From Anaerotruncus sp. G3(2012) (GTDB lineage: Bacteria; Bacillota; Clostridia; Oscillospirales; Ruminococcaceae): a stretch of DNA of 56,612 nucleotides. This document shows, in pieces, positions 1 through 56,612 of the stretch; the first letter of the stretch is position 1; every line of letters starts with the position of its first letter. The stretch is taken from positions 23,627-80,238 of the forward strand of contig NZ_KE159658.1 of assembly GCF_000403395.2 (NCBI RefSeq), given 5' to 3'. The notes under the pieces were generated by a model. The model was not told the origin of the DNA. It did not search any database and saw nothing but the letters and a program-made list of their open reading frames with translations. The position numbers and the translations under genes were made by a program.

Positions 1-45
1 TTGGAAACCGCAATTTTTTGAAAAAAATTGAGTAAAACTTTCATT
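1..45 (-). repeat. Repeat A, end fragment (copy A1)
   Basis: On the minus strand this is the AAAAGTTT end of repeat A: it carries the first hairpin (CAATTTTTT paired with AAAAAATTG) followed by the GCGGTTTCC linker. The rest of the copy lies outside the window. Confidence 0.7.
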
Positions 46-88
46 TCAGAAAAAAGAGGATTTCTCCCCATTCGCATGATTTAAAAGA

Positions 89-117
89 TTGCCAGAACGC
101 TTTTTTTCTGATATAGT
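89..117 (+). promoter_or_regulatory. Sigma-A promoter of dusB
   Basis: TTGCCA (89-94) and TATAGT (112-117) are separated by 17 bp, giving a predicted start near 124, about 24 nt before the dusB ATG. The ribosome site GAGGAGGA follows at 135-142. Confidence 0.65.
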
Positions 118-147
118 CAAATCATTTCAAACAGCGAGGAGGATTCT

Positions 148-1113
148 ATGAAAATCGGCAGCCTGGAACTGAAGCGCACCGCCGCGCTCGCACCGATGGC
201 AGGGGTCGCGGACAGTGCATTCCGCCAGATCTGCAAGGAGTTTGGTGCATGCTATCTGGTCGGGGAGATGGCCTCCGCCAAGGGGATGCACTACTCGGAC
301 AAAAAGACTGCCCGCCTGCTCACGGTGCGCGAGCAGGAACGGCCAATCGCGGTACAGCTGTTCGGAGATGAACCGGAAATCCTCGCGGAAGCAGCGCGCA
401 AGGCGCTTGCGTTCCAGCCCGATGTCATCGACATCAATATGGGCTGTCCTGCGCCAAAGGTCGCGGGCAACGGAGGCGGTTCGGCACTGATGAAAAATCC
501 AGCGCTCGCGGCCCGGATTACCGAGGCGGTTGTCCGGGCGGTCGATCTGCCGGTTACGGTTAAATTTCGCAAGGGCTGGGATGACCAGTCGGTCAATGCG
601 GTGGAATTTGCCCGCGCAATCGAACAGAGCGGCGCTGCGGCGGTGACAGTCCATGGGCGCACCCGCCAGCAGTATTATGCGCCCCCGGTCGATCTCGACA
701 TCATTGCAGCAGTCAAACAGGCGGTTTCGATTCCGGTAATTGGAAATGGCGATTGTATAGACCTGCCATCTGTAATGAAGATGTATGAATATACGAAATG
801 CGATCTTGTGATGATCGGGCGCGGCGCACTTGGAAGCCCATGGATTTTTCGCCAGGTTGACCGTTACCTGACCGATGGGACAGTCCTTCCCGACCCCAGC
901 CTGCCGGAAAGGATGCAGGTGATGCTCCGGCACATCAAGCTAATCTGTGAAAACAAAGGGGAAAGCGGCGGGATGCGGGAAGCCCGTAAACATGCAGCCT
1001 GGTATATGAAGGGGATGCGCGGCGCGCCCGCATTCCGCAAGCAAAGCGGGGAGCTGTGCACCTATGCGGACGCGGAAAAACTGGCGGCGGATGTGCTCGC
1101 CCGCAACGGTTAA
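148..1113 (+). CDS. dusB: tRNA-dihydrouridine synthase (DusB family)
   Basis: This is a 321-residue flavoenzyme of the Dus family, which reduces uridine to dihydrouridine in the tRNA D-loop using FMN and NADPH. Visible family motifs are MGCPAPKVAGNGGG (the segment with the catalytic Cys), KFRKGW, VHGRTRQQYY, IPVIGNGD and the FMN-phosphate segment MIGRGALGSPWIF. Length is normal for DusB. The ATG follows a GAGGAGG ribosome site and a good sigma-A promoter, so the start is secure. The gene is followed by a copy of repeat A and then trmB, another tRNA-modification gene, so a shared transcript is possible. The subfamily (B rather than A or C) is inferred from general resemblance to Firmicute DusB. 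Confidence 0.93.
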   Translation: MKIGSLELKRTAALAPMAGVADSAFRQICKEFGACYLVGEMASAKGMHYSDKKTARLLTVREQERPIAVQLFGDEPEILAEAARKALAFQPDVIDINMGCPAPKVAGNGGGSALMKNPALAARITEAVVRAVDLPVTVKFRKGWDDQSVNAVEFARAIEQSGAAAVTVHGRTRQQYYAPPVDLDIIAAVKQAVSIPVIGNGDCIDLPSVMKMYEYTKCDLVMIGRGALGSPWIFRQVDRYLTDGTVLPDPSLPERMQVMLRHIKLICENKGESGGMREARKHAAWYMKGMRGAPAFRKQSGELCTYADAEKLAADVLARNG

Positions 1114-1117
1114 AATG

Positions 1118-1341
1118 AAAAGTTTCGCCAGCCTTTTCAAAGGCTGCGGTTTCCAAAGGCAGAGCCTTTGGCCGCTTGTCGCACTGCGAGCCGCAGCGAA
1201 GCGTTTCGGAGCGCAACCGCTGAAGGCGGCTCTTGGCGCGGAGATCGAGCGGAACACTTTATCCTGTGAAGCGCATTTTGGGGGGTGAATTGCCGCCATT
1301 AGCGGCAGGAGGGGCTTTTTGCAAGAGAAAAAGCCCCTTTG
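1118..1341 (+). repeat. Repeat A, long copy (A2)
   Basis: A multi-hairpin intergenic element reading in the direction of dusB. Hairpin 1 is CAGCCTTT/AAAGGCTG, hairpin 2 CCAAAGG-CAGAG-CCTTTGG, hairpin 4 GCCGC-CATTA-GCGGC and hairpin 5 GGGGCTTTTT-GCAAGAG-AAAAAGCCCC. The hairpin 3 region is enlarged and irregular compared with other copies. The conserved linkers CTTTATCCTGTGAAGCGC and GGGTGAATT are present. Confidence 0.8.
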
Positions 1342-1381
1342 TCAGAGATTTCAAATAGGCTCTAAAAAGGAGTGATATCCT

Positions 1382-2032
1382 ATGCGTCCACGCAAAAAGA
1401 CCAACCTGATCCCACGGCTCAATGCCTGTGCTTCGATGATCCTGTCGAATCCAACCGCTCAGAAAGGGCGTCTGCGGGAGGCGTTTCCAAATCCATCCGC
1501 GCCGCTCCATTTGGAGATCGGATGCGGTAAAGGGGCGTTTATCTGTCAGCTCGCCCAGCAAAATCCCAACATCAACTTTATTGCGATGGAGCGGGAACCC
1601 AATGTAGCGGTGATCGCGGTAGAACGGGCGATGCGTGCCGAGCCGCCGCTGCCCAATCTCCGTTTCCTGCTTGATGATGCGGAGAAACTGCCGGAGATGT
1701 TCGAGCCGGAAGAGCTGGAGCGCATCTATATCAATTTTTGCGATCCGTGGCATAAGCGCCGCCAGTATAAACGCAGGCTGACTTACCGGGGGAATCTGGA
1801 GGTCTATAAAAAACTGCTTGTGCCAGGCGGTGAACTCCAGTTCAAAACCGATAATTATATGCTTTACCACTTTTCAACTTTTGAATTTGCGGCGGTACTG
1901 CCGGCCTATTTCACAACCACCGACCTGCACAACAGTGAAGCAGCTGCCAGCAACATTATGACCGAATACGAGACCTATTTTTCCAATCTCGGACAACCGA
2001 TCTATGCAATTCGTGCACGCAGACAGGACTGA
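1382..2032 (+). CDS. trmB: tRNA (guanine-N7-)-methyltransferase
   Basis: This 216-residue SAM-dependent methyltransferase makes m7G46 in the tRNA variable loop. The SAM-binding loop LEIGCGKGAFI lies near residue 40, followed by NFIAMERE, the family-specific INFCDPWHKRRQYKRRL segment, LQFKTDN and the C-terminal TEYETYFSNLGQPIYAIRAR block. Length and motif order are those of bacterial TrmB. The ATG follows AAAAGGAG with 8-9 nt spacing. It lies downstream of dusB, with repeat A in between. Confidence 0.95.
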   Translation: MRPRKKTNLIPRLNACASMILSNPTAQKGRLREAFPNPSAPLHLEIGCGKGAFICQLAQQNPNINFIAMEREPNVAVIAVERAMRAEPPLPNLRFLLDDAEKLPEMFEPEELERIYINFCDPWHKRRQYKRRLTYRGNLEVYKKLLVPGGELQFKTDNYMLYHFSTFEFAAVLPAYFTTTDLHNSEAAASNIMTEYETYFSNLGQPIYAIRARRQD

Positions 2033-2057
2033 GTATCAAAACAGGCGATGGCAGGGC

Positions 2058-2111
2058 TTGTCCACCTGTCAGGATTGATGGTATAATGGCTGTGAAACAG
2101 CCATTATACCA
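2058..2111 (+). promoter_or_regulatory. purB promoter overlapped by a perfect dyad
   Basis: TTGTCC (2058-2063) and TATAAT (2082-2087) are spaced 18 bp apart. A perfect 15-bp inverted repeat, arms TGGTATAATGGCTGT and ACAGCCATTATACCA with a GAA spacer (2079-2111), covers the -10 box and predicted start near 2094. It could be a repressor operator or a 5'-end hairpin of the mRNA. It is not the known PurR box of Bacillus. Confidence 0.6.
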
Positions 2112-2189
2112 GAGTTATGGCCAGAACAATTATACCAAGTTCACGGACAATGCCGCCCAAAAACAGAGAGAAAGGATGTTGAACCAAAC

Positions 2190-3623
2190 ATGGGACACAA
2201 TCAATATGAAAGCCCATTTTGCACCCGTTATGCAAGCGAGGAGATGCAGTATATTTTCTCCGCGGATCACAAGTTCAAAACATGGCGCAAGCTTTGGATT
2301 GCACTGGCAAAGGCGGAACAGAAGCAGGGCCTGCCGATTACCGATGCGCAGATCAGCCAGCTTGAACAGTTTGCGGAGGAGATTAACTATGATGTTGCGA
2401 TCGCGCGGGAAAAAGAGGTGCGTCACGATGTCATGAGCCATGTCTATGCCTACGGGGTACAGTGTCCCGATGCCAAAGGGATCATCCATCTGGGGGCGAC
2501 GAGCTGTTATGTCGGAGATAATACCGATGTCATCATCATGAGAGAGGCGCTGCGGATCGTCCGTCGCAAGCTGCTCAACGTGATCTCGCTGCTTTCAGAG
2601 TTTGCGATGAAATATCGGGAGATGCCTGCCCTGGCGTATACCCATCTTCAGCCTGCCCAGCTTACGACAGTCGGCAAGCGCGCAACCCTCTGGATGAACG
2701 AACTGCTGATGGACCTTGAGGAGGTCGAGCACCGGATCGCCGGACTGAAACTGCTCGGCAGCAAGGGGACGACTGGCACACAAGCAAGTTTTGTGGAACT
2801 GTTCGACGGAGATTCTGCCAAAATCAAGGCAGTCGAGCAGGATATCGCGCAGATGATGGGTTTCGACGCGGTGGTTTCGGTTTCTGGCCAGACCTATTCT
2901 CGTAAGGTGGACAGTTTTGTGGTCAATGCCTTGGCGGGGATTGCCCAAAGTGCAAGCAAATTTTCAAATGACCTGCGTTTGCTTGCCAGCTTCAAGGAGA
3001 TGGAAGAGCCGTTTGAAACCCACCAGATCGGTTCATCGGCAATGCCGTATAAGCGCAATCCGATGCGCTCCGAGCGGATTACCGCGCTTTCCCGTTATGT
3101 GATGGTCAATTCTCTGAACCCGGAGTTTACTGCGGCGACTCAGTGGTTTGAGCGCACACTGGACGACAGTGCGAATAAGCGGATTGCGGTGGCGGAGGCG
3201 TTCCTTGCTGTGGATGCGATCCTCAAGATCATGCTGAACGTCTGTGACGGACTGGTTGTCTATCCCAAGGTAGTCCGCCAGCGGGTGATGCGGGAACTGC
3301 CGTTTATGGCGAGCGAAAATATCATGATGAGCGCAGTCAAGAAGGGCGGCGACCGGCAGGAGCTGCATGAGAAGCTGCGCATCCATTCGATTGCAGCGGC
3401 GAAGGTGGTCAAGGAGGAAGGCGGCGAGAACGACCTGATCGACCGAATTGTTGCAGACCCCTCGTTCAATTTGAAGCGCGAGGAGATCGAAGCAGTGCTG
3501 CAGCCTGAGCAGTTCACCGGCAGAAGCAGGGAACAGGTGGAAGAGTTTATCCATGAAGTGGTTTCTCCGATACTGGAGGCAAATCGGGAGCTGCTGGGAG
3601 AGCGTGCGCAGCTATCGGTATAA
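2190..3623 (+). CDS. purB: Adenylosuccinate lyase
   Basis: A 477-residue fumarase/aspartase-superfamily lyase that acts twice in purine synthesis: SAICAR to AICAR and adenylosuccinate to AMP, releasing fumarate. The superfamily signature GSSAMPYKRNPMRSERI is present, with the substrate-binding TSCYVGDNTD and AYTHLQPAQ segments upstream, in the normal order. The protein is of the longer eukaryote-like/Clostridial type. The chosen ATG has only a distant AAAGG 14 nt upstream, but the N-terminus (YESPFCTRYASEEMQYIFS) matches the family. No other purine gene is adjacent; expression probably depends on the dyad-covered promoter upstream. Confidence 0.95.
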   Translation: MGHNQYESPFCTRYASEEMQYIFSADHKFKTWRKLWIALAKAEQKQGLPITDAQISQLEQFAEEINYDVAIAREKEVRHDVMSHVYAYGVQCPDAKGIIHLGATSCYVGDNTDVIIMREALRIVRRKLLNVISLLSEFAMKYREMPALAYTHLQPAQLTTVGKRATLWMNELLMDLEEVEHRIAGLKLLGSKGTTGTQASFVELFDGDSAKIKAVEQDIAQMMGFDAVVSVSGQTYSRKVDSFVVNALAGIAQSASKFSNDLRLLASFKEMEEPFETHQIGSSAMPYKRNPMRSERITALSRYVMVNSLNPEFTAATQWFERTLDDSANKRIAVAEAFLAVDAILKIMLNVCDGLVVYPKVVRQRVMRELPFMASENIMMSAVKKGGDRQELHEKLRIHSIAAAKVVKEEGGENDLIDRIVADPSFNLKREEIEAVLQPEQFTGRSREQVEEFIHEVVSPILEANRELLGERAQLSV

Positions 3624-3702
3624 CGCGCAGAAAAATTTGTCGGGCTGGATACAAGAGCAGGTCCAGATTGATAGTTTTGTAAATAAGTGGTGAAATACAC
3701 CA

Positions 3703-3806
3703 AAACAGAGGACGTCCTCTGTTTATGCTTATGTCTTGGGAACATAAGCATAAACAGAGGACGTCCTCTGTTTATGCTTATGTCTTGGGAACATAAGCAT
3801 AAACAG
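3703..3806. repeat. Tandem 49-bp double-palindrome repeat
   Basis: Two exact copies of a 49-bp unit (3703-3751, 3752-3800) plus the first 6 bases of a third. Each unit contains a perfect palindrome centred on GACGTC (core ACAGAGGACGTCCTCTGT) and a perfect hairpin ATGCTTATGT-CTTGGGA-ACATAAGCAT. It lies in the 240-bp gap between purB and the acetylation genes. The organisation resembles REP/BIME-type elements. Confidence 0.85.
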
Positions 3807-3863
3807 CTTTGAGCGAATCCTCTTGATCTTGTATAGAGTGTTTTTAGGAGGGTTAAAAACCGA

Positions 3864-5480
3864 ATGAAATTAAAAAAGATGGTAATTGTGCTGTTTCTGA
3901 CAGTACTGTATCTGCCGTTCGTGCTGGGGCTTGTTTCAAAAGCTGGTGCATGGGCTTGTGATGTGCCTTTGAAAGGCTTCACAGATACTGCTAAAAAACC
4001 GGAATTTTCCGCGAGTTCCTTTTTGAAAGGGGATTTTCAGAGGGATTTTACGAAATGGTATGAAGCGAGTTTCAAGCCAAGAGGGGTCATCACAAAAACC
4101 TATGCAACGATACGCTATAACTGCTTTAATCTCGGGAACAGAAATATAATCGGATACAACAAGGATATTATTGGAGAGGGATACATCAATGCCGAGTTAT
4201 GCATTAATGGGGCTCCGGATTTTTCCGAAGAGGCCCCTCGAAAGCAGATGGAGAATTATGTAGAAAAACTTCAAATCCTTCAAAACAAGCTGAAACGTTT
4301 TGACAAACATCTTTATGTATATGTTACACCAAGCAAGGCGAATTTTTATCCAGAGAATATTCCAAAGAAATATAAAGCACTTTCGAATGATAATGCAGTC
4401 AGATCGGTGGATTATTTTTCTCAATTACTTTCCAAAACCAGCATCCCATATTTGATATGCGCAGATCAAAAGGATTCTTTGGAATATCCAGCTTTTTATA
4501 CGTCTGGAATTCATTGGTCAAGACCATTTGAGCAGGAGACAAGTGCACGTATTATACAGGAATTATCCGAAATAACAGGCAAAAATTATAGAAATATATT
4601 ATTGGTAGGAATGAACCAGTCATCAGTTCCTTATTGGAGGGATGCAGATGTATATAATACGCTGAATGTGTGGAATAAACTTCAGGGTTCCTATTACGAA
4701 TATACAGTAAGCAGAGAGTATAAGGAAAGTTACGACAGAATGAGGTTTTTGCTTCAAGGGACTTCTTTTGGAGAAGGATTTAGAAAGGATATAATGGATT
4801 TATATCCGTATGAAGACATCATTATAATAAACAGAGATGAACGAATGGTAGATAGAAAAGAGGCATTTATAACAGAAAATTACAAATATATTGGCTCATG
4901 GGATACCTTTAATATTTCAAATCAGTTAGATAACACTGATGTCGTTATTATTGAATCAACAGAAGCGGAATTAACCAAGTATTCCAACGGTTTTGTTGAT
5001 TATCTGATTGAATTTCTGGATACGTATATGCCTCAGGAAAAAACCGGAAACCATGCGGAGTCCTTAAACTACGCTTTGGATGAAAGGGTTCCACCAGATT
5101 CTTTGTATGGCGGATATGGGAAAGAAACAGGATTTGAGTGGCTCAGTAATTATAGTGACATTATTCTGAAAAGCACAGAGATTGCAGCCGCGGGACTGGA
5201 GCTTCAAATAGGGATTTCCCCTCATTTGTTTGAAGGGGACGGAACGCCGGACACAGTAGAAGTCTTTGTAAACGGAAAAAGGCTGCTGCAAAAAGATTTT
5301 TATGAGGCGTGGTCCGGGTCGCTCTTTATTACAGCGGAGGAACTGTCTGGGATCGGCGACGAAGACCGGTATGACATCGAAATCTATTGCAGCAAGTCCT
5401 TCATTCCAAAGGAAAAAGGAATTAACGATGACAGCAGGGATCTGGCAATCCAGCTGATGTATGCGGGGAGGGCGCGCTGA
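3864..5480 (+). CDS. AlgJ/AlgX-like SGNH acetyltransferase partner
   Basis: A 538-residue exported protein with an N-terminal membrane anchor (about residues 5-27). It resembles the AlgJ/AlgX/DHHW family that works with MBOAT proteins in O-acetylating extracellular polysaccharides. Visible are the paired-residue segment SGIHWSRP (residues near 212-219) and LQGTSFGEGF, which corresponds to the GDS-like block. The last ~100 residues form an additional domain I cannot name. The gene is clearly AT-richer, with different codon use from its neighbours (about 4100-5050), suggesting acquisition. Its TGA shares an A with the ATG of the next gene, so the two are translationally coupled. The polymer modified is unknown. 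Confidence 0.75.
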   Translation: MKLKKMVIVLFLTVLYLPFVLGLVSKAGAWACDVPLKGFTDTAKKPEFSASSFLKGDFQRDFTKWYEASFKPRGVITKTYATIRYNCFNLGNRNIIGYNKDIIGEGYINAELCINGAPDFSEEAPRKQMENYVEKLQILQNKLKRFDKHLYVYVTPSKANFYPENIPKKYKALSNDNAVRSVDYFSQLLSKTSIPYLICADQKDSLEYPAFYTSGIHWSRPFEQETSARIIQELSEITGKNYRNILLVGMNQSSVPYWRDADVYNTLNVWNKLQGSYYEYTVSREYKESYDRMRFLLQGTSFGEGFRKDIMDLYPYEDIIIINRDERMVDRKEAFITENYKYIGSWDTFNISNQLDNTDVVIIESTEAELTKYSNGFVDYLIEFLDTYMPQEKTGNHAESLNYALDERVPPDSLYGGYGKETGFEWLSNYSDIILKSTEIAAAGLELQIGISPHLFEGDGTPDTVEVFVNGKRLLQKDFYEAWSGSLFITAEELSGIGDEDRYDIEIYCSKSFIPKEKGINDDSRDLAIQLMYAGRAR

Positions 5481-6859
5481 TGGTATTTTCTTCTTCAGTC
5501 TTTCTGTTTCAGTTTCTCCCGCTCCTTTTATTCCTGTATTATTTTGCAAAGGACAGATACAGGAATCTGGTACTGTTAGTGGCTTCGCTCGCATTTTATG
5601 CATGGGGAGAGCCCAAGAATATTTTTTTGATGCTTTTGTCGGTATTTGTCAACTACTGGATCGGAATTCTCCTTGACAAATTCCGCAAACAGGGCAAGCT
5701 GCTCCTCACCATTGCAGTAGCCTACAATCTGGGGATTCTGTATATTTTCAAATATCTGAATTTCAGCGTAGATACACTGAACCGGGTGACAGGCGCAGCA
5801 CTGACCATCCCCCAAATCGCGCTTCCGATCGGGATTTCCTTTTTCACCTTTCAGATTATGTCCTATGTGATAGATGTCTATCGGAAACAGGTGGAGGTTC
5901 AGAAAAATATTCTGGATCTGGCACTTTATATCTCCCTGTTCCCGCAGCTGATCGCAGGGCCGATTGTGCGCTATGTTGACGTAAAAAACCAGATCGCGCA
6001 GCGCGGCACATCATGGGAAAAATTCCACGCGGGGGTGATCCGCTTTGCAATCGGGTTTTCCAAAAAGGTGCTGATTGCGGATCAGCTTTCCTCCCTGGTG
6101 GATACGGTTTTTGCAGGAAAATATCCTTCACTGTGGGGGCATTGGGTTGGCATTTTGGCCTATACATTACAGATTTATTTTGATTTCAGCGGATATTCCG
6201 ATATGGCGATCGGCATGGGGAAGATGTTTGGATTCGATTTTCTTGAGAACTTCAACTATCCATATATATCAAGGTCGATCAAGGAATTCTGGCGCAGGTG
6301 GCATATCTCGCTGAGTACATGGTTCCGGGATTATCTCTATATCCCCCTTGGAGGCAGCAGAAAGGGGAAAGCAAGGACCTATGTGAATCTTCTGATTGTC
6401 TTTTTCCTGACCGGATTGTGGCATGGAGCCAGCTTCAATTTTATTGTTTGGGGACTGTTTTACGCCGTATTTTTGATTGCAGAGCGGCTGGGATTTGAAA
6501 AGGTTTTGAAGAAGATGCCGGTTGCCCTCCAGCACATCTATTCCTTGTTTGTGATTATGATTGGCTGGGTGTTTTTCCGGGCGGATACACTGGGTGCGGC
6601 AGTCGATTTTATCAGGGGGATGTTTGTTCCATACGGAAAAGACATCGCGTATTTGAATGTGACGCTGAATCCGCAGTATGTTTTCTTTCTCGTTATGGGT
6701 ATCCTTTTCTCGATCCCGCATACAAAGGCGATGAAGCGTGTCAATGCTTCCAAAATAGGCCGCGCCCTGTATGAGGTGTTTGTCCTTTTGACCTTTGTGC
6801 TGGCGATCATCTACATGGTTGGCAGTGGATACAGCCCATTCCTTTATTTCAGATTTTAA
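5480..6859 (+). CDS. MBOAT O-acyltransferase (AlgI/DltB-like)
   Basis: A 459-residue polytopic membrane O-acyltransferase that moves acyl groups across the membrane onto an extracellular polymer. The family core is intact: NYPYISRSIKEFWRRWHIS, STWFRDYLYIPLGGSRKG and the catalytic-His segment LTGLWHGASFNFIVWG, with the His at residue 315. About ten hydrophobic segments are present. It is coupled to the AlgJ/X-like gene by a 1-nt overlap, which is the usual AlgI-AlgJ pairing. No D-alanine ligase or carrier-protein gene (dltA/dltC) is nearby, so acetylation of a cell-wall or capsule glycan is more likely than teichoic-acid alanylation. Confidence 0.88.
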   Translation: MVFSSSVFLFQFLPLLLFLYYFAKDRYRNLVLLVASLAFYAWGEPKNIFLMLLSVFVNYWIGILLDKFRKQGKLLLTIAVAYNLGILYIFKYLNFSVDTLNRVTGAALTIPQIALPIGISFFTFQIMSYVIDVYRKQVEVQKNILDLALYISLFPQLIAGPIVRYVDVKNQIAQRGTSWEKFHAGVIRFAIGFSKKVLIADQLSSLVDTVFAGKYPSLWGHWVGILAYTLQIYFDFSGYSDMAIGMGKMFGFDFLENFNYPYISRSIKEFWRRWHISLSTWFRDYLYIPLGGSRKGKARTYVNLLIVFFLTGLWHGASFNFIVWGLFYAVFLIAERLGFEKVLKKMPVALQHIYSLFVIMIGWVFFRADTLGAAVDFIRGMFVPYGKDIAYLNVTLNPQYVFFLVMGILFSIPHTKAMKRVNASKIGRALYEVFVLLTFVLAIIYMVGSGYSPFLYFRF

Positions 6860-6864
6860 ACAGA

Positions 6865-6902
6865 GACAGGCGGCAGCCCAGCAAGATGGGCTGCCGCCTG
6901 TC
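6865..6902. terminator. Bidirectional terminator hairpin
   Basis: A 16-bp perfect stem (GACAGGCGGCAGCCCA with its complement) and a 6-nt loop sit between convergent genes. No long T-run follows on either side, so efficiency is uncertain. Confidence 0.6.
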
Positions 6903-6931
6903 CTATGTAGAACCTTCGCAACGGGTGGGAA

Positions 6932-8101
6932 TCATGAACGCAGGATACCGGATTGGTCGATCGCATGGATTGCATAACGCATCTCTTCCTCGTCCTGAAC
7001 GAGTGCGAGCCGTACATGCCCTTCGCCGGAGGGGCCAAACGCACTTCCGGGGGTGACGAGCACACCGGAACGCTCGAGCAGCTCGAGAGCAAACTGCTCC
7101 GCATTTTCAAATTTTAGGGGAAGTTTGGCCCACACAAACATGGTGGCTTTGGAGCGGTCGACCGGCCAGCCGATTGCGGAAAGCCCGTCGCAGAGGATAT
7201 TGCGGCGGGTTTCGTACGCCTGCCGGGTAACAGCCACACAGGACTGGTCACCGGTGATTGCCGCAATTGCGGTTTTCTGCACCGGGAGGAACATGCCGTA
7301 GTCCATATTGGACTTGAGTGTAGAAAGCTTGGAAACAACCTCCGCATTGCCAACACAGAACCCGATCCTTGCGCCGGCCAGACCATAGGTCTTGGAGAGC
7401 GAATTAAATTCGACACCGACCTCTTTTGCGCCTTCGTAGGCGAGGAAGCTGCCGCACGTCTGCCCATCAAACACCAGTTCACTGTAGGCATTGTCGTGCA
7501 GGACGATAATCCCATATTTTTTTGCAAAGGCGATCAGCTCCTGATAGAACGATGCAGGTGCAATCGCTGTTGTTGGATTGTTGGGATAGGAAACGATCAT
7601 CAGCTTGGCAGCCCGGGCAACCTGCTCCGGGATTTCGTCCAGGTCGATCAGATACCCGTTTTCCCGGCGCTGGGGCATATAATGCAGTTTTGCCCCGGCG
7701 ATGCGCGGACCGTCTCCAAACACCGGATAACAGGGGTCAGGCACCAGAACGACATCCCCTTCATCCGCGACTGCGAGACTGATATGGGCCAGCCCTTCCT
7801 GGGAGCCGAGCAGAGAGACAACTTCGGTACGGGGGTCCAGCTCGACCCCATACCGCCGGTGGTACCAGGCTGCGGCCGCATCCTGAAGCTCGGCAGTATC
7901 GCTGATCGCATAGACATAGTTGCGCTTGTCTGCGGCTTCTCTGGCCATAGTATCCAGAATATGCTGTGCCGGCGGGATGTTTGGCGTGCCGACGCTCAGG
8001 TCCACCACATGCACCCCTTTGGCAAGCTGCTGTTTTTTCAGTTCAAGCAGTTTGGAGAAAATCCCCACACCGAAAAGTTCCATCCGTTTGGCAAATTCCA
8101 T
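6932..8101 (-). CDS. PLP-dependent class I/II aminotransferase
   Basis: A 389-residue fold-type I aminotransferase. Visible are VDLSVGTPNIPP, the cofactor segment YPNNPTTA, HDNAYSELVFDG, the Schiff-base lysine in NSLSKTYGLAGARIG and the C-terminal arginine block VRLALV. The start is placed at the ATG at 8101 because AAGGGG lies 9-10 nt upstream; the reading frame is open another 21 codons without a ribosome site. It resembles the LL-diaminopimelate aminotransferase/alanine-aminotransferase group, but the substrate cannot be fixed from sequence. It is monocistronic, with its own promoter. Confidence 0.85.
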   Translation of the reverse strand: MEFAKRMELFGVGIFSKLLELKKQQLAKGVHVVDLSVGTPNIPPAQHILDTMAREAADKRNYVYAISDTAELQDAAAAWYHRRYGVELDPRTEVVSLLGSQEGLAHISLAVADEGDVVLVPDPCYPVFGDGPRIAGAKLHYMPQRRENGYLIDLDEIPEQVARAAKLMIVSYPNNPTTAIAPASFYQELIAFAKKYGIIVLHDNAYSELVFDGQTCGSFLAYEGAKEVGVEFNSLSKTYGLAGARIGFCVGNAEVVSKLSTLKSNMDYGMFLPVQKTAIAAITGDQSCVAVTRQAYETRRNILCDGLSAIGWPVDRSKATMFVWAKLPLKFENAEQFALELLERSGVLVTPGSAFGPSGEGHVRLALVQDEEEMRYAIHAIDQSGILRS

Positions 8102-8191
8102 CTTTGGCAACCCCTTTTTCCACATCCCCGTCAAAGCGGGAGCGGGCAACGGCCCGCATATCATCCAAATCGAAATCCTAGTTTCATTTCT

Positions 8192-8220
8192 ATTATAACA
8201 CAGAGCGGCCCTTTTGCAAA
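8192..8220 (-). promoter_or_regulatory. Sigma-A promoter of the aminotransferase gene
   Basis: On the minus strand TTTGCA (8220-8215), a 17-bp spacer and TATAAT (8197-8192), with an extended -10 TG. It lies 90 bp before the ATG. Confidence 0.6.
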
Positions 8221-8226
8221 CTGTTT

Positions 8227-9276
8227 TCAGGAAATCACCGCCAATGTTGCGCCGGTATAGTAGTGCAGCAGGATTTCGTCAAAGGTGGCACCCTGCCGCG
8301 CCATATAATCCGCGCCGTATTGGGAAAGCCCTACCCCATGCCCGTACCCGCGCACTGTGAAGCAGAACTGGGTACCGTCGCAGGAGATGTCAAAGTCAGC
8401 CGAACGAAGGCCGAGCAGGGAACGCAGGCGGGTCCCGGAGAGGTTCTGCCCGCCCGCCAGAAGGCCGGTAACATATCCCCCCTCTGACCGTTCGGTGATC
8501 TCAAACCATCCGGAGGGGTCTCCGTCGAGCTGCGCGGACGGGCAGGTGGAGCGGACCGCCTGTGCAACCTGCTCCACCGGAAAAAAGGTTTGCGTCTCGT
8601 AGTCGGGAGCGAGTGGGTCCCCGGTGCTCTCGACCGGCACCAGATAGGGTTTTCCGCCCTGCCACACATTGGATGCATCCTCGGTGACCCCGCTGCTCAT
8701 CGAGTGGTACGCCGCAACAATCGGTTCCCCTTCCCAGGTCAGAAGGTAGGCGGCTACCGGGTCGGCCGCGCTGCAAATTGCCTTCCAGTAGGCGTCCGCA
8801 TAGCTGCCATACCGTTCCCGGAATACCTGCTCGGTGGTGTAGCTTCTCCAGTTCTGCGGGTCGGCGGTCAGGTCATACGCCTTGCCCGTATTCTGCGCTT
8901 TGCAGGCAAGCGCATAGGTATGCGCTGCCACTGCCTGGGCCTTCATCGCCTCCGGATGGAAGGTCGGCGGCATCTCAGCCGCCAGCGCGCCGCGCACAAA
9001 CTCCCGCCCGCTGACCGTAAAAATTTCCCCTGTCTGCTCGTCCAGAATCCGGAGCCGGTCGTCCGCCTGCACCACCTGCGAGGGCTGGGGCGGCTCCCCG
9101 GCCCCGGAATCCGAATGTTCGCTGTCCGCCGTCCAGGTGGGCCTCAATGCGGCAGGCGTGTCCTGTGCGGCTGCGGATGAAAGCTCCAGCAGAGGGATCG
9201 GGTGCCGCAGGGCAAGCAGCGGGATCAGAAAGAGCAGGACCGCAAATACCGCATAGTCTGGAAAATTCCTTCGCAT
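8227..9276 (-). CDS. SpoIID/LytB-domain protein
   Basis: A 349-residue secreted or membrane-anchored protein with an N-terminal hydrophobic segment (FAVLLFLIPLLAL). The SpoIID domain contains the GALAAEMPPTFHPEA block with the catalytic-type Glu, QAVAAHTYAL, SGVTEDASNVW, GYGHGVGLSQYGA and the ILLHYYTGA ending. SpoIID is a peptidoglycan lytic transglycosylase used in engulfment during sporulation. The start is the ATG at 9276, preceded by AGGGGGA; upstream codons have no ribosome site. The gene stands alone rather than in a spoIIQ or murA context, so it may be a paralogue rather than the engulfment SpoIID itself. Confidence 0.88.
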   Translation of the reverse strand: MRRNFPDYAVFAVLLFLIPLLALRHPIPLLELSSAAAQDTPAALRPTWTADSEHSDSGAGEPPQPSQVVQADDRLRILDEQTGEIFTVSGREFVRGALAAEMPPTFHPEAMKAQAVAAHTYALACKAQNTGKAYDLTADPQNWRSYTTEQVFRERYGSYADAYWKAICSAADPVAAYLLTWEGEPIVAAYHSMSSGVTEDASNVWQGGKPYLVPVESTGDPLAPDYETQTFFPVEQVAQAVRSTCPSAQLDGDPSGWFEITERSEGGYVTGLLAGGQNLSGTRLRSLLGLRSADFDISCDGTQFCFTVRGYGHGVGLSQYGADYMARQGATFDEILLHYYTGATLAVIS

Positions 9277-9589
9277 GGTGGTTCCCCCTGAATCTGATGA
9301 TAGAGTCAACACACACCCATTGGATGTGCAATGCGAAACAAAGCCGCCAGAGGCGGCTCTCTGCGGCCAAAAGGACGCAGGCTTCCAAAGAAGGGTTTGA
9401 TTTTGGAAGCATTTCGGTGATAGTTCCATTTTATGCGGGGGAAACAGGGGACAGTACACTTTGTCCGGATTTTGTGCCCGGATGCATCTTGACCATTTTT
9501 CGGGTAAACTGTATAATAAACAGGTCATACCAATCTAATCTTATCCTGCCGGGCATCCGGTCCGGCATCCGCGGCAGGACCGCGGCGAA
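9277..9589. other. Intergenic region with repeat A remnant
   Basis: This 313-bp divergent gap contains a degenerate repeat A relic (about 9325-9412: GCCGCCAGAGGCGG and GGCTTCCAAAG pieces), an ACAGGGGACAGT/CTTTGTCC segment near 9448-9470 reminiscent of REP-type palindromes, and the promoter for the gene at 9590. No gene was seen. Confidence 0.4.
9489..9517 (+). promoter_or_regulatory. Sigma-A promoter
   Basis: TTGACC (9489-9494), 17-bp spacer, TATAAT (9512-9517): near consensus. It drives the membrane protein starting at 9590. Confidence 0.75.
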
Positions 9590-10438
9590 ATGGAGCGTCT
9601 TATGAACCGGAAACTGTTGCATCTGTATTTTATTGGGTTTACAGCCGTCTGCACTGTCCTGCGCCTTTTCCTGAAATTTGCCTCGGTCGATCCGCTGACC
9701 GGCTACTACGAGGGTTATGGCGCGGTCGTTTGGCTTTTCAACCTGCTTCTGCTGGCGGGCATCGGGGGATGCCTGCTTCTTGGATGGCTCCAACCGAGAA
9801 GGTCGTATCTTCCGGTATCCCGTATCCGGCGGATGGCAGCCGTATTGGTGGGGGTTGCCTGCTTTCCGGCCGGGGTTTCAGGGCTGGCGGCACAGTCCGG
9901 CCAGCTTGAGATGCTGCAGGGGGCGATTACCATGCCGGCATTGATTGCCGCGTTGGTGGTTACGCTGGTTTCGTTCCTCTGCCTCGGGATAGCGCCATTT
10001 GTAACGGGCGGGCTTTTCCTGATGATCGCGCGGCGCACAGAAGATTCGCAGTCCAGGCCAATACACGGACTGCTCCTGCTGGTGCCGCTTGCCTGGCAGG
10101 TGGCGCTGCTGCTCTCCTCATTTATGGAATACACGGCCATACGCAGCGTTTCCGACCAGATGCTCACGACGGTAATGCTGATCCTGCTTGCGCCGTTTCT
10201 GCTCGCACATGCGCGGGTGCTCGGCCAGATCGACCCGGATCGGGGGGCCAGACAGGCGGTCGTATTCGGGCTTCCGTTTGCGTTGGTTGCGTTCTGTGCC
10301 TGCATGGGAATGCTCGCCGCATCGCTTGCAGGGCGGGGTGTTACAGTGGCTCCGTCGCCGGTCTTTTCCGCGTTTTACCTGTTTTTCGGCATCTATGCGG
10401 CTGCTTTCTGTCTGGAACTCACACCCGTCAAAGGGTGA
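9590..10438 (+). CDS. Hypothetical polytopic membrane protein
   Basis: A 282-residue protein with about seven predicted membrane segments (for example LHLYFIGFTAVCTVL, LFNLLLLAGIGGCLLLGW, LVVTLVSFLCLGIAPFV). I do not recognise a family or catalytic motif. The ATG lacks a strong ribosome site; a second in-frame ATG four codons on (9602) is equally possible. It has a near-consensus promoter and its own terminator, so it is a single-gene unit. Confidence 0.7.
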   Translation: MERLMNRKLLHLYFIGFTAVCTVLRLFLKFASVDPLTGYYEGYGAVVWLFNLLLLAGIGGCLLLGWLQPRRSYLPVSRIRRMAAVLVGVACFPAGVSGLAAQSGQLEMLQGAITMPALIAALVVTLVSFLCLGIAPFVTGGLFLMIARRTEDSQSRPIHGLLLLVPLAWQVALLLSSFMEYTAIRSVSDQMLTTVMLILLAPFLLAHARVLGQIDPDRGARQAVVFGLPFALVAFCACMGMLAASLAGRGVTVAPSPVFSAFYLFFGIYAAAFCLELTPVKG

Positions 10439-10512
10439 ACCGGCAGGCATTGCGCGTACAGCGCGAAGAAAAAGCGTAAACTGTTTTGATAGGGACAGGC
10501 GCGCTGAAATAG

Positions 10513-10544
10513 AAAAACGAGAGGGAAATTCCCTCTCGTTTTTT
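10513..10544. terminator. Bidirectional Rho-independent terminator
   Basis: AACGAGAGGG-AAATT-CCCTCTCGTT followed by TTTT on the plus side and preceded by an A-run that serves the minus strand. It separates convergent genes. Confidence 0.85.
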
Positions 10545-10642
10545 ATAACCCAATTATAAGGTCAAGAAGCCGAAATCCTTTTCGCTCCCACGGCGAGACC
10601 ATCGCAGAAGCAGCCATCCGATCTGTTTTGTATGCGGGCGGG

Positions 10643-11416
10643 TTATGCTGCCGGCTGTGCGGAGGAGCTGCTTTCCGAGGAGGATAGGATCTCCACAGTG
10701 GAAGAAGTATCACGCGGTACATCCCGGATTGCAACCAGCTGGAAATGGTCCTTGACCCGGACCAGCTCGTACATCATATGTTTGTTCTGGGTGCTGGGGC
10801 CGCTCGCTGCCGGACGTCCGCCCGCCTGCGTCCATGCGGTTGCCGGCGGGACATACTCGACCTCAAGGGTGTAGCTGTCCCCCTTCTTGACTACGCTCAG
10901 AACATTCGGGCTGGGGCCGGCCTCCATGGTGGTGGGGATATAGTAGGTCTTGCTCTCATCGTCGTAGACATAGGTTGTCTCGTAGTCACCAAACGTCTGG
11001 TGGTGCAGCTCGACTTCGGGGCCGAACAATCGCGCACAGGCGACGTCAATGTCCGAAGCGGGCACAATCAGACGCAGGTTGGTGTCGTTGTCGAACTGAT
11101 AGCTGTCCCGCTTCTCGCCCAGCAGGGCGCTCCACATGGACGATTGCAGCAGGAAAAGCGGGTCGGCGTCGACCGCATTTTCAAACGGGACCGGGTCGAA
11201 CATCAGCACAGGCGCGATGATTCTGCCGAACTCCTCCTTTTCGCCCGAGTTGTCGAGCATGGCGCGGGTAAAATTCACGCAGAATACCGCGACCGAGATC
11301 AGCCCAATCAGCATCAGGAGAAGAAAGAGCGTCCCCACCGGAGCGGCGTATTTGTTTTTCCGGGGCTGCATCCGCTCGCCCAGATCGGGGCGGCCCCCGG
11401 GTTGGTTTTTTGCCAT
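10643..11416 (-). CDS. Anchored extracytoplasmic protein, unknown function
   Basis: A 257-residue protein with a basic cytoplasmic head, one membrane segment (GTLFLLLMLIGLISVAVFCV) and an outside domain ending in a Ser-rich tail. No recognised domain. It is the last gene of the proline operon: an upstream in-frame ATG at 11431 overlaps the proA stop by 4 nt, but the ATG at 11416 has the ribosome site AAAGGGA and is preferred. Function is unknown; its place behind proBA is a common type of arrangement and does not by itself imply a role in proline metabolism. Confidence 0.75.
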   Translation of the reverse strand: MAKNQPGGRPDLGERMQPRKNKYAAPVGTLFLLLMLIGLISVAVFCVNFTRAMLDNSGEKEEFGRIIAPVLMFDPVPFENAVDADPLFLLQSSMWSALLGEKRDSYQFDNDTNLRLIVPASDIDVACARLFGPEVELHHQTFGDYETTYVYDDESKTYYIPTTMEAGPSPNVLSVVKKGDSYTLEVEYVPPATAWTQAGGRPAASGPSTQNKHMMYELVRVKDHFQLVAIRDVPRDTSSTVEILSSSESSSSAQPAA

Positions 11417-11427
11417 AGTATTCCCTT

Positions 11428-12675
11428 TCATGTTCGAATTTGACCGCTTCCGGTCACGATGTATTTACAGGAGGTCAGTTCAGCCAGCCCCATCGGCCCC
11501 CGCGCGTGGAGCTTCTGGGTCGAAATACCGATCTCGGCGCCGAATCCGAACTCCCCGCCGTCGGTGAACCGGGTCGATGCGTTGACATAGACCGCTGCCG
11601 CGTCAATCTCTGCGGTAAACCGCTGTGCGTTTGCAAAATGGTTGGTCAGGATCGCTTCCGAATGTCCGGTTGTGTAGGTGCGGATGTGCTCGATTGCCTC
11701 GTCAAGCGAATCCACCACCCGCAAGGCTAGGATATAGTCGTCAAACTCGGTGGCATAGTCCTCGTCGGACGCGGGCAGGGCCTGCGGCAGGATCGCCCGG
11801 GTGCGCGCGCAGCCTCGCAGTTCCACCTGGTGTTCGGCCAGCTTTTCCGCGAGCGCGGGCAGGAACTGATCGGCAATCCGGCTGTGCACCAGCACCGTCT
11901 CCACCGCGTTACAAACCGACGGGCGGGAGGTCTTGGCATTGTCACAGATTGCGACTGCCTGCGTGAGGTCGGCGGATGCATCAACAAAGATATGGCAGTT
12001 GCCCGCGCCGGTCTCGATCACCGGGACGGTCGCATTTTCGACCACCGCGCGGATCAGCCCCTTGCCGCCGCGCGGGATCAACACATCCAGGTAGCCGTTC
12101 AGGTTCATCAGGTCGTTGGCCGAGTCGCGGCTGGTATCGGTCACAAGCAGGATACAGTCGTGGGGGAGCCCGGCGCCCCCGAGCGCACCGCACATGATCT
12201 GTGCAAGCGCTGTATTGGAGTGGATCGCTTCCTTGCCGCCCCGCAGGATACAAACGTTGGAGGATTTGAGGCAGAGACACGCCGCGTCAACTGTGACATT
12301 GGGGCGCGCTTCAAAGATCATCCCGACCACCCCAATCGGGGTGCGCACCTTCTCGATTTTCAACCCGTTTGGACGGGTGCCGCCATCTATGACCTGCCCA
12401 ACCGGGTCAGGCAGGCCGATCAGGTCACGCACCGCCCCGGCGATCCCCTCAATACGGGCCGCGGTCAGCCGCAGGCGGTCCTGCAATGATTCGGACATCC
12501 CGTTTTGCGCCGCAGCTTTCAGATCCTCCTCATTGGCCGCGAGGATTTCCGGGATATGTGCGCAGAGCGCGTCCGCAATCGCCGCAAGCGCGGCGTTTTT
12601 CTGCGCTGTGGATGCACAGGAGAGGGTGCGGGAAGCGGCCTTCGCACGCTTGCCCAGTTCAGTCAAACGGTTCAT
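11428..12675 (-). CDS. proA: Gamma-glutamyl phosphate reductase
   Basis: A 415-residue NADPH-dependent aldehyde-dehydrogenase-fold enzyme that reduces glutamyl-5-phosphate to the semialdehyde, the second step of proline synthesis. Motifs: SSNVCILRGGKEAIHSN, IPRGGKGLIRAV, VIETGAGNCHIFVD, the catalytic Cys in RPSVCNAVETV, and FGFGAEIGISTQKLHARGP. The start is taken as ATG 12675 (AAAGGCGG 8 nt upstream); an in-frame GTG at 12684 is the alternative. It lies 15 nt behind proB. Confidence 0.95.
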   Translation of the reverse strand: MNRLTELGKRAKAASRTLSCASTAQKNAALAAIADALCAHIPEILAANEEDLKAAAQNGMSESLQDRLRLTAARIEGIAGAVRDLIGLPDPVGQVIDGGTRPNGLKIEKVRTPIGVVGMIFEARPNVTVDAACLCLKSSNVCILRGGKEAIHSNTALAQIMCGALGGAGLPHDCILLVTDTSRDSANDLMNLNGYLDVLIPRGGKGLIRAVVENATVPVIETGAGNCHIFVDASADLTQAVAICDNAKTSRPSVCNAVETVLVHSRIADQFLPALAEKLAEHQVELRGCARTRAILPQALPASDEDYATEFDDYILALRVVDSLDEAIEHIRTYTTGHSEAILTNHFANAQRFTAEIDAAAVYVNASTRFTDGGEFGFGAEIGISTQKLHARGPMGLAELTSCKYIVTGSGQIRT

Positions 12676-12690
12676 CCTGTCCACCGCCTT

Positions 12691-13497
12691 TCAATCGTTG
12701 TGCGGCGCCATGAACCAGGTCCCAACCTCTTCCCCGTCCAGCAAACGATAGAGGTCGTTTGGGTTCGCGCCGTTCAGAATCAGCATTTCGGCCCCATGCG
12801 ACACCGCGAGCTGTGCCGCCCGGATTTTGGTAACCATACCGCCGGTGCCGCGTGCACTGCCTGCGCCCGAAGCCATCGCTTCGATCTCGGGGGTGAGCCG
12901 TTCCACACAGGGAATCAGCTGGGCGTCCGGGTTGGTGCGGGGATTGTCAGTGTAAAGCCCGTCGATGTCGCTCAACAGGATCAGCAGGTCGGCCTCAATC
13001 AGTACACTGACAACCGCTGACAGGGTATCGTTGTCACCAAACGATCCGCCGGCCTCGATCTCTTCGGTTGCGACCGAGTCGTTTTCGTTGACAATCGGCA
13101 GAATATTCATCTCAAGCAGCCGATGGAAGGTATTTTGCAGGTTCTGCTTGCGGACGGGATTGTCCACATCCTCGCGGGTCAGCAGAATCTGGGCGGTGAC
13201 ATGGTTGTATTCGGAAAACAGCTTGTCGTAAATGTACATCAGTTCGCACTGGCCAATCGCGGCGACCGCCTGTTTGCCGGGCATGTCCTGCGGTTTTTCA
13301 CGCAGGCCGAGCTTGCCCACGCCGACCGCCTGCGCGCCCGAGCTGACCAGCACCAGTTCCCGCCCGCTGTTTTTGATGTCGGCAAGCACCTTGACCAGTG
13401 CTTCGACACAGCGGATGTTGAGCAGGCCGCTCGGATGGGTGAGGGTGGAGGAACCGATCTTGACCACCACCCGCTTGACGTTGGAAAAATCGCGCAT
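12691..13497 (-). CDS. proB: Glutamate 5-kinase (short form)
   Basis: A 268-residue amino-acid-kinase-fold enzyme that phosphorylates glutamate to glutamyl-5-phosphate, the regulated first step of proline synthesis. Visible: VVVKIGSSTLTH, VSSGAQAVGVG, PIVNENDSV, FGDNDTLSA, LLSDIDGLYTDNP and GTGGMVTKI. It lacks the C-terminal PUA domain found in the roughly 370-residue enzymes, as in many Firmicutes. The ATG lies 2 nt after the preceding stop and uses an AGGTG ribosome site inside the upstream gene. Confidence 0.95.
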   Translation of the reverse strand: MRDFSNVKRVVVKIGSSTLTHPSGLLNIRCVEALVKVLADIKNSGRELVLVSSGAQAVGVGKLGLREKPQDMPGKQAVAAIGQCELMYIYDKLFSEYNHVTAQILLTREDVDNPVRKQNLQNTFHRLLEMNILPIVNENDSVATEEIEAGGSFGDNDTLSAVVSVLIEADLLILLSDIDGLYTDNPRTNPDAQLIPCVERLTPEIEAMASGAGSARGTGGMVTKIRAAQLAVSHGAEMLILNGANPNDLYRLLDGEEVGTWFMAPHND

Positions 13498-13499
13498 AT

Positions 13500-14792
13500 T
13501 TACACCTTCTTTTTGGTTTCCTCCGGCTCGGATTCCTCCGGCGCCGGGGGTTGTTTCTCCACCAGCAGGCTGAGCACCCGCTGTTCCTCGACCAGCTGGA
13601 CGGTAACCGTCAGCGGTCCATAGACGTACTGTTCGCCCGCTTCGGGGATATGCCCGAGCATCTCAAGCGCCCAGCCGCCAACCGTATTGTAGTCGCTGTC
13701 AAACGTCCGGTCGTCGATTTCAAGAGCCTCGAGCAGCTCAAACACGTTCATGTCGCCGCTCACCCGCCAGACGTTTTCTCCGGCTTCGACCAGCTCATCG
13801 ACCACCTCGTCGCTCTCGTCCCAGATGTCGCCCACCAGCTGTTCGAGCACATCCTCCATTGTGACGATGCCCATAGTGCCGCCGTAGTCGTCGGTCACCA
13901 CAGCCAGATGCAGCTTTTTGGCCTTCAGTTCGGTGAGCAGGGCAGAAATCCGCATGGTCTTGTGCACGTAAACGCAGTCGGTCAGCAGATGGGAAAGCGC
14001 TTTGGCGTCGTTAAGCACCACCGCCTTGAGCAGGTCGCGCACCTGAAGCACCCCGATGATATTGTCCACCGTCCCGCGGTAGACCGGGATCCGGGAGAAA
14101 TGGGCCTCCATCACCGCCTTGAGCGCTTCCTCCATGGGGGTATCGACGTCGATCGCGGTGAGGTCCACACGGGGGGTGAGGATTTCCTGTACAGTGATCT
14201 CGTCAAACTCGAGCGCCGAGCGGACGAGGTCGCTCTCCTGTTCCTCGAGCACCCCCTCCTGCTCGATCGACTCGACAATGTATTTTAGCTCTTCCTCGGT
14301 GACCGAAGGCTGTGCCTCGCCGCCCTTGAACGCCCGGAGTGCAATCTCCTTGATCCCGATGAAAATCCAGACCACCGGCGAGAGCAGCTTCATCAGGAAG
14401 GAGAGCAGGCCGCTCACCTTGAGGGCGATCTGCTCACTGTTCTCTTTCGCGAGGGTTTTGGGAAGGATTTCCCCGAAGATCAGCACCACCACCGTCATGA
14501 CGATGGTGGCGGCAGCCGGGCCATACGCGTTGCCGAGCAGGGCGGTCGCAACCACTGTCGCGATCGAGGCGCTTGCCATATTGACCACATTGTTGCCGAC
14601 GAGGATCGTCGAGAGGGTGCGGTCAAAATTTTCGGCGATTTGAAGCGCGCGTTTGGCGCGCTTATCGCCGTTGTCGGCATAATTTTTCATGCGGATCTTG
14701 TTGAGAGAGGAGAACGCGGTCTCACTCGCCGAGAAAAAAGCGGAAAAAGCAATCAACAAAAGCAGAATCAACCAGGATATGCCACTGTCCAA
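13500..14792 (-). CDS. CNNM/CBS-domain transporter-like protein (HlyC/CorC family)
   Basis: About 430 residues: an N-terminal CNNM (DUF21) membrane domain with three or four segments (SWLILLLLIAFSAFFSASETAFSSL, IVMTVVVLIFGEILPKTLA), two CBS domains (EILTPRVDLTAID..., LSHLLTDCVYVHKTM...) and a C-terminal CorC_HlyC domain. The family is linked to magnesium/cation efflux and salt sensitivity; the old haemolysin name is misleading. No ATG is near the N-terminus: TTG at 14792 has GGAGG 11 nt upstream, while TTG at 14810 has none. First gene of the proBA operon. Confidence 0.88.
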   Translation of the reverse strand: MDSGISWLILLLLIAFSAFFSASETAFSSLNKIRMKNYADNGDKRAKRALQIAENFDRTLSTILVGNNVVNMASASIATVVATALLGNAYGPAAATIVMTVVVLIFGEILPKTLAKENSEQIALKVSGLLSFLMKLLSPVVWIFIGIKEIALRAFKGGEAQPSVTEEELKYIVESIEQEGVLEEQESDLVRSALEFDEITVQEILTPRVDLTAIDVDTPMEEALKAVMEAHFSRIPVYRGTVDNIIGVLQVRDLLKAVVLNDAKALSHLLTDCVYVHKTMRISALLTELKAKKLHLAVVTDDYGGTMGIVTMEDVLEQLVGDIWDESDEVVDELVEAGENVWRVSGDMNVFELLEALEIDDRTFDSDYNTVGGWALEMLGHIPEAGEQYVYGPLTVTVQLVEEQRVLSLLVEKQPPAPEESEPEETKKKV

Positions 14793-14873
14793 ACGAAAAC
14801 CAACCTCCAAAATGTTTCATAATTCTTGTCTTGGTTATTTTTATGCCGGCGGAAAACCGAAAAGACTGATTAC

Positions 14874-14902
14874 ACTATAGCAAATTTTCCATCCGGCTAC
14901 AA
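14874..14902 (-). promoter_or_regulatory. Promoter of the CNNM-proB-proA operon
   Basis: On the minus strand TTGTAG (14902-14897), 17 bp, TATAGT (14879-14874) with an extended -10 TG. It lies about 80 bp before the TTG start. Confidence 0.45.
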
Positions 14903-14942
14903 TCAATTTTAGCATAAGTTTATGAAAAATTCAATCTCTGTA

Positions 14943-15437
14943 TCAGCAGACGCTAAGCCGCAGCTCGTAAAACTGCCGCACCCATGCTGGGTCTGATTGG
15001 TATGCCGCCGCATCCGCAATCGCTTGCAGGGTCCGTTTCCCCAGCCGCCTGTCCATGACTGCAAAAACCCTGACGAGAGGGTTTTCGGATGCAAGCGCCT
15101 GTTGGATGGGTAGGTTGAGATAAGAGAGCGCCGCTTCTAGAAAATCCATCTCGCTATAGGTACCGTCTTTTGCCCACTTTTCTTTTAGTGCTGCATTCCC
15201 ATCGTCCCAGACGCCGGTTTCTTTCCAGCGCTGGTGGAGGTCCCATTCCCGCAGATAACCGTCCATCCAGGTAAAACCCGCGATCTCTTTGCCGTCCAAG
15301 CGGATCGACGCCCGGCCATAGGCGTTATGCACCGCATGGTACCGGGTGAGGAAATAGGAGACCCGCCCTTGCAGCGGCGCGCACAGGAAACTTTGCAGCT
15401 GTTTGTTGAGCCCGGACCAGGATTTGTAATGGTTGAT
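14943..15437 (-). CDS. Conserved hypothetical protein with apparent AUC start
   Basis: The reading frame codes for a soluble protein of about 164 residues beginning near INHYKSWSGLNKQLQSFL and ending YELRLSVC. The opening resembles the small uncharacterised SF0329-type family, from memory and uncertain. No ATG, GTG or TTG lies at the right place: a perfect AGGAGG (15451-15446) is followed after 8 nt by ATC at 15437-15435. The first standard in-frame start, GTG at 15332, would remove 35 well-conserved-looking residues and has no ribosome site. Repeat A copy A3 abuts the ribosome site, so insertion may have changed the start. Confidence 0.6.
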   Translation of the reverse strand: MNHYKSWSGLNKQLQSFLCAPLQGRVSYFLTRYHAVHNAYGRASIRLDGKEIAGFTWMDGYLREWDLHQRWKETGVWDDGNAALKEKWAKDGTYSEMDFLEAALSYLNLPIQQALASENPLVRVFAVMDRRLGKRTLQAIADAAAYQSDPAWVRQFYELRLSVC

Positions 15438-15455
15438 CTTTTTCTCCTCCTTTTG

Positions 15456-15618
15456 CAGGGGGCTTTTTCTCTTGCAAAAAGCCCCCTCTTGCCGCTTCGC
15501 GGCAATTCACCCGAAAAAAGCGCTTCTCAGGATAAAGTGTTCCGCGTCCTGCGGGACGCGGCGAGGGCTCTGCCCCTCGACCCCGCGATTTTTTGAAAAA
15601 AATCGAGTAAAACTTTTG
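15456..15618 (-). repeat. Repeat A, full copy (A3)
   Basis: Reads in the same direction as pnp, directly downstream of it. All five hairpins are intact: CGATTTTTT/AAAAAATCG; CGAGGG-GCAGAG-CCCTCG; CCGCGTCC-CGCA-GGACGCGG; TTGCCGC-GAA-GCGGCAA; and GGGGGCTTTTT-GCAAGAG-AAAAAGCCCCC. Confidence 0.9.
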
Positions 15619-15663
15619 GTTGAAACAAAGCAACGGCGCGGATTCGACCGCGCCGTTTGCTCT

Positions 15664-17775
15664 TTATCGATTGTGTTTTTTGGCTTCCATCGCGAGCAGC
15701 GCGTCGCGGCGGGAGAGGTTGATTCTGCCCTGCTGGTCGATCTCGGTGACCTTGACGATCACCTCGTCGCCGACCGCGACCACGTCCTCGACCTTCTCGA
15801 CCCGGCCCATATCCAGCTTGGAGATGTGGACAAGTCCTTCTTTGCCCGGTGCAAGCTCGACGAATGCGCCGAAGTTCATCAGACGGGTGACCTTGCCTTT
15901 ATAGATCGCGCCGACCTCGGGATCGTTGACGATCGTCTCGATGATCGAGATGGCGCGGCGGATACCGTCCGCGCTGGTGGAGGAGACAACCACTGTCCCA
16001 TCATCGTCAATGTCGATCTTGACGCCGCAGTCAGCCGAAATCTTCTGGATCACCTTGCCGCCGGACCCGATCACCTCACGGATTTTGTCCGGATGGATCC
16101 GGATCGACTGCACCTTGGGCGCATATTTTGAAAGCTCAGGCCGCACCTCGGGGATCGCCTTGAGCATGATCTCATTGAGGATATACATACGGGCGGCGTA
16201 GGTCTTTTCAAACGCCTCTTTAATCATATCATAGGTCAGGCCGTCGATCTTGAGGTCCATCTGGATCGCGGTGATGCCGTTTTTGGTGCCGCCGACCTTG
16301 AAGTCCATATCCCCGAAGAAATCCTCAAGTCCCTGGATATCGACCATGGTCATCCAGCGGTCGCCTTCGGTGATGAGGCCGCAGGAGATGCCCGCAACCG
16401 GCTCCTTGATCGGGACGCCCGCATCCATCAGCGCGAGGGTGGAGCCGCAGATCGAACCCTGCGAAGTGGAACCGTTGGAGGAGAGCACCTCCGAGACCAG
16501 GCGGATGGTGTAGGGGAACTCCTCGACCGACGGGATCACCGGCTCGAGCGCGCGCTCGGCCAGAGCGCCGTGGCCGATCTCACGGCGTCCGGGGCCTCTC
16601 GAGGGACGGGTTTCGCCGACCGAATAGGACGGGAAATTGTAGTGGTGGATATAGCGCTTCTGCTCCTGGTCGTCGATACCGTCCAGCTTCTGCGCCTCGC
16701 TGATCGTGCCGAGGGTCGCGATGGTCAGCACCTGGGTCTGGCCGCGGGTGAACATACCCGAGCCGTGGACGCGGGGCAGCAGCGAAACCTCTGCGGCGAG
16801 CGGACGGATCTCGTCCATCTTGCGGCCGTCCACCCGTTTCTGCTCGTCGAGCAGCCAGCGGCGGACAATCTTTTTCTGGAGCTTGTAGAGCACCTCGTCC
16901 AGCACCGCAGGATTTTCGGTTTTTTCGTCGAATGCCGCGTGTACCCGGTCGACAATCGGGGCAAGCCGCTCGTCACGGATTACCTTGTTGTCGGTATCGA
17001 GTGCGAATTTGACATCCTCGGCGCAGAACGCCTCCACCTCGTCGAACAGGTCGTGCGGGACCTCCATCGACTCAAAGGTAAATTTGGGCTTGCCGATCTC
17101 GGCCTGTACCTGCTTGATGAACCGGACCATCTTTTTGATCTCCTCATGGCCCTTGATGATCGCGTCGAGCATAACCTCATTAGAGACCTCGTTCGCGCCC
17201 GCCTCGATCATGCAGATGACATCCTCATTGGCGGCGACGGTGAGGTTGAGGTCGCTCATCCGGCGCTGTTCGGCGTCCGGGCAGACGATGATTTCCCCGT
17301 TCACCAGACCGATATTTGCGCCTGCGATCGGTCCGTTCCAGGGGATATCCGAGATCGAGAGGGCAAATGAGGTACCGATCATGCCGGCAATCTCGGGCAG
17401 ACAGTCGGGATCGACCGACATCACTGTCATAACGACCGAGCAGTCATTGCGCATGTCCTTGGGGAAAAGTGGGCGGATCGGGCGGTCAACCAGGCGGGAA
17501 GCCAGGATCGCCTTATCCGACGGGCGGGATTCCCGCTTGATGAACGAGCCGGGGATCTTCCCGACCGAGTAGAGCTTCTCTTCAAAATCGACCGAGAGGG
17601 GGAAGAAGTCGATCCCCTCGCGCGGCTTGGCGGATGCGGTGACGTTGACGAGCACGACCGTCTCGCCCCAGCGCACCAGCACCGAGCCGTTGGACAGGCC
17701 GCACATCTTGCCGGTCTCGAACGTCATGGGGCGTCCGCCGAACGTGGTTTCATAAATCTTGAAATTTTCAAACAT
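15664..17775 (-). CDS. pnp: Polyribonucleotide nucleotidyltransferase (PNPase)
   Basis: A 703-residue 3'-5' phosphorolytic exoribonuclease of mRNA decay. Domain order is complete: first RNase PH domain (residues ~10-140), helical linker, second RNase PH domain (~310-540, with TSQGSICGSTLALMDAGVP), KH domain (GSGGKVIQKISADCG) and S1 domain (GAIYKGKVTRLMNFGAFVEL). The ATG at 17775 follows GGAGG by 10 nt; an upstream extension has no ribosome site. It sits downstream of rpsO, with a hairpin between, which is the classic bacterial order. Repeat A follows the stop. Confidence 0.96.
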   Translation of the reverse strand: MFENFKIYETTFGGRPMTFETGKMCGLSNGSVLVRWGETVVLVNVTASAKPREGIDFFPLSVDFEEKLYSVGKIPGSFIKRESRPSDKAILASRLVDRPIRPLFPKDMRNDCSVVMTVMSVDPDCLPEIAGMIGTSFALSISDIPWNGPIAGANIGLVNGEIIVCPDAEQRRMSDLNLTVAANEDVICMIEAGANEVSNEVMLDAIIKGHEEIKKMVRFIKQVQAEIGKPKFTFESMEVPHDLFDEVEAFCAEDVKFALDTDNKVIRDERLAPIVDRVHAAFDEKTENPAVLDEVLYKLQKKIVRRWLLDEQKRVDGRKMDEIRPLAAEVSLLPRVHGSGMFTRGQTQVLTIATLGTISEAQKLDGIDDQEQKRYIHHYNFPSYSVGETRPSRGPGRREIGHGALAERALEPVIPSVEEFPYTIRLVSEVLSSNGSTSQGSICGSTLALMDAGVPIKEPVAGISCGLITEGDRWMTMVDIQGLEDFFGDMDFKVGGTKNGITAIQMDLKIDGLTYDMIKEAFEKTYAARMYILNEIMLKAIPEVRPELSKYAPKVQSIRIHPDKIREVIGSGGKVIQKISADCGVKIDIDDDGTVVVSSTSADGIRRAISIIETIVNDPEVGAIYKGKVTRLMNFGAFVELAPGKEGLVHISKLDMGRVEKVEDVVAVGDEVIVKVTEIDQQGRINLSRRDALLAMEAKKHNR

Positions 17776-17930
17776 GTTACAGTTTCCTCCGTTTCCATTC
17801 TTCAAAATTTTCACGGAGCCGGGAACTCTTTAGCAAGTATCTCAACATGCCGGAGCGGTTCCGGGATGCTCAGATAACTGCTAAAAGTGTCGCCGCGGCC
17901 CCGTCGTTTCTGGGCTGTGGGATACGCACA

Positions 17931-17961
17931 GGAAGGCAGACGGTCGATCCGCCTGCCTTCC
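17931..17961 (-). other. rpsO-pnp intergenic hairpin
   Basis: A 13-bp stem with one mismatch (GGAAGGCAGaCGG / CCGcCTGCCTTCC) lies just after the rpsO stop. No T-run follows, so it may be a weak terminator or an endonuclease processing site. In E. coli RNase III cuts a hairpin here and PNPase uses it for autoregulation; a similar use here is inference. Confidence 0.5.
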
Positions 17962-17972
17962 CTCCATTTCTG

Positions 17973-18239
17973 TTACTTACGCAGACCCAGCTTCGCAATC
18001 AGTGCGCGATAGCGGTTGATGTCCTTTTTCGCAAGATAGCTCAGCATATTCCGTCTTTTACCGACCATCTTCAGCAGACCGCGGTTGCTGTGGTGGTCCT
18101 TCGGGTGAAGTTTGCAGTGGGCGGTCAGGTCATTGATCCGTTTGGTCAGGATCGCGATCTGTACCTCCGGCGAGCCGGTGTCGTTTTCATGCTGTTTGTT
18201 TGCAAGAATAACTTCCTGCTTTTCTTCTTTGCGCATCAT
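17973..18239 (-). CDS. rpsO: 30S ribosomal protein S15
   Basis: An 88-residue protein, the standard S15 length, that binds 16S rRNA helices 20-22 early in 30S assembly. It contains the family blocks [43 protein letters not shown] and [12 protein letters not shown]. The ATG at 18239 follows GAGGTG by 9 nt. Transcribed toward pnp from a strong promoter with a leader of about 110 nt. Confidence 0.97.
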
Positions 18240-18578
18240 GGCTGTTGTCACCTCAGATTAAAATTTCGTCCGCTTTCTCAGGGGCAGGCGGGTGATTTCC
18301 CTGCCTGAAGCAGGCTTGCAGTCCTGTCTCCGGGAAATGGCCGTTTCGAAGGATCATTATACCATAGTTTAGGCAGCTTGTAAAGCATCCATACAGGCCT
18401 TTTTGTGGATTTGTGGGTAAAAACGAGGAAAACAGTGGATTCCAACGACCGGATTCGTATTTTAAGGACGCTCTCCAGGCCTGCTTTTCCCTTTAGAGGG
18501 AATTTTTTCGTCTGAAACATCTTTTGGCATCCTTCTGGAGACAACGAAAGAACCGCGGACAAGACATCCGATGGCGGC
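18240..18578 (-). other. rpsO leader and upstream intergenic region
   Basis: The first ~110 nt form the rpsO mRNA leader, containing a GCCTG-aag-CAGGC hairpin (18303-18315) that could take part in S15 autoregulation. From 18385 to 18578, before the end of the SGNH gene, I see no gene, only a small CCCT-ttag-AGGG hairpin followed by six T's on the plus strand (18491-18510). Confidence 0.4.
18356..18384 (-). promoter_or_regulatory. Sigma-A promoter of rpsO-pnp
   Basis: On the minus strand TTTACA (18384-18379), exactly 17 bp, TATAAT (18361-18356). Start predicted near 18349. Confidence 0.8.
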
Positions 18579-19361
18579 TCAGCCCCGCTCCCAGACTCCG
18601 ATCCGTCCCGGCAGACGGTCACCTGGCCGGTCGGGGGCCGGTTTCCGGCTGGGTTCGGACTCGGTGATGAAGGGGAGGACCTTCTCCTGCCAGACCGCAT
18701 ACCCTTCCTTGCTCAGATGCAGCCCGTCGAGCTGGTAGTCATACGCGAGCTGCCAGGAGGACTGGTCGAGCATGGGGAAAAACAGGTCGATGTATTCCAA
18801 CCCTCGCTCCTCCGCCATCTGCCGGATCGAGCGGTTGACCTGTTCGAGCAGCCGGTTATCCGGCAGGGTGCGTATATCGGTTCGGACCGGCAGCAGGCTC
18901 TGGACATAGATGCGGGTTTCGGGCATCGCCTGCTGAAGCCGGTCGAGCAGCCCTGCATAATCTGCACAAACCTCCCTGGGGGCGCGCTCACTGAGGTCAT
19001 TGATCCCGACCAGCAGAAAGAGTTTCCGAGGCCGCAGGGCAACGACCTGGTCCAGCCGGGCTTCCAGACCGGCGATCCGATCGCCGTCGATCCCGCGGTT
19101 GGCGATTTTCAGCGTCTGGGAAAGGGCCTGCCAATCCCCCCGGTAGGTCAGGCTGTCCCCGAAAAAGACAAGATCCGCGGTTTCCCCGCGCGGCTCATAT
19201 TCCTTCAGCATTTGGGCATATCCCTGTGCATAGCTTTCCCCCCGTGTTTGTGCCAGCTGATCCAGATAGAACGCCTTGTCCGGGTCCGCATGGCGCACCC
19301 CGTAGGCGGTCAGGGACAGCGCTGCGCAAACAAGCAGGGCGGCTGCCGCTCCCCATCGCAA
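18579..19361 (-). CDS. SGNH/GDSL-family esterase-like protein
   Basis: About 260 residues with an N-terminal membrane anchor or signal (ALLVCAALSLTAYG) and an SGNH hydrolase domain: block I FFGDSLTYRGDW with the nucleophile Ser, block II Gly in NRGIDGDRIAGL, block III GINDL and block V DGLHLS with the Asp-His pair. The family deacylates lipids or glycans; the substrate is unknown, but an extracytoplasmic cell-wall or glycan ester is plausible. The start is probably the TTG at 19361, 6 nt after GGAGGG; the upstream GTG at 19379 precedes that site. Confidence 0.85.
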   Translation of the reverse strand: MRWGAAAALLVCAALSLTAYGVRHADPDKAFYLDQLAQTRGESYAQGYAQMLKEYEPRGETADLVFFGDSLTYRGDWQALSQTLKIANRGIDGDRIAGLEARLDQVVALRPRKLFLLVGINDLSERAPREVCADYAGLLDRLQQAMPETRIYVQSLLPVRTDIRTLPDNRLLEQVNRSIRQMAEERGLEYIDLFFPMLDQSSWQLAYDYQLDGLHLSKEGYAVWQEKVLPFITESEPSRKPAPDRPGDRLPGRIGVWERG

Positions 19362-19410
19362 AAAAATCCCTCCATTCACATCTTTCGACCGGATTCGACT
19401 TTGAACCCTG

Positions 19411-19433
19411 AAAAAAATCCCCTCCCAGAGGGG
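19411..19433 (-). terminator. Terminator of the pyridoxal kinase gene
   Basis: On the minus strand a CCCCT/AGGGG stem is followed by ATTTTTTT, just after the stop codon. Confidence 0.6.
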
Positions 19434-19445
19434 CCGGATAGGTGC

Positions 19446-20309
19446 TTACAAAAGCTGATAGTTGGTGAGAACCTCGCGATGGGTCAGCCATCCGAGGCAT
19501 TTTTCCAGCATCACCCCATAGCGGGTGTCGGTTCCATAGCTGAAAGTGGTCTTGATCGCCAGTTCGACAAAGCAGGTTGCCCGGTCCATTGCCATGGGGA
19601 AGCTGTCCCCGGTGAGCATCGCGCCGGTGAGCACGCTCGCGAAGATGTCCCCTGTGCCGGGATAGGAGGTCGGCACATAGTCGTAGTTTACACACCAGTA
19701 GGCGTTCTGACGGCGGTCATAGCCCACGTTGGCGCACTCGCCGGAAGCCAGCTCCGCCCCGGTAATCACCACATACCGCGGCCCAAGCTCGGAGAGCCGC
19801 GCCATCATGCTTTTAAGCTGCTGGCGGGTGAGCGGCTCGTGACGGTAGGTCTCCCCCAAGAGCAGGTACGCCTCGGTCAGATTCGGGGTGATGACCGCTG
19901 CCGACTGTACCAGAAGGCGGATCTGCTCTACCAGTTCAGGGGTATAGGTGCGGTAGAGCTTGCCATGATCCCCCATCACCGGGTCCACCACCGCAAGCGC
20001 GTCCGGATAGGCGGAGATGAAGGATTTCATGTCGCCCGCCTGGGAGGGCCTGGAGAGGAATCCTGAATAGATGCCCTCCAGATCGACCGACAGCCGCTGG
20101 TAGTGCTCGACGGTGGGATAGATATAGTCGGAGAGGTCGCGGTGCACCAGCTCGCCAAGCCCGCCGGTGTGGGTGGACATGACCGCAGTAGGGATCGGGC
20201 AGACCTGCACGCCCATCGCGGATAGGGTGGGGATCACCACTGCGAGCGAGCTGCGCCCAAACCCGGCCAGCGCGTGGATTGCCGCGACTCTCGGCGGACG
20301 GTTGTTCAT
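19446..20309 (-). CDS. pdxY: Pyridoxal/pyridoxamine kinase
   Basis: A 287-residue ribokinase-like enzyme that phosphorylates B6 vitamers for PLP salvage. Motifs: the N-terminal substrate block VAAIHALAGFGRSSL, PTAVMSTHTGG, DPVMGDHGKLY, ITPNLTEAYLLLG and the anion-hole block SYPGTGDIFASVLTGAML. The sequence is of the Clostridial PdxK/PdxY type. The start is ATG 20309 with GGTG 7 nt upstream; the frame is open a further 19 codons without a ribosome site. It is transcribed alone, divergent from the small protein at 20480. Confidence 0.88.
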   Translation of the reverse strand: MNNRPPRVAAIHALAGFGRSSLAVVIPTLSAMGVQVCPIPTAVMSTHTGGLGELVHRDLSDYIYPTVEHYQRLSVDLEGIYSGFLSRPSQAGDMKSFISAYPDALAVVDPVMGDHGKLYRTYTPELVEQIRLLVQSAAVITPNLTEAYLLLGETYRHEPLTRQQLKSMMARLSELGPRYVVITGAELASGECANVGYDRRQNAYWCVNYDYVPTSYPGTGDIFASVLTGAMLTGDSFPMAMDRATCFVELAIKTTFSYGTDTRYGVMLEKCLGWLTHREVLTNYQLL

Positions 20310-20383
20310 AAGCGGACACCTGCACTTTCCTCGGTTTTGAAAAGATTCTGGAAATTTGTTTTTCATCGGTACAGCCTGTAGAT

Positions 20384-20405
20384 TTGCCCTGCGAACCGGG
20401 CAAAC
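20384..20405. promoter_or_regulatory. Inverted repeat in a divergent promoter region
   Basis: TTTGCCC-TGCGAACC-GGGCAAA lies between the divergent pyridoxal kinase and small-protein genes. It could be an operator or the start of a leader hairpin; no clear -10 boxes accompany it. Confidence 0.3.
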
Positions 20406-20479
20406 TAGTTCAGGCGGATTCCGCCCGGGCCGACCGGAAAGGGAAGCTCTGAAACATTGAAATAGGGAGGTGGATCAGG

Positions 20480-20662
20480 ATGAACAAAGCAGCTACCACA
20501 GCGATGACCGGTGTTGCGGTTGCGATGGCAGCGGGGACTGCGGCATATATGCTCTCCGGACATGGCAAAAACAGCACCGGCAAAAAGCTCAAACGCAACG
20601 CAACCAAGGCGGTCAAGACGCTTGGGAACGTGCTGGACAGCGTGGAATATCTCATGCATTGA
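20480..20662 (+). CDS. Small conserved protein (60 residues)
   Basis: A 60-residue basic protein with an Ala/Met-rich hydrophobic N-terminal half (TAMTGVAVAMAAGTAAYML) and a Lys-rich C-terminal half that looks amphipathic. It has an excellent ribosome site (GGGAGG, 9 nt before the ATG) and a dedicated terminator, so it is clearly expressed. It resembles the many short, uncharacterised YtxH-like or envelope-associated proteins of Clostridia; no function can be given. Confidence 0.75.
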   Translation: MNKAATTAMTGVAVAMAAGTAAYMLSGHGKNSTGKKLKRNATKAVKTLGNVLDSVEYLMH

Positions 20663-20666
20663 GCGG

Positions 20667-20704
20667 GAAGGGAGGCTTTCGGCTGCGAAAGGCTCCCTTC
20701 TTTA
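20667..20704 (+). terminator. Terminator of the small-protein gene
   Basis: A 15-bp stem with one mismatch (GAAGGGAGgCTTTCG) and GCTG loop follows 4 nt after the stop and ends in TTCTTTA. Confidence 0.75.
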
Positions 20705-20758
20705 TATGTTCGGCGCAGCGGGCGCCGTCCCTTTACAAAAGGAACGGCGGGCAAGCGA

Positions 20759-22171
20759 TTAAATCCCGATCTGGCCTTCGGGCAGAACCCGGCGGCTGGA
20801 AGGCTCTCTGCGCATTGCGAGCGAGAGCAGGAACGAGACCGGCCCGAGCCTGCCCATATACATCAGCAGGATGAGCAGCCCGCGTGAAACCGGGCTTGCG
20901 GCGCCGGTCACCCCCACCGAGATTCCGACCGTCGCAAAAGCGGAAACACTCTCGTAAAACGCGTCAATCCCGCTGATCTCGGCAGCCCCGTCGGTGAGCA
21001 TCACACAGGCCGCGCTCATCGCGACCGCAGACAGCCCCATCAGTACGACCGCCAGCGATTTGTAGACCGTCCCGTGGTCCAGCCGCCGCCGGAAGACGAC
21101 GACCTCCTCATCCCCGCGGGCAACCGAGCAGACGGTCGCAGCCAGGACAACCGCAGTCGTACATTTGATGCCTCCCCCGGTCGAGCTGGGTGCAGCGCCG
21201 ATAAACATGAACAGTGCGGAGAGGACCTTGGTGCTTCCCCGCATCAGGTCGCAGGGGAACGAGTTGAACCCTGCGGTGCGGCAGGTCACCGAATAGAACC
21301 AGGCGGCTCCCAGGCGCTGCGCGTTGTTTGGCAGTGCGCCGAGAGTGGCCGGGTTGGTCCACTCACAGGCCAGCGTCATGAGCATACCGGACAGGAGCAG
21401 GATGCCGGTTGCCGCCAGCACCACCCGGGTGTGGAGCAGCAGGGTGCGGGTGCGGCGGTACTGGAACAGGTCGTAATAGACCACAAAACCAAGCCCGCCG
21501 GCAATAATCAGCGCGCTGACCGTCCCCATGATCAACGGGTTTCCGTTATAGTTGGTGAGCGAAGAGAACAGACCCTGACCGCCGAACAGGTCAAAGCCCG
21601 CATTGCAGAATGCCGAAACCGCGGTAAAGATCGAAAAAAAGATGCCTTGCGCACCGTACTGCGGCACCAGCGCGATCATCAGCAGGAGTGCGCCGGCCCC
21701 CTCCGCAGCGAGCGCGCCGCCCACCACCAGCCGGAGCAGCGGACGTATGGTGAATTCCTGCGTACCGATAGATTCGCGCGCGAGGTCGAGGTTTCGGCGT
21801 TCCAGCCGCCGGCCGACCGCCATGGAAAAAAAGCTGGTCATCGTCACCAGCCCGAGGCCGCCGGTCTGGATCAGCAGCAGAATCACACACTGTCCGAATC
21901 CGGTCCAATGGGTGTAAGTATCATAGATTACCAGCCCGGTGACACAGGTTGCCGAGGTGGCGGTGAACAGGCAGTCGAGCAGCGGGGTCCAGCTGCCATC
22001 CCGGCTGGAGGCCGGCAGCATCAGCAGGAAAGTCCCGATGAGGATCACCATTGCAAAGCTGACCGCGATGATCCGGGCCGGAAACCGGAAGAGGAACCGG
22101 AACCGCGCCTCCTTCCGTCCGCGCCCAAACGGCTCCGGGCGGGAGATGCGGACCGGGAACGACCCGGTCAC
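20759..22171 (-). CDS. TrkH/KtrB-family potassium transporter subunit
   Basis: A 470-residue membrane protein of the TrkH/KtrB superfamily, with four pore-loop repeats. The first filter region FTATSATCVTGL is plain, followed by QTGGLGLVTMTSFFSM, CNAGFDLFGG, the third loop region TCRTAGFNSFPC and ATVGISVGVTG. It forms the pore of a K+ uptake system that normally needs a cytoplasmic TrkA/KtrA ring; none is encoded nearby. The GTG start overlaps the Nudix stop by 4 nt (GTGA), giving translational coupling, though the AAGGGAG site is unusually close (2 nt). Confidence 0.9.
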   Translation of the reverse strand: MTGSFPVRISRPEPFGRGRKEARFRFLFRFPARIIAVSFAMVILIGTFLLMLPASSRDGSWTPLLDCLFTATSATCVTGLVIYDTYTHWTGFGQCVILLLIQTGGLGLVTMTSFFSMAVGRRLERRNLDLARESIGTQEFTIRPLLRLVVGGALAAEGAGALLLMIALVPQYGAQGIFFSIFTAVSAFCNAGFDLFGGQGLFSSLTNYNGNPLIMGTVSALIIAGGLGFVVYYDLFQYRRTRTLLLHTRVVLAATGILLLSGMLMTLACEWTNPATLGALPNNAQRLGAAWFYSVTCRTAGFNSFPCDLMRGSTKVLSALFMFIGAAPSSTGGGIKCTTAVVLAATVCSVARGDEEVVVFRRRLDHGTVYKSLAVVLMGLSAVAMSAACVMLTDGAAEISGIDAFYESVSAFATVGISVGVTGAASPVSRGLLILLMYMGRLGPVSFLLSLAMRREPSSRRVLPEGQIGI

Positions 22172-22590
22172 GGCTCCCTTTTGACCGTGAGAAACCGCTT
22201 GGCTTCCCGGATCAGGTTTTTGTCATTGCGGAAGGTGACCAGCCCGTCCGCCTCATCCAGCAGGCACCAGCGGTAGTCGCTGATCTCCTCCTCCTGTTTG
22301 GTGACAGTGTCATCCGCTTCCGGGCTTGCCAGAAAATAAACCACCTGCTTTTTGACATGCGGCTTGGGAAAATATTCAACACTCTGCCGGAACCCGTCCA
22401 TCAGGCGCACATCCAGCCCGGTCTCCTCCTTGATCTCCCGCAGAGCGGTTTGCAGCTCGTTTTCTCCCGATTCGACATGCCCCTTGGGGAAAGACCAGTG
22501 GCCGCCGCTTTTATGCTTAATCAGCAAAAGCTCATATTTTTCCTTTCGTTTGCGGTAGACCAGCGCACCGCACGATTTTTCACGCAACAT
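22168..22590 (-). CDS. Nudix hydrolase
   Basis: A 140-residue Nudix enzyme. The complete Nudix box runs from GHVESGENE through REIKEETGL (about residues 37-59) and binds the catalytic Mg2+. The N-terminus (SCGALVYRKRKEKYELLLIKH) and small size suggest an Ap4A-hydrolase-like or general nucleotide-cleaning member; the substrate cannot be set from sequence. AAGGA precedes the ATG. It is translationally coupled to the downstream TrkH gene, an odd pairing that may be only organisational. Confidence 0.9.
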   Translation of the reverse strand: MLREKSCGALVYRKRKEKYELLLIKHKSGGHWSFPKGHVESGENELQTALREIKEETGLDVRLMDGFRQSVEYFPKPHVKKQVVYFLASPEADDTVTKQEEEISDYRWCLLDEADGLVTFRNDKNLIREAKRFLTVKREP

Positions 22591-22815
22591 TTTAATCGTC
22601 CTTCCTGCCGCGGCGCCGGACCGCGCCGCATGCCTCCTGTGTGCAGAACACGAAATTATGCTGTTCAGGGCCTGTACGGAACCCTTCCGGAGCGGTAAAA
22701 AAACCGGCTGACCATTGTAGATGCGGGTCCGAAATACAGGGCTTTTAATAATATACCACGTTTGGGGCCGGTTTAAAAGTAGTATTTTCTGTTTTTTGCA
22801 GAGCGCAGCCAGCGC

Positions 22816-23244
22816 TTAAAACCACATTGGCTCTGCGCCCTGAAAATGTGGCGCCGGGCCATTCTGATAGGGGTCGTAGCGGTTTTCGTTGCAGCCAAAC
22901 TCCTTCAAAAAGCGGATTTTGCAGTCTGCCGTCCATTGGATCAGCGATATTCCATCAAAGGACTCTGTCCTCCCGCCATCCACAGTATTTTTAAAATACC
23001 ATTCCACAACCGTTTGCTCCCCCTTGTGGAAAAACTGCCTGATCTCCCATTGCAGAACGGTCCCGCGTGTGTTCCACTCGTCGAACCAGAGCCTGATTTT
23101 TTCGATCCCGTGGTATTCGGGCCCCCAGCTTTCGATGTAAACCGCGTGCTCGTCAAAAATCGCTTCGATCCCCACATTGCTTTTTTGGAGCCACATCGCA
23201 AACCATGACCGTATGACAGCCTCCCGTTTATCGGTTTTATCCAT
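22816..23244 (-). CDS. SnoaL-like (NTF2-fold) protein
   Basis: A 142-residue protein of the NTF2-like/SnoaL-like class: REAVIRSWFAMW, the first strand region IFDEHAVYIESWGPEYHG, the DEWN region and VEWYFKNTVDG, then FDGISLIQW. This cone-shaped fold serves as a small-molecule enzyme or binding protein; in bacteria most members are uncharacterised. The C-terminus continues past the usual domain with NRYDPYQNGPAPHFQGAEP. Single gene with its own weak promoter. Confidence 0.8.
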   Translation of the reverse strand: MDKTDKREAVIRSWFAMWLQKSNVGIEAIFDEHAVYIESWGPEYHGIEKIRLWFDEWNTRGTVLQWEIRQFFHKGEQTVVEWYFKNTVDGGRTESFDGISLIQWTADCKIRFLKEFGCNENRYDPYQNGPAPHFQGAEPMWF

Positions 23245-23319
23245 AGAGCGCTCCTTTCAAGATGCCGCGTACAGGGCACCTGTATTCAGCTATTTTCCAG
23301 ACCGGCGCTGAATAAAATG

Positions 23320-23349
23320 ATTATAGCATACGCGGCGGGATACGCGCAA
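23320..23349 (-). promoter_or_regulatory. Extended -10 promoter of the SnoaL-like gene
   Basis: On the minus strand TGCTATAAT (extended -10; hexamer 23325-23320), with only a poor -35 (TTGCGC, 18 bp upstream). Confidence 0.45.
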
Positions 23350-23448
23350 GGGACCGCCCTGCCCGGCTCATAGAGTGCTGTTCAGCAGTGAGATGTCCCC
23401 CCTTCGGGAAGGCAGGCTGTACATCAGCCGATTTTTTAAAATTTTATC

Positions 23449-23477
23449 TCCACAAACAGGGATATTTGTGCTATACT
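23449..23477 (+). promoter_or_regulatory. Extended -10 promoter of the sortase gene
   Basis: TCCACA (23449-23454), 17 bp, TATACT (23472-23477) preceded by TGC as an extended -10. It lies about 40 bp before the ATG at 23518. Confidence 0.5.
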
Positions 23478-23517
23478 GTTTTTGTTCCAACAATTTTCTG
23501 ATAAAAAGAGGGTCTGT

Positions 23518-24642
23518 ATGAATCTGCTTCGTAAACTGCTGCGTGGAATCTACTATTTCTGCGTAGGCATCAAAACCGCATGTTCCGATCTGATCGAATG
23601 GTACACCTCCAACAAGAATATCCCCCGCCCCCTGCGAAACCGGGCGTCCTTGCTGGTGCTCCTGCTGGCCGTGGCCGCTGGCGGTTGGGGTCTGGCTTCG
23701 ATGCTGGGAAGCGGTGGCATTGAGGGGCGTCAGGTCTCCGCAAAACCGGATGAAACTTCGAGCAGCCAGGAAGAGCCTGCATCTTCCTCCACGCCGGAAC
23801 AGTCGGAACCGGAGGAGTCCACGCCGGAGCCCGAGCCGGAGGAAGACAGTTCCTCCGAGCCGGCAGAGCAGGCGGAAAAGGTTGACGCGGTTGCAGCTGC
23901 GACACGGTATCAGCCGATTACCGCTGAAAAATTGTCCGCCACGATCACCGAGCGGGTAAATCAATATTATGAAGCAGGTATCGTATCCAATGAGGGAGGC
24001 GGCTCCGCCGGTGCGGGAGTTGTCTACACCCCGCCTGCATCGGGCGACATCGCGGCATGGAAGGCGATCAACCCGGATGTACGGGGGTGGATTTCGATTT
24101 CCAATACCAACATCAGCTATCCGGTGGTTGTGGGGCCGTATACCGATTACTATACCCATCGGGACGTCTATAAAAATGCAAGCCGCAACGGGTGCATCTG
24201 GTTCGATTCGGATACCCGGTTCGATTCCAAGGGGGAAATCCTCTCGCAGAATGCGGTGATCTACGGCCATAACTGGACCAACTGCTGGAGGCCGGTCAAT
24301 ATCGGGAATCCGAACGACGTGATGTTCGCACAGCTTGCGGCATACGACAATGCTGCATTTGCCGCCGCCAACCCGTATATCCGGGTTACCACCCAGGGCG
24401 GAGACCACCTTTATCAGGTGTTTAGCGTCTTTTACACTACGCTCGATTTTGCCTACAATTATGCGGACGGTTCGACCATCCCGGGGATCATCAGCACCGC
24501 GAAAGCTAAGAGCATCCACAACTTCAATGTCTCGGTCGGCTCGAGCGACCAGTTTATCACCCTGTCGACCTGTACCCGGATCCTGGGGCAGCAGCTGGGT
24601 GAGAACCAGCGGTTTGTGGTGATGGCGAAGAAGATTTCCTAA
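23518..24642 (+). CDS. Class B-type sortase
   Basis: A 374-residue membrane-anchored transpeptidase. After a basic cytoplasmic head and one membrane segment (LLVLLLAVAAGGWGLASML) comes a Ser/Pro/Glu-rich linker, then the sortase barrel (WISISNTNISYPVV onward). The catalytic triad is visible: His251 in VIYGHNW, Cys352 in TLSTCTR and Arg365 in ENQRFVVMAK. It joins surface proteins to the wall or builds spore/pilus structures; no LPXTG-type substrate is next to it. The start at 23518 uses AGAGGG; an upstream TTG does not. The next gene follows at 31 nt. Confidence 0.92.
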   Translation: MNLLRKLLRGIYYFCVGIKTACSDLIEWYTSNKNIPRPLRNRASLLVLLLAVAAGGWGLASMLGSGGIEGRQVSAKPDETSSSQEEPASSSTPEQSEPEESTPEPEPEEDSSSEPAEQAEKVDAVAAATRYQPITAEKLSATITERVNQYYEAGIVSNEGGGSAGAGVVYTPPASGDIAAWKAINPDVRGWISISNTNISYPVVVGPYTDYYTHRDVYKNASRNGCIWFDSDTRFDSKGEILSQNAVIYGHNWTNCWRPVNIGNPNDVMFAQLAAYDNAAFAAANPYIRVTTQGGDHLYQVFSVFYTTLDFAYNYADGSTIPGIISTAKAKSIHNFNVSVGSSDQFITLSTCTRILGQQLGENQRFVVMAKKIS

Positions 24643-24673
24643 TCCGGCGTATTTCCCACAGGAGAACAAAACC

Positions 24674-25249
24674 ATGTTGAAAGATTTGATATTTGGCATC
24701 CTCCGCCCCTTCCTGACCGCCTATGCACTGATACGGTATGGGAGCATCTGGGGGTTAAAGGAACATCTGATGCGCCGCCCGAGCAAGCTGCTCCGCCTGA
24801 CCTATGGCCACTTCTTTTTGCAGCGGGGGAGTTTTGTCGGGCTGACGAGCGAAATTGCGGGGGTACCATGTTTCCCACACGGGATTCAGGGGATTTTCAT
24901 TTCGAATACGGCAAAGCTCGGTAAGGACGTGGTAATCTTCCAGCAAGTGACGATCGGGTCGAACAATCTGCCCGATACCAAAAAGCCGGGCAGCCCAACG
25001 ATCGGAAACAATGTCTATATCGGGGTTGGAGCCAAGGTCATCGGGGGAATCACAATCGGGGACAACTGCCGGATTGGAGCGAATGCGGTGGTTTATGAGG
25101 ATATGCCGCCGAATTCGGTCGCGGTCTGCGCGGCGACCCGGATCATCTCCAAAGATGGCGAACCGCTCGACAATACCTACCGCACGACCCTCGATGGGGT
25201 GGATTACGTTTTCCAAGACGGCAGGCTGCACAGAGCGGAACCGTCGTAA
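24674..25249 (+). CDS. Hexapeptide-repeat acyltransferase (serine acetyltransferase-like)
   Basis: A 191-residue left-handed beta-helix acyltransferase. Hexapeptide turns run through IFISNTAKLGKDVVIFQQVTIG, PTIGNNVYIGVGAKVIGG and ITIGDNCRIGANAVV. The layout (short helical N-terminus, then a His/Gly catalytic region FPHGIQG) resembles SAT-like LbH enzymes of polysaccharide clusters more than housekeeping CysE, and no cysK is nearby. It is in the sortase transcript, which favours an envelope role, but this is inference. Confidence 0.8.
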   Translation: MLKDLIFGILRPFLTAYALIRYGSIWGLKEHLMRRPSKLLRLTYGHFFLQRGSFVGLTSEIAGVPCFPHGIQGIFISNTAKLGKDVVIFQQVTIGSNNLPDTKKPGSPTIGNNVYIGVGAKVIGGITIGDNCRIGANAVVYEDMPPNSVAVCAATRIISKDGEPLDNTYRTTLDGVDYVFQDGRLHRAEPS

Positions 25250-25365
25250 TGGAACATTCGGGCAAGTTTTGCAAGCGTGAGGGAATTTGGTTTTTTGGGT
25301 TTCTGGAATCCCATGAAAGTGGAGGCTGCTGAAAGAGCCGCCCTGGTCAAAGGGAGAGATCAATC

Positions 25366-25403
25366 AAAGGCCGTATCACCGGTTCGGGTGATACGGCCTT
25401 TTT
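25366..25403. terminator. Bidirectional Rho-independent terminator
   Basis: A perfect 15-bp stem AAAGGCCGTATCACC with loop GGTTCG and flanking T/A runs sits between the convergent acyltransferase and nagB genes. Confidence 0.9.
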
Positions 25404-25442
25404 GCAAAGCAGGGTATAGAGGCAAAACAGGAGGAAGCTGCA

Positions 25443-26225
25443 CTATACCTTAACCAGGCCGGTATTTGCAGCGGCATCCCTGTCAAGAACCAGCGTCGCA
25501 TGGGGATGCCGGCGCAGGATGCTGGCGGGGCAGGCTTCTGTAATCGGGCCGCAGAGGGTGTGATATACCGCCTGCGCCTTTGTAGGGCCGGGGACGGTGA
25601 TAACCAGCGTGGCCTCGGGAGGGGTAAGCTGCGGGATCGTCAGGGTGACTGCCTGCCGGGGCACCTCCTCCAGGGACGCGAAGCAGCCGTCGTGAACCTG
25701 CTGGGCCCTGCAAACCTCGTCCATATTCGAAATTTTAACCCTGGCGGGATCATGGAAATCCGCAACGCCCGGATCGTTAAACGCCAGATGCCCATTTTCT
25801 CCGATCCCCTCGAAGATCACGTCGGGGGGATACGCTTCAAGCAGGGCGGCATATCGTGCACATTCGGCTGCGGGGTTGTCCGCCTGCCCATTGATATAAT
25901 GGACTGACCGGAATCCCGCATGCTGGAAGAGGTGCTCCTTCAGATAGTTGCCGAACCCCTGCGGGGCGTCGGGGGCAAGTCCGAGGTATTCGTCCATGTG
26001 GAATGCATGGATCCGGCCGAAGTCCAGACCGGAAGTGAGCAGGGCGGCATACAGTTCGAGCTGCGAGGGTGCGGACCCCAGGATGATGTTGACCGACTCC
26101 CGCTCTTTCAGCAGCTCCCTGATCCGGGCAGCGCCCAGGTCCGCGGCGGCCTGCCCCATTTCTTTACGCGTGGCATAGACAGAAACCTCCAGAAGGTCGA
26201 TCTTCTGTTGTGCGATTGGAACCAT
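25443..26225 (-). CDS. nagB: Glucosamine-6-phosphate deaminase family protein
   Basis: A 260-residue NagB/6-phosphogluconolactonase-fold protein that converts glucosamine-6-P to fructose-6-P and ammonia. The substrate-site blocks GSAPSQLELYAAL, HAFHMDEYLGL and IGENGHLAFNDP are intact. Its divergence from standard NagB (no nagA nearby) leaves open another phospho-amino-sugar. The start is ATG 26225, 7 nt after AAAGGAG. The frame runs on upstream into repeat B, which should not be annotated as protein. Confidence 0.88.
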   Translation of the reverse strand: MVPIAQQKIDLLEVSVYATRKEMGQAAADLGAARIRELLKERESVNIILGSAPSQLELYAALLTSGLDFGRIHAFHMDEYLGLAPDAPQGFGNYLKEHLFQHAGFRSVHYINGQADNPAAECARYAALLEAYPPDVIFEGIGENGHLAFNDPGVADFHDPARVKISNMDEVCRAQQVHDGCFASLEEVPRQAVTLTIPQLTPPEATLVITVPGPTKAQAVYHTLCGPITEACPASILRRHPHATLVLDRDAAANTGLVKV

Positions 26226-26682
26226 ACGTTTTCTCCTTTCAGATTGTGGAACCGGAGGAAAGGCCCCCTGTCCGCCGGATGACCGCACCGCCCATGAGTG
26301 AGAAACCTGTTTCATAATCAGGGGATGCTGGATGGGCGAGGGATTTTGCTGCCCTGCGAGGCGAAAAAACGCAGACAATACTTTGTGTATTGCAAGGTTT
26401 TTCAACGCGGCAGGTCGGCAAAAGGCCCGCCCAGATGGTATCAAATGGTTGTGAATACGGGTTCTGATATAGCGTATGCCGGTGGCGGCAGCCTGATTTC
26501 AATTTATCATAGCATTTTCAGGCATCAAGTACAAGAGAGGGGCTGCTCCCAAAAGATAGAACAAGTTCGAAGAAACCCGCTCCGCCACAGGACATGGCGA
26601 AGCGGGTTTCCCCTATTTTGAGGAGTGGAGATCATAATGGAAGGGCTGGAAAAGGCTCAGACGATCCTTTTCCAGTCTGCTT
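26226..26682. other. Intergenic region with repeat B and two hairpins
   Basis: Beyond repeat B this 457-bp gap holds two hairpins downstream of the permease operon: GAAACCCGCTCCGCC with its one-mismatch complement (26572-26610) and CTGGAAAAGG/CCTTTTCCAG (26646-26675). Either could end the minus-strand operon, although neither has a long T-run. No gene was seen. Confidence 0.5.
26301..26465 (+). repeat. Repeat B, copy 1 (165 bp)
   Basis: About 90% identical by eye to the copies at 41422 and 55675, and exactly the same length. The inverted ends are AGAAACCTGTTTCATAATC (somewhat decayed here) and GGTTGTGAATACGGGTTCT. A CAATAC-TTTGT-GTATTG hairpin is internal. Confidence 0.9.
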
Positions 26683-26907
26683 TCAAGAGTCCTGATTGGA
26701 TTCGATTTTGGTCGGCGTACTTAGAACCGCGATGCAGGCCACTGTCCCGGCAACACCTAGATACAGGAGCAGCGGGGTCATCGAATGAAGATAGTACATC
26801 ACCGCGCCGATCGGTATGAATGCGTTGAAGAGGAACAGGAGAACCAGCATATAAACCCGTCCGATGAATTTCCCATGTTTGGAATCCAGAAATTTCTGCA
26901 TGTTCAT
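26683..26907 (-). CDS. Small two-helix membrane protein
   Basis: A 74-residue protein with two membrane segments (VYMLVLLFLFNAFIPIGAVMYY and LLYLGVAGTVACIAVL). Its ATG overlaps the permease stop (TAATG), so it is translationally coupled and probably an accessory subunit or stabiliser of that permease. No recognised family. Confidence 0.7.
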   Translation of the reverse strand: MNMQKFLDSKHGKFIGRVYMLVLLFLFNAFIPIGAVMYYLHSMTPLLLYLGVAGTVACIAVLSTPTKIESNQDS

Positions 26908-28274
26908 TATTCCGGCCACACTCCTAACTTACTCATGATAAAGGTGATAAAGACGATATTGAGGATCGAAATGCAGATCAAGATGCCCGCATTGAAAAAC
27001 CGGCTCTGGATAACCCGTTTGCCGAGGTAGCGGGTATCGTTTCCGAGCAGATACCAGGAGTTCCCGCTGATCCAGTTGAACAGGCTCTGCATGGCGGCAA
27101 CGGTGACAACGATCATAACCGGCTTGCCGAAGAATGCGCCCAGGAAGCCGATCTGTGGGGCGAGGACAACCACCGGATGGTACCACGCCTTGGGATCGCG
27201 CTTGACATTGGTGGACTGATAGAACGAGGTCGCACAGGTGACGCTGAGGCCGATCATGGAGGAAACGACCAGCGCAATGATCCCGATGTAGAATCCGACC
27301 TGGATCCACACGCTCGGGATAACGCCTACCAGCGCGTCACACAGCTCACCCGACGAGGTGGGGATGCCGGGTTTTCCAGAGAATGCCTCGGCGAATGCGA
27401 TCGAGACAAACGAGAGGATCAGGGTGACCGGCAGCAGGCCGCCGAAGAAGGCGTCGAACCGTCCGAGCGTCTCGTGTTCCTCCGAGTATCCTCTCGAGAT
27501 CATCCCGTTGTTGAACAGGACCCAGTCCATAACACCGATGGTAGCAGTCATCGAGCCGATCAGCATGATGATGCCATCCATTCCCGAAGGGAGCTTCGGG
27601 ATCAGCAGGCCCTTCACCATAGCGGGGAGGTTGATACCGGTCACGCAGATAACCGCGCCGAACACCAGCAGCATAATCCCGATCATGACCTTCATGGCGT
27701 TCTCAACAAATTTGACCGCCTTGGGATTCTCGCCGCTTCCGTACATCAGCGAGAGCGGGACCGAGATTGCAACCAGAACGATCCAGCTTATGCTCTTGGG
27801 GATTGGCAGCCCCACCACCTGGAACAGGGAGGTAAGCGCGTCCGATCCAAGCGCATATTGTCCAAAGGTGTATACGATAGAGGCGATAAAGCAGGCGACC
27901 AGTCCGGTGGCAAAACTGCCGAAGAATTTCCCATGGAATTTGTCCTGCGCCTCAATGACATTCATCTCCGAGCCGGTGACAAACCGGGTGGCAAGCGCCA
28001 GCATAAAGATGCCGAATGCAAATGAGTAGAGCGGGATCCAGAGCATGTCGTATCCATAGGCGGCGCCCAGTGTGACCGAACTGGCGAATGAGCCGGCCCC
28101 CAGTGTAAACGCGGCGTTCATAAAGCCAGGGCCGGACAGTTTTACATAGCCCATGAAGCGTTTGGTGGACGGCTGTTTTTTCAGTTCCTTCAGGTAGGCT
28201 TTTTCCTTGATCGCCTGTTCGGTGTAGCGCGGGTTGATGACCTCAACCGGCTTGTTTTGCGATTCATGGCTCAT
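26907..28274 (-). CDS. NRAMP-fold permease lacking metal-binding motifs
   Basis: A 455-residue protein with about eleven membrane segments. The first conserved segment (GPGFMNAAFTLGAGSFASSV, then YGYDMLW) aligns well with NRAMP Mn/Fe transporters, but the metal-ligand motif DPGN is GAGS here, and the MPHN region of helix 6 appears as VMDW. Without those ligands, divalent metal transport of the usual kind is unlikely; a magnesium-like or organic substrate is possible. It follows the ATC-hydrolase-like gene by 19 nt behind a sigma-54 promoter, which suggests uptake of that enzyme's substrate. AGGAGG lies 9 nt before the ATG. Confidence 0.8.
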   Translation of the reverse strand: MSHESQNKPVEVINPRYTEQAIKEKAYLKELKKQPSTKRFMGYVKLSGPGFMNAAFTLGAGSFASSVTLGAAYGYDMLWIPLYSFAFGIFMLALATRFVTGSEMNVIEAQDKFHGKFFGSFATGLVACFIASIVYTFGQYALGSDALTSLFQVVGLPIPKSISWIVLVAISVPLSLMYGSGENPKAVKFVENAMKVMIGIMLLVFGAVICVTGINLPAMVKGLLIPKLPSGMDGIIMLIGSMTATIGVMDWVLFNNGMISRGYSEEHETLGRFDAFFGGLLPVTLILSFVSIAFAEAFSGKPGIPTSSGELCDALVGVIPSVWIQVGFYIGIIALVVSSMIGLSVTCATSFYQSTNVKRDPKAWYHPVVVLAPQIGFLGAFFGKPVMIVVTVAAMQSLFNWISGNSWYLLGNDTRYLGKRVIQSRFFNAGILICISILNIVFITFIMSKLGVWPE

Positions 28275-28293
28275 AATAAACGACCTCCTCTTC

Positions 28294-28767
28294 CTATAGC
28301 TTTGTAACGATCATCTCACACGGGGCATCCGGGCCATCGGTGAACAATCTGGGCCGTTCGAACCGGATATTCCCAAAAATCGCCTGATTCAGTGCGAGGT
28401 CGATTTCCTCGCAGTAGAGCTTCCCAATCTGCTCCAGCCCCAACGCGCGAAAGGCGGTGGAAAACGGGCAGACGCGGTTGACCTCCCGCAGGCAGTTGCC
28501 TTCCACCTGGCTTTCGCAGTCCCACGCCTGGTTGGGTGGGTAATCGGAATATGCTTCTGCATTTTCAAAGGTCAGCTCTTTGCCATCCGCGAGGATGTTT
28601 GCCCTGATCGCCTCGCCGCGCATCAGGCCATATCTTCGGACAGCCTTGCGCACAATTTGGGAGCCCTCTTCCTCGCCGCAATTTCTGAGAACCTCATCCG
28701 CAATCAGCGCAAAGAGCTTTGCTGCCATTTCGGTGGCTTTTCCAACCGGATCGTTCGGGTTAAACAT
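28294..28767 (-). CDS. ATC-hydrolase-like protein (L-2-amino-thiazoline-4-carboxylate hydrolase family)
   Basis: A 157-residue soluble protein resembling the ATC_hydrolase family: YGLMRGEAIRANILADG, the motif VCPFSTAFRALGL (the family's Cys-Pro segment), YCEEIDLALNQAI and the C-terminal LFTDGPDAPCEMIV. The named family member opens the thiazoline ring of ATC on the way to cysteine, but most homologues are uncharacterised and probably act on other small carboxylates. The start at ATG 28767 has AGGAGGGG 5 nt upstream. First gene of a sigma-54-type operon with an NRAMP-fold permease. Confidence 0.75.
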   Translation of the reverse strand: MFNPNDPVGKATEMAAKLFALIADEVLRNCGEEEGSQIVRKAVRRYGLMRGEAIRANILADGKELTFENAEAYSDYPPNQAWDCESQVEGNCLREVNRVCPFSTAFRALGLEQIGKLYCEEIDLALNQAIFGNIRFERPRLFTDGPDAPCEMIVTKL

Positions 28768-28807
28768 GGTTGCCCCTCCTTCTTTGTTCAGATTTGCCCT
28801 TTTAAAC

Positions 28808-28824
28808 AGCAAAAAATGTGCCAA
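28808..28824 (-). promoter_or_regulatory. Sigma-54 promoter of the ATC-hydrolase-like operon
   Basis: On the minus strand TTGGCAC-ATTTT-TTGCT, an exact TGGCAC-N5-TTGCW match with correct GG-GC spacing. The predicted start near 28797 gives a 30-nt leader. Confidence 0.85.
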
Positions 28825-28970
28825 TTTTTTAAGATGGCAGAATCATACAGAATGGAAAGAAAAATATGGATATTACTTCCAATTCAAAGAAAAATCAATA
28901 AAAATTTGTAAAACAATCATAAAATCTTTTTCCTTTCCAAACGACTTGCGCTGCATTTGCAGGATGCCTG

Positions 28971-28986
28971 TCATGAAATTTCATGA
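28971..28986. promoter_or_regulatory. Candidate activator-binding palindrome
   Basis: A perfect 16-bp palindrome TCATGAAATTTCATGA centred about 155 bp upstream of the -24 element, the usual distance for an enhancer-binding protein site. Its sequence differs from the TTGNCA dyads at 36842. Confidence 0.45.
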
Positions 28987-29112
28987 TAGAGCAAAATCGG
29001 ATAAAAAAGAAAAAGATTCCTTGACGGGGCAGTTTGGCAAAACAGGCAGGTTGACAGTCAACAGGCGGCGAAGACCCAGGACGGCAGTGCATCATTGGGA
29101 GGGGATGGATGC

Positions 29113-29143
29113 AAAAAAGTGCAGCTTCCGCAGAAGCTGCACT
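29113..29143 (-). terminator. Rho-independent terminator of the radical SAM gene
   Basis: On the minus strand an 11-bp stem AGTGCAGCTTC with its complement is followed by TTTTTT. The stem begins in the stop codon. Confidence 0.85.
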
Positions 29144-30750
29144 CAAGCAGATTGTGATGGTTCGATTTTTGTGCAGGACGCATTTCCAAACGGGTCACGG
29201 AGGGTATAGTCAAACCGCACAAGCGTTTCCTGTTGGGGATGCTGCGGGTCAAGCGGGTCGAAGGGGAACAGCTCGACCCATTCCTGCGGACCGGGCTTGC
29301 CGGGCAGGAGCAGCCTGCGCCGGGGTTCATTCCCGGCTGCGCAGTGTTCGGGCAGGCGGCGCGGGCGCTCGTGCAGGCAGAGGTCAAGCCGCATCAGCCA
29401 GGAAAAGACCTCCGGGTCGCAGCCCTGCTCGACCGCGAACGTGAACAACAGGTCGTAGCAGGCATATTTCCCCACGTTCTGCGCGGGTATCCGCTCGCCA
29501 AGCGCAAGAAACATCCGGAATGGCGAGGGACAGTCCCGCAGCAGGCAGGCAAGCTGGTTTTGAAACCGTCCGCTGTTGTAGTAAAGCTCGGTCATCTCCT
29601 CCACCCGTTTGATCCGGCAGATCTCATGAAACGAAAGCTGTGGGGTTTGCAGGATTTCATACGGCGGCGTTTCGCTGTAGACCAGCCCATACTGTTCCCG
29701 CTGTTCGTAAAGCCGGGAGCCGCGCAGCAGCTTGAGAAACCCAAGCTGGAGCTGATGGGGGCGCATCGCAAATACCTCGTCGTAGCTCTGCGCGAACCGT
29801 TCGAATCCTTCGAGCGGGAGTCCGGCGATCAGGTCGAGATGCTGGTGGATATTCCCGAACGCACCCACTGTGCAGACGTTATCCCGGAGCGTTTGCAGGT
29901 CGGTCGGGCGCGCAGCGGCGGCAAGCGCAGCGGCGCAGGTCGACTGCACCCCGATTTCAAATTGAAACAGGCCCGGACGCACCGTTTGCAGCAGCCGGAG
30001 CTGGTCCGGCGTGGTCAGGTCGCCGCCCAGCTCCATCTGGAAGGAGGTATATCCGTTGTCATGCGCGGCGAGATACTGCCAGATAGCAGACGCGCGGTCC
30101 GGCCGGAGATTGAATGTCCGGTCAACAAATTTTACCTGCATCACCCGCGCATCCAGCAGTTTTTGCAGATCGTCAAAGACGAGCGGCAGCGAGCGGAACC
30201 GCACCGTCCGGTCGGCGGAGGAGAGGCAGTAGGAGCAGCCGTACGGACAGCCGCGCGATGATTCATAATAGAGTACCCGGTTGGGGAGGGATGTAAGGTC
30301 GCTGTATGGGAACGGGAGCGCGTCCAGGTCGGCAAACCGGCTGGCGCGGAAAATCCCGCGCGGATGCGGTTCTGACAATACCTGCGCGAGGATCGGCTCC
30401 CCCTCGCCGCAGAGGATGCCGTCCGCCCATCCGTAACGGGCGAGCCGGTCTTCCGGGTCGAAGCTGACCTCCGGTCCGCCCAGCAGGATTGGGATATCCG
30501 GGAAGAGAGCGCGAAATTCCGAACCAAGCTGCTCGACCTGTCGGATGTTCCAGATATAACAGGAAAAGAGCAGCCGGCCGGGCGCGCGGGAGACGATGTC
30601 CGCGAGGATCTCCCGCACCGGCTGGTTGATGGTATATTCCACGAATGCGGCAGGAATCCCCGCCGCATCAAGCGCCAGTTTGAGGGATCGCACCGCGAGG
30701 TTGGTGTGGCTGAATCTGGCGTTGACCGCTACCAGCAGCGTTTTTTTCAT
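29143..30750 (-). CDS. B12-binding radical SAM protein with DUF4080 domain
   Basis: A 535-residue protein: N-terminal cobalamin-binding-like domain (LLVAVNARFSHTNLAVRSL, LFSCYIWNI, LLGGPEVSF), radical SAM core with the CxxxCxxC cluster motif in SSRGCPYGCSYCLSS (about residues 180-194), then the C-terminal DUF4080-type domain. The reaction is unknown; related proteins carry out methylations or ring rearrangements. The ATG at 30750 follows AAAGGAGG. It is downstream of tex, with a repeat A copy in between. Confidence 0.88.
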   Translation of the reverse strand: MKKTLLVAVNARFSHTNLAVRSLKLALDAAGIPAAFVEYTINQPVREILADIVSRAPGRLLFSCYIWNIRQVEQLGSEFRALFPDIPILLGGPEVSFDPEDRLARYGWADGILCGEGEPILAQVLSEPHPRGIFRASRFADLDALPFPYSDLTSLPNRVLYYESSRGCPYGCSYCLSSADRTVRFRSLPLVFDDLQKLLDARVMQVKFVDRTFNLRPDRASAIWQYLAAHDNGYTSFQMELGGDLTTPDQLRLLQTVRPGLFQFEIGVQSTCAAALAAAARPTDLQTLRDNVCTVGAFGNIHQHLDLIAGLPLEGFERFAQSYDEVFAMRPHQLQLGFLKLLRGSRLYEQREQYGLVYSETPPYEILQTPQLSFHEICRIKRVEEMTELYYNSGRFQNQLACLLRDCPSPFRMFLALGERIPAQNVGKYACYDLLFTFAVEQGCDPEVFSWLMRLDLCLHERPRRLPEHCAAGNEPRRRLLLPGKPGPQEWVELFPFDPLDPQHPQQETLVRFDYTLRDPFGNASCTKIEPSQSA

Positions 30751-30798
30751 CGCTGTCTGCCTCCTTTCCGGAACCCGCGGTACCACAGTTTTTCAAAC

Positions 30799-30931
30799 AA
30801 AGGGGCTTTTTCACTTGCCAAAAGCCCCCTCTTGCCGCTTCACAGGATAAAGTATTTCGCTCATTGCGATGAGCGACCAGAGGCGCTGCCTTTGGAAACC
30901 GCAATTTTTCGAGAAAAATCGAGTAAAGCTT
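30799..30931 (-). repeat. Repeat A, short copy (A4)
   Basis: Reads in the same direction as tex, 35 bp after its stop. Hairpin 1 CGATTTTT/GAAAAATTG, hairpin 2 CCAAAGGC/GCCTCTGG, hairpin 3 TCGCTCAT-CGCA-ATGAGCGA and hairpin 5 are present; hairpin 4 and its flanks are deleted cleanly. Confidence 0.85.
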
Positions 30932-30965
30932 CAGATGTGAAACGTCTGCCAACGGGTGCGGATTC

Positions 30966-33119
30966 TTATTTTTTCGGCTTTTTCATGGTCAGCGAGATAC
31001 GTTTTTTCGGCAGATCGACACCCAGCACCCAGACGGTGACAATATCCCCCACCTTGAGCACCTCGCTCGGATGCCGGATATACCGGTTGGTGATCTGCGA
31101 GATGTGCACCAGCCCATCCTGATGCACCCCGATGTCGACAAATACGCCGAAGTCGATCACGTTCCGCACCGTTCCCTGAAGCTCCATCCCCTCTTTGAGG
31201 TCCTTCATATCCAGGATATCGCTGCGCAGCATGGGCGGGGGAAGTTCATCCCGCAGGTCACGGCCGGGCTTGAGCAGTTCGGCGGCAATATCCCGCAAGG
31301 TCGGCGCGCCGACCCCGCATTCCGCCGCAACCTGTTCCTCCCCGGCAGCCTTGATCTGTGCGGGCAGCTCAGAAAGGCGGTTGCCGGCTGCATCTTCAAG
31401 GGTATATCCGAACCGGTCAAGCAGCGCTTTTGCGCCTGCATAGGATTCGGGATGCACACCGGTGCTGTCCAGCAGGTTGTTCGCGTGGGGAATCCGGAGG
31501 AATCCCGCGCACTGTTCAAACGCTTTCGGCCCCAGCTTGGGCACCTTTTTAAGCTGGGTGCGGCTGGTGAATGCGCCGTTTTCCTCCCGGTAGGTCACGA
31601 TGTTTTTGGCAACTGTGCCCGAAAGCCCTGCCACATATCCCAAAAGCGATGCCGACGCGGTATTCAGGTCAACCCCAACCCGGTTTACGCAGTCCTCAAC
31701 CACACCGGTCAGCGTCTCATCCAACCGCTTCTGGGGCATGTCATGCTGGTACTGTCCCACACCGACCGATTTCGGGTCGATCTTGACCAGTTCAGCGAGA
31801 GGGTCCTGAAGCCGCCGCGCGATCGAAACCGCGCTGCGCAGCGAGACATCGAAGTCGGGAAACTCCTGAGCCCCCAGTTTGGACGCCGAATAGACCGATG
31901 CGCCCGCCTCGTTGACCATCATGTAGGAAAGCCCGCAGTCCATCTCACGGATCAGCTCTGCGGCGAACAGCTCGCTCTCCTTGGAGGCGGTGCCGTTCCC
32001 GATCGAGAGGACGTCCACATGGTGTTTGCGGATGAGCGCGCCGAGCTTTTGTTTGGCTTCGGCAACCTTGTTCTGGGGCGGGGTCGGGTAGACGACAGCG
32101 GTATCGAGCACCTTCCCGGTTGGGTCAACCACCGCAATCTTGCAGCCGGTGCGGTAGGCCGGGTCGATCGCCAGCACCGTTTTCCCCTTGACCGGCGGCT
32201 GCATCAGCAGTGCTTTCAGGTTTACCCCAAAATTTTTAATCGCCTGTTCGTTGGCGGTCTCGGTCAGATCCGAGCGCACCTCCCGTTCGAGAGAGGGGTG
32301 GATCAGACGTTTATAGGCATCGGAAACCGCCTCCAACACCAGCGGGGTGGTGATGCTCCCCTTCTTCACAAAGAGTCCGGAAAGCAGGCCCACGGCATAA
32401 CCGCTGTCCACCTCGACGGAAGCTTTGAGAAAACCTTCCTTTTCACCGCGGTTGACAGCCAGTATCCGGTGGCTGGGCATCCGGGAGACCGGCTCCGCAT
32501 AATCGGCGTACATCGCATAGACGCCCGCGTCCTCCCCGACAGAGACGGTTTTCAGCACCGCGTTTTTCTGGTAGTACTGACGCAGCAGCAGACGTCCCTG
32601 CGCGCTGTCCGAAAACTGCTCGGCGAGGATGTCCGACGCACCTGCCAGCGCATCCTCCGGCGTAGGGACGCCCTTTTCCGGATCAACAAATGGCTCCGCC
32701 AGAGCCTGCACGCTCCCGGAGGTCCTGTCCTGCGCAAGCAGAAGCTCGGCGAGCGGCTCCAGCCCCCGTTCCTTCGCGACCGTTGCGCGGGTGCGCCGCT
32801 TCTGCTTATAAGGACGGTAGATGTCCTCAAGGCGGGCCAATGTTTCGGCTGCCGCAATATCGGCTTCCAGTTCGGGGGTCAGCTTGCCCTGCTCGGCGAT
32901 CGCTCCGGAAACCTCCTCCCGGCGTTTTTGCAGGCCGCGCAGATAGTCAAGCCGCTCGGAAAGCTCCCGCAGAACCTGATCGTCACAGGAACCGGTCTGC
33001 TCCTTCCGGTAGCGCGCGATAAACGGGATGGTATTGCCCTCATCGATCAGGGCGATGATATTTTCCACCAGTTTTTGTGCGATGTGAAATTCGCTTGAGA
33101 GAATCGCAGAAAAGTCCAT
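30966..33119 (-). CDS. tex: Tex-family RNA-binding protein
   Basis: A 717-residue Tex/YdcI protein: N-terminal helical region (NTIPFIARYRKEQTGS), YqgF/RuvC-like domain with DPAYRTGCKIAVVD, helix-hairpin-helix region (LNTASASLLGYVAGL) and C-terminal S1 domain (GMELQGTVRNVIDFGVFVDIGV). It associates with the transcription or ribosome machinery; its exact role is not settled. Length and domain order are full. The ATG follows GGAG; a repeat A copy lies on each side of the gene. Confidence 0.95.
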   Translation of the reverse strand: MDFSAILSSEFHIAQKLVENIIALIDEGNTIPFIARYRKEQTGSCDDQVLRELSERLDYLRGLQKRREEVSGAIAEQGKLTPELEADIAAAETLARLEDIYRPYKQKRRTRATVAKERGLEPLAELLLAQDRTSGSVQALAEPFVDPEKGVPTPEDALAGASDILAEQFSDSAQGRLLLRQYYQKNAVLKTVSVGEDAGVYAMYADYAEPVSRMPSHRILAVNRGEKEGFLKASVEVDSGYAVGLLSGLFVKKGSITTPLVLEAVSDAYKRLIHPSLEREVRSDLTETANEQAIKNFGVNLKALLMQPPVKGKTVLAIDPAYRTGCKIAVVDPTGKVLDTAVVYPTPPQNKVAEAKQKLGALIRKHHVDVLSIGNGTASKESELFAAELIREMDCGLSYMMVNEAGASVYSASKLGAQEFPDFDVSLRSAVSIARRLQDPLAELVKIDPKSVGVGQYQHDMPQKRLDETLTGVVEDCVNRVGVDLNTASASLLGYVAGLSGTVAKNIVTYREENGAFTSRTQLKKVPKLGPKAFEQCAGFLRIPHANNLLDSTGVHPESYAGAKALLDRFGYTLEDAAGNRLSELPAQIKAAGEEQVAAECGVGAPTLRDIAAELLKPGRDLRDELPPPMLRSDILDMKDLKEGMELQGTVRNVIDFGVFVDIGVHQDGLVHISQITNRYIRHPSEVLKVGDIVTVWVLGVDLPKKRISLTMKKPKK

Positions 33120-33140
33120 ACGTCAACTCCAAATCTTCTT

Positions 33141-33310
33141 AAAAAGTTTCGCCAGCCTTTTCAAAGGCTGCGGTTTCCAAAGGCAGAGCCTTTGGTCGCT
33201 CATCGCAATGAGCGAAATCCTTTATCCTGTGAAGCGCGTTTTTCGGGTGAATTGGCTCTGACTTGCGGTCAGAGCCAAGAGGGGGCTTTTTACAAGAGAA
33301 AAAGCCCCCT
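33141..33310 (+). repeat. Repeat A, full copy (A5)
   Basis: All five hairpins are perfect: CAGCCTTT/AAAGGCTG; CCAAAGG-CAGAG-CCTTTGG; TCGCTCAT-CGCA-ATGAGCGA; TTGGCTCTGAC/GTCAGAGCCAA; and GGGGGCTTTTT-ACAAGAG-AAAAAGCCCCC. It reads away from tex and against the small gene pair. Confidence 0.9.
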
Positions 33311-33353
33311 GAGAATCTGTGTAAATCCCGGACGGGAGCATCCCGAAAAGCGG

Positions 33354-33677
33354 TCAGCGTCCGTCATTCCGCCTGCGGAGCAGGAGCCAGACCGCCAGAC
33401 AGGCTGCCGCGAGGGCCGCAAACAACCCGGCAATGACCACCGGCTGCATCCACCACTGTGTGGGGATGGATGTAATAAAGATCGCAGTCGGACCGTCCGC
33501 ACCGCCGATGATCCCGATACTGGCCGCTTCCCCCGAATGGATCAGCTCCGGTGCGGCCGTTGCCAGCGCTTTATGCAGCAGCCACCTCTTGAACAGCCGG
33601 TCAGCGAGCAGGGTGAGTATCCCAAGCGCGGCAAAGACGATTGCACCGATTCGGGCGAACTTTCCCAGCCGCTTCAT
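33354..33677 (-). CDS. Small membrane protein with GIIGGADGPTAIF motif
   Basis: A 107-residue protein with two membrane segments (IGAIVFAALGILTLLADRLF; VVIAGLFAALAAACLAVWLLL) flanking SIGIIGGADGPTAIFITS. That motif is a hallmark of the beta subunits of sodium-pumping decarboxylases (OadB/GcdB/MmdB), but the protein is a quarter of their size and lacks the rest. Its ATG overlaps the stop of the preceding gene (ATGA). Function is unknown; a shared fold element or regulatory partner for a sodium pump is possible. Confidence 0.75.
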   Translation of the reverse strand: MKRLGKFARIGAIVFAALGILTLLADRLFKRWLLHKALATAAPELIHSGEAASIGIIGGADGPTAIFITSIPTQWWMQPVVIAGLFAALAAACLAVWLLLRRRNDGR

Positions 33678-33982
33678 CGGGCTTCCTCCGGCTTGACCAT
33701 CCATACCACCAGCAGAAAGACATACGCCAGCAGGATACAGATGGTGGCTATGATCCGCAGGGCGGCGCCCCACCGCTGTTCCCCGATCCAGATGACCGTA
33801 GAATGGCGGGCCCCTCCGATAATCCCAGCCCGCGCAGCCCGTTTTTGTTTTCTGTCCGCAGCCCAGCTGTAGAGATGCAGGAACAGCTTGTACACCGGCT
33901 CCACCAGGGCGGTCACGATTCCGGCCAGTGCAAAAAAGCGCACGCCCATCCGGGCGCAGGATTCCAATCTGCAATGTTTCAT
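33674..33982 (-). CDS. Small membrane protein, degenerate relative of its neighbour
   Basis: A 102-residue protein with the same plan as the downstream gene: an N-terminal membrane segment (GVRFFALAGIVTALVEPVYKL), a Gly motif GIIGGARHSTVIWIG aligning with GIIGGADGPTAIFIT, then a C-terminal membrane segment (ATICILLAYVFLLVVWMV). The ADGPT core is replaced, so the two look like diverged tandem duplicates. AAGGAG lies 6 nt before the ATG. Confidence 0.75.
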   Translation of the reverse strand: MKHCRLESCARMGVRFFALAGIVTALVEPVYKLFLHLYSWAADRKQKRAARAGIIGGARHSTVIWIGEQRWGAALRIIATICILLAYVFLLVVWMVKPEEAR

Positions 33983-34030
33983 TTTATTCTCCTTTTTGTT
34001 TTATAAAATTGATTTTATCCAATCTGTTTT

Positions 34031-34047
34031 AGAACCTGTATTCATAC
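34031..34047 (+). repeat. Repeat B, solo terminal fragment
   Basis: AGAACCTGTATTCATA matches the left end of repeat B exactly for 16 bases, then diverges. It lies between the small gene pair and the AEC gene. Confidence 0.55.
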
Positions 34048-34078
34048 GAATGCTGGTTTTCCATCTTTCCCCAAAACC

Positions 34079-35023
34079 CTAGATGAACCCCAGAGAGCGG
34101 AGCAGAAAGACATAGACAAACATGGTCACGAGGGAACCGGCGGTGGTCCAGACCACGATCTGTCCAGCAAGCTCACTGTCGCCGCCCATCTCCTGCGCCA
34201 TGGTGAACGAGCTGACCGCTGTGGGCGCGCCGAACGCGATCAGCAGCCCGACCAGTTCGGCGCCCCGATAGCCCGCCGCGATGCTGGCGGCCACACCGGC
34301 CACCGGCACCAGTACCAGCCGCGCGACAAGCACGATCAGGAGCTGACGCTTGTGGCTGCGCGGCAGGCCGAAGTCGACCGAAGCGCCGAGGATAATCAGC
34401 GCGAGCGGGGTACCGAGCTTCCCGAAATCGCTGAGCGCGGTATAGACTGCCTGCGGAATCCCGATGCCCAGCCCTTTCAGCTCCCAGAACAGCAGGCCGA
34501 TGGCAGAGCCGATCACCAGCGGGTTGTGCAGGATGCCCCGCAGGATTTTGCGTGGGGCGGGCTTCTGTCCCCGGAAGATCTCGAGGACGACCACCGACAG
34601 GATATTGATGGTCGGGACCACGACCGCAACTGCCAGCGCAACCGTCCCGACCTCGTCGGGGCAGAGGATCATCCCGATCGGCAGGCCAAAGATCACCGAG
34701 TTGCCCCGCATGATCCCCTGTATCATCACCCCGCGGCGGGCGTTTTCCGGCTCGATCCGCGGGATGATCACGAGCATGATGAGGCAGACGAGTACCGTTC
34801 CCGCGAAGGCAAACGCCAGAAAGGACGGCTGCGCCATATTTTCGTGGCTGGTGTTATAGATGCTCATGGCGAGCGAAACCGGCAGGAAGGTCCTGAAGGT
34901 GACCTTGTTCATAATGTCGAGGGTGCGCTGGTCAAAGAGGTTGATCCGTTTCATCAGCTTGCCCGAGAGCATCAGCAGAAAAAGCGGAAGAACGACGTTT
35001 ACCGATGTAGCCAGATGTTCCAT
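34079..35023 (-). CDS. AEC-family transporter
   Basis: A 314-residue auxin-efflux-carrier-family protein with about ten membrane segments in two inverted halves (NVVLPLFLLMLSGKLMKR at the start; PLALIILGASVDFG in the middle; FGAPTAVSSFTMAQEMGGD near the end). Bacterial members move malate, malonate, amino acids or related carboxylates by exchange or efflux. GGAGG precedes the ATG by 7 nt. It is 27 bp behind the sigma-54 activator in one transcript, and opposite the GcvP-like genes, which suggests transport of their substrate or product. Confidence 0.88.
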   Translation of the reverse strand: MEHLATSVNVVLPLFLLMLSGKLMKRINLFDQRTLDIMNKVTFRTFLPVSLAMSIYNTSHENMAQPSFLAFAFAGTVLVCLIMLVIIPRIEPENARRGVMIQGIMRGNSVIFGLPIGMILCPDEVGTVALAVAVVVPTINILSVVVLEIFRGQKPAPRKILRGILHNPLVIGSAIGLLFWELKGLGIGIPQAVYTALSDFGKLGTPLALIILGASVDFGLPRSHKRQLLIVLVARLVLVPVAGVAASIAAGYRGAELVGLLIAFGAPTAVSSFTMAQEMGGDSELAGQIVVWTTAGSLVTMFVYVFLLRSLGFI

Positions 35024-35050
35024 GTTGTTTCCTCCGTTGACAGAGTCCGG

Positions 35051-36781
35051 TCAGTTGTCCGGAGTCCCCTGGGTCCCAAGCCGTTCGAGCTTCCGGTAGA
35101 GGGTGCGCAGGCTGATCCCAAGCGCCTTGGCAATCTGCGTTTTCCCCTCCAGCGTATACCCAAACTGGTCCAGCAGATCCTGAATCCGTTTCTGCTCCTC
35201 GATCTGGAGCAGCTTTTTTTCGGTTGCAGCCTGCATCCGTCCGCTCCGGTCGCGCATACTGGGCGGCAGGTCCTCGACGGTCACGACCTCGTTCTCGCAG
35301 AGGTTGACGGTATATTCCACCACATTCTGCACCTCCCGGACATTCCCCCGCCATTCGTAGCTCAGGAACAGCCGCTCCACCTGCTCGTCAAACCGCTTCA
35401 CAGGGGTATTCATCCGCTGCCGGAGGGATTCCAGGCAATGGGCGGCGATCGGCAGGATGTCGCTGGTGCGTTGGCGCAGCGGGGGCACCTCGAGGTTGAT
35501 GACACCGATCCGGTAGTAGAGGTCCGCCCGGAACCGCCCGTCCGCGATCATCTCGGACAGGTCGCGGTTGGTCGCCGCGATCACCCGGATATTGAGCGGG
35601 ATTTTTTCAGCCGATCCCACCCGCTCCAACTCGTACTCCTGCAAAACCCGCAGCAGTTTGGGCTGCATTGAGAGCGGCAGTTCCCCCAGCTCGTCGAGGA
35701 ACAGGGTGCCGCCCTGCGCCATCTCGATCTTCCCGATCTTGCCGCCCTTCTTCGCCCCGGTGAACGCGCCCTCCTCATAGCCAAACAGCTCACTCTCGAA
35801 AAGGGTTTCGGGCACGCTGGAACAGTTGACCGCCACAAACGGGTATTTCCGGCGGCTGCTCTGCTCGTGGATGGCGCGGGCAGCCAGCTCCTTTCCGGTG
35901 CCGGTCTCCCCGCAGATCAGGATCGGGGTCGGGCTGTCCGCGAGCCGGCGGATCATCCGCTGGAGCTGCTGGGTTTCCGGGCTGGTCCCGATGATCCGGC
36001 TCACATAGTCCGGCTGGTTTTCCGGGCCGTAGGTCTCGTCCGAAAACCGCACCGCTACCGACATCAGCTCCCGGTCCACGTAGATCGGCCGGGTGGTGAG
36101 CTTGGCGCGGAACCCGCCCATTGAAACCTCTTTTTCCTGGAACACAATCCCCCGCAGCACCTTGCGCACCGTAGTTTCCGGCAGGATGTGCCGCAGGGAA
36201 GCGGTCGAGAGCCTGCAAAAGCTGAGGCTGTGCGCCGCCGCTTCGTTATACTGGGTGATGACCCCGTTGGAATCCGCGAGCAGCAATGGGTCCCGGGAGA
36301 CGTTGAACGCCTCCTGCACCAACATCTCAAAGCTGCCTGTCTGCGCCAGCCCCTCCCGGCTGCGCACCAGCCCGCCGATCAGCCCGGCAAGCTCGGTCAA
36401 TGCGTCCAGATAGGTCTGGGTATTCCCGCTGATCCGGGCGTGCCCCTCCCTGGTGAACGAGGTCAGGGTGACTACGCCGATCACCGCGCCGTCCGCCTTG
36501 ATGCAGCAGAGCAGCTCGACGGTTGCAGGGCAGTTGTCCTTAAACCGGCAGCCAACACAGGTCTGCATCTCCCCGGGCGTATTGACCAGCACGCTGCCAT
36601 AGTTCATCACCTCATTGATCGAGGGGCTATGCACCGCCTTCCCCTTTTTTTTGAGATAGACCGGCGTGCCGCAGATCAGGTTGGAGCCGCTGTCAAATAC
36701 CGCGGCCTCCGCTTTCAGCGCATTGGCAGCGCCGTTAATCAGCCGTTCGATCGGCTGTTTTACCTCCCCCAGACGGTTCAT
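35051..36781 (-). CDS. Sigma-54-dependent activator with N-terminal Cys cluster
   Basis: A 576-residue enhancer-binding protein. Residues ~1-145 form a GAF/PAS-like sensor with a Cys group at 75, 78, 84, 92 and 93 (CVGCRFKDNC...CC) that could bind metal or an Fe-S cluster. A PAS domain follows (~155-255), then the AAA+ domain with Walker A GETGTGKE, the sigma-54 contact loop GAFTGA and Walker B GGTLFLDELGE, and a Fis-type helix-turn-helix (KTQIAKALGISLRTLYRKL). It is divergent from the GcvP-like genes and their sigma-54 promoter, which it very probably activates. It overlaps no other gene and is followed by the AEC gene. Confidence 0.93.
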   Translation of the reverse strand: MNRLGEVKQPIERLINGAANALKAEAAVFDSGSNLICGTPVYLKKKGKAVHSPSINEVMNYGSVLVNTPGEMQTCVGCRFKDNCPATVELLCCIKADGAVIGVVTLTSFTREGHARISGNTQTYLDALTELAGLIGGLVRSREGLAQTGSFEMLVQEAFNVSRDPLLLADSNGVITQYNEAAAHSLSFCRLSTASLRHILPETTVRKVLRGIVFQEKEVSMGGFRAKLTTRPIYVDRELMSVAVRFSDETYGPENQPDYVSRIIGTSPETQQLQRMIRRLADSPTPILICGETGTGKELAARAIHEQSSRRKYPFVAVNCSSVPETLFESELFGYEEGAFTGAKKGGKIGKIEMAQGGTLFLDELGELPLSMQPKLLRVLQEYELERVGSAEKIPLNIRVIAATNRDLSEMIADGRFRADLYYRIGVINLEVPPLRQRTSDILPIAAHCLESLRQRMNTPVKRFDEQVERLFLSYEWRGNVREVQNVVEYTVNLCENEVVTVEDLPPSMRDRSGRMQAATEKKLLQIEEQKRIQDLLDQFGYTLEGKTQIAKALGISLRTLYRKLERLGTQGTPDN

Positions 36782-36819
36782 CCCGCACCCCCTCCCGGAT
36801 TCTGTTAAGCGCTTCCTCT

Positions 36820-36848
36820 TATATAGTACATTTTATCCGGTTTGACAA
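36820..36848 (-). promoter_or_regulatory. Sigma-A promoter of the activator gene
   Basis: On the minus strand TTGTCA (36848-36843), 17 bp, TATATA (36825-36820). The -35 lies inside the first upstream dyad, so the activator may repress itself when bound. Confidence 0.6.
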
Positions 36849-36908
36849 TTCTGTCAAGGCATCTGCCGGATTTGCCATCTGGCAATCTGTTTGACAACCA
36901 TCTGGCAA
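36842..36908. promoter_or_regulatory. Array of TTGNCA dyads (candidate activator sites)
   Basis: Three inverted pairs: TTGACA-attc-TGTCAA (36842-36857), TTGCCA-tc-TGGCAA (36872-36885) and TTGACA-accatc-TGGCAA (36891-36908). They lie 60-130 bp upstream of the -24 element, as expected for enhancer sites. Confidence 0.65.
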
Positions 36909-36968
36909 AAAAAGAGCGGCGCCCACATAAAATCCCCTGTTTACGGCGATTTTGTGTGTTTTTACGGT

Positions 36969-36985
36969 TTGGCACGAATATTGCT
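36969..36985 (+). promoter_or_regulatory. Sigma-54 promoter of the GcvP-like operon
   Basis: TTGGCAC-GAATA-TTGCT, an exact TGGCAC-N5-TTGCW match. The predicted start near 36996 leaves a leader of about 78 nt with no glycine-riboswitch features. Confidence 0.9.
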
Positions 36986-37073
36986 TTATTCTTTTTCAGA
37001 CAATCAGGACCCCATATCCGGCATGGATCGGGTACAGCATCGCAAAAAGGATGAAAAAGGAGGGCTTTTCCCC

Positions 37074-38465
37074 ATGAAAGGTTTCGACAACCACCCCTAT
37101 ATCCCCAACTCCGCACCGGAAATTCAGGCGGAGATGCTCCGCGAGATCGGCCTGGCCTCGCTGGAGGAGCTGCATAAAAATGTCCCGGACGCGCTCAAAC
37201 TCAAAGATACCATGAAGCTGCCCCGCGCGTTCGGTTCGGAATACGAGCTGCGCCGGCATGTTGAAGGTCTGCTCGGCAAAAACACCGACTGCAAAAAGAA
37301 CCTGAACTTTCTCGGCGCGGGCTGCTGGCAGCACTATGTCCCCGCGCTCTGCGACGAGGTCAACTCCCGCGGCGAGTTCCTGACCGGCTACGGCGGCGAG
37401 CCGTACAACGAGCTGGGGCGGTTCCAGTCGCTTTTTGAGTATGCGAGCATGGTCGCAGAGCTGGTGGACATGGAGGTGGTCAACGTCCCGACGATGGACT
37501 GGGCACAGGCCGCTGCCACCACCGCGCGGATGGCGCAGCGGATCACAAACCGCACCGAGGTGATCGTCCCCACGCTGATCGACCCGGAAAAGTTCGCGGT
37601 CATGGAAAACTACTGCCGCGCGAGCGTCCGGTTTGTCCGGGTAAACTGCAACGGCAAGGGGCAGATCGACCTCGACGACCTGAAATCCAAGGTGAATTCC
37701 AACACAGCGGGGGTCTACATTGAAAACCCGGGCTATCTCGGCGTCATCGAGGAGCATGGGCAGGAGATTTCCGACCTGATACATGCGGCGGGCGGACTGA
37801 GCCTGGTCGGCGTGGACCCGATCTCGCTGGGCGTGCTGGCAACACCTCCTTCCTATGGCGCGGACATCGTCTGCGGCGATCTCCAGCCGCTTGGCATCCA
37901 TATGAACTACGGCGGCGGGCAGTCGGGCTTTATGGCCACCCGCGACGAGGAAAAATTCGTCATGGAGTTCCCCTCCCGCCTGTTCGGCATTGCCCCGACC
38001 AGCCAGCCGGGCGAGTACGGCTTCGGCGACGTCGCGTATGACCGAACCTCGTTCGGCCACCACCGCGAGCATGGCAAGGAGTATGTCGGCACACAGAGCG
38101 CGCTCTGGGGGATCACTGCGGGGGTCTATCTCGCCACGATGGGCCCCAGAGGGATGGAAGAGGTTGGAGAAACAATCCTGTATAACGCCCAGTACGCAGC
38201 CAAAAAGCTGGCCGAGCTGCCGAACATCCGGGTGAACCGGTTTGGGAGCTGCTTCTTCAAAGAGTTTGTGGTTGACTTCTCCGAGACCGGAAAGACGGTC
38301 GCCGAGATCAACCGGTCGCTGCTGGCACAGGGTATCTTTGGCGGGAAGGACCTTTCAAACGAGTTCCCGCAGTTTGGACAGTCGGCCCTCTACTGCGTGA
38401 CCGAAATCCACACACAGGACGACATCGAACGGCTGGTGTCTGCGGTCGCGCAGGCGGCCCGATAA
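37074..38465 (+). CDS. Divergent GcvPA-like PLP enzyme subunit
   Basis: A 463-residue homologue of glycine decarboxylase subunit 1 (fold-type I). The N-terminal YIPNSAPEIQAEMLREIGL and FLGAGCWQHYVPAL blocks are recognisable, but the GATALAEA-type region reads DWAQAAATTARMA, and the usual REQHIRREKATSN block is replaced by SFGHHREHGKEYVGTQSA. Canonical glycine decarboxylase may therefore not be its activity. The ATG at 37074 follows AAGGAGG (10 nt); the longer frame upstream crosses the promoter. Co-transcribed with the subunit-2-like gene under sigma-54 control; no gcvH, gcvT or lpd is in the window. Confidence 0.8.
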   Translation: MKGFDNHPYIPNSAPEIQAEMLREIGLASLEELHKNVPDALKLKDTMKLPRAFGSEYELRRHVEGLLGKNTDCKKNLNFLGAGCWQHYVPALCDEVNSRGEFLTGYGGEPYNELGRFQSLFEYASMVAELVDMEVVNVPTMDWAQAAATTARMAQRITNRTEVIVPTLIDPEKFAVMENYCRASVRFVRVNCNGKGQIDLDDLKSKVNSNTAGVYIENPGYLGVIEEHGQEISDLIHAAGGLSLVGVDPISLGVLATPPSYGADIVCGDLQPLGIHMNYGGGQSGFMATRDEEKFVMEFPSRLFGIAPTSQPGEYGFGDVAYDRTSFGHHREHGKEYVGTQSALWGITAGVYLATMGPRGMEEVGETILYNAQYAAKKLAELPNIRVNRFGSCFFKEFVVDFSETGKTVAEINRSLLAQGIFGGKDLSNEFPQFGQSALYCVTEIHTQDDIERLVSAVAQAAR

Positions 38466-38486
38466 ATCGAGAAAGGGATGAGTATT

Positions 38487-40046
38487 GTGAACAGAATTGA
38501 TCGGTCCGCAAAGGTCAGAGAGCACTTCCATCAGGCCAAGTGGGATGAACCAGTGATCTATGAGCTGAGTACCCCCGGCGAGCGCGGCATCCTTGTGCCG
38601 CAGGCGAGCGAAGAGGTCGCCTCGCAGGTCGAGGGGATTGGCGCGCTGCCCGCAGGCATGAAACGCAAAAACCGGGTCAACCTGCCCGAGATTTCCCAGA
38701 ACCGGGTGCTCCGCCACTATCTGCGCCTGTCCCAGCAGGTACTCGGCGCGGATGTCAACATTGAGATCGGGCAGGGTACCTGCACGATGAAATACAGCCC
38801 CAAGGTCAACGAGCAGCTCGCCCGCGGCGTGCAGGAGCTGCACCCGCTTCAGGACCCGTCTACCGTACAGGGGATGCTCGAAATCTACTATCAGACCGAC
38901 CGGTATATGTGCGAGATTTCCGGGATGGACCGGTTCACCTTCCAGCCGGGCGGCGGCTCGCAGGGGATTCTTGCGATGGCTTCGGTCATCCGGGCCTATT
39001 TTGAGAGCCGCGGGGAACAGCGCGACGAGATCATCACCACCCTGTATTCGCATCCGTCCGATGCGGCCGCCCCGGTGATGAACGGGTTCAAGGTGATCTA
39101 TCTCCAGCCTGACCCTCAAACCGGCCTGCCCAGCATGGAGACGCTGAAAGCAGCTGTTTCCGAGCGCACCGCCGCCTATATTGTGGCAAATCCGGAGGAC
39201 ACCGGCGTCTATAATGGGCAGGTGCAGGCGTTTACCGCCTATGTGCACGAACACGGCGGCCTCTGCGCCTACGACCAGGCGAATGCCAACGGCCTGCTCG
39301 GCGTCACCCGCGCGCGGGAAGCCGGCTTCGATCTGTGCTTTTTCAACCTGCACAAGACCTTTTCTTCCCCGCATGGCTGCGGCGGCCCGGCCTGCGGCGC
39401 GACCGGCGTCTCCCAGGAACTGGTGCCGTTCCTGCCCGCCCCGCTCGTCGGGTTTGACGGGGAGCGCTATTTCCTCGACTATGGGTTTGCCGACAAGGCG
39501 TTTGGCGTGGGGAAAATCCGCTCGTTCTATGGGGTGGCACAGGTTGTCCTGCGCGCCTATGCGTGGATCCGTTCGCTCGGCGGCGAGGGGCTGTATCAGG
39601 TCGCCAAAACCGCGGTGCTGAACAACAACTACCTGTTCAAAAAGATGCTCGAAATTCCGGGGATCGGTGCCTATTACTGCGACGGCAACAACCAGCGTGT
39701 CGAGCAGGCCCGCTACACGATGGAGAAGGTATACGAGGAGACCGGCGTTTCGACCGGCGACATCCAGCGCCGCGCGATGGACTTTGGGCTCCACTACTGG
39801 ACCTCGCACCACCCCTACTACCTGCCTGAGCCGATCACCCTTGAGCCGACCGAAACCCCGTCCAAGGCGGATATCGACGAGTATGTTGAAACGATGAAAT
39901 ACATCTTCAGCGAGTGCCGCGAGAACCCGGAGGTGGTCAAGACCGCGCCGCACCGGAGCACCGTCCACCAGATCGACGAATCCGGGATGGATGATCCCGC
40001 CAAATGGGCCGTTACCTGGAAGATGTACCTGAAAAAATACCAGTGA
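38487..40046 (+). CDS. Divergent GcvPB-like PLP enzyme subunit
   Basis: A 519-residue homologue of glycine decarboxylase subunit 2, which carries the PLP lysine (NLHKTFSSPHGCGGPACGA; the usual HGGGGPG has Cys substitutions). Other blocks: FQPGGGSQGILAM, VANPEDTGVY, CAYDQANANGL and SHHPYYLPEPITLEPTET near the end. It is about 30 residues longer than common GcvPB. GTG 38487 has AAAGGG 9 nt upstream; ATG 38478 touches that site and is less likely. With subunit 1 it should form the heterotetramer; substrate could be glycine or another small amino acid. Confidence 0.83.
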   Translation: MNRIDRSAKVREHFHQAKWDEPVIYELSTPGERGILVPQASEEVASQVEGIGALPAGMKRKNRVNLPEISQNRVLRHYLRLSQQVLGADVNIEIGQGTCTMKYSPKVNEQLARGVQELHPLQDPSTVQGMLEIYYQTDRYMCEISGMDRFTFQPGGGSQGILAMASVIRAYFESRGEQRDEIITTLYSHPSDAAAPVMNGFKVIYLQPDPQTGLPSMETLKAAVSERTAAYIVANPEDTGVYNGQVQAFTAYVHEHGGLCAYDQANANGLLGVTRAREAGFDLCFFNLHKTFSSPHGCGGPACGATGVSQELVPFLPAPLVGFDGERYFLDYGFADKAFGVGKIRSFYGVAQVVLRAYAWIRSLGGEGLYQVAKTAVLNNNYLFKKMLEIPGIGAYYCDGNNQRVEQARYTMEKVYEETGVSTGDIQRRAMDFGLHYWTSHHPYYLPEPITLEPTETPSKADIDEYVETMKYIFSECRENPEVVKTAPHRSTVHQIDESGMDDPAKWAVTWKMYLKKYQ

Positions 40047-40076
40047 CCGCCAACCCTTTTTTTGCTGGCTCTCTAC

Positions 40077-40107
40077 AAAAGACGCGCTTTGCGCGTCTTT
40101 TTCTTTT
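40077..40107 (+). terminator. Rho-independent terminator of the GcvP-like operon
   Basis: AAAGACGCGC-TTT-GCGCGTCTTT followed by TTCTTTT, 31 bp after the stop. Confidence 0.85.
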
Positions 40108-40137
40108 CGCAGAAAAGCAGTCGTTTGGGCGTTTGGC

Positions 40138-40166
40138 TTGAATTGCCCTGCGGTTTCCGGTATAAT
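40138..40166 (+). promoter_or_regulatory. Sigma-A promoter of the RodA/FtsW-like gene
   Basis: TTGAAT (40138-40143), 17 bp, TATAAT (40161-40166). Confidence 0.7.
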
Positions 40167-40267
40167 AAGGTCTGACGAACCGGTCGGTTTGCGGGCTGCC
40201 TGCGCCGCAGTCAAAATTCAGAAATTCAGCTGTCAGGTATCTGGGCAGCCGGTAAGGGAATTATAAG

Positions 40268-41422
40268 ATGAAAAAACTGTTTCGCATCCTCTACGGATAT
40301 ATCCGCCAGACCGATGGCTGGCTTTGGCTGCTTTGTTTGGGGCTTTCAGGGTTCAGTATGCTCCTGCTCTCCGGGATTGTCCATTCCGGCGTCTGGGCGC
40401 CCTATGACTACGGCCTGCAAACCATGCGGATCGTCGGGGTGCAGTTCGGTGCAACTGCGGTGGGAGTGCTCTGTGCGCTGATCCTCTCAAAGTTTGATTA
40501 CCATGCGCTCACCCGGCTCTGGAAGCTCCATGCCCCGGTTGCTTATGCGTTTGTGCTGCTCACCTTCCTGATCGGCATTGGGGCGGCGGACCGGCAGGGG
40601 GACAAGTCCTGGATCAGGATACCGTTCACCAGTATGACCATCCAACCGGCGGAATTCCTCAAGCTGTCGTTCATCCTGACCCTCGCCTACCATCTGCATG
40701 TGGTCAGCGACGTGATGGACGACCCCAAAACCATTCTGGCGCTCTGCGTCCACGGGGCGGCGCCTATCCTGCTGATCCACATGCAGGGAGATGATGGGAC
40801 GGCGCTTGTGTTTGCGTTCATCTTCATCGGGATGCTGTTTGCAGCGGGGATCCACTGGTTTTATGTGCTGGCCGCAGTCGGCGGATCGGTCATTGGAATC
40901 CCACTGATCTGGTTTTTTGTGCTCAATGATTTCCAGAAACAGCGGTTTCTGATCCTGTTCAGCCCCACCGCCGCGGATACGCAGGGCACTTATTATCAAC
41001 AGTACCGCGCCAAGCTGGCGATCGGCTCGGGGCAGATTTGGGGGAAGGGCATCTTCTCGGAAAACCACCACTATGTCCCCGAAGCGCAGAACGATTTTAT
41101 CTTTTCCTTTATTGGGGAATCGCTCGGCTTTGTCGGTGCGCTGGCGGTGGTCCTTGTGCTGATCTCACTGGTGGTGAAAATCCTGTCGGACGCCCAGTGT
41201 GCCGAGGATTTGCAGGGCCGGCTGATCTGTGTGGGCGTGTTTTCGATGATTGCCGCCCAGTCGGTCATCAACATCGGGATGTGTCTTTCGGTGCTTCCGG
41301 TCATCGGGATTACCCTGCCGTTCCTTTCGGCGGGCGGCTCCTCGGTGCTGGCGAGCTATCTGGGGCTGGGGCTGGTGCTTTCAGTCTATATGGAGGCTCC
41401 CAAAAATCTGTTCAGCGAGTAA
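40268..41422 (+). CDS. SEDS-family protein (RodA/FtsW-like)
   Basis: A 384-residue SEDS glycosyltransferase-type protein with about ten membrane segments. Motifs include SWIRIPFTSMTIQPAEFLKL, QGDDGTALVF, AIGSGQIWGKG, the loop HHYVPEAQNDFIFSFIGESLGFVGAL and GITLPFLSAGGSSVLA. Family members polymerise peptidoglycan in elongation (RodA), division (FtsW) or spores (SpoVE). The genome context (no mreB, mur or ftsZ genes) does not tell which. AAGGGA lies 8 nt before the ATG. Its stop codon TAA is completed at the first base of a repeat B copy. Confidence 0.92.
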   Translation: MKKLFRILYGYIRQTDGWLWLLCLGLSGFSMLLLSGIVHSGVWAPYDYGLQTMRIVGVQFGATAVGVLCALILSKFDYHALTRLWKLHAPVAYAFVLLTFLIGIGAADRQGDKSWIRIPFTSMTIQPAEFLKLSFILTLAYHLHVVSDVMDDPKTILALCVHGAAPILLIHMQGDDGTALVFAFIFIGMLFAAGIHWFYVLAAVGGSVIGIPLIWFFVLNDFQKQRFLILFSPTAADTQGTYYQQYRAKLAIGSGQIWGKGIFSENHHYVPEAQNDFIFSFIGESLGFVGALAVVLVLISLVVKILSDAQCAEDLQGRLICVGVFSMIAAQSVINIGMCLSVLPVIGITLPFLSAGGSSVLASYLGLGLVLSVYMEAPKNLFSE

Positions 41423-41586
41423 GAACCTGTATTCATAATCAGAGGATGCCGGATGGGCGAGGGATTTTGCTGCCCTGCAAGGCGAAAAAACGCAGACAAT
41501 ACTTTGTGTATTGCAAGATTTTTCAACGCGGCAGGCCGGCAAAAGACCCGCTCAGACGGTGTCGAATGGTTGTGAATACGGGTTCT
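41422..41586 (+). repeat. Repeat B, copy 2 (165 bp)
   Basis: Ends AGAACCTGTATTCATAATC and GGTTGTGAATACGGGTTCT, which are inverted copies of each other at 16 of 19 positions. It starts on the last base of the preceding stop codon and lies upstream of fhs in the same strand sense as copy 1. Confidence 0.92.
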
Positions 41587-41698
41587 AGGGCGCTTTCAAA
41601 GGCAATTCACCGGATGAGGCGTTCATCTACCTTTTTGACAAGGTGGATGAAATGTTTTGTTCTGCTGGTTTGATAGAAAATAGAAGGAGGTTTTTCCC

Positions 41699-43366
41699 AT
41701 GAAATCGGATATTGAAATTGCGCAGTCGGCTGAGATGCTTCCAATCAGCGAGATTGCGAACCGGCTGGGCGTACAGCCGGAGGAACTGGAGCCTTACGGA
41801 CGGTACAAAGCAAAATTATCGGAGGAAATTTTCAGCCGGCTTTCCGGACGTCCGGACGGCAAGCTCGTGCTGGTGACCGCGATCAACCCCACGCCCGCGG
41901 GCGAAGGCAAGACCACCACTACGGTGGGGCTTGGCCAGGCGATGGAGAAGATCGGAAAAAAGGCGATTATCGCGCTGCGGGAGCCTTCGCTCGGCCCGGT
42001 GTTCGGGATCAAGGGCGGGGCGGCAGGCGGCGGCTATGCGCAGGTGGTGCCGATGGAGGACATCAACCTGCATTTCACCGGCGATATGCACGCGATCACC
42101 GCTGCGAACAACCTGCTCTGCGCGCTGATCGACAACCATCTCCAGCAGGGCAACGAGCTTGGGATCGACCCGCGCCGCATCCTTTTCAAACGCTGCCTCG
42201 ACATGAACGACCGCGCCCTGCGCAATGTAATTGTCGGGCTGGGCGGCAAGGTCAATGGGGTGCCGCGCGAGGATGGCTTCCTGATTACCGTTGCATCCGA
42301 AGTGATGGCGATCCTCTGCCTTGCTTCCGACCTCGAGGATTTGAAAAAACGTTTGGGAGAAATTCTGGTTGCTTATACCTATGGTAATCAACCGGTCTAT
42401 GCGCGTGACCTGCACGCAAGCGGTGCAATGACCGCCCTGCTCAAGGACGCGCTCAAGCCCAATCTGGTCCAGACGCTCGAGAATACCCCCGCCCTGATGC
42501 ATGGCGGGCCGTTTGCCAATATCGCGCATGGGTGCAACTCGGTGCGTGCAACCAGGCTCGCGCTCAAGCTCGCCGACTATACGATCACCGAAGCGGGATT
42601 CGGCTCCGATCTGGGCGCGGAAAAGTTCTTCGACATCAAATGCCGGTATGCGGGGCTTGCCCCCTCTGCGGTCGTGCTGGTCGCGACCATGCGTGCGCTC
42701 AAGTATAACGGAGGCGTCCCCAAGGCCCAGACCGGCGAGCCGAATGTGGAAGCGCTCAAACGCGGCCTGCCCAATCTTGCCAAGCATGTGGAAAATATGC
42801 AGAAATACGGGGTTCCGGTCGTGGTGGCAATCAACCGGTTCCTGACCGACTCGGACGAAGAAGTGAAGCTGCTTTCCGATTTCTGCGCCCAGGCCGGCTG
42901 CCGGTTTGCGCTGTCGGAAGTGTTTGCCAAGGGCGGCGAAGGCGGCGTGGAGCTGGCGAAGGCGGTCGTTGAAGCCTGCGAACAGCCCTCCCAGTTCCGG
43001 CTCCTCTATGATATTGATCTGCCGGTCAAGGAGAAGATCGCGGAAATTGCAACCGAAATTTATGGTGCGGATGGGGTCAACTACACCGCCGCGGCGGAAA
43101 AACGGCTCGCCGAGATCGAAGCGCTCGGCAAGGCGGGGCTGCCGGTCTGCATGGCCAAGACCCAATATTCCCTCTCGGACGATCCTTCCCGGCTCGGACG
43201 CCCGGCCGGTTTTACGATCACCGTTAAGGACCTGCGGCTGAGTGCAGGCGCTGGGTTCATCGTTGCGCTCACCGGCGACATCATGACCATGCCCGGTCTG
43301 CCGAAAGCGCCCGCCGCCCACCAGATCGACGTGGATGCCGCCGGACAGATCTCCGGCCTGTTCTGA
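41699..43366 (+). CDS. fhs: Formate-tetrahydrofolate ligase
   Basis: A 555-residue ATP-dependent enzyme joining formate to tetrahydrofolate to give 10-formyl-THF, an entry step of one-carbon metabolism and of the acetogenic methyl branch. Motifs: the P-loop [53 protein letters not shown] and the C-terminal [24 protein letters not shown] lies 8 nt before the ATG. First gene of a tight five-gene unit; no other one-carbon gene is adjacent. Confidence 0.97.
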
Positions 43367-43376
43367 GGGGGCCGCT

Positions 43377-43802
43377 GTGATCCGGTTTACCAGCCATTCG
43401 GCGGAGGAAACAGAACAGTTTGCGGAGCGGTTTGCCAAAAGGCTCCGGCCTGGCGATGTGATCGCCTGCTTCGGCGGGATGGGGATGGGAAAAACGGTGT
43501 TTGCGCATGGGCTGGCGCGTGGATTGGGGCTGTCGGACGAGGTGTCCAGCCCCACCTTTGCGCTGGTGCAGGAATATACAGATGGGAATATTCCGCTCTA
43601 TCATTTCGATATGTATCGTGTTTCGGATTTCGATTCCCTCTATTCGACCGGTTTCTTCGACTATCTGGAACAGGATGGGGTCCTGCTGATCGAGTGGAGC
43701 GAACAGATTGAATCCGCCCTGCCGCCGGGCGCAATCCGGCTGTCCTTTGCGCGGCTGGACGACAATACCCGCGAGCTGACGATTGAGGGGGAAGAGATTT
43801 GA
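43377..43802 (+). CDS. tsaE: tRNA t6A-modification ATPase TsaE
   Basis: A 141-residue P-loop ATPase (ACFGGMGMGKTVFAHGL, with the SSPTFALVQEY and YHFDMYR blocks and LLIEWSE) that works with TsaB and TsaD to form N6-threonylcarbamoyladenosine on ANN-decoding tRNAs. The start is GTG 43377, 5-6 nt after GAGGGGG and 10 nt after the fhs stop. Overlaps tsaB by 4 nt. Confidence 0.93.
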   Translation: MIRFTSHSAEETEQFAERFAKRLRPGDVIACFGGMGMGKTVFAHGLARGLGLSDEVSSPTFALVQEYTDGNIPLYHFDMYRVSDFDSLYSTGFFDYLEQDGVLLIEWSEQIESALPPGAIRLSFARLDDNTRELTIEGEEI

Positions 43803-44503
43803 GAATTCTGGCGATGGATACTTCGTCCCAGTCGGCAGGCTGCGCCCTGTTGGAGGACAGCCGGCTGTTGGGGGAGTTTTTCACCAATGTGAAACTGACC
43901 CATTCACAGACCATCCTGCCGATGGTGCAGAACCTGCTCGACCAGACCCATACCGCGCTTTCGGAGGTCGACCTGTTTGCGGTCACGACCGGCCCCGGTT
44001 CGTTTACCGGGCTGCGGATCGGGCTTTCGGCGGTCAAAGGGATGGCGCATGCGCTGGGAAAACCATGTGTCGGTGTTTCTACCCTGGAGGCGCTCGCTTT
44101 CCAGTTTTGGGGACAGGAGATGCTGGTCGCCCCGGTACTGGATGCGCGCTGCGCCCAGGTTTATACGGCGCTCTTCCGCTGGGAGGGGGAAACCCTGGAC
44201 CGGCTTGAGCCGGATCAGGCGATCCCGATTGCCCAGCTCGAACAACGTCTGAAAAATGAGAAAAAAGCCGTATTTCTGGTTGGAGATGGGGCGGAAATGT
44301 GTTATAATATGCTTAACGAACGGTTGCCTCTCCTGCGGCTCGCCCCGCCAACCCTGCGTTATACCCATGCGGGCGCGCTTGCGCTCGCGGCACAGCGTGC
44401 GGCCAGGCTGGGATACACCGTTTCCGCCGAACAGCTCGCCCCGGCCTACCTGCGTCTGCCGCAGGCGGAGCGGGAACTGCTCGCAAAACAACAATCAGTT
44501 TAG
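43799..44503 (+). CDS. tsaB: tRNA t6A-modification protein TsaB
   Basis: A 234-residue ASKHA-fold protein that scaffolds TsaD in t6A synthesis. Motifs: ILAMDTSSQSAGCALLE, LTHSQTILPM, TTGPGSFTGLRIGLSAVKG and VGVSTLEALA. The start is TTG 43799, overlapping the tsaE stop (TTGA) with AGGGGG 6 nt upstream. The usual next genes rimI and tsaD are absent here, replaced by rpiB and upp. Confidence 0.93.
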   Translation: MRILAMDTSSQSAGCALLEDSRLLGEFFTNVKLTHSQTILPMVQNLLDQTHTALSEVDLFAVTTGPGSFTGLRIGLSAVKGMAHALGKPCVGVSTLEALAFQFWGQEMLVAPVLDARCAQVYTALFRWEGETLDRLEPDQAIPIAQLEQRLKNEKKAVFLVGDGAEMCYNMLNERLPLLRLAPPTLRYTHAGALALAAQRAARLGYTVSAEQLAPAYLRLPQAERELLAKQQSV

Positions 44504-44515
44504 GGGTGGAATCTT

Positions 44516-44953
44516 ATGATCGCACTGGCAGCGGATCATGGCGGCTTTGCGCTGAAAGAACAGGTCAAACAATGGCTGGAGGAACAGAAGATCCCTTATC
44601 ACGATTTCGGTACGCTCGACGGCGCGTCCTGCGATTATCCGGACATGGCCGCAGCCGCTTGTGACGCGGTTGTATCCGGGGCCTGTGAGAAAGCGCTCCT
44701 CTTCTGCGGCACCGGTATCGGGATTTCGATGGCGGCGAACAAGATCAAGGGGATTCGGGCGGCCTGCTGCTCCGACTATTTCAGCGCGAAATACACCCGT
44801 ATGCACAACGACGCGAACGCCCTCTGCCTTGGCGGACGGGTGGTAGGCGCCGGGCTGGCAATCGAGCTGGTCGACGTCTTTTTACATACCGCGTTTGAGG
44901 GCGGCCGCCACCAGCGCCGGATCGACAAAGTTGCCGCGCTTGAAAACCGTTGA
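44516..44953 (+). CDS. rpiB: Ribose-5-phosphate isomerase B
   Basis: A 145-residue RpiB/LacAB-fold isomerase interconverting ribose-5-P and ribulose-5-P. Motifs: IALAADHGGFALKEQV, the Cys-containing catalytic loop FCGTGIGISMAANKIKG, CSDYFSAKYTRMHNDANAL and LGGRVVG. Length is normal. Directly after tsaB (12 nt) and before upp, a frequent Firmicute pairing that links pentose phosphate to nucleotide salvage. Confidence 0.95.
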   Translation: MIALAADHGGFALKEQVKQWLEEQKIPYHDFGTLDGASCDYPDMAAAACDAVVSGACEKALLFCGTGIGISMAANKIKGIRAACCSDYFSAKYTRMHNDANALCLGGRVVGAGLAIELVDVFLHTAFEGGRHQRRIDKVAALENR

Positions 44954-44990
44954 ACGCTCGAAACCACATGAAATCAAGCTGTAAGGGGTA

Positions 44991-45626
44991 ATGATGATGT
45001 TGAAACCGTTTATTATGGACCATCCGCTGATCCAACACAAGGTCACCCTCCTGCGGGACAAGAACACCGGCTCGAAGGAATTCCGCGAGCTGATTAACGA
45101 GGTCGCCATGCTGATGTGCTATGAGGCGACCCGCGACATGCCGGTCAAACAGATCGAGATCGAGACCCCTATCTGCATCGCGAAAGCAAACGTGATTTCG
45201 GGGCGCAAGGTCGCGTTTATCCCGATTCTGCGGGCAGGGCTGGGGATGGTTGACGGCCTGCTCAAGCTGGTTCCGGCTGCCAAGGTCGGGCATATCGGGA
45301 TGTACCGCGACCACGAAACCCATCTGCCGGTGGAGTATTACTGCAAGCTGCCCGCGGACATCGAGGAGCGGGATGTCATCGTCCTCGACCCGATGCTCGC
45401 GACCGGCGGGTCCGCGGTTGATGCGATCGACCAGCTGAAAAAGCGAGGCTGCTCCAATATCAAGTTTATGTGCATCATCGCCGCGCCCGAGGGGATCGAA
45501 GCGCTGGCCGGGAAACATCCGGATGTGCAGATCTATTGCGGCGCGCTTGACGACCGCCTGAACGAGAACAAATATATTGTTCCGGGGCTGGGCGATGCGG
45601 GCGACCGCATCTTCGGAACCAAATAA
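44991..45626 (+). CDS. upp: Uracil phosphoribosyltransferase
   Basis: A 211-residue PRTase converting uracil and PRPP to UMP. Motifs: [37 protein letters not shown], the PRPP loop [26 protein letters not shown] and the uracil-binding end [14 protein letters not shown]. Three consecutive ATG codons open the gene; the AAGGGG site is best placed for the second or third (44994, 44997). Confidence 0.96.
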
Positions 45627-45903
45627 AGGTTGGGCCTGACCTCCGGATGCCTGAATGCGGCTGTTCCAATGCTTCATCCGCCTTTGGCGCTCGCTGTGGC
45701 TCGCAGTGCGGCGGCAGTTAATTCGGGTGGGTTGCTGTTCAAAGGGTGGTAAAAGAAAAGCCCCCTTTGCATGTTGCCGGAATCCGCCCGTTTTTCTGCC
45801 CCGGCAGATTTCGAAAAACAGAATATTTCCAGATGCAGAGTGAAACACTAGTTTCACTCTGCATTTTTTATATGCAAAGGCTGTTTGAAAAAGAGGTGTC
45901 CAG
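45627..45903. other. Intergenic region with degenerate repeat A
   Basis: About 45675-45772 holds decayed repeat A pieces (AATTCGGGTGGG, AAAAGAAAAGCCCCCTTT). A strong terminator follows at 45833. No gene was seen. Confidence 0.4.
45833..45869 (+). terminator. Rho-independent terminator
   Basis: A perfect 14-bp stem ATGCAGAGTGAAAC with loop ACTA, then TTTTTT. It lies some 200 bp after upp, so it may end the upp transcript or a short separate RNA. Confidence 0.85.
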
Positions 45904-46254
45904 ATGAAACAGATACGATTTCTCCTGACCGGCAGTGCCGCAGGCTTTTTAAACGGGCTTTTTGGTGCAGGCGGCGGTATGGTTGTCGTGCCGATGCTCC
46001 AGCGGGACGGACTTCCCCCGGAGCGTTCCCATGCAACCTCCATCGCGGTGATCCTGCCGCTTTCGATCGCAAGCAGCCTGCTCTACCTCTCGATGGGGAG
46101 CATCCGGCTTGCACAGGCGCTCCCCTATATCCCGCTGGGGCTTGTCGGGGCAGCGGTTGGCGGTTGGCTGCTCCCGAGGGTCAAAACCGTCTGGCTTCAC
46201 CGCATCTTCGGCGCGCTGGTACTTTATTCCGCTGCGCGTCTGCTCCTGCAATGA
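45904..46254 (+). CDS. TauE/SafE-like half-transporter, first unit
   Basis: A 116-residue membrane protein with four segments, equal to half of a TauE/SafE (DUF81) transporter. The N-terminal signature GSAAGFLNGLFGAGGGMVVV and HATSIAVILPLSIASSLLY match the family. Full-length members export sulfite, sulfonates or related anions. The stop overlaps the next gene's ATG by 4 nt, and that gene encodes a second half, so a heterodimer is likely. Confidence 0.85.
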   Translation: MKQIRFLLTGSAAGFLNGLFGAGGGMVVVPMLQRDGLPPERSHATSIAVILPLSIASSLLYLSMGSIRLAQALPYIPLGLVGAAVGGWLLPRVKTVWLHRIFGALVLYSAARLLLQ

Positions 46255-46676
46255 GCTGGCTTTGGATTGCGGCCGTATCCCTCGCCAGCGGGCTGCTCGG
46301 CGCGCTCGGCATGGGTGCGGGTGCGGTGCTTCTGCTCTATCTGCGGGTATACGGCGGCTGCGACCAGCTCACCGCACAGGGGATCAACCTGCTGTTTTTC
46401 CTGCCGATTGCGCTGCTTTCGATCCTGCTGCACGCGCGAAACCATCTGATCGACTGGAAAGCTGCCGGACTCTGTGTACTGACCGGCCTGCCCGGCGTGC
46501 TGCTGGGGGTCTGGTGCGGCAGGCTGCTCGGGACCGGCCTGCTTTCCAAGGCGTTTGCCCTTCTGTTATTGGTCATCGGGCTGCGGGAGCTTTCGTTCGG
46601 ATTCTCTAAAAAAAGGAAAGAGGAAAATTCCCACAGCAGGTATAACACCCCCCGGACAGGGTCAAACTCATCTTAG
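46251..46676 (+). CDS. TauE/SafE-like half-transporter, second unit
   Basis: A 141-residue partner of the preceding gene, with four membrane segments and the degenerate signature LASGLLGALGMGAGAVLLLY, then TAQGINLLFFLPIALLSILLHARN. It ends in a basic hydrophilic tail. Translationally coupled (ATGA). Substrate unknown. Confidence 0.85.
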   Translation: MSWLWIAAVSLASGLLGALGMGAGAVLLLYLRVYGGCDQLTAQGINLLFFLPIALLSILLHARNHLIDWKAAGLCVLTGLPGVLLGVWCGRLLGTGLLSKAFALLLLVIGLRELSFGFSKKRKEENSHSRYNTPRTGSNSS

Positions 46677-46810
46677 AAAGGAATCCCGCAGAAAGCGGCC
46701 TGACGGTAGCATCCGAAGCAGAATCCCAAAAAATCAAGCTTGTTTTTCAAACGCTTCGAGGATAATCCTTTTGCAGACGTTCAAAATAATACCGGAGGTG
46801 TAACCATACA

Positions 46811-47584
46811 ATGAACGACTCTTATAATCCCAAAAGCAAATTCAGCAAATTCATGGCGGGCAAAGGTTTCTATGTCGCGCTGGCCATCTGCGTGATGGGC
46901 GCGGGTACGGCGGCGTGGGTGGCTGTCGACCGGACGATCGACCGGATCGACGACAACAACAACCGGATTATCGAACAGCAGTCCGCTTCCAGCCAGCCGG
47001 AGCCGACCTACGGTTTCCCCGATTTGGAGGAAGCCGGAAAAGCGCAGAGCGGCGTGAACAAACCGTCCGCCTCGTCTTCCTCCTCTACTGCGCGTTCGTC
47101 CTCGTCCGCGGCTTCTTCCGCACCAAAAAAGCAATCCGAGCCGGTCGCCGCACAGCCAACGCCGCAGCCTTCCTCTTTCATCTTGCCGATCTCCGGCGAA
47201 ATTTTCGCGCCGTACAGCAATGGTGAGCTGGTGAAAAATATCACCCTCAAGGAGTGGCGCACCCATGACGGCATCGACATCAAGGCGGCAAAGGGGACCG
47301 AGGTAAAATCGGTCTGCGACGGGAAGGTGACCACAGTGCACGACGACCCTCTGATGGGGATGACCATTGAGGTGCTCCATGAAAACGACATCACCTCGGT
47401 CTATTGCGGACTGGCGAAAGAAGTTTCCGTCAAGGAAGGGGACGCGGTGAAGGTCGGGCAGGTCATCGGTACTGTTGGAGAGATTCCGGCAGAAATTGCC
47501 CTCGACCCGCATCTGCATTTCGCGATGCGCTCTACCAACCAGTGGGTCGACCCCCTGAAAACGATGGGAAAAGTCTCTGGATGA
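46811..47584 (+). CDS. LytM-domain (M23) membrane protein, SpoIIQ-like
   Basis: A 257-residue single-pass protein: a membrane segment (GFYVALAICVMGAGTAAWVAV), a Ser-rich linker and a C-terminal M23 domain (from FILPISGEIFAPYSNGELV). The zinc-ligand blocks THDGIDIKA and DPHLHFAM are intact, so it may be an active endopeptidase. The plan and the start of the domain match Clostridial SpoIIQ, the forespore partner of SpoIIIAH during engulfment, although spoIIQ identity is inferred from resemblance. CGGAGGTG lies 8-10 nt before the ATG. Confidence 0.85.
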   Translation: MNDSYNPKSKFSKFMAGKGFYVALAICVMGAGTAAWVAVDRTIDRIDDNNNRIIEQQSASSQPEPTYGFPDLEEAGKAQSGVNKPSASSSSSTARSSSSAASSAPKKQSEPVAAQPTPQPSSFILPISGEIFAPYSNGELVKNITLKEWRTHDGIDIKAAKGTEVKSVCDGKVTTVHDDPLMGMTIEVLHENDITSVYCGLAKEVSVKEGDAVKVGQVIGTVGEIPAEIALDPHLHFAMRSTNQWVDPLKTMGKVSG

Positions 47585-47602
47585 CAGGGTTTCAAAAATC
47601 AC

Positions 47603-47639
47603 AGAGCGATCTTATAACAAATAGTTGTAAGATCGCTCT
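47603..47639. terminator. Hairpin between convergent genes
   Basis: A 16-bp stem with one mismatch (AGAGCGATCTTAtAAC) sits between the LytM gene and the small minus-strand gene; weak T-richness on the plus side. Confidence 0.6.
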
Positions 47640-47640
47640 A

Positions 47641-47838
47641 CTATTCTATTTGGAATTTTTCGAAGCGCAACCGGCCATCCGGAATTCTTACAAGGCGGGA
47701 ACAGACGGTTCCCTCGGCCCTGCGCATAACCACGCAGCAGACAGGCGCCTCTTTTGATTGGCGGGGTTGTTCTGCCGGCACCCTCTCCGCAGCCGCTAAT
47801 ATTGCACAGCCCAGCAGTGCAACCAACAGCTTCCGCAT
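47641..47838 (-). CDS. Small secreted protein
   Basis: A 65-residue protein with a clear signal peptide (MRKLLVALLGCAILAAAERV) and a short mature part with a Cys pair (VCCVVMRRAEGTVCS). GGGAGG lies 7 nt before the ATG at 47838, and a near-consensus promoter precedes it. It diverges from an XRE regulator whose likely sites overlap that promoter, so it may be the regulator's target. No family recognised. Confidence 0.65.
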   Translation of the reverse strand: MRKLLVALLGCAILAAAERVPAEQPRQSKEAPVCCVVMRRAEGTVCSRLVRIPDGRLRFEKFQIE

Positions 47839-47863
47839 CCCATTGCCTCCCAACTATGATGAA

Positions 47864-47915
47864 AAGTACGATCTTATTATAATGCACAATAATTATAAAT
47901 ACAAGTACGATTTTA
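47864..47915. promoter_or_regulatory. Promoter with paired direct repeats
   Basis: For the minus strand: TTGTAT (47904-47899), 17 bp, TATAAT (47881-47876). Direct repeats AAGTACGATCTTA (47864-47876) and AAGTACGATTTTA (47903-47915) flank it, 39 bp apart, and are candidate sites for the divergent XRE protein. Confidence 0.6.
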
Positions 47916-47976
47916 GTTTTAGTTCCTGGAACATATCTCTTTTTTTGCATTATGCTTAAATTGGGAGGAATCTTTT

Positions 47977-48318
47977 GTGCAGATAGATTACGCTGTTTTC
48001 GGCAGACGGATCGCCGCGATCCGGAAAAAACGCGGCCTTACACAGGAAAAACTTGCGGAGCGTGCGGATGTCACCAACAATTTCATCTCGCATATTGAGA
48101 CCTGCCGTTCGATCCCCAGCCTGGAAACGGTGGTCAAGCTGTGCAATGCGCTCGATGTGACGCCCGATGCGCTCCTGCTGGGCACCGAAACCAGGAGCCG
48201 CGCCTATCTGACCCAGGACATCCTGCGCAAACTGGAGGGATGTACCCCGCAGGAGCGGCGGTTGGTAGACGGTTTTATCGACCTGCTTGTCGCGGAACGG
48301 CGGCGCGGCGAACCGTAA
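47977..48318 (+). CDS. XRE-family transcriptional regulator
   Basis: A 113-residue protein with a helix-turn-helix of the Cro/CI type (FGRRIAAIRKKRGLTQEKLAERADVT, ISHIETCRSIPSLETVVKLCNAL) and a short C-terminal helical tail that may dimerise. The start is GTG 47977, 8 nt after GGGAGG. Divergent from the small secreted protein; likely controls the shared region. Confidence 0.9.
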   Translation: MQIDYAVFGRRIAAIRKKRGLTQEKLAERADVTNNFISHIETCRSIPSLETVVKLCNALDVTPDALLLGTETRSRAYLTQDILRKLEGCTPQERRLVDGFIDLLVAERRRGEP

Positions 48319-48654
48319 AAAAGGACCCGAGCACACGTTGGTGTGCCCGGGTCTTGTCTTTTCCAAAGGCGGTTTCTTCTGTAGGCTGGAAAAGACCTGC
48401 CCAAACGACGACAGAGACAGATTCCAAGTTCGCAGGGTTTGAAAAGGCGGAAACGGGGAAAGATAGAACGGAAGGTTCCGTAAGGGGTCTTTTTCACCTG
48501 CTAAAAGCCTCTCTTTGTCTCAGGCAGGACACGGCGACCCAACAGTTCTCACGATGGAATTCAGGCACGCCCCAGTGTTCCGCCGAAACGGCGGGACAGG
48601 CCATCGGCGCTGAAACCGGCGGCAAAGCCCGGGGAACTATTTGCCCAAAGGGGG
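48319..48654. other. Intergenic region with terminator and repeat A relic
   Basis: After the terminator, 48477-48520 resembles the GGGGCTTTTT...AAAAGCCCC end of repeat A in decayed form. No gene was seen in the rest. Confidence 0.35.
48321..48362 (+). terminator. Terminator of the XRE gene
   Basis: Stem GACCCG-a-GCACAC / GTGTGC-c-CGGGTC with loop GTTG, followed by TTGTCTTTT. Confidence 0.8.
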
Positions 48655-49425
48655 TTAGCGGGAGAAGCCGAGGTCGGTCGAGATCTGTTGCGCTGCGGCG
48701 AGCAGCTGCGGGACAAGCAGCCGCACCCGTTCATCGGTCATGCGAGCGAGCGGAGCGGAAACCGAAATGGCGGCTTTTCCACGTCCGGTATAGTCCCGGA
48801 CTGCGGCGCCGATGCACCGGACCCCCAGCTCATTCTCTTCGTTGTCAAATGCGTATCCGCACTGCCGAATCTGGTCCAGCTCCCGGAATAACCGGCTCAG
48901 ATCGGTGATCGTGTGTTCAGTATAGGCGTGGATGTCGCTGCGGTTCCAAATCTGCGTGACTTCATCATCCGGCATGGTGGCAAGGATGCTCTTTCCCACC
49001 GCGGTGCAGTAGAGTGGACGGCGCATCCCCAGCCGGGAAAACATCCGGATCGACCCGCTGCGGCTCTCGACCTTGTGGATATACACAATCTCGATCCCCT
49101 CCCGGATCACCAGATGCACCGCCTCCTGGGTGGCGTTGCGGAGCTGCTCAAGCGGCGCTTTGGCAAGCCCCAGCACGTCGATGCTGTCCACCACCCGGCC
49201 GGACAATTCGAACAGCTTGAGGGTCAGCCGGTAACGGCCGCTCGACTCGTCCTTTTTCACATAGCCGAGCTGCGACAGCGAAGCAAGCAAGCGGTGAACG
49301 GTGCTTTTGTGCAGGCCGGATGTGCAGGACAGCTCCATAAGCGGCATCCCATCCGGATTATGCGAAAGCAGTTCGATCAGTCTGAATGCACGCTCGAGTG
49401 ATTGTACAGCAGGTTGATTTTCCAT
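48655..49425 (-). CDS. IclR-family regulator (KdgR-like)
   Basis: A 256-residue IclR protein: N-terminal winged helix (SLERAFRLIELLSHNP, SGLHKSTVHRLLASL, LGYVKKD) and C-terminal effector domain (VHLVIREGIEIVYIHKVES, CTAVGKSILA, ENELGVRCIGAAVRD). Divergent from the KDPG aldolase/KDG kinase operon, and sharing an identical-type operator with it, so it very probably represses both until a sugar-acid intermediate such as KDG or KDPG is bound. AAAGGA precedes the ATG by 10 nt. Confidence 0.92.
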   Translation of the reverse strand: MENQPAVQSLERAFRLIELLSHNPDGMPLMELSCTSGLHKSTVHRLLASLSQLGYVKKDESSGRYRLTLKLFELSGRVVDSIDVLGLAKAPLEQLRNATQEAVHLVIREGIEIVYIHKVESRSGSIRMFSRLGMRRPLYCTAVGKSILATMPDDEVTQIWNRSDIHAYTEHTITDLSRLFRELDQIRQCGYAFDNEENELGVRCIGAAVRDYTGRGKAAISVSAPLARMTDERVRLLVPQLLAAAQQISTDLGFSR

Positions 49426-49452
49426 AAAAGGCAGTTCCTTTCAAGAGTTTCA

Positions 49453-49500
49453 TAATACGAAATATGGTTTTATTCTACACATGAAAGGCAAAAAAAGCAA
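49453..49500 (-). promoter_or_regulatory. iclR-type gene promoter and operator
   Basis: On the minus strand TTGCTT (49500-49495), 17 bp, TAGAAT (49477-49472). The plus-strand motif TAATACGAAATATGGTTTT (49453-49471) overlaps the predicted start, which fits autorepression. Confidence 0.7.
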
Positions 49501-49542
49501 GCATTTTTGTGGAAAAATTTTTTACTGTTTTCATAAAATCTC

Positions 49543-49603
49543 TTGCAAACTGTGAAAAAAAGGCTATAATAGGGGTATAGACCGTAATACGGAACATGGT
49601 TTT
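49543..49603 (+). promoter_or_regulatory. KDPG aldolase operon promoter and operator
   Basis: TTGCAA (49543-49548), 16 bp, TATAAT (49565-49570). TAATACGGAACATGGTTTT (49585-49603) lies just after the start site and matches the regulator's own site at 17 of 19 positions. Confidence 0.75.
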
Positions 49604-49656
49604 GCATTATGAAACAAAGAAACGGAACCAAAATGAACAAGTATGAGGTGAAGCAG

Positions 49657-50625
49657 ATGAATGCAGTTCTGGAACAGCTCTCCAAGATTGGCATTGTACC
49701 CGTAATCAAAATTGACGATGTGGACAAGGCGGTCCCGCTGGCCAAGGCATTGAAGCAAGGCGGCCTTCCCTGCGCCGAAGTGACCTTCCGTACCGCACAG
49801 GGCGAAGAGGCGATCCGCCGGATTGCGAAAGAGGTCCCGGATGTGCTGGTCGGTGCGGGCACTGTCCTGACCACCGAGCAGGTTGACCGCGCGATCGATG
49901 CGGGCGCAAAATTCATTGTCAGCCCGGGCCTGAATCCCAAGGTCGTGGCCTATTGTGTCGAAAAGGGAATCCCGGTCACGCCCGGATGCGCCAATCCTTC
50001 CGATGTGGAACAGGCGATCCAGCTCGGGCTCGATGTGGTCAAATTCTTCCCTGCGGAGCAGGCGGGCGGCATCAACTATATCAAGGCGATTGCCGCCCCT
50101 TATGTCAATATGAAGTTTATGCCGACCGGCGGCGTCAATGCCTCCAACCTCAACAGCTATCTGGCGTTTGACAAGATCCTTTGCTGCGGCGGCTCCTGGA
50201 TGGTCAAGGCGGACCTGATCGACGAAGGCCGGTTTGACGAGATTACCGCGCTCTGCCAGGAAGCGGTGCGCAATATGCTCGGCTTTGAGCTGGCGCATAT
50301 CGGCATCAATGCGGAGAACGAGGAGGAAGCGCTCAAGGCTGCGAAGATGTTTGAAGCGCTGTTTGGGTTCGCGGTCAAGCCGGGCAACAGCTCGATCTTT
50401 GCGGATAAGTATGTCGAGGTTATGAAAACGCCGTACCTCGGCAAAAACGGCCATATCGCGATTGCGGCCAATTCGGTTGACCGCGCGGTTGCCTACCTGG
50501 AACGCCAGGGCTTCGCATTCAATCCCGATACCGCCAAGAAGGATGCCAAGGGCAAAACTGCGGCGATCTACCTCAAGGACGAGATCGCAGGATTTGCAAT
50601 CCATCTGGTACAGAAGAAAAAATAA
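49657..50625 (+). CDS. eda: KDPG/KHG aldolase fused to a VOC domain
   Basis: About 322 residues. Residues ~1-210 are a class I 2-keto-3-deoxy-6-phosphogluconate aldolase (IGIVPVIKIDD, AEVTFRTAQGEEAI, GAGTVLTTEQ, the Schiff-base lysine in LDVVKFFPAEQAGG, FMPTGGV), splitting KDPG to pyruvate and glyceraldehyde-3-P. The last ~110 residues (LAHIGINAENEEEALKAAKMF onward, ending GFAIHLVQ) look like one VOC/glyoxalase-fold unit, perhaps for metal or substrate binding. ATG 49657 has GAGGTG 6 nt upstream; two earlier in-frame ATGs (49609, 49633) lack a site. Co-transcribed with kdgK. Confidence 0.9.
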   Translation: MNAVLEQLSKIGIVPVIKIDDVDKAVPLAKALKQGGLPCAEVTFRTAQGEEAIRRIAKEVPDVLVGAGTVLTTEQVDRAIDAGAKFIVSPGLNPKVVAYCVEKGIPVTPGCANPSDVEQAIQLGLDVVKFFPAEQAGGINYIKAIAAPYVNMKFMPTGGVNASNLNSYLAFDKILCCGGSWMVKADLIDEGRFDEITALCQEAVRNMLGFELAHIGINAENEEEALKAAKMFEALFGFAVKPGNSSIFADKYVEVMKTPYLGKNGHIAIAANSVDRAVAYLERQGFAFNPDTAKKDAKGKTAAIYLKDEIAGFAIHLVQKKK

Positions 50626-50670
50626 ACCTTCCGGTTTTAAAATTTCAAAATCAAAAGGAGACAGAACGTT

Positions 50671-51693
50671 ATGGGCAAAATTGTCACATTCGGAGAGATC
50701 ATGCTTCGTCTTGCTCCCGAAGGCTACTATAGATTCGTACAGGCTTCGACCCTCGGCGCAACCTACGGCGGTGGGGAGGCGAACGTCGCGGTTTCGCTCT
50801 CCAACTATGGCATGGACGCGGCGTTTGTCACCAAGCTGCCCAAGCACGAGATTGGACAGGCGGCTATCAATGAGCTGCGCCGCTATGGCGTGGATACCTC
50901 GATGATTACCCGCGGCGGCGACCGGGTAGGCATCTATTTCCTCGAGAAGGGCGCTTCCCAGCGTCCGTCCAAGGTCATCTATGACCGCGCAGGCTCTGCG
51001 ATCGCGAAGGCGGAATCCGCTGATTTCGACTGGAATAAAATCTTTGAGGGGGTCGAGTGGTTCCACTTCACCGGCATCACCCCGGCGCTGGGCGACAACG
51101 TTGCGCAGATCTGCCTGGAAGCCTGCAAGGCTGCTAAATCGAAGGGGATTACCGTTTCCTGCGACCTTAACTACCGCAAGAACCTCTGGACCCGGGAGAA
51201 GGCCGGACAGGTGATGGCGGGCCTGATGGAGTATGTCGACGTCTGCATCGCCAACGAGGAGGACGCCTCGGATGTGTTTGGCATCAAGGCGGACAACACC
51301 GACGTCACTACCGGGAAGGTCAACCACGAGGGCTATAAGGATGTTGCCAGAAAGCTGGCCGACCAGTTCGGCTTCAAGAAGGTTGCGATCACCCTGCGCG
51401 GTTCGATCTCGGCCAATGACAACAACTGGGCTGCTATGCTCTATACTGACGGCGAATACTTCTTCTCCAAGAATTATCTGATTCACATTGTCGACCGCGT
51501 AGGCGGCGGCGACAGCTTTGGCGCGGGCCTGATCTATGCCTGCATGAACGGCTGCAGCGCACAGGATACGATTGAATTTGCGGTTGCAGCGAGCTGCCTC
51601 AAGCATACCATCGAGGGAGACCTCAACCAGGTCTCGGTGGACGAGGTCAAAAAGCTGGCCGGTGGCGATGGTTCCGGCCGTGTCCAGAGATAA
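50671..51693 (+). CDS. kdgK: 2-keto-3-deoxygluconate kinase (PfkB family)
   Basis: A 340-residue ribokinase-fold sugar kinase that phosphorylates KDG to KDPG, feeding the aldolase upstream. Motifs: GEIMLRLAPEGYYRFVQA, YGGGEANVAVSLSNYG, SCDLNYRKNLW, and the catalytic block VDRVGGGDSFGAGLIY (Asp base). AAAGGAGA lies 10 nt before the ATG, 45 nt after eda. Together with the IclR regulator this forms the usual uronate/pectin-derived KDG module, but no uronate isomerase or dehydratase is present here. Confidence 0.93.
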   Translation: MGKIVTFGEIMLRLAPEGYYRFVQASTLGATYGGGEANVAVSLSNYGMDAAFVTKLPKHEIGQAAINELRRYGVDTSMITRGGDRVGIYFLEKGASQRPSKVIYDRAGSAIAKAESADFDWNKIFEGVEWFHFTGITPALGDNVAQICLEACKAAKSKGITVSCDLNYRKNLWTREKAGQVMAGLMEYVDVCIANEEDASDVFGIKADNTDVTTGKVNHEGYKDVARKLADQFGFKKVAITLRGSISANDNNWAAMLYTDGEYFFSKNYLIHIVDRVGGGDSFGAGLIYACMNGCSAQDTIEFAVAASCLKHTIEGDLNQVSVDEVKKLAGGDGSGRVQR

Positions 51694-51731
51694 CCGCTTC
51701 CTTTTACCATGCTCCCACTTTAATCACTTTG

Positions 51732-51763
51732 AATCCGTCGGGCGGCCAAGCGCCCGGCGGATT
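51732..51763 (+). terminator. Terminator-like hairpin after kdgK
   Basis: AATCCGTCGGGCG-GCCAAG-CGCCCGGCGGATT (one G-T pair) followed by TTCAGTCT. The T-tract is weak. Confidence 0.5.
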
Positions 51764-51821
51764 TCAGTCTGTCCGGCCAAAACTTGTATCACAAACCAAA
51801 AGCCGGATGGGCAGGGTGCGG

Positions 51822-52334
51822 TTAACCGCGGGTCACGACATAGCGGTCATGGGGCATATCTATGCCGCGATACCGTTTGACCCAGGAGTCCGCTACCGCC
51901 ATTCCATTGCGAATGGCGACCCTTTGCGAAGCGGTGTTGGTATCGCGGATGATTGAGCAGACCTCATCCGCGTGCAGCACCTCAAAGGCATATTCCTTGC
52001 ACGCCTCGGCCGCCTCTGTGGCATAGCCTTGGTGCCAATAGGCCCGCTGGAATAGATAGCCGATCTCAAGCACCTCCTGGTTTTTCCATGGCTGCATTGT
52101 AAGCCCGCACTGCCCGATCAGTTCCCCTGTTTCCTTGAGGATGACCGCCCACAGGCCAAACTGCCATTTCTGATAGCGGGAGATCTGCCGGTCCAGCCAT
52201 TCCTGTATCTCCGCATCGCTGAATGCACCTTCGTAGGCATACATGACCTGTTCGTCCTGTAAAATCCGGCAAAGAGACGGGTAGTCCGCCTGTGTCATCT
52301 CCCGCAGGGATAACCGCTCGGTTTCCAATAGCAT
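51822..52334 (-). CDS. GNAT-family N-acetyltransferase (RimJ/RimL type)
   Basis: A 170-residue acetyltransferase: LLETERLSLREMTQADYPSL at the start, acceptor-side strands, and the acetyl-CoA block EIGYLFQRAYWHQGYATEAA, then IIRDTNTASQRVAIRNGM. This layout is that of RimJ/RimL-like enzymes that modify protein N-termini or small amines; the acceptor is unknown. The ATG at 52334 follows AAAGGAG by 8 nt. The longer open frame upstream belongs to no gene. Confidence 0.9.
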   Translation of the reverse strand: MLLETERLSLREMTQADYPSLCRILQDEQVMYAYEGAFSDAEIQEWLDRQISRYQKWQFGLWAVILKETGELIGQCGLTMQPWKNQEVLEIGYLFQRAYWHQGYATEAAEACKEYAFEVLHADEVCSIIRDTNTASQRVAIRNGMAVADSWVKRYRGIDMPHDRYVVTRG

Positions 52335-52405
52335 CGTTCTTGCTCCTTTCTTGTTCCGGCCGTCTGCCGGTGCCCTTTCTCCGCATGAAACGCCACAGCA
52401 GGGGA

Positions 52406-53188
52406 TCAGGATTTCACCACGGCATATCCGCCCGCATATTCCAGAACCTCGACGTTTCCATAAAGTTGGGAAAGCGCAGTTTGCAGGCCGCTGCGGCTGG
52501 CCCGCGCTACTTCGACCTCTCCACAGATGCTGCCGTTCTGAAGGAACAGAATCCGGTCGCAATAGGCCAGTGCAAAGTTTGGGTCGTGCATCGTGACCAG
52601 TCCGCACCGTCCGCCGCCTTGCACCACCGACCGAATCTGCGTGAATACCAGATGCCGGTTGACAAAATCGAGCGCGCTGTCCGGTTCGTCCAGCAGCATG
52701 GCCGGTGCATCCTGCACGATCGCCCGCGCGAGGATGACAAGCTGTTTCTGTCCCTCGCTCAGATGCAGGAAGTCGCTTCCCCACAGATGTGCAATCGACA
52801 GCTGTTCAAAAATGCTGCGCACCCGTTTTCGGTCTCCTTCTCCCGGCATCCCGAACAGCGGAAGGCGGGGGTTGCATCCCATCAGCGCGACTTCCTCCGT
52901 CCGGATCGAATAGACTGCGCCGCTGCGCTGCGGCATATAGCAGATCAGACGGGCGCGGGCTTTTTCCCGAAGGGCGGCGCAGTCGATCCCGCGCACCCGG
53001 CATCGCCCGCCCGAAAGTCTGTGCAGCCCGCAGAGAGACCGGAGCAGGGTGGTTTTTCCCGAACCGTTCAGCCCGAGCAGCGCAACCAGTTCCCCCTCCC
53101 GCAGGTGCAGGTCCGCCGACCGGATGATCTCCCGGCTTCCGTAACAGGCCCGGACCCGTTCGGCCTCCAGCAGGATTGGTGGGTTCAT
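52406..53188 (-). CDS. ABC transporter ATPase (FepC/BtuD type)
   Basis: A 260-residue ATP-binding subunit: Walker A GLNGSGKTTLL, signature LSEGQKQLVILARAI, Walker B AMLLDEPDSALD and the switch His in TMHDPN. It powers import through the FecCD-type permease encoded just upstream (4-nt overlap). The set matches iron-siderophore, haem or cobalamin importers. Confidence 0.93.
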   Translation of the reverse strand: MNPPILLEAERVRACYGSREIIRSADLHLREGELVALLGLNGSGKTTLLRSLCGLHRLSGGRCRVRGIDCAALREKARARLICYMPQRSGAVYSIRTEEVALMGCNPRLPLFGMPGEGDRKRVRSIFEQLSIAHLWGSDFLHLSEGQKQLVILARAIVQDAPAMLLDEPDSALDFVNRHLVFTQIRSVVQGGGRCGLVTMHDPNFALAYCDRILFLQNGSICGEVEVARASRSGLQTALSQLYGNVEVLEYAGGYAVVKS

Positions 53189-54195
53189 ATCGTGTCCCCC
53201 TTCCGGATCAGCAGGTAGGCGAGGAACGGCGCGCCGAGCGCCGAAGTGAGGATGCTCACCGGCAGTTCGCCCGCCGAGCAGGTGCGGGCGAGACAGTCGG
53301 CGGCGAGCAGAAGCGCAGCGCCTACCAGCCCACTGAATACCGCTGTGTCAAAATTGTTCCGTTTCAGAAGCATTCGACCGATATGAGGTGCGATCAGGCC
53401 CACAAAGCCGATCAGCCCTGAAACACAGACGATCCCTGAAACCAGCAGGGTTGCGCAGAGAAGCACTCCATACCGCACCAGGGTGGTGCGCACCCCAAGC
53501 ATCCGGCTTTCATCCTCGTCCAGCGAAAGGAGGGTGGTCTGCCGGCGCAGCAGGTACAGCCCGAGTGCTCCGGCCAGCAGGATCGGCAGTATCGCACGCA
53601 CCTTTCCGGCGGTGACGTTCGAGAAACTGCCCATTGTCCAAAATTCGATGGTCGAGAGCTGCCGTTCGGGGTCGGCCAGAAATTTGACGGTCATCACCGC
53701 GGCCTGCGCCAACGTGTTGAGTACAATGCCCGCCAGAACAAAGGTCGCCATTCCGCGCCTGCGCGAGAGCCCTACCAGCCCGAGCAGCAGGACCGCAGCG
53801 AGCATCCCGCCCGCAAAGGCGCTCATCGAGACTGCCGCCATCCCGCCGCCCCAGAAAACGATTGCATATGCCGCACCCATGCTTGCACCCGAAGCAACCC
53901 CGATGAGATCCGGGGAGGCGAGCGGATTCCGAAAGACGGTCTGGAACACCGAGCCTGACAGGCTTAACCCGAACCCGGCGGCAGCGGCCATGAACGTACG
54001 CGGCAGACGCAGGGTAAAAAAGACGCTGCGCGCCGTGGGATTGACCGCTTTGCCGGATACCAGCCCGATCAGCTCGGTGAGCGGGATTGGGTAGGCTCCC
54101 ACACAGAGCGAGACAAGAAAAGCAGTCCCCACAAGGGCGAGGACTGCGAGAAAGCATAGCAGGTCTTTGCTGTGGGTGGCTGTTCCAGGCGTCAT
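53185..54195 (-). CDS. ABC transporter permease (FecCD/BtuC type)
   Basis: A 336-residue permease with about ten membrane segments. Family blocks: LRLPRTFMAAAAGFGLSLSG, QTVFRNPLASPDLIGVASGA, MLGVRTTLVRYG and the EAA-like coupling segment GFVGLIAPHIGRMLLKRN. A single permease gene suggests a homodimer, as in BtuC. It overlaps both neighbours by 4 nt. Confidence 0.93.
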   Translation of the reverse strand: MTPGTATHSKDLLCFLAVLALVGTAFLVSLCVGAYPIPLTELIGLVSGKAVNPTARSVFFTLRLPRTFMAAAAGFGLSLSGSVFQTVFRNPLASPDLIGVASGASMGAAYAIVFWGGGMAAVSMSAFAGGMLAAVLLLGLVGLSRRRGMATFVLAGIVLNTLAQAAVMTVKFLADPERQLSTIEFWTMGSFSNVTAGKVRAILPILLAGALGLYLLRRQTTLLSLDEDESRMLGVRTTLVRYGVLLCATLLVSGIVCVSGLIGFVGLIAPHIGRMLLKRNNFDTAVFSGLVGAALLLAADCLARTCSAGELPVSILTSALGAPFLAYLLIRKGDTI

Positions 54196-55331
54196 CGGGT
54201 GATTTCCTCGGTGTCGATTGAAATGCCGTAGAACTGCTGATAAAATGCGGCAGCATCCTCCCGCATCTGCTCGAGCGGGTATGCCTGTTCATGCAGCAGG
54301 CTGGACATCCAGAGCATCCCAAGGGCGCTGGAGGTGGTCGGCGAATCCCATGCCTCAAATGCATCTGGGAACTGGTAGACAGCCCGATTCTGAACTGCTT
54401 TTAGAGCTGCAAGCTGCGGGTCGGAGAGCAGATCCTCCTTTGTGTAGCTTGCATCCGATGCAAGCACGATCCGGTCCGGATCATAGGCGAGAAGCTGCTC
54501 ATAGGAGACGGTTGCCCAATAGGTATCGTCGATCTCTGCGGCAGCGTTGGTTCCCCCTGCGGCTTCAATCAGGCTGTTCTGGTACATCTTTGCGGTAGCG
54601 GTCGAAAGGAAACTGCTGTTTCCAGCCAGATAGACCGTCGTTTCAACCGGGTCCTCTGCGGCGATCTGCTGCACCTGTGTCAGCTTGTCCTCGTAGTCCG
54701 AAATCAGCGCGGATGCACGTTCCTCCGCATCTGCTGCTCTGCCAATCATCCTGATCGTCTCCATCAGAGACTCCTGATCCTCCGGGTTGACCCCAATCAC
54801 GGGAATCCCCACCTCCTCCAGTGCGGAGATGCTGTCTTTCAGCCGGACCGGCAGAATTACCAGGTCCGGTTCGAGCGCGATGCACCCTTCCAGATTGAAT
54901 TCCTTGGCGGAGCCGACATTGGGAAGGGAAAGCAGATCCGGGGCTGCTAACGCATAGATTGGGCGGGTATCGGCCTTGGCTTCGACCCCAACCACGCGGT
55001 CGGTAAGACCGAGCGCAATCAGCATCGAGGTAGTGATATAGTACCCGCTCACAATCCGTTCAGCCGGGGATTCAAACGAAACCTGACGCCCCAGGTGGTC
55101 GGTGACTGTGATTGCATCTGTCTGTTCCGTCCCGGAGGAAGAACCAGATGCGGCGTCCGGTTCACCTCTGTCCGCCTCCGTCAGGCTTTTGCTCGAAACA
55201 GCCGCATCCGGCATCGGCGCGGGCCCGGCATCGGCTGGTGTTGCTGGTTTGCAGGCCGCCAGTGTCACCATAAGTGCTGCGGCCAGAAGGCCGGCGCAGA
55301 CGCGTTTGAAAATTTCAGTTTGTTTTTGCAT
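54192..55331 (-). CDS. ABC transporter substrate-binding lipoprotein
   Basis: A 379-residue periplasmic-type binding lipoprotein of cluster A-II. The signal ends in the lipobox LAAC (Cys27); a Ser/Ala-rich linker follows, then the binding domain (ITVTDHLGRQVSFESPAERIVS, DRVVGVEAKAD, ALEPDLVILP). First gene of the importer operon. Siderophore, haem or corrinoid is possible; there is no cobalamin riboswitch upstream, but a dyad is present (see 55351). Confidence 0.92.
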   Translation of the reverse strand: MQKQTEIFKRVCAGLLAAALMVTLAACKPATPADAGPAPMPDAAVSSKSLTEADRGEPDAASGSSSGTEQTDAITVTDHLGRQVSFESPAERIVSGYYITTSMLIALGLTDRVVGVEAKADTRPIYALAAPDLLSLPNVGSAKEFNLEGCIALEPDLVILPVRLKDSISALEEVGIPVIGVNPEDQESLMETIRMIGRAADAEERASALISDYEDKLTQVQQIAAEDPVETTVYLAGNSSFLSTATAKMYQNSLIEAAGGTNAAAEIDDTYWATVSYEQLLAYDPDRIVLASDASYTKEDLLSDPQLAALKAVQNRAVYQFPDAFEAWDSPTTSSALGMLWMSSLLHEQAYPLEQMREDAAAFYQQFYGISIDTEEITR

Positions 55332-55350
55332 GATATCCCTCTGCTTTTCA

Positions 55351-55388
55351 ATGAAATCGTTATCTTTTTAAAAATATAACGGTTTCAT
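55351..55388. promoter_or_regulatory. Dyad upstream of the ABC importer
   Basis: ATGAAATCGTTAT (55351-55363) and ATAACGGTTTCAT (55376-55388) are inverted with one mismatch. A TATATT -10 for the minus strand lies inside. Candidate site for a metal- or haem-responsive repressor; it does not match the classical Fur box. Confidence 0.5.
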
Positions 55389-55448
55389 TCTATCATCTTG
55401 AGTCAGAAAACGCAATCCCCGCATATGCAAATTGCGAAAACAGCGTGA

Positions 55449-55492
55449 GTTTGCATAGTAAATACAAAAAGTTTGCACACTAAATGCAAAAA
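55449..55492. repeat. 22-bp tandem repeat with internal dyads
   Basis: Two adjacent units, GTTTGCATAGTAAATACAAA.. and GTTTGCACACTAAATGCAAA.., each with a TTTGCA...TGCAAA-type dyad. It looks like an operator array. Confidence 0.6.
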
Positions 55493-55552
55493 CGAGTTGC
55501 TGCAAACAGTTTGATTTATGCATAAAAATCCAAAAACAGCTCCATAAAAAGC

Positions 55553-55593
55553 GACGGCACCCACCGAATAAAATCGAGCGAGTGCCGTCTTTT
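55553..55593 (+). terminator. Terminator-like hairpin without an upstream gene
   Basis: GACGGCAC and GTGCCGTC pair across a 21-nt loop, followed by TTTTATT. No coding gene reads into it on the plus strand, so it may end a small RNA. Confidence 0.5.
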
Positions 55594-55674
55594 ATTATTT
55601 AATTACAGGTTGCTGCACACTCAATGCGCTGTTTGGCTATTTGGAAATAGCTAGATTCAAGTTCTATGCCGATA

Positions 55675-55839
55675 AGAACCCGTATTCACAACCATTCGCC
55701 ACCGTCTGAGCGGGCCTTTTGCCGGACTGCCGCGTTGAAAAACCTTGCAATACACAAAGTATTGTCTGCGTTTTTTCGCCTTGCAAGACAGCAAAATCCC
55801 TCGCCCATCCGGCATCCCCTGATTATGAATACAGGTTCT
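55675..55839 (-). repeat. Repeat B, copy 3 (165 bp)
   Basis: Same length as copies 1 and 2 and about 90% alike by eye, in the opposite orientation. Ends AGAACCCGTATTCACAACC and GATTATGAATACAGGTTCT. Confidence 0.92.
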
Positions 55840-55841
55840 AA

Positions 55842-56108
55842 GCCGGCGTCGGGAAATGTTCGTCAGCCCATCGTTCCGCCACCTCGGCTGAGTACACCAG
55901 GGCGGGAGGTCTGTCCGACAGCACGATTAACCCATCCAAGGTCTGGTTTGCCGGAAAGGGGCAGAGTATCGTTAACGCACCGGGTGGTTGGTGCGCACAG
56001 AGCGATTTGGCGGTACCTAAACTACCCGCAGAGGCGAATTACAAGGAGAGATACGACGCGCTGTGCGCAGAGATGATAGCTCTGGCCGCAAAGTACAAAG
56101 AGAAATAA
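55842..56108 (+). pseudogene. Truncated reading frame abutting repeat B
   Basis: An 88-codon open frame begins right after repeat B and ends in TAA, with no start codon until near its end. The translation has protein-like composition (segments KVWFAGKGQSIVNAPGGW, DLAVPKLPAEANYKERYDAL, KYKEK), so it appears to be the C-terminal part of a gene cut by the repeat or an earlier deletion. No family recognised. Confidence 0.5.
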
Positions 56109-56115
56109 ATGCGAA

Positions 56116-56178
56116 AGAACGCCCCTGGAGTGGGTACGCCTTCAAAAGAAGGTTCCGCTTCAGGGGCGTTCTTATTTA
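56116..56178. terminator. Long bidirectional terminator hairpin
   Basis: Arms AAGAACGCCCCTG (56116-56128) and CAGGGGCGTTCTT (56161-56173) enclose a second hairpin CCTTC-aaaa-GAAGG. A T-rich tail follows on the plus side. Confidence 0.7.
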
Positions 56179-56181
56179 TGT

Positions 56182-56466
56182 TTATGAACTTTTATCAGGC
56201 ATAGATTTGACGCGCGGTCTGGGGTAGACAGGTTTGGCATTTCGATAATCGGACCAGTCCAACCTTTGACCACATCGGTCGCAGAAACGAACAAATTCCC
56301 GCTCCAGGGTGGTTTTGCATTTCGGACATACGTAATATCCCGTCTCTCCATAATCGGGCGATGGATATATCATGATCTCAGTGACCCGCATTGGTTTGCG
56401 ATAGATGAAGATATCTATGAGGGCATTAGCCAGTATATCTATCCTGCAAAGTATGGTTCGTTTCAT
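56182..56466 (-). CDS. Small zinc-ribbon protein
   Basis: A 94-residue protein with a four-Cys zinc ribbon: YVCPKC (two Cys) and FCDRCG (two Cys), 15 residues apart. Such proteins are common in phages, plasmids and integrated elements. Its ATG overlaps the stop of an upstream XRE-type gene by 4 nt, which fixes the start. Function unknown. Confidence 0.7.
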   Translation of the reverse strand: MKRTILCRIDILANALIDIFIYRKPMRVTEIMIYPSPDYGETGYYVCPKCKTTLEREFVRFCDRCGQRLDWSDYRNAKPVYPRPRVKSMPDKSS

Positions 56467-56612
56467 TCGGCTGTGTCATCCTCCTCCCGGAAGGTAAGAA
56501 AGTATTCCATAGGCTTTTGGAATTCCTGACTGATTTTATAGAGAAGAGGGGCGGAAACGGAAGTATCTTCGCTTTTCAGATTTCGTATATGGCGTGCGGA
56601 GATATTCAGGCG
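56463..56612 (-). CDS. XRE-type helix-turn-helix protein (partial, N-terminus outside window)
   Basis: The last 49 residues of a Cro/CI-like DNA-binding protein: LNISARHIRNLKSEDTSVSA followed by PLLYKISQEFQKPMEYFLT matches the recognition helix and following helices. The N-terminal part lies beyond the window end. Coupled to the zinc-ribbon gene (ATGA). The pair suggests the edge of a mobile or regulatory island. Confidence 0.7.
   Translation of the reverse strand, partial: RLNISARHIRNLKSEDTSVSAPLLYKISQEFQKPMEYFLTFREEDDTAE

Follow-up and report, generated by a model that had tools for sequence, protein, structure and literature searches.

The window analysed here, a stretch of 56,612 nt of contig NZ_KE159658.1 from Anaerotruncus sp. 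G3(2012), carries a hairpin-rich repeat at several places, and this raises the question whether the hairpins serve the transcripts beside them or belong to an element that moves. The genome of origin is referred to as G000 and a close relative as G005; G006, G007, G009 and G010 belong to the same genus.

Copies of the repeat in the window

Four full copies were recovered by cmsearch (E 1.9e-31 to 8.3e-52, with a model built from copies including three of the four window copies) where the initial annotation had placed them, at 1118, 15456, 30799 and 33141. Copy A1 (1118-1339, plus strand; E 2.6e-37) lies directly 3' of dusB, the reading frame of which ends at 1113, and its stems 1 to 5 occupy positions 1129-1146, 1153-1171, 1172-1252, 1290-1308 and 1310-1339, stem 3 including about 61 additional nucleotides. 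A remnant right-hand terminal inverted repeat (AGATTTCAAATAGGCTCTAA; 1346-1365, plus strand, G000:C2:24972-24991), with one mismatch, lies beside it. Copy A2 (15457-15615, minus strand; E 8.3e-52) lies in sense 3' of pnp and includes stem 5 (15457-15487), stem 4 (15489-15505), a linker helix (15506-15536), stem 3 (15542-15561), stem 2 (15562-15579) and stem 1 (15586-15605). Copy A4 (30800-30931, minus strand; E 1.9e-31) lies in sense downstream of an S1-domain gene, with stem 5 at 30802-30829, stem 3 at 30857-30876 and stem 1 at 30902-30921; comparison with intact copies shows that stem 4 is missing along with some of the linker, the loss lying between two direct repeats of GAAGCG. Copy A5 (33142-33310, plus strand; E 4.7e-47) is placed upstream of the same S1-domain gene, in antisense, and has stem 1 at 33153-33170, stem 2 at 33177-33195, stem 3 at 33196-33215, the linker helix at 33221-33251, stem 4 at 33252-33278 and stem 5 at 33280-33310. 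The product names of dusB and pnp are those of NCBIfam, while the name tex for the S1-domain gene comes from the initial annotation only; among the 25 NCBIfam matches listed, this gene has S1-domain and ComEA-like matches only.

The stems, loops and linkers described earlier were all present in the window copies, stem 4 being absent from A4, and the placement of three sense copies 3' of dusB, pnp and tex, with A5 antisense and upstream of tex, was likewise confirmed. The constancy noted for stem 5 does not extend beyond the window, other arms being found in the own genome and in relatives. The four named fragments fared unevenly. The one at position 1 was recovered (1-40, minus strand; covariance model R1 34.6 bits, E 2e-8; model R2 35.4 bits) as the 5' portion of either a copy or a tandem module, truncated at the window edge. 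The one given at 48477 is a doubtful tail fragment with a stem-5-like hairpin only (48483-48639, minus strand), found weakly by R1 (14.9 bits, E 0.0089) and without an R2 match at E ≤ 10. The one given at 45675 is a degenerate tail (45688-45755), found by BLAST only, at 85% identity across 68 nt of L031, a copy from a relative, and without a match to R1 or R2. The fragment at 9325 was recovered by neither of the two models.

Anatomy of the unit and covariation

The unit is about 160 nt long and runs in the order AAGTTTT, hairpin 1, CGGNTT, hairpin 2, hairpin 3, linker, hairpin 4 and hairpin 5, in some copies with CGTC preceding hairpin 1. The tip of hairpin 1 is TTTTTCAAAA-like and that of hairpin 2 GGCRGMGCC-like, hairpin 3 has the form YCGC-N4-CGCA-N4'-GCGR, and the loop of hairpin 5 is often GCAAGAG. 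The stems are nearly perfect in pairing. Across genera a consistent T run 3' of hairpin 5 was not found, single copies having one, and with this inconsistency hairpin 5 was ruled out as a terminator.

A tree-based test of the R-scape type detected significant covariation (E ≤ 0.05) in 34 of the 53 base pairs, compared with 4 of 12,667 other column pairs. This test included 42 of the 43 rows (one module-type row was left out) and 60 null alignments, and its FastTree tree was built on an element that partly recombines. Changes on both sides were present in 41 of the 53 pairs in one test and in 49 of the 53 in another; in the latter the covariation score was 0.623, against 0.180 in shuffled and at most 0.157 in slid alignments. 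Double-changed cells numbered 575, compared with 154.6 in shuffles. The alignments labelled A2-A5 were fitted by covariance models, which were used because a loose anchor on stem 3 had matched unrelated DNA. Across genera the loops and linkers are kept while the stems vary in step, and selection on the hairpin structure is well supported. The helix between stems 3 and 4 had one significant pair out of ten in the tree test and is thus weakly supported, so its many G.U pairs were not used as evidence.

Copy number and distribution

Of the 2156 loose candidates in the own genome, 150 were scored; these gave at least 142 matches at E ≤ 1, and 67 of them reached at least 100 bits; dozens of the copies are near-identical. 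Among the nearest genomes, 20 of 61 were positive at E ≤ 0.01, the own genome counted and four of the 20 by one weak match only. The order-wide sample included at least 51 positive genomes out of 295, in 37 of 149 genera (E ≤ 1e-4), and the class-wide sample at least 13 out of 391 (E ≤ 1e-8), ten of the 13 belonging to the own order. Since the number of candidates scored per genome was limited (48 in the nearest genomes, 10 in the order sample and 7 in the class sample), the copy numbers are lower bounds and the absences not firm. Copy number and covariation tests together exclude a chance origin.

At the gathering cut-off Rfam 15 had no match either in the window or among 16 loci taken from other genomes; at a relaxed cut-off six further loci gave five weak matches, none at the gathering score. 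Phage and plasmid collections gave no match, and viral contigs a single exact 17-mer match. The literature search found no description of the repeat family. The repeat belongs to a family of non-coding elements present in numerous copies in this bacterium and found in quite a few related genera.

Exchange of hairpins between copies

Within the own genome, 92 pairs of copies diverge by no more than 5% outside hairpin 3. Of these, 60 differ by 0-2 letters in hairpin 3 and 32 by six or more (eight of the 32 by a long insertion), and none by 3-5. Also between orthologous copies of G000 and G005 the stems are swapped as blocks: at the A2 site the copy of G005 carries an insertion within hairpin 1, and its hairpins 2 and 3 are different ones. 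A lone compensated pair was seen in one case (L189/L232). The stem changes in G000 and G005 thus look mostly like whole hairpins swapped as blocks and not like stepwise compensation. The earlier claim that stems change by compensation holds across genera, where the 34 covarying pairs were found, but within these two genomes block changes seem to prevail.

Possible preference for one strand

In helices with exactly one non-Watson-Crick pair, the ratio of G.U to A.C was 42:22 in stems 2-5 (p 0.017) and, across genera, 18:3 in stems 1-5 (p 0.0015); the unfiltered cross-genus count was 34:12. Stem 3 alone gave 1:1 across genera, and when distinct pair types were counted in stems 1-5 of the 21-row cross-genus alignment, there was no excess (13:10). 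The strand evidence is uneven, and a surplus of G.U relative to A.C on one strand is moderately well supported. The lean of the pairing faults towards G.U hints at one folded strand, and tolerance of G.U fits RNA and single-stranded DNA alike, so it does not tell the two apart.

These counts also bear on the idea that the paired changes arise from mutation alone, template switching perfecting the palindromes without any selection. The nearly perfect stems and the 13:10 count agree with it, as does the loop of hairpin 5, which is inverted in 4 of the 82 well-formed own-genome copies and thereby shows exchange at the level of palindromes in DNA. A strand-symmetric process is, however, not expected to produce the G.U excess of the 42:22 and 18:3 counts, and the loops and linkers are conserved across genera, which makes this explanation quite improbable.

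Gene context

The copies are placed in intergenic DNA. The context counts were made with a simple hexamer gene caller, copies of identical sequence being dropped and low-scoring and module matches kept to E 1e-6. Between co-directional genes, 58 copies lie in sense and 55 in antisense, and divergent intervals hold 2 of 148 copies, although they account for 6 of the window's 47 gene pairs (p 0.003). Non-standard pairs make up 3.83% in sense copies and 1.81% in antisense copies.

The initial annotation had suggested a role in 3'-end formation or mRNA stability, in which case the array would be an RNA structure useful to the host, protecting or ending the upstream transcript. The avoidance of divergent intervals agrees with this, three of the four copies in the window lie in sense behind a gene, and the structure itself is real, as the covarying pairs show. 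However, the near equality of sense and antisense copies, the latter paired no worse than the former, speaks against the suggested role, as do the inconsistent T run after hairpin 5 and the absence of A1 from the close relative G005. We consider such a role unlikely.

The copies could also be a family of small RNA genes with promoters of their own, acting in trans. The lean to one strand and the independence of orientation would fit this, but upstream of the unit no conserved sequence was found across genera beyond an A at -1 and a general richness in A, and the dozens of near-identical copies also speak against it; the chance that this is the explanation is very slight.

Probable mobility and terminal repeats

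Between close genomes the element is present or absent at single sites. It is lacking in G005 at the A1 site and in L266 at the site of L204, but these empty sites are not exactly clean and thus prove no target duplication.

Some copies of G000 and G005 carry an IS5-like terminal inverted repeat, GAGCCTGTTTARAATCT, with a TWA flank. In G000 it is present at the left end of 12, at the right end of 24 and at both ends of 4 of the 120 copies; the corresponding numbers in G005 are 12, 22 and 8 of 49. Shuffled flanks gave 0-1, and in G005 as a whole the pattern had 121 matches against 2 control matches. On these copies the two TWA flanks match in some cases and differ in others. In other genomes none of the 37 copies tested (5 of G007, 9 of G015 and 23 others) had terminal repeats. 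Explaining the copies as parts of a known transposon, which the initial annotation had named as grounds against its reading, may thus hold for some copies of G000 and G005 and not for the 37 from other genomes.

Miniature elements (MITEs) of the IS5 type are marked by terminal inverted repeats at both ends, a target-site duplication and an autonomous element with the same ends. Were the repeat an ordinary MITE, double-stranded DNA would be moved by an IS5-type transposase through its terminal inverted repeats, and the hairpins would be cargo. The subset with GAGCCTGTTTARAATCT ends and TWA flanks resembles this, and the own genome has DDE_Tnp_1 transposases: at 6 of the 19 loci examined, out of 30 matches, a similar end, GGGCTTGTTTGAAAAATA, is present. 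None of these 19 loci held an autonomous element with the same ends as the repeat, most copies even of G000 and G005 are without terminal repeats, and G005, in which they are most frequent, has only one DDE_Tnp_1 match, interrupted by a stop. Since an ordinary MITE would moreover leave the conservation of internal loops across genera unexplained, it is an improbable account of the family.

Enzyme partners were sought among PF01797 and PF00078, and PF01609 was examined in two genomes. In terms of co-occurrence in genomes, not of gene neighbourhood, Y1 transposase (PF01797) was present in 9 of 20 genomes with the element and in 18 of 41 without it (p 1.0). For reverse transcriptase (PF00078) the corresponding counts were 10 of 20 with and 14 of 41 without (p 0.27). 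With no association, both were rejected as partners. REP and BIME sequences are described as dispersed extragenic palindromes of 20-40 bp, with single-strand recognition by RAYT reported (PMC3733652). A GTAG or CGTC tag at one end is a further mark of REP sequences. Movement as single-stranded DNA by such a Y1 tyrosine transposase acting in trans would agree with the lean to one strand, the many copies and the intergenic placement. Compared with the REP sequences so described (PMC3733652), however, the present unit is about 160 nt long and has five hairpins instead of one short palindrome, and in these genomes it showed no association with Y1 transposase; no PF01797 was shown in G015, G009 and G059 despite 10, 30 and 27 element matches. 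A REP-like element moved in this way is therefore very improbable.

Nature of the element and significance

The family has many copies in intergenic DNA, differs in presence between close genomes and has covarying stems with constant loops. The element is probably mobile, and the reading we prefer, to which we give about an even chance, is that of a family of non-autonomous mobile elements of the order, spreading by way of a folded single strand. The strand would be of one polarity, either RNA or DNA that becomes single-stranded when replicated or transposed. A protein provided in trans would read the constant loops and linkers, not the letters of the stems. Copies would shuffle whole hairpins, probably by gene conversion. 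The G000 and G005 subset may travel as a passenger of an IS5-type transposase, a possibility that arises from its terminal inverted repeats with the TWA flank, and any influence on adjacent genes would be a side effect of the hairpins.

Among known systems, the BOX elements of Streptococcus are described as modular repeats rich in hairpins, which occur in many copies between genes and are thought to have spread as small mobile units (PMC3049150). BOX elements are marked by boxA, boxB and boxC sequences. Compared by description, the present repeat is likewise many-copy, modular, hairpin-rich and intergenic, but it is set apart by its anatomy, five hairpins in invariant order whose loops are constant and whose stems covary, and by its occurrence in many genera. 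Structured motifs with covariation, dozens of copies per genome and an orientation independent of genes have been presented as mobile or repeat sequence candidates and judged selfish, their RNA or DNA form being left open (PMC11109978). The present repeat resembles these candidates, as there described, in its covarying motif, many copies per genome and inconsistent orientation (PMC11109978). A further mark of that category is association with transposase, integrase, nuclease or helicase genes; the families covered here were PF01797, PF00078 and, in two genomes, PF01609. From one of the candidates, MRSC-65-2, which is reported to form one long stem carrying a UYCCGG repeat, the present repeat differs in being an array of five hairpins (PMC11109978). 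That the family stands for an as yet unnamed, order-wide class of mobile structured element, its folded single strand read by constant loops independently of the stem letters, and perhaps a SINE-like retroposon of bacteria whose mobilising enzyme has so far not been connected with elements of this kind, is a conceivable but rather doubtful further step.

With this repeat an order of Clostridia gains a large family of structured repeats for which we found neither an Rfam match nor a description. Several contigs break off within a copy or next to one, and copies border a gene inversion; the repeats therefore matter for the reading of these genomes. The rule of constant loops and variable stems predicts a protein that recognises the loops of a single folded strand.

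Copies in the window and structural selection

The initial annotation had placed full copies of repeat A, a dispersed unit of about 160 nt with five hairpins, at 1118, 15456, 30799 and 33141, and its observation was confirmed as a whole. Sequence and covariance-model matches place A1 at 1118–1339 (+), A2 at 15457–15615 (−), A4 at 30800–30931 (−) and A5 at 33142–33310 (+). The fragments named with them fared unevenly: the one at 1–40, cut by the window edge, is real, 48477 is doubtful, 45675 is backed by BLAST alone, and 9325 was recovered by neither covariance model. Compared with intact copies, the missing stem 4 of A4 is flanked by two GAAGCG direct repeats, so that a simple repeat deletion explains the loss. 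The window also includes a second, 170-nt repeat (26296–26465 and 41417–41586; mutual identity 91%), the latter copy of which has many matches in the close relative G005 (82–92%), and two 49-nt units in tandem at 3688–3785, 86% alike and with a palindromic core.

Across genera, most copies start with AAGTTTT or a near variant. In hairpin 1 the stem letters vary while the TTTTTCAAAA-like tip is mostly kept, in hairpin 2 GGCRGMGCC is mostly kept, and hairpin 3 is in most copies YCGC-N4-CGCA-N4'-GCGR, its CGCA loop sitting on 20 fully paired versions of the arms in two model-fitted alignments. Hairpins 4 and 5 vary most, and the GCAAGAG loop of hairpin 5 is found again on unrelated stems. Several copies (L111, L112, L115, L120, L121, L127 and other loci) have next to them a longer module, about 245 nt in length and in some cases in tandem, with an element-like start up to CCAAAGGCAG followed by other hairpins (GGAAGTTTGGG...).

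Selection on structure was confirmed by copies from many genera. Among 22 copies of several genera, both-side changes were present in 41 of the 53 pairs (187 such cells vs 44.5 shuffled), and among 43 copies in 49 of the 53 (575 vs 154.6), the latter with a covariation score of 0.623 vs 0.180 shuffled and at most 0.157 with the partners slid. The covariation check proposed earlier was run as an R-scape-like test, in which each column's own substitutions are put randomly on a tree as null; 34 of the 53 pairs had E ≤ 0.05, as did four of the 12,667 column pairs that are not part of the structure. The significant pairs included 4/8 in stem 1, 4/8 in stem 2, 6/8 in stem 3, 7/7 in stem 4, 12/12 in stem 5 and 1/10 in the linker helix.

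Folding strand

A double-stranded palindrome, whether kept as such or perfected by mutation, is expected to show equal G.U and A.C faults. The count was limited to helices in which a single pair was non-Watson-Crick, and took each letter combination once per genome group. The G.U:A.C ratios were 4:4, 12:5, 18:6 and 8:7 in stems 2 to 5, summing to 42:22 (p 0.017; this and the other p values of this paragraph are guides, as the groups share descent and the alignments derive from a model of the same strand). The cross-genus counts were 18:3 in stems 1–5 (p 0.0015) and 34:12 unfiltered (p 0.0016). As counter-evidence, distinct pair types in stems 1–5 of a 21-row alignment gave 13:10, and 23:11 with linker helices added (p 0.058). 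Folding of the plus strand, the strand of the element as modelled, as single-stranded RNA or DNA has moderate support.

Copy number and distribution

As a nucleotide query, A5 gave 154 candidate places in its own genome (G000), 40 of them scored. A first covariance model, built from 18 own-genome copies, gave at least 142 matches at E ≤ 1 and at least 67 at ≥100 bits among the 150 scored of 2156 loose candidates. Among scored candidates the distribution over contigs looks uneven: copies are dense on contigs such as C2, C21, C23 and C24, while C18 (32 bits) and the part of C1 past ~503 kb (59 bits) each have a single match.

At E ≤ 0.01 the first model detected the element in at least 20 of the 61 nearest genomes, four of the 20 depending on one weak match: at least 8/11 in the genus (own genome counted), 10/26 elsewhere in the family and 2/24 elsewhere in the order. 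A second model, of copies drawn from several genera, found it at E ≤ 1e-4 in at least 51 of 295 order-sampled genomes and 37 of 149 genera, with ten candidates scored per genome. In a class-wide sample at least 13 of 391 genomes were positive at E ≤ 1e-8, three of these beyond the own order. Locus L421, in a genome from a different order within the class (G480), holds copies above 100 bits, for which transfer or mis-binning is possible. Rfam included no family matching the element. The exact linker CTTTATCCTGTGAAGCG is present in one viral contig (L420, 1861–1877).

Comparison with the close relative

Between dusB and trmB, the place of A1, G005 has about 18 unrelated nucleotides where the own genome has about 250, and at the L204 place a truncated copy is absent in G005, with a full copy close by. 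At many other places the copy is common to both genomes.

Among 1953 pairs of the 63 best distinct own-genome copies, 92 were at most 5% different when hairpin 3 was left out. Hairpin 3 itself differed by 0–2 letters in 60 of these, by 6–8 in 24, by a long insertion in eight and by 3–5 letters in none. In the orthologous pair L120 and L230, whose flanks are nearly identical, hairpins 2 and 3 account for most of the difference, as an exchanged block, and the A2 copy of G005 has an insertion within hairpin 1, other hairpins 2 and 3 and the same 4 and 5, though single cases of this kind may be assembly errors at repeats, several loci containing N runs. The hairpin 5 loop is inverted in 4 of 82 well-formed own-genome copies. 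A single compensated pair separates L189 from L232 in hairpin 5 (GGGCGC/GCGCCC to GGGTGC/GCACCC). The compensatory stem changes noted earlier are thus, within these two genomes, mostly cassette exchange, probably through gene conversion, and the underlying pairing rule is old and common to many genera.

The L120/L230 flanks are 97–99% identical, other shared places about 83–95%, perhaps reflecting recent transfer. The S1-domain gene called tex (30966–33119) is inverted relative to G005 (L031, 407–2557) and bordered on both sides by element copies in each genome, in the window at 30800–30931 and 33142–33310. As the bordering copies are co-oriented in G005, simple recombination between inverted copies is an incomplete explanation. 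The nearest named records of this gene are from Anaerotruncus MAGs (Clostridia, Oscillospiraceae; protein identity 96% and 82%), making the own genome Anaerotruncus-like.

Terminal repeats and candidate movers

Some copies in the two genomes are bounded by GAGCCTGTTTARAATCT-like inverted repeats adjoining TWA. These were detected at the left end in 12/120 own-genome and 12/49 G005 copies, at the right end in 24/120 and 22/49, and at both ends in 4/120 and 8/49, vs 0–1 in shuffled flanks. The pattern itself occurs 121 times in G005 (control 2) and 13 times in the own genome (control 1). DDE_Tnp_1 transposases had 30 matches in the own genome, where a similar but non-identical end was present in 6 of 19 fetched loci, and one in G005, with a stop within. 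That repeat A is part of a known transposon is partly borne out by these IS5-like ends on a subset, but none were found on 37 other copies (five of G007, nine of G015, 23 others). The ends are read as a local event in which the element captured an IS5-type MITE or was itself captured by one.

Y1 transposase genes were equally common in genomes with and without the element (9/20 vs 18/41). Reverse transcriptase genes were present in 10/20 vs 14/41 (p 0.27), and in element-rich G005 none was found at E ≤ 1e-10.

Gene context

A simple gene caller allowed placement of 122 own-genome and 49 G005 copies, seven and three of them inside called genes. Of the 148 copies with both neighbours, 113 are in co-directional, 33 in convergent and two in divergent intervals, compared with 34, 7 and 6 among 47 window gene pairs. 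Copies avoid divergent intervals (p 0.003), and the convergent excess against this small baseline was not significant (p 0.31). A role in mRNA 3'-end formation or stability, suggested initially, is not supported as the selected function: sense and antisense copies number 58 and 55 in co-directional intervals, and if sense host transcription kept the structure, better pairing would be expected in sense copies, but non-standard pairs run opposite (56/1464 cells in sense, 23/1270 in antisense). Cruder gene calls for 67 copies from other genomes put 15 in sense and 10 in antisense, with 21 in convergent and nine in divergent intervals and the other 12 at an edge.

Relation to known repeats

No description of repeat A was found in the openly accessible articles covered. 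BOX elements (PMC3049150) are likewise modular, intergenic hairpin repeats, and MRSC-65-2 (PMC11109978), a covarying many-copy repeat judged selfish, is nearest in kind but has a single stem, while REP elements (PMC3733652) are short palindromes linked to RAYTs. None was shown to be the same family. On the best reading, repeat A is a mobile and non-autonomous family of repeats, spread over an order of Clostridia, that would fold as one strand.
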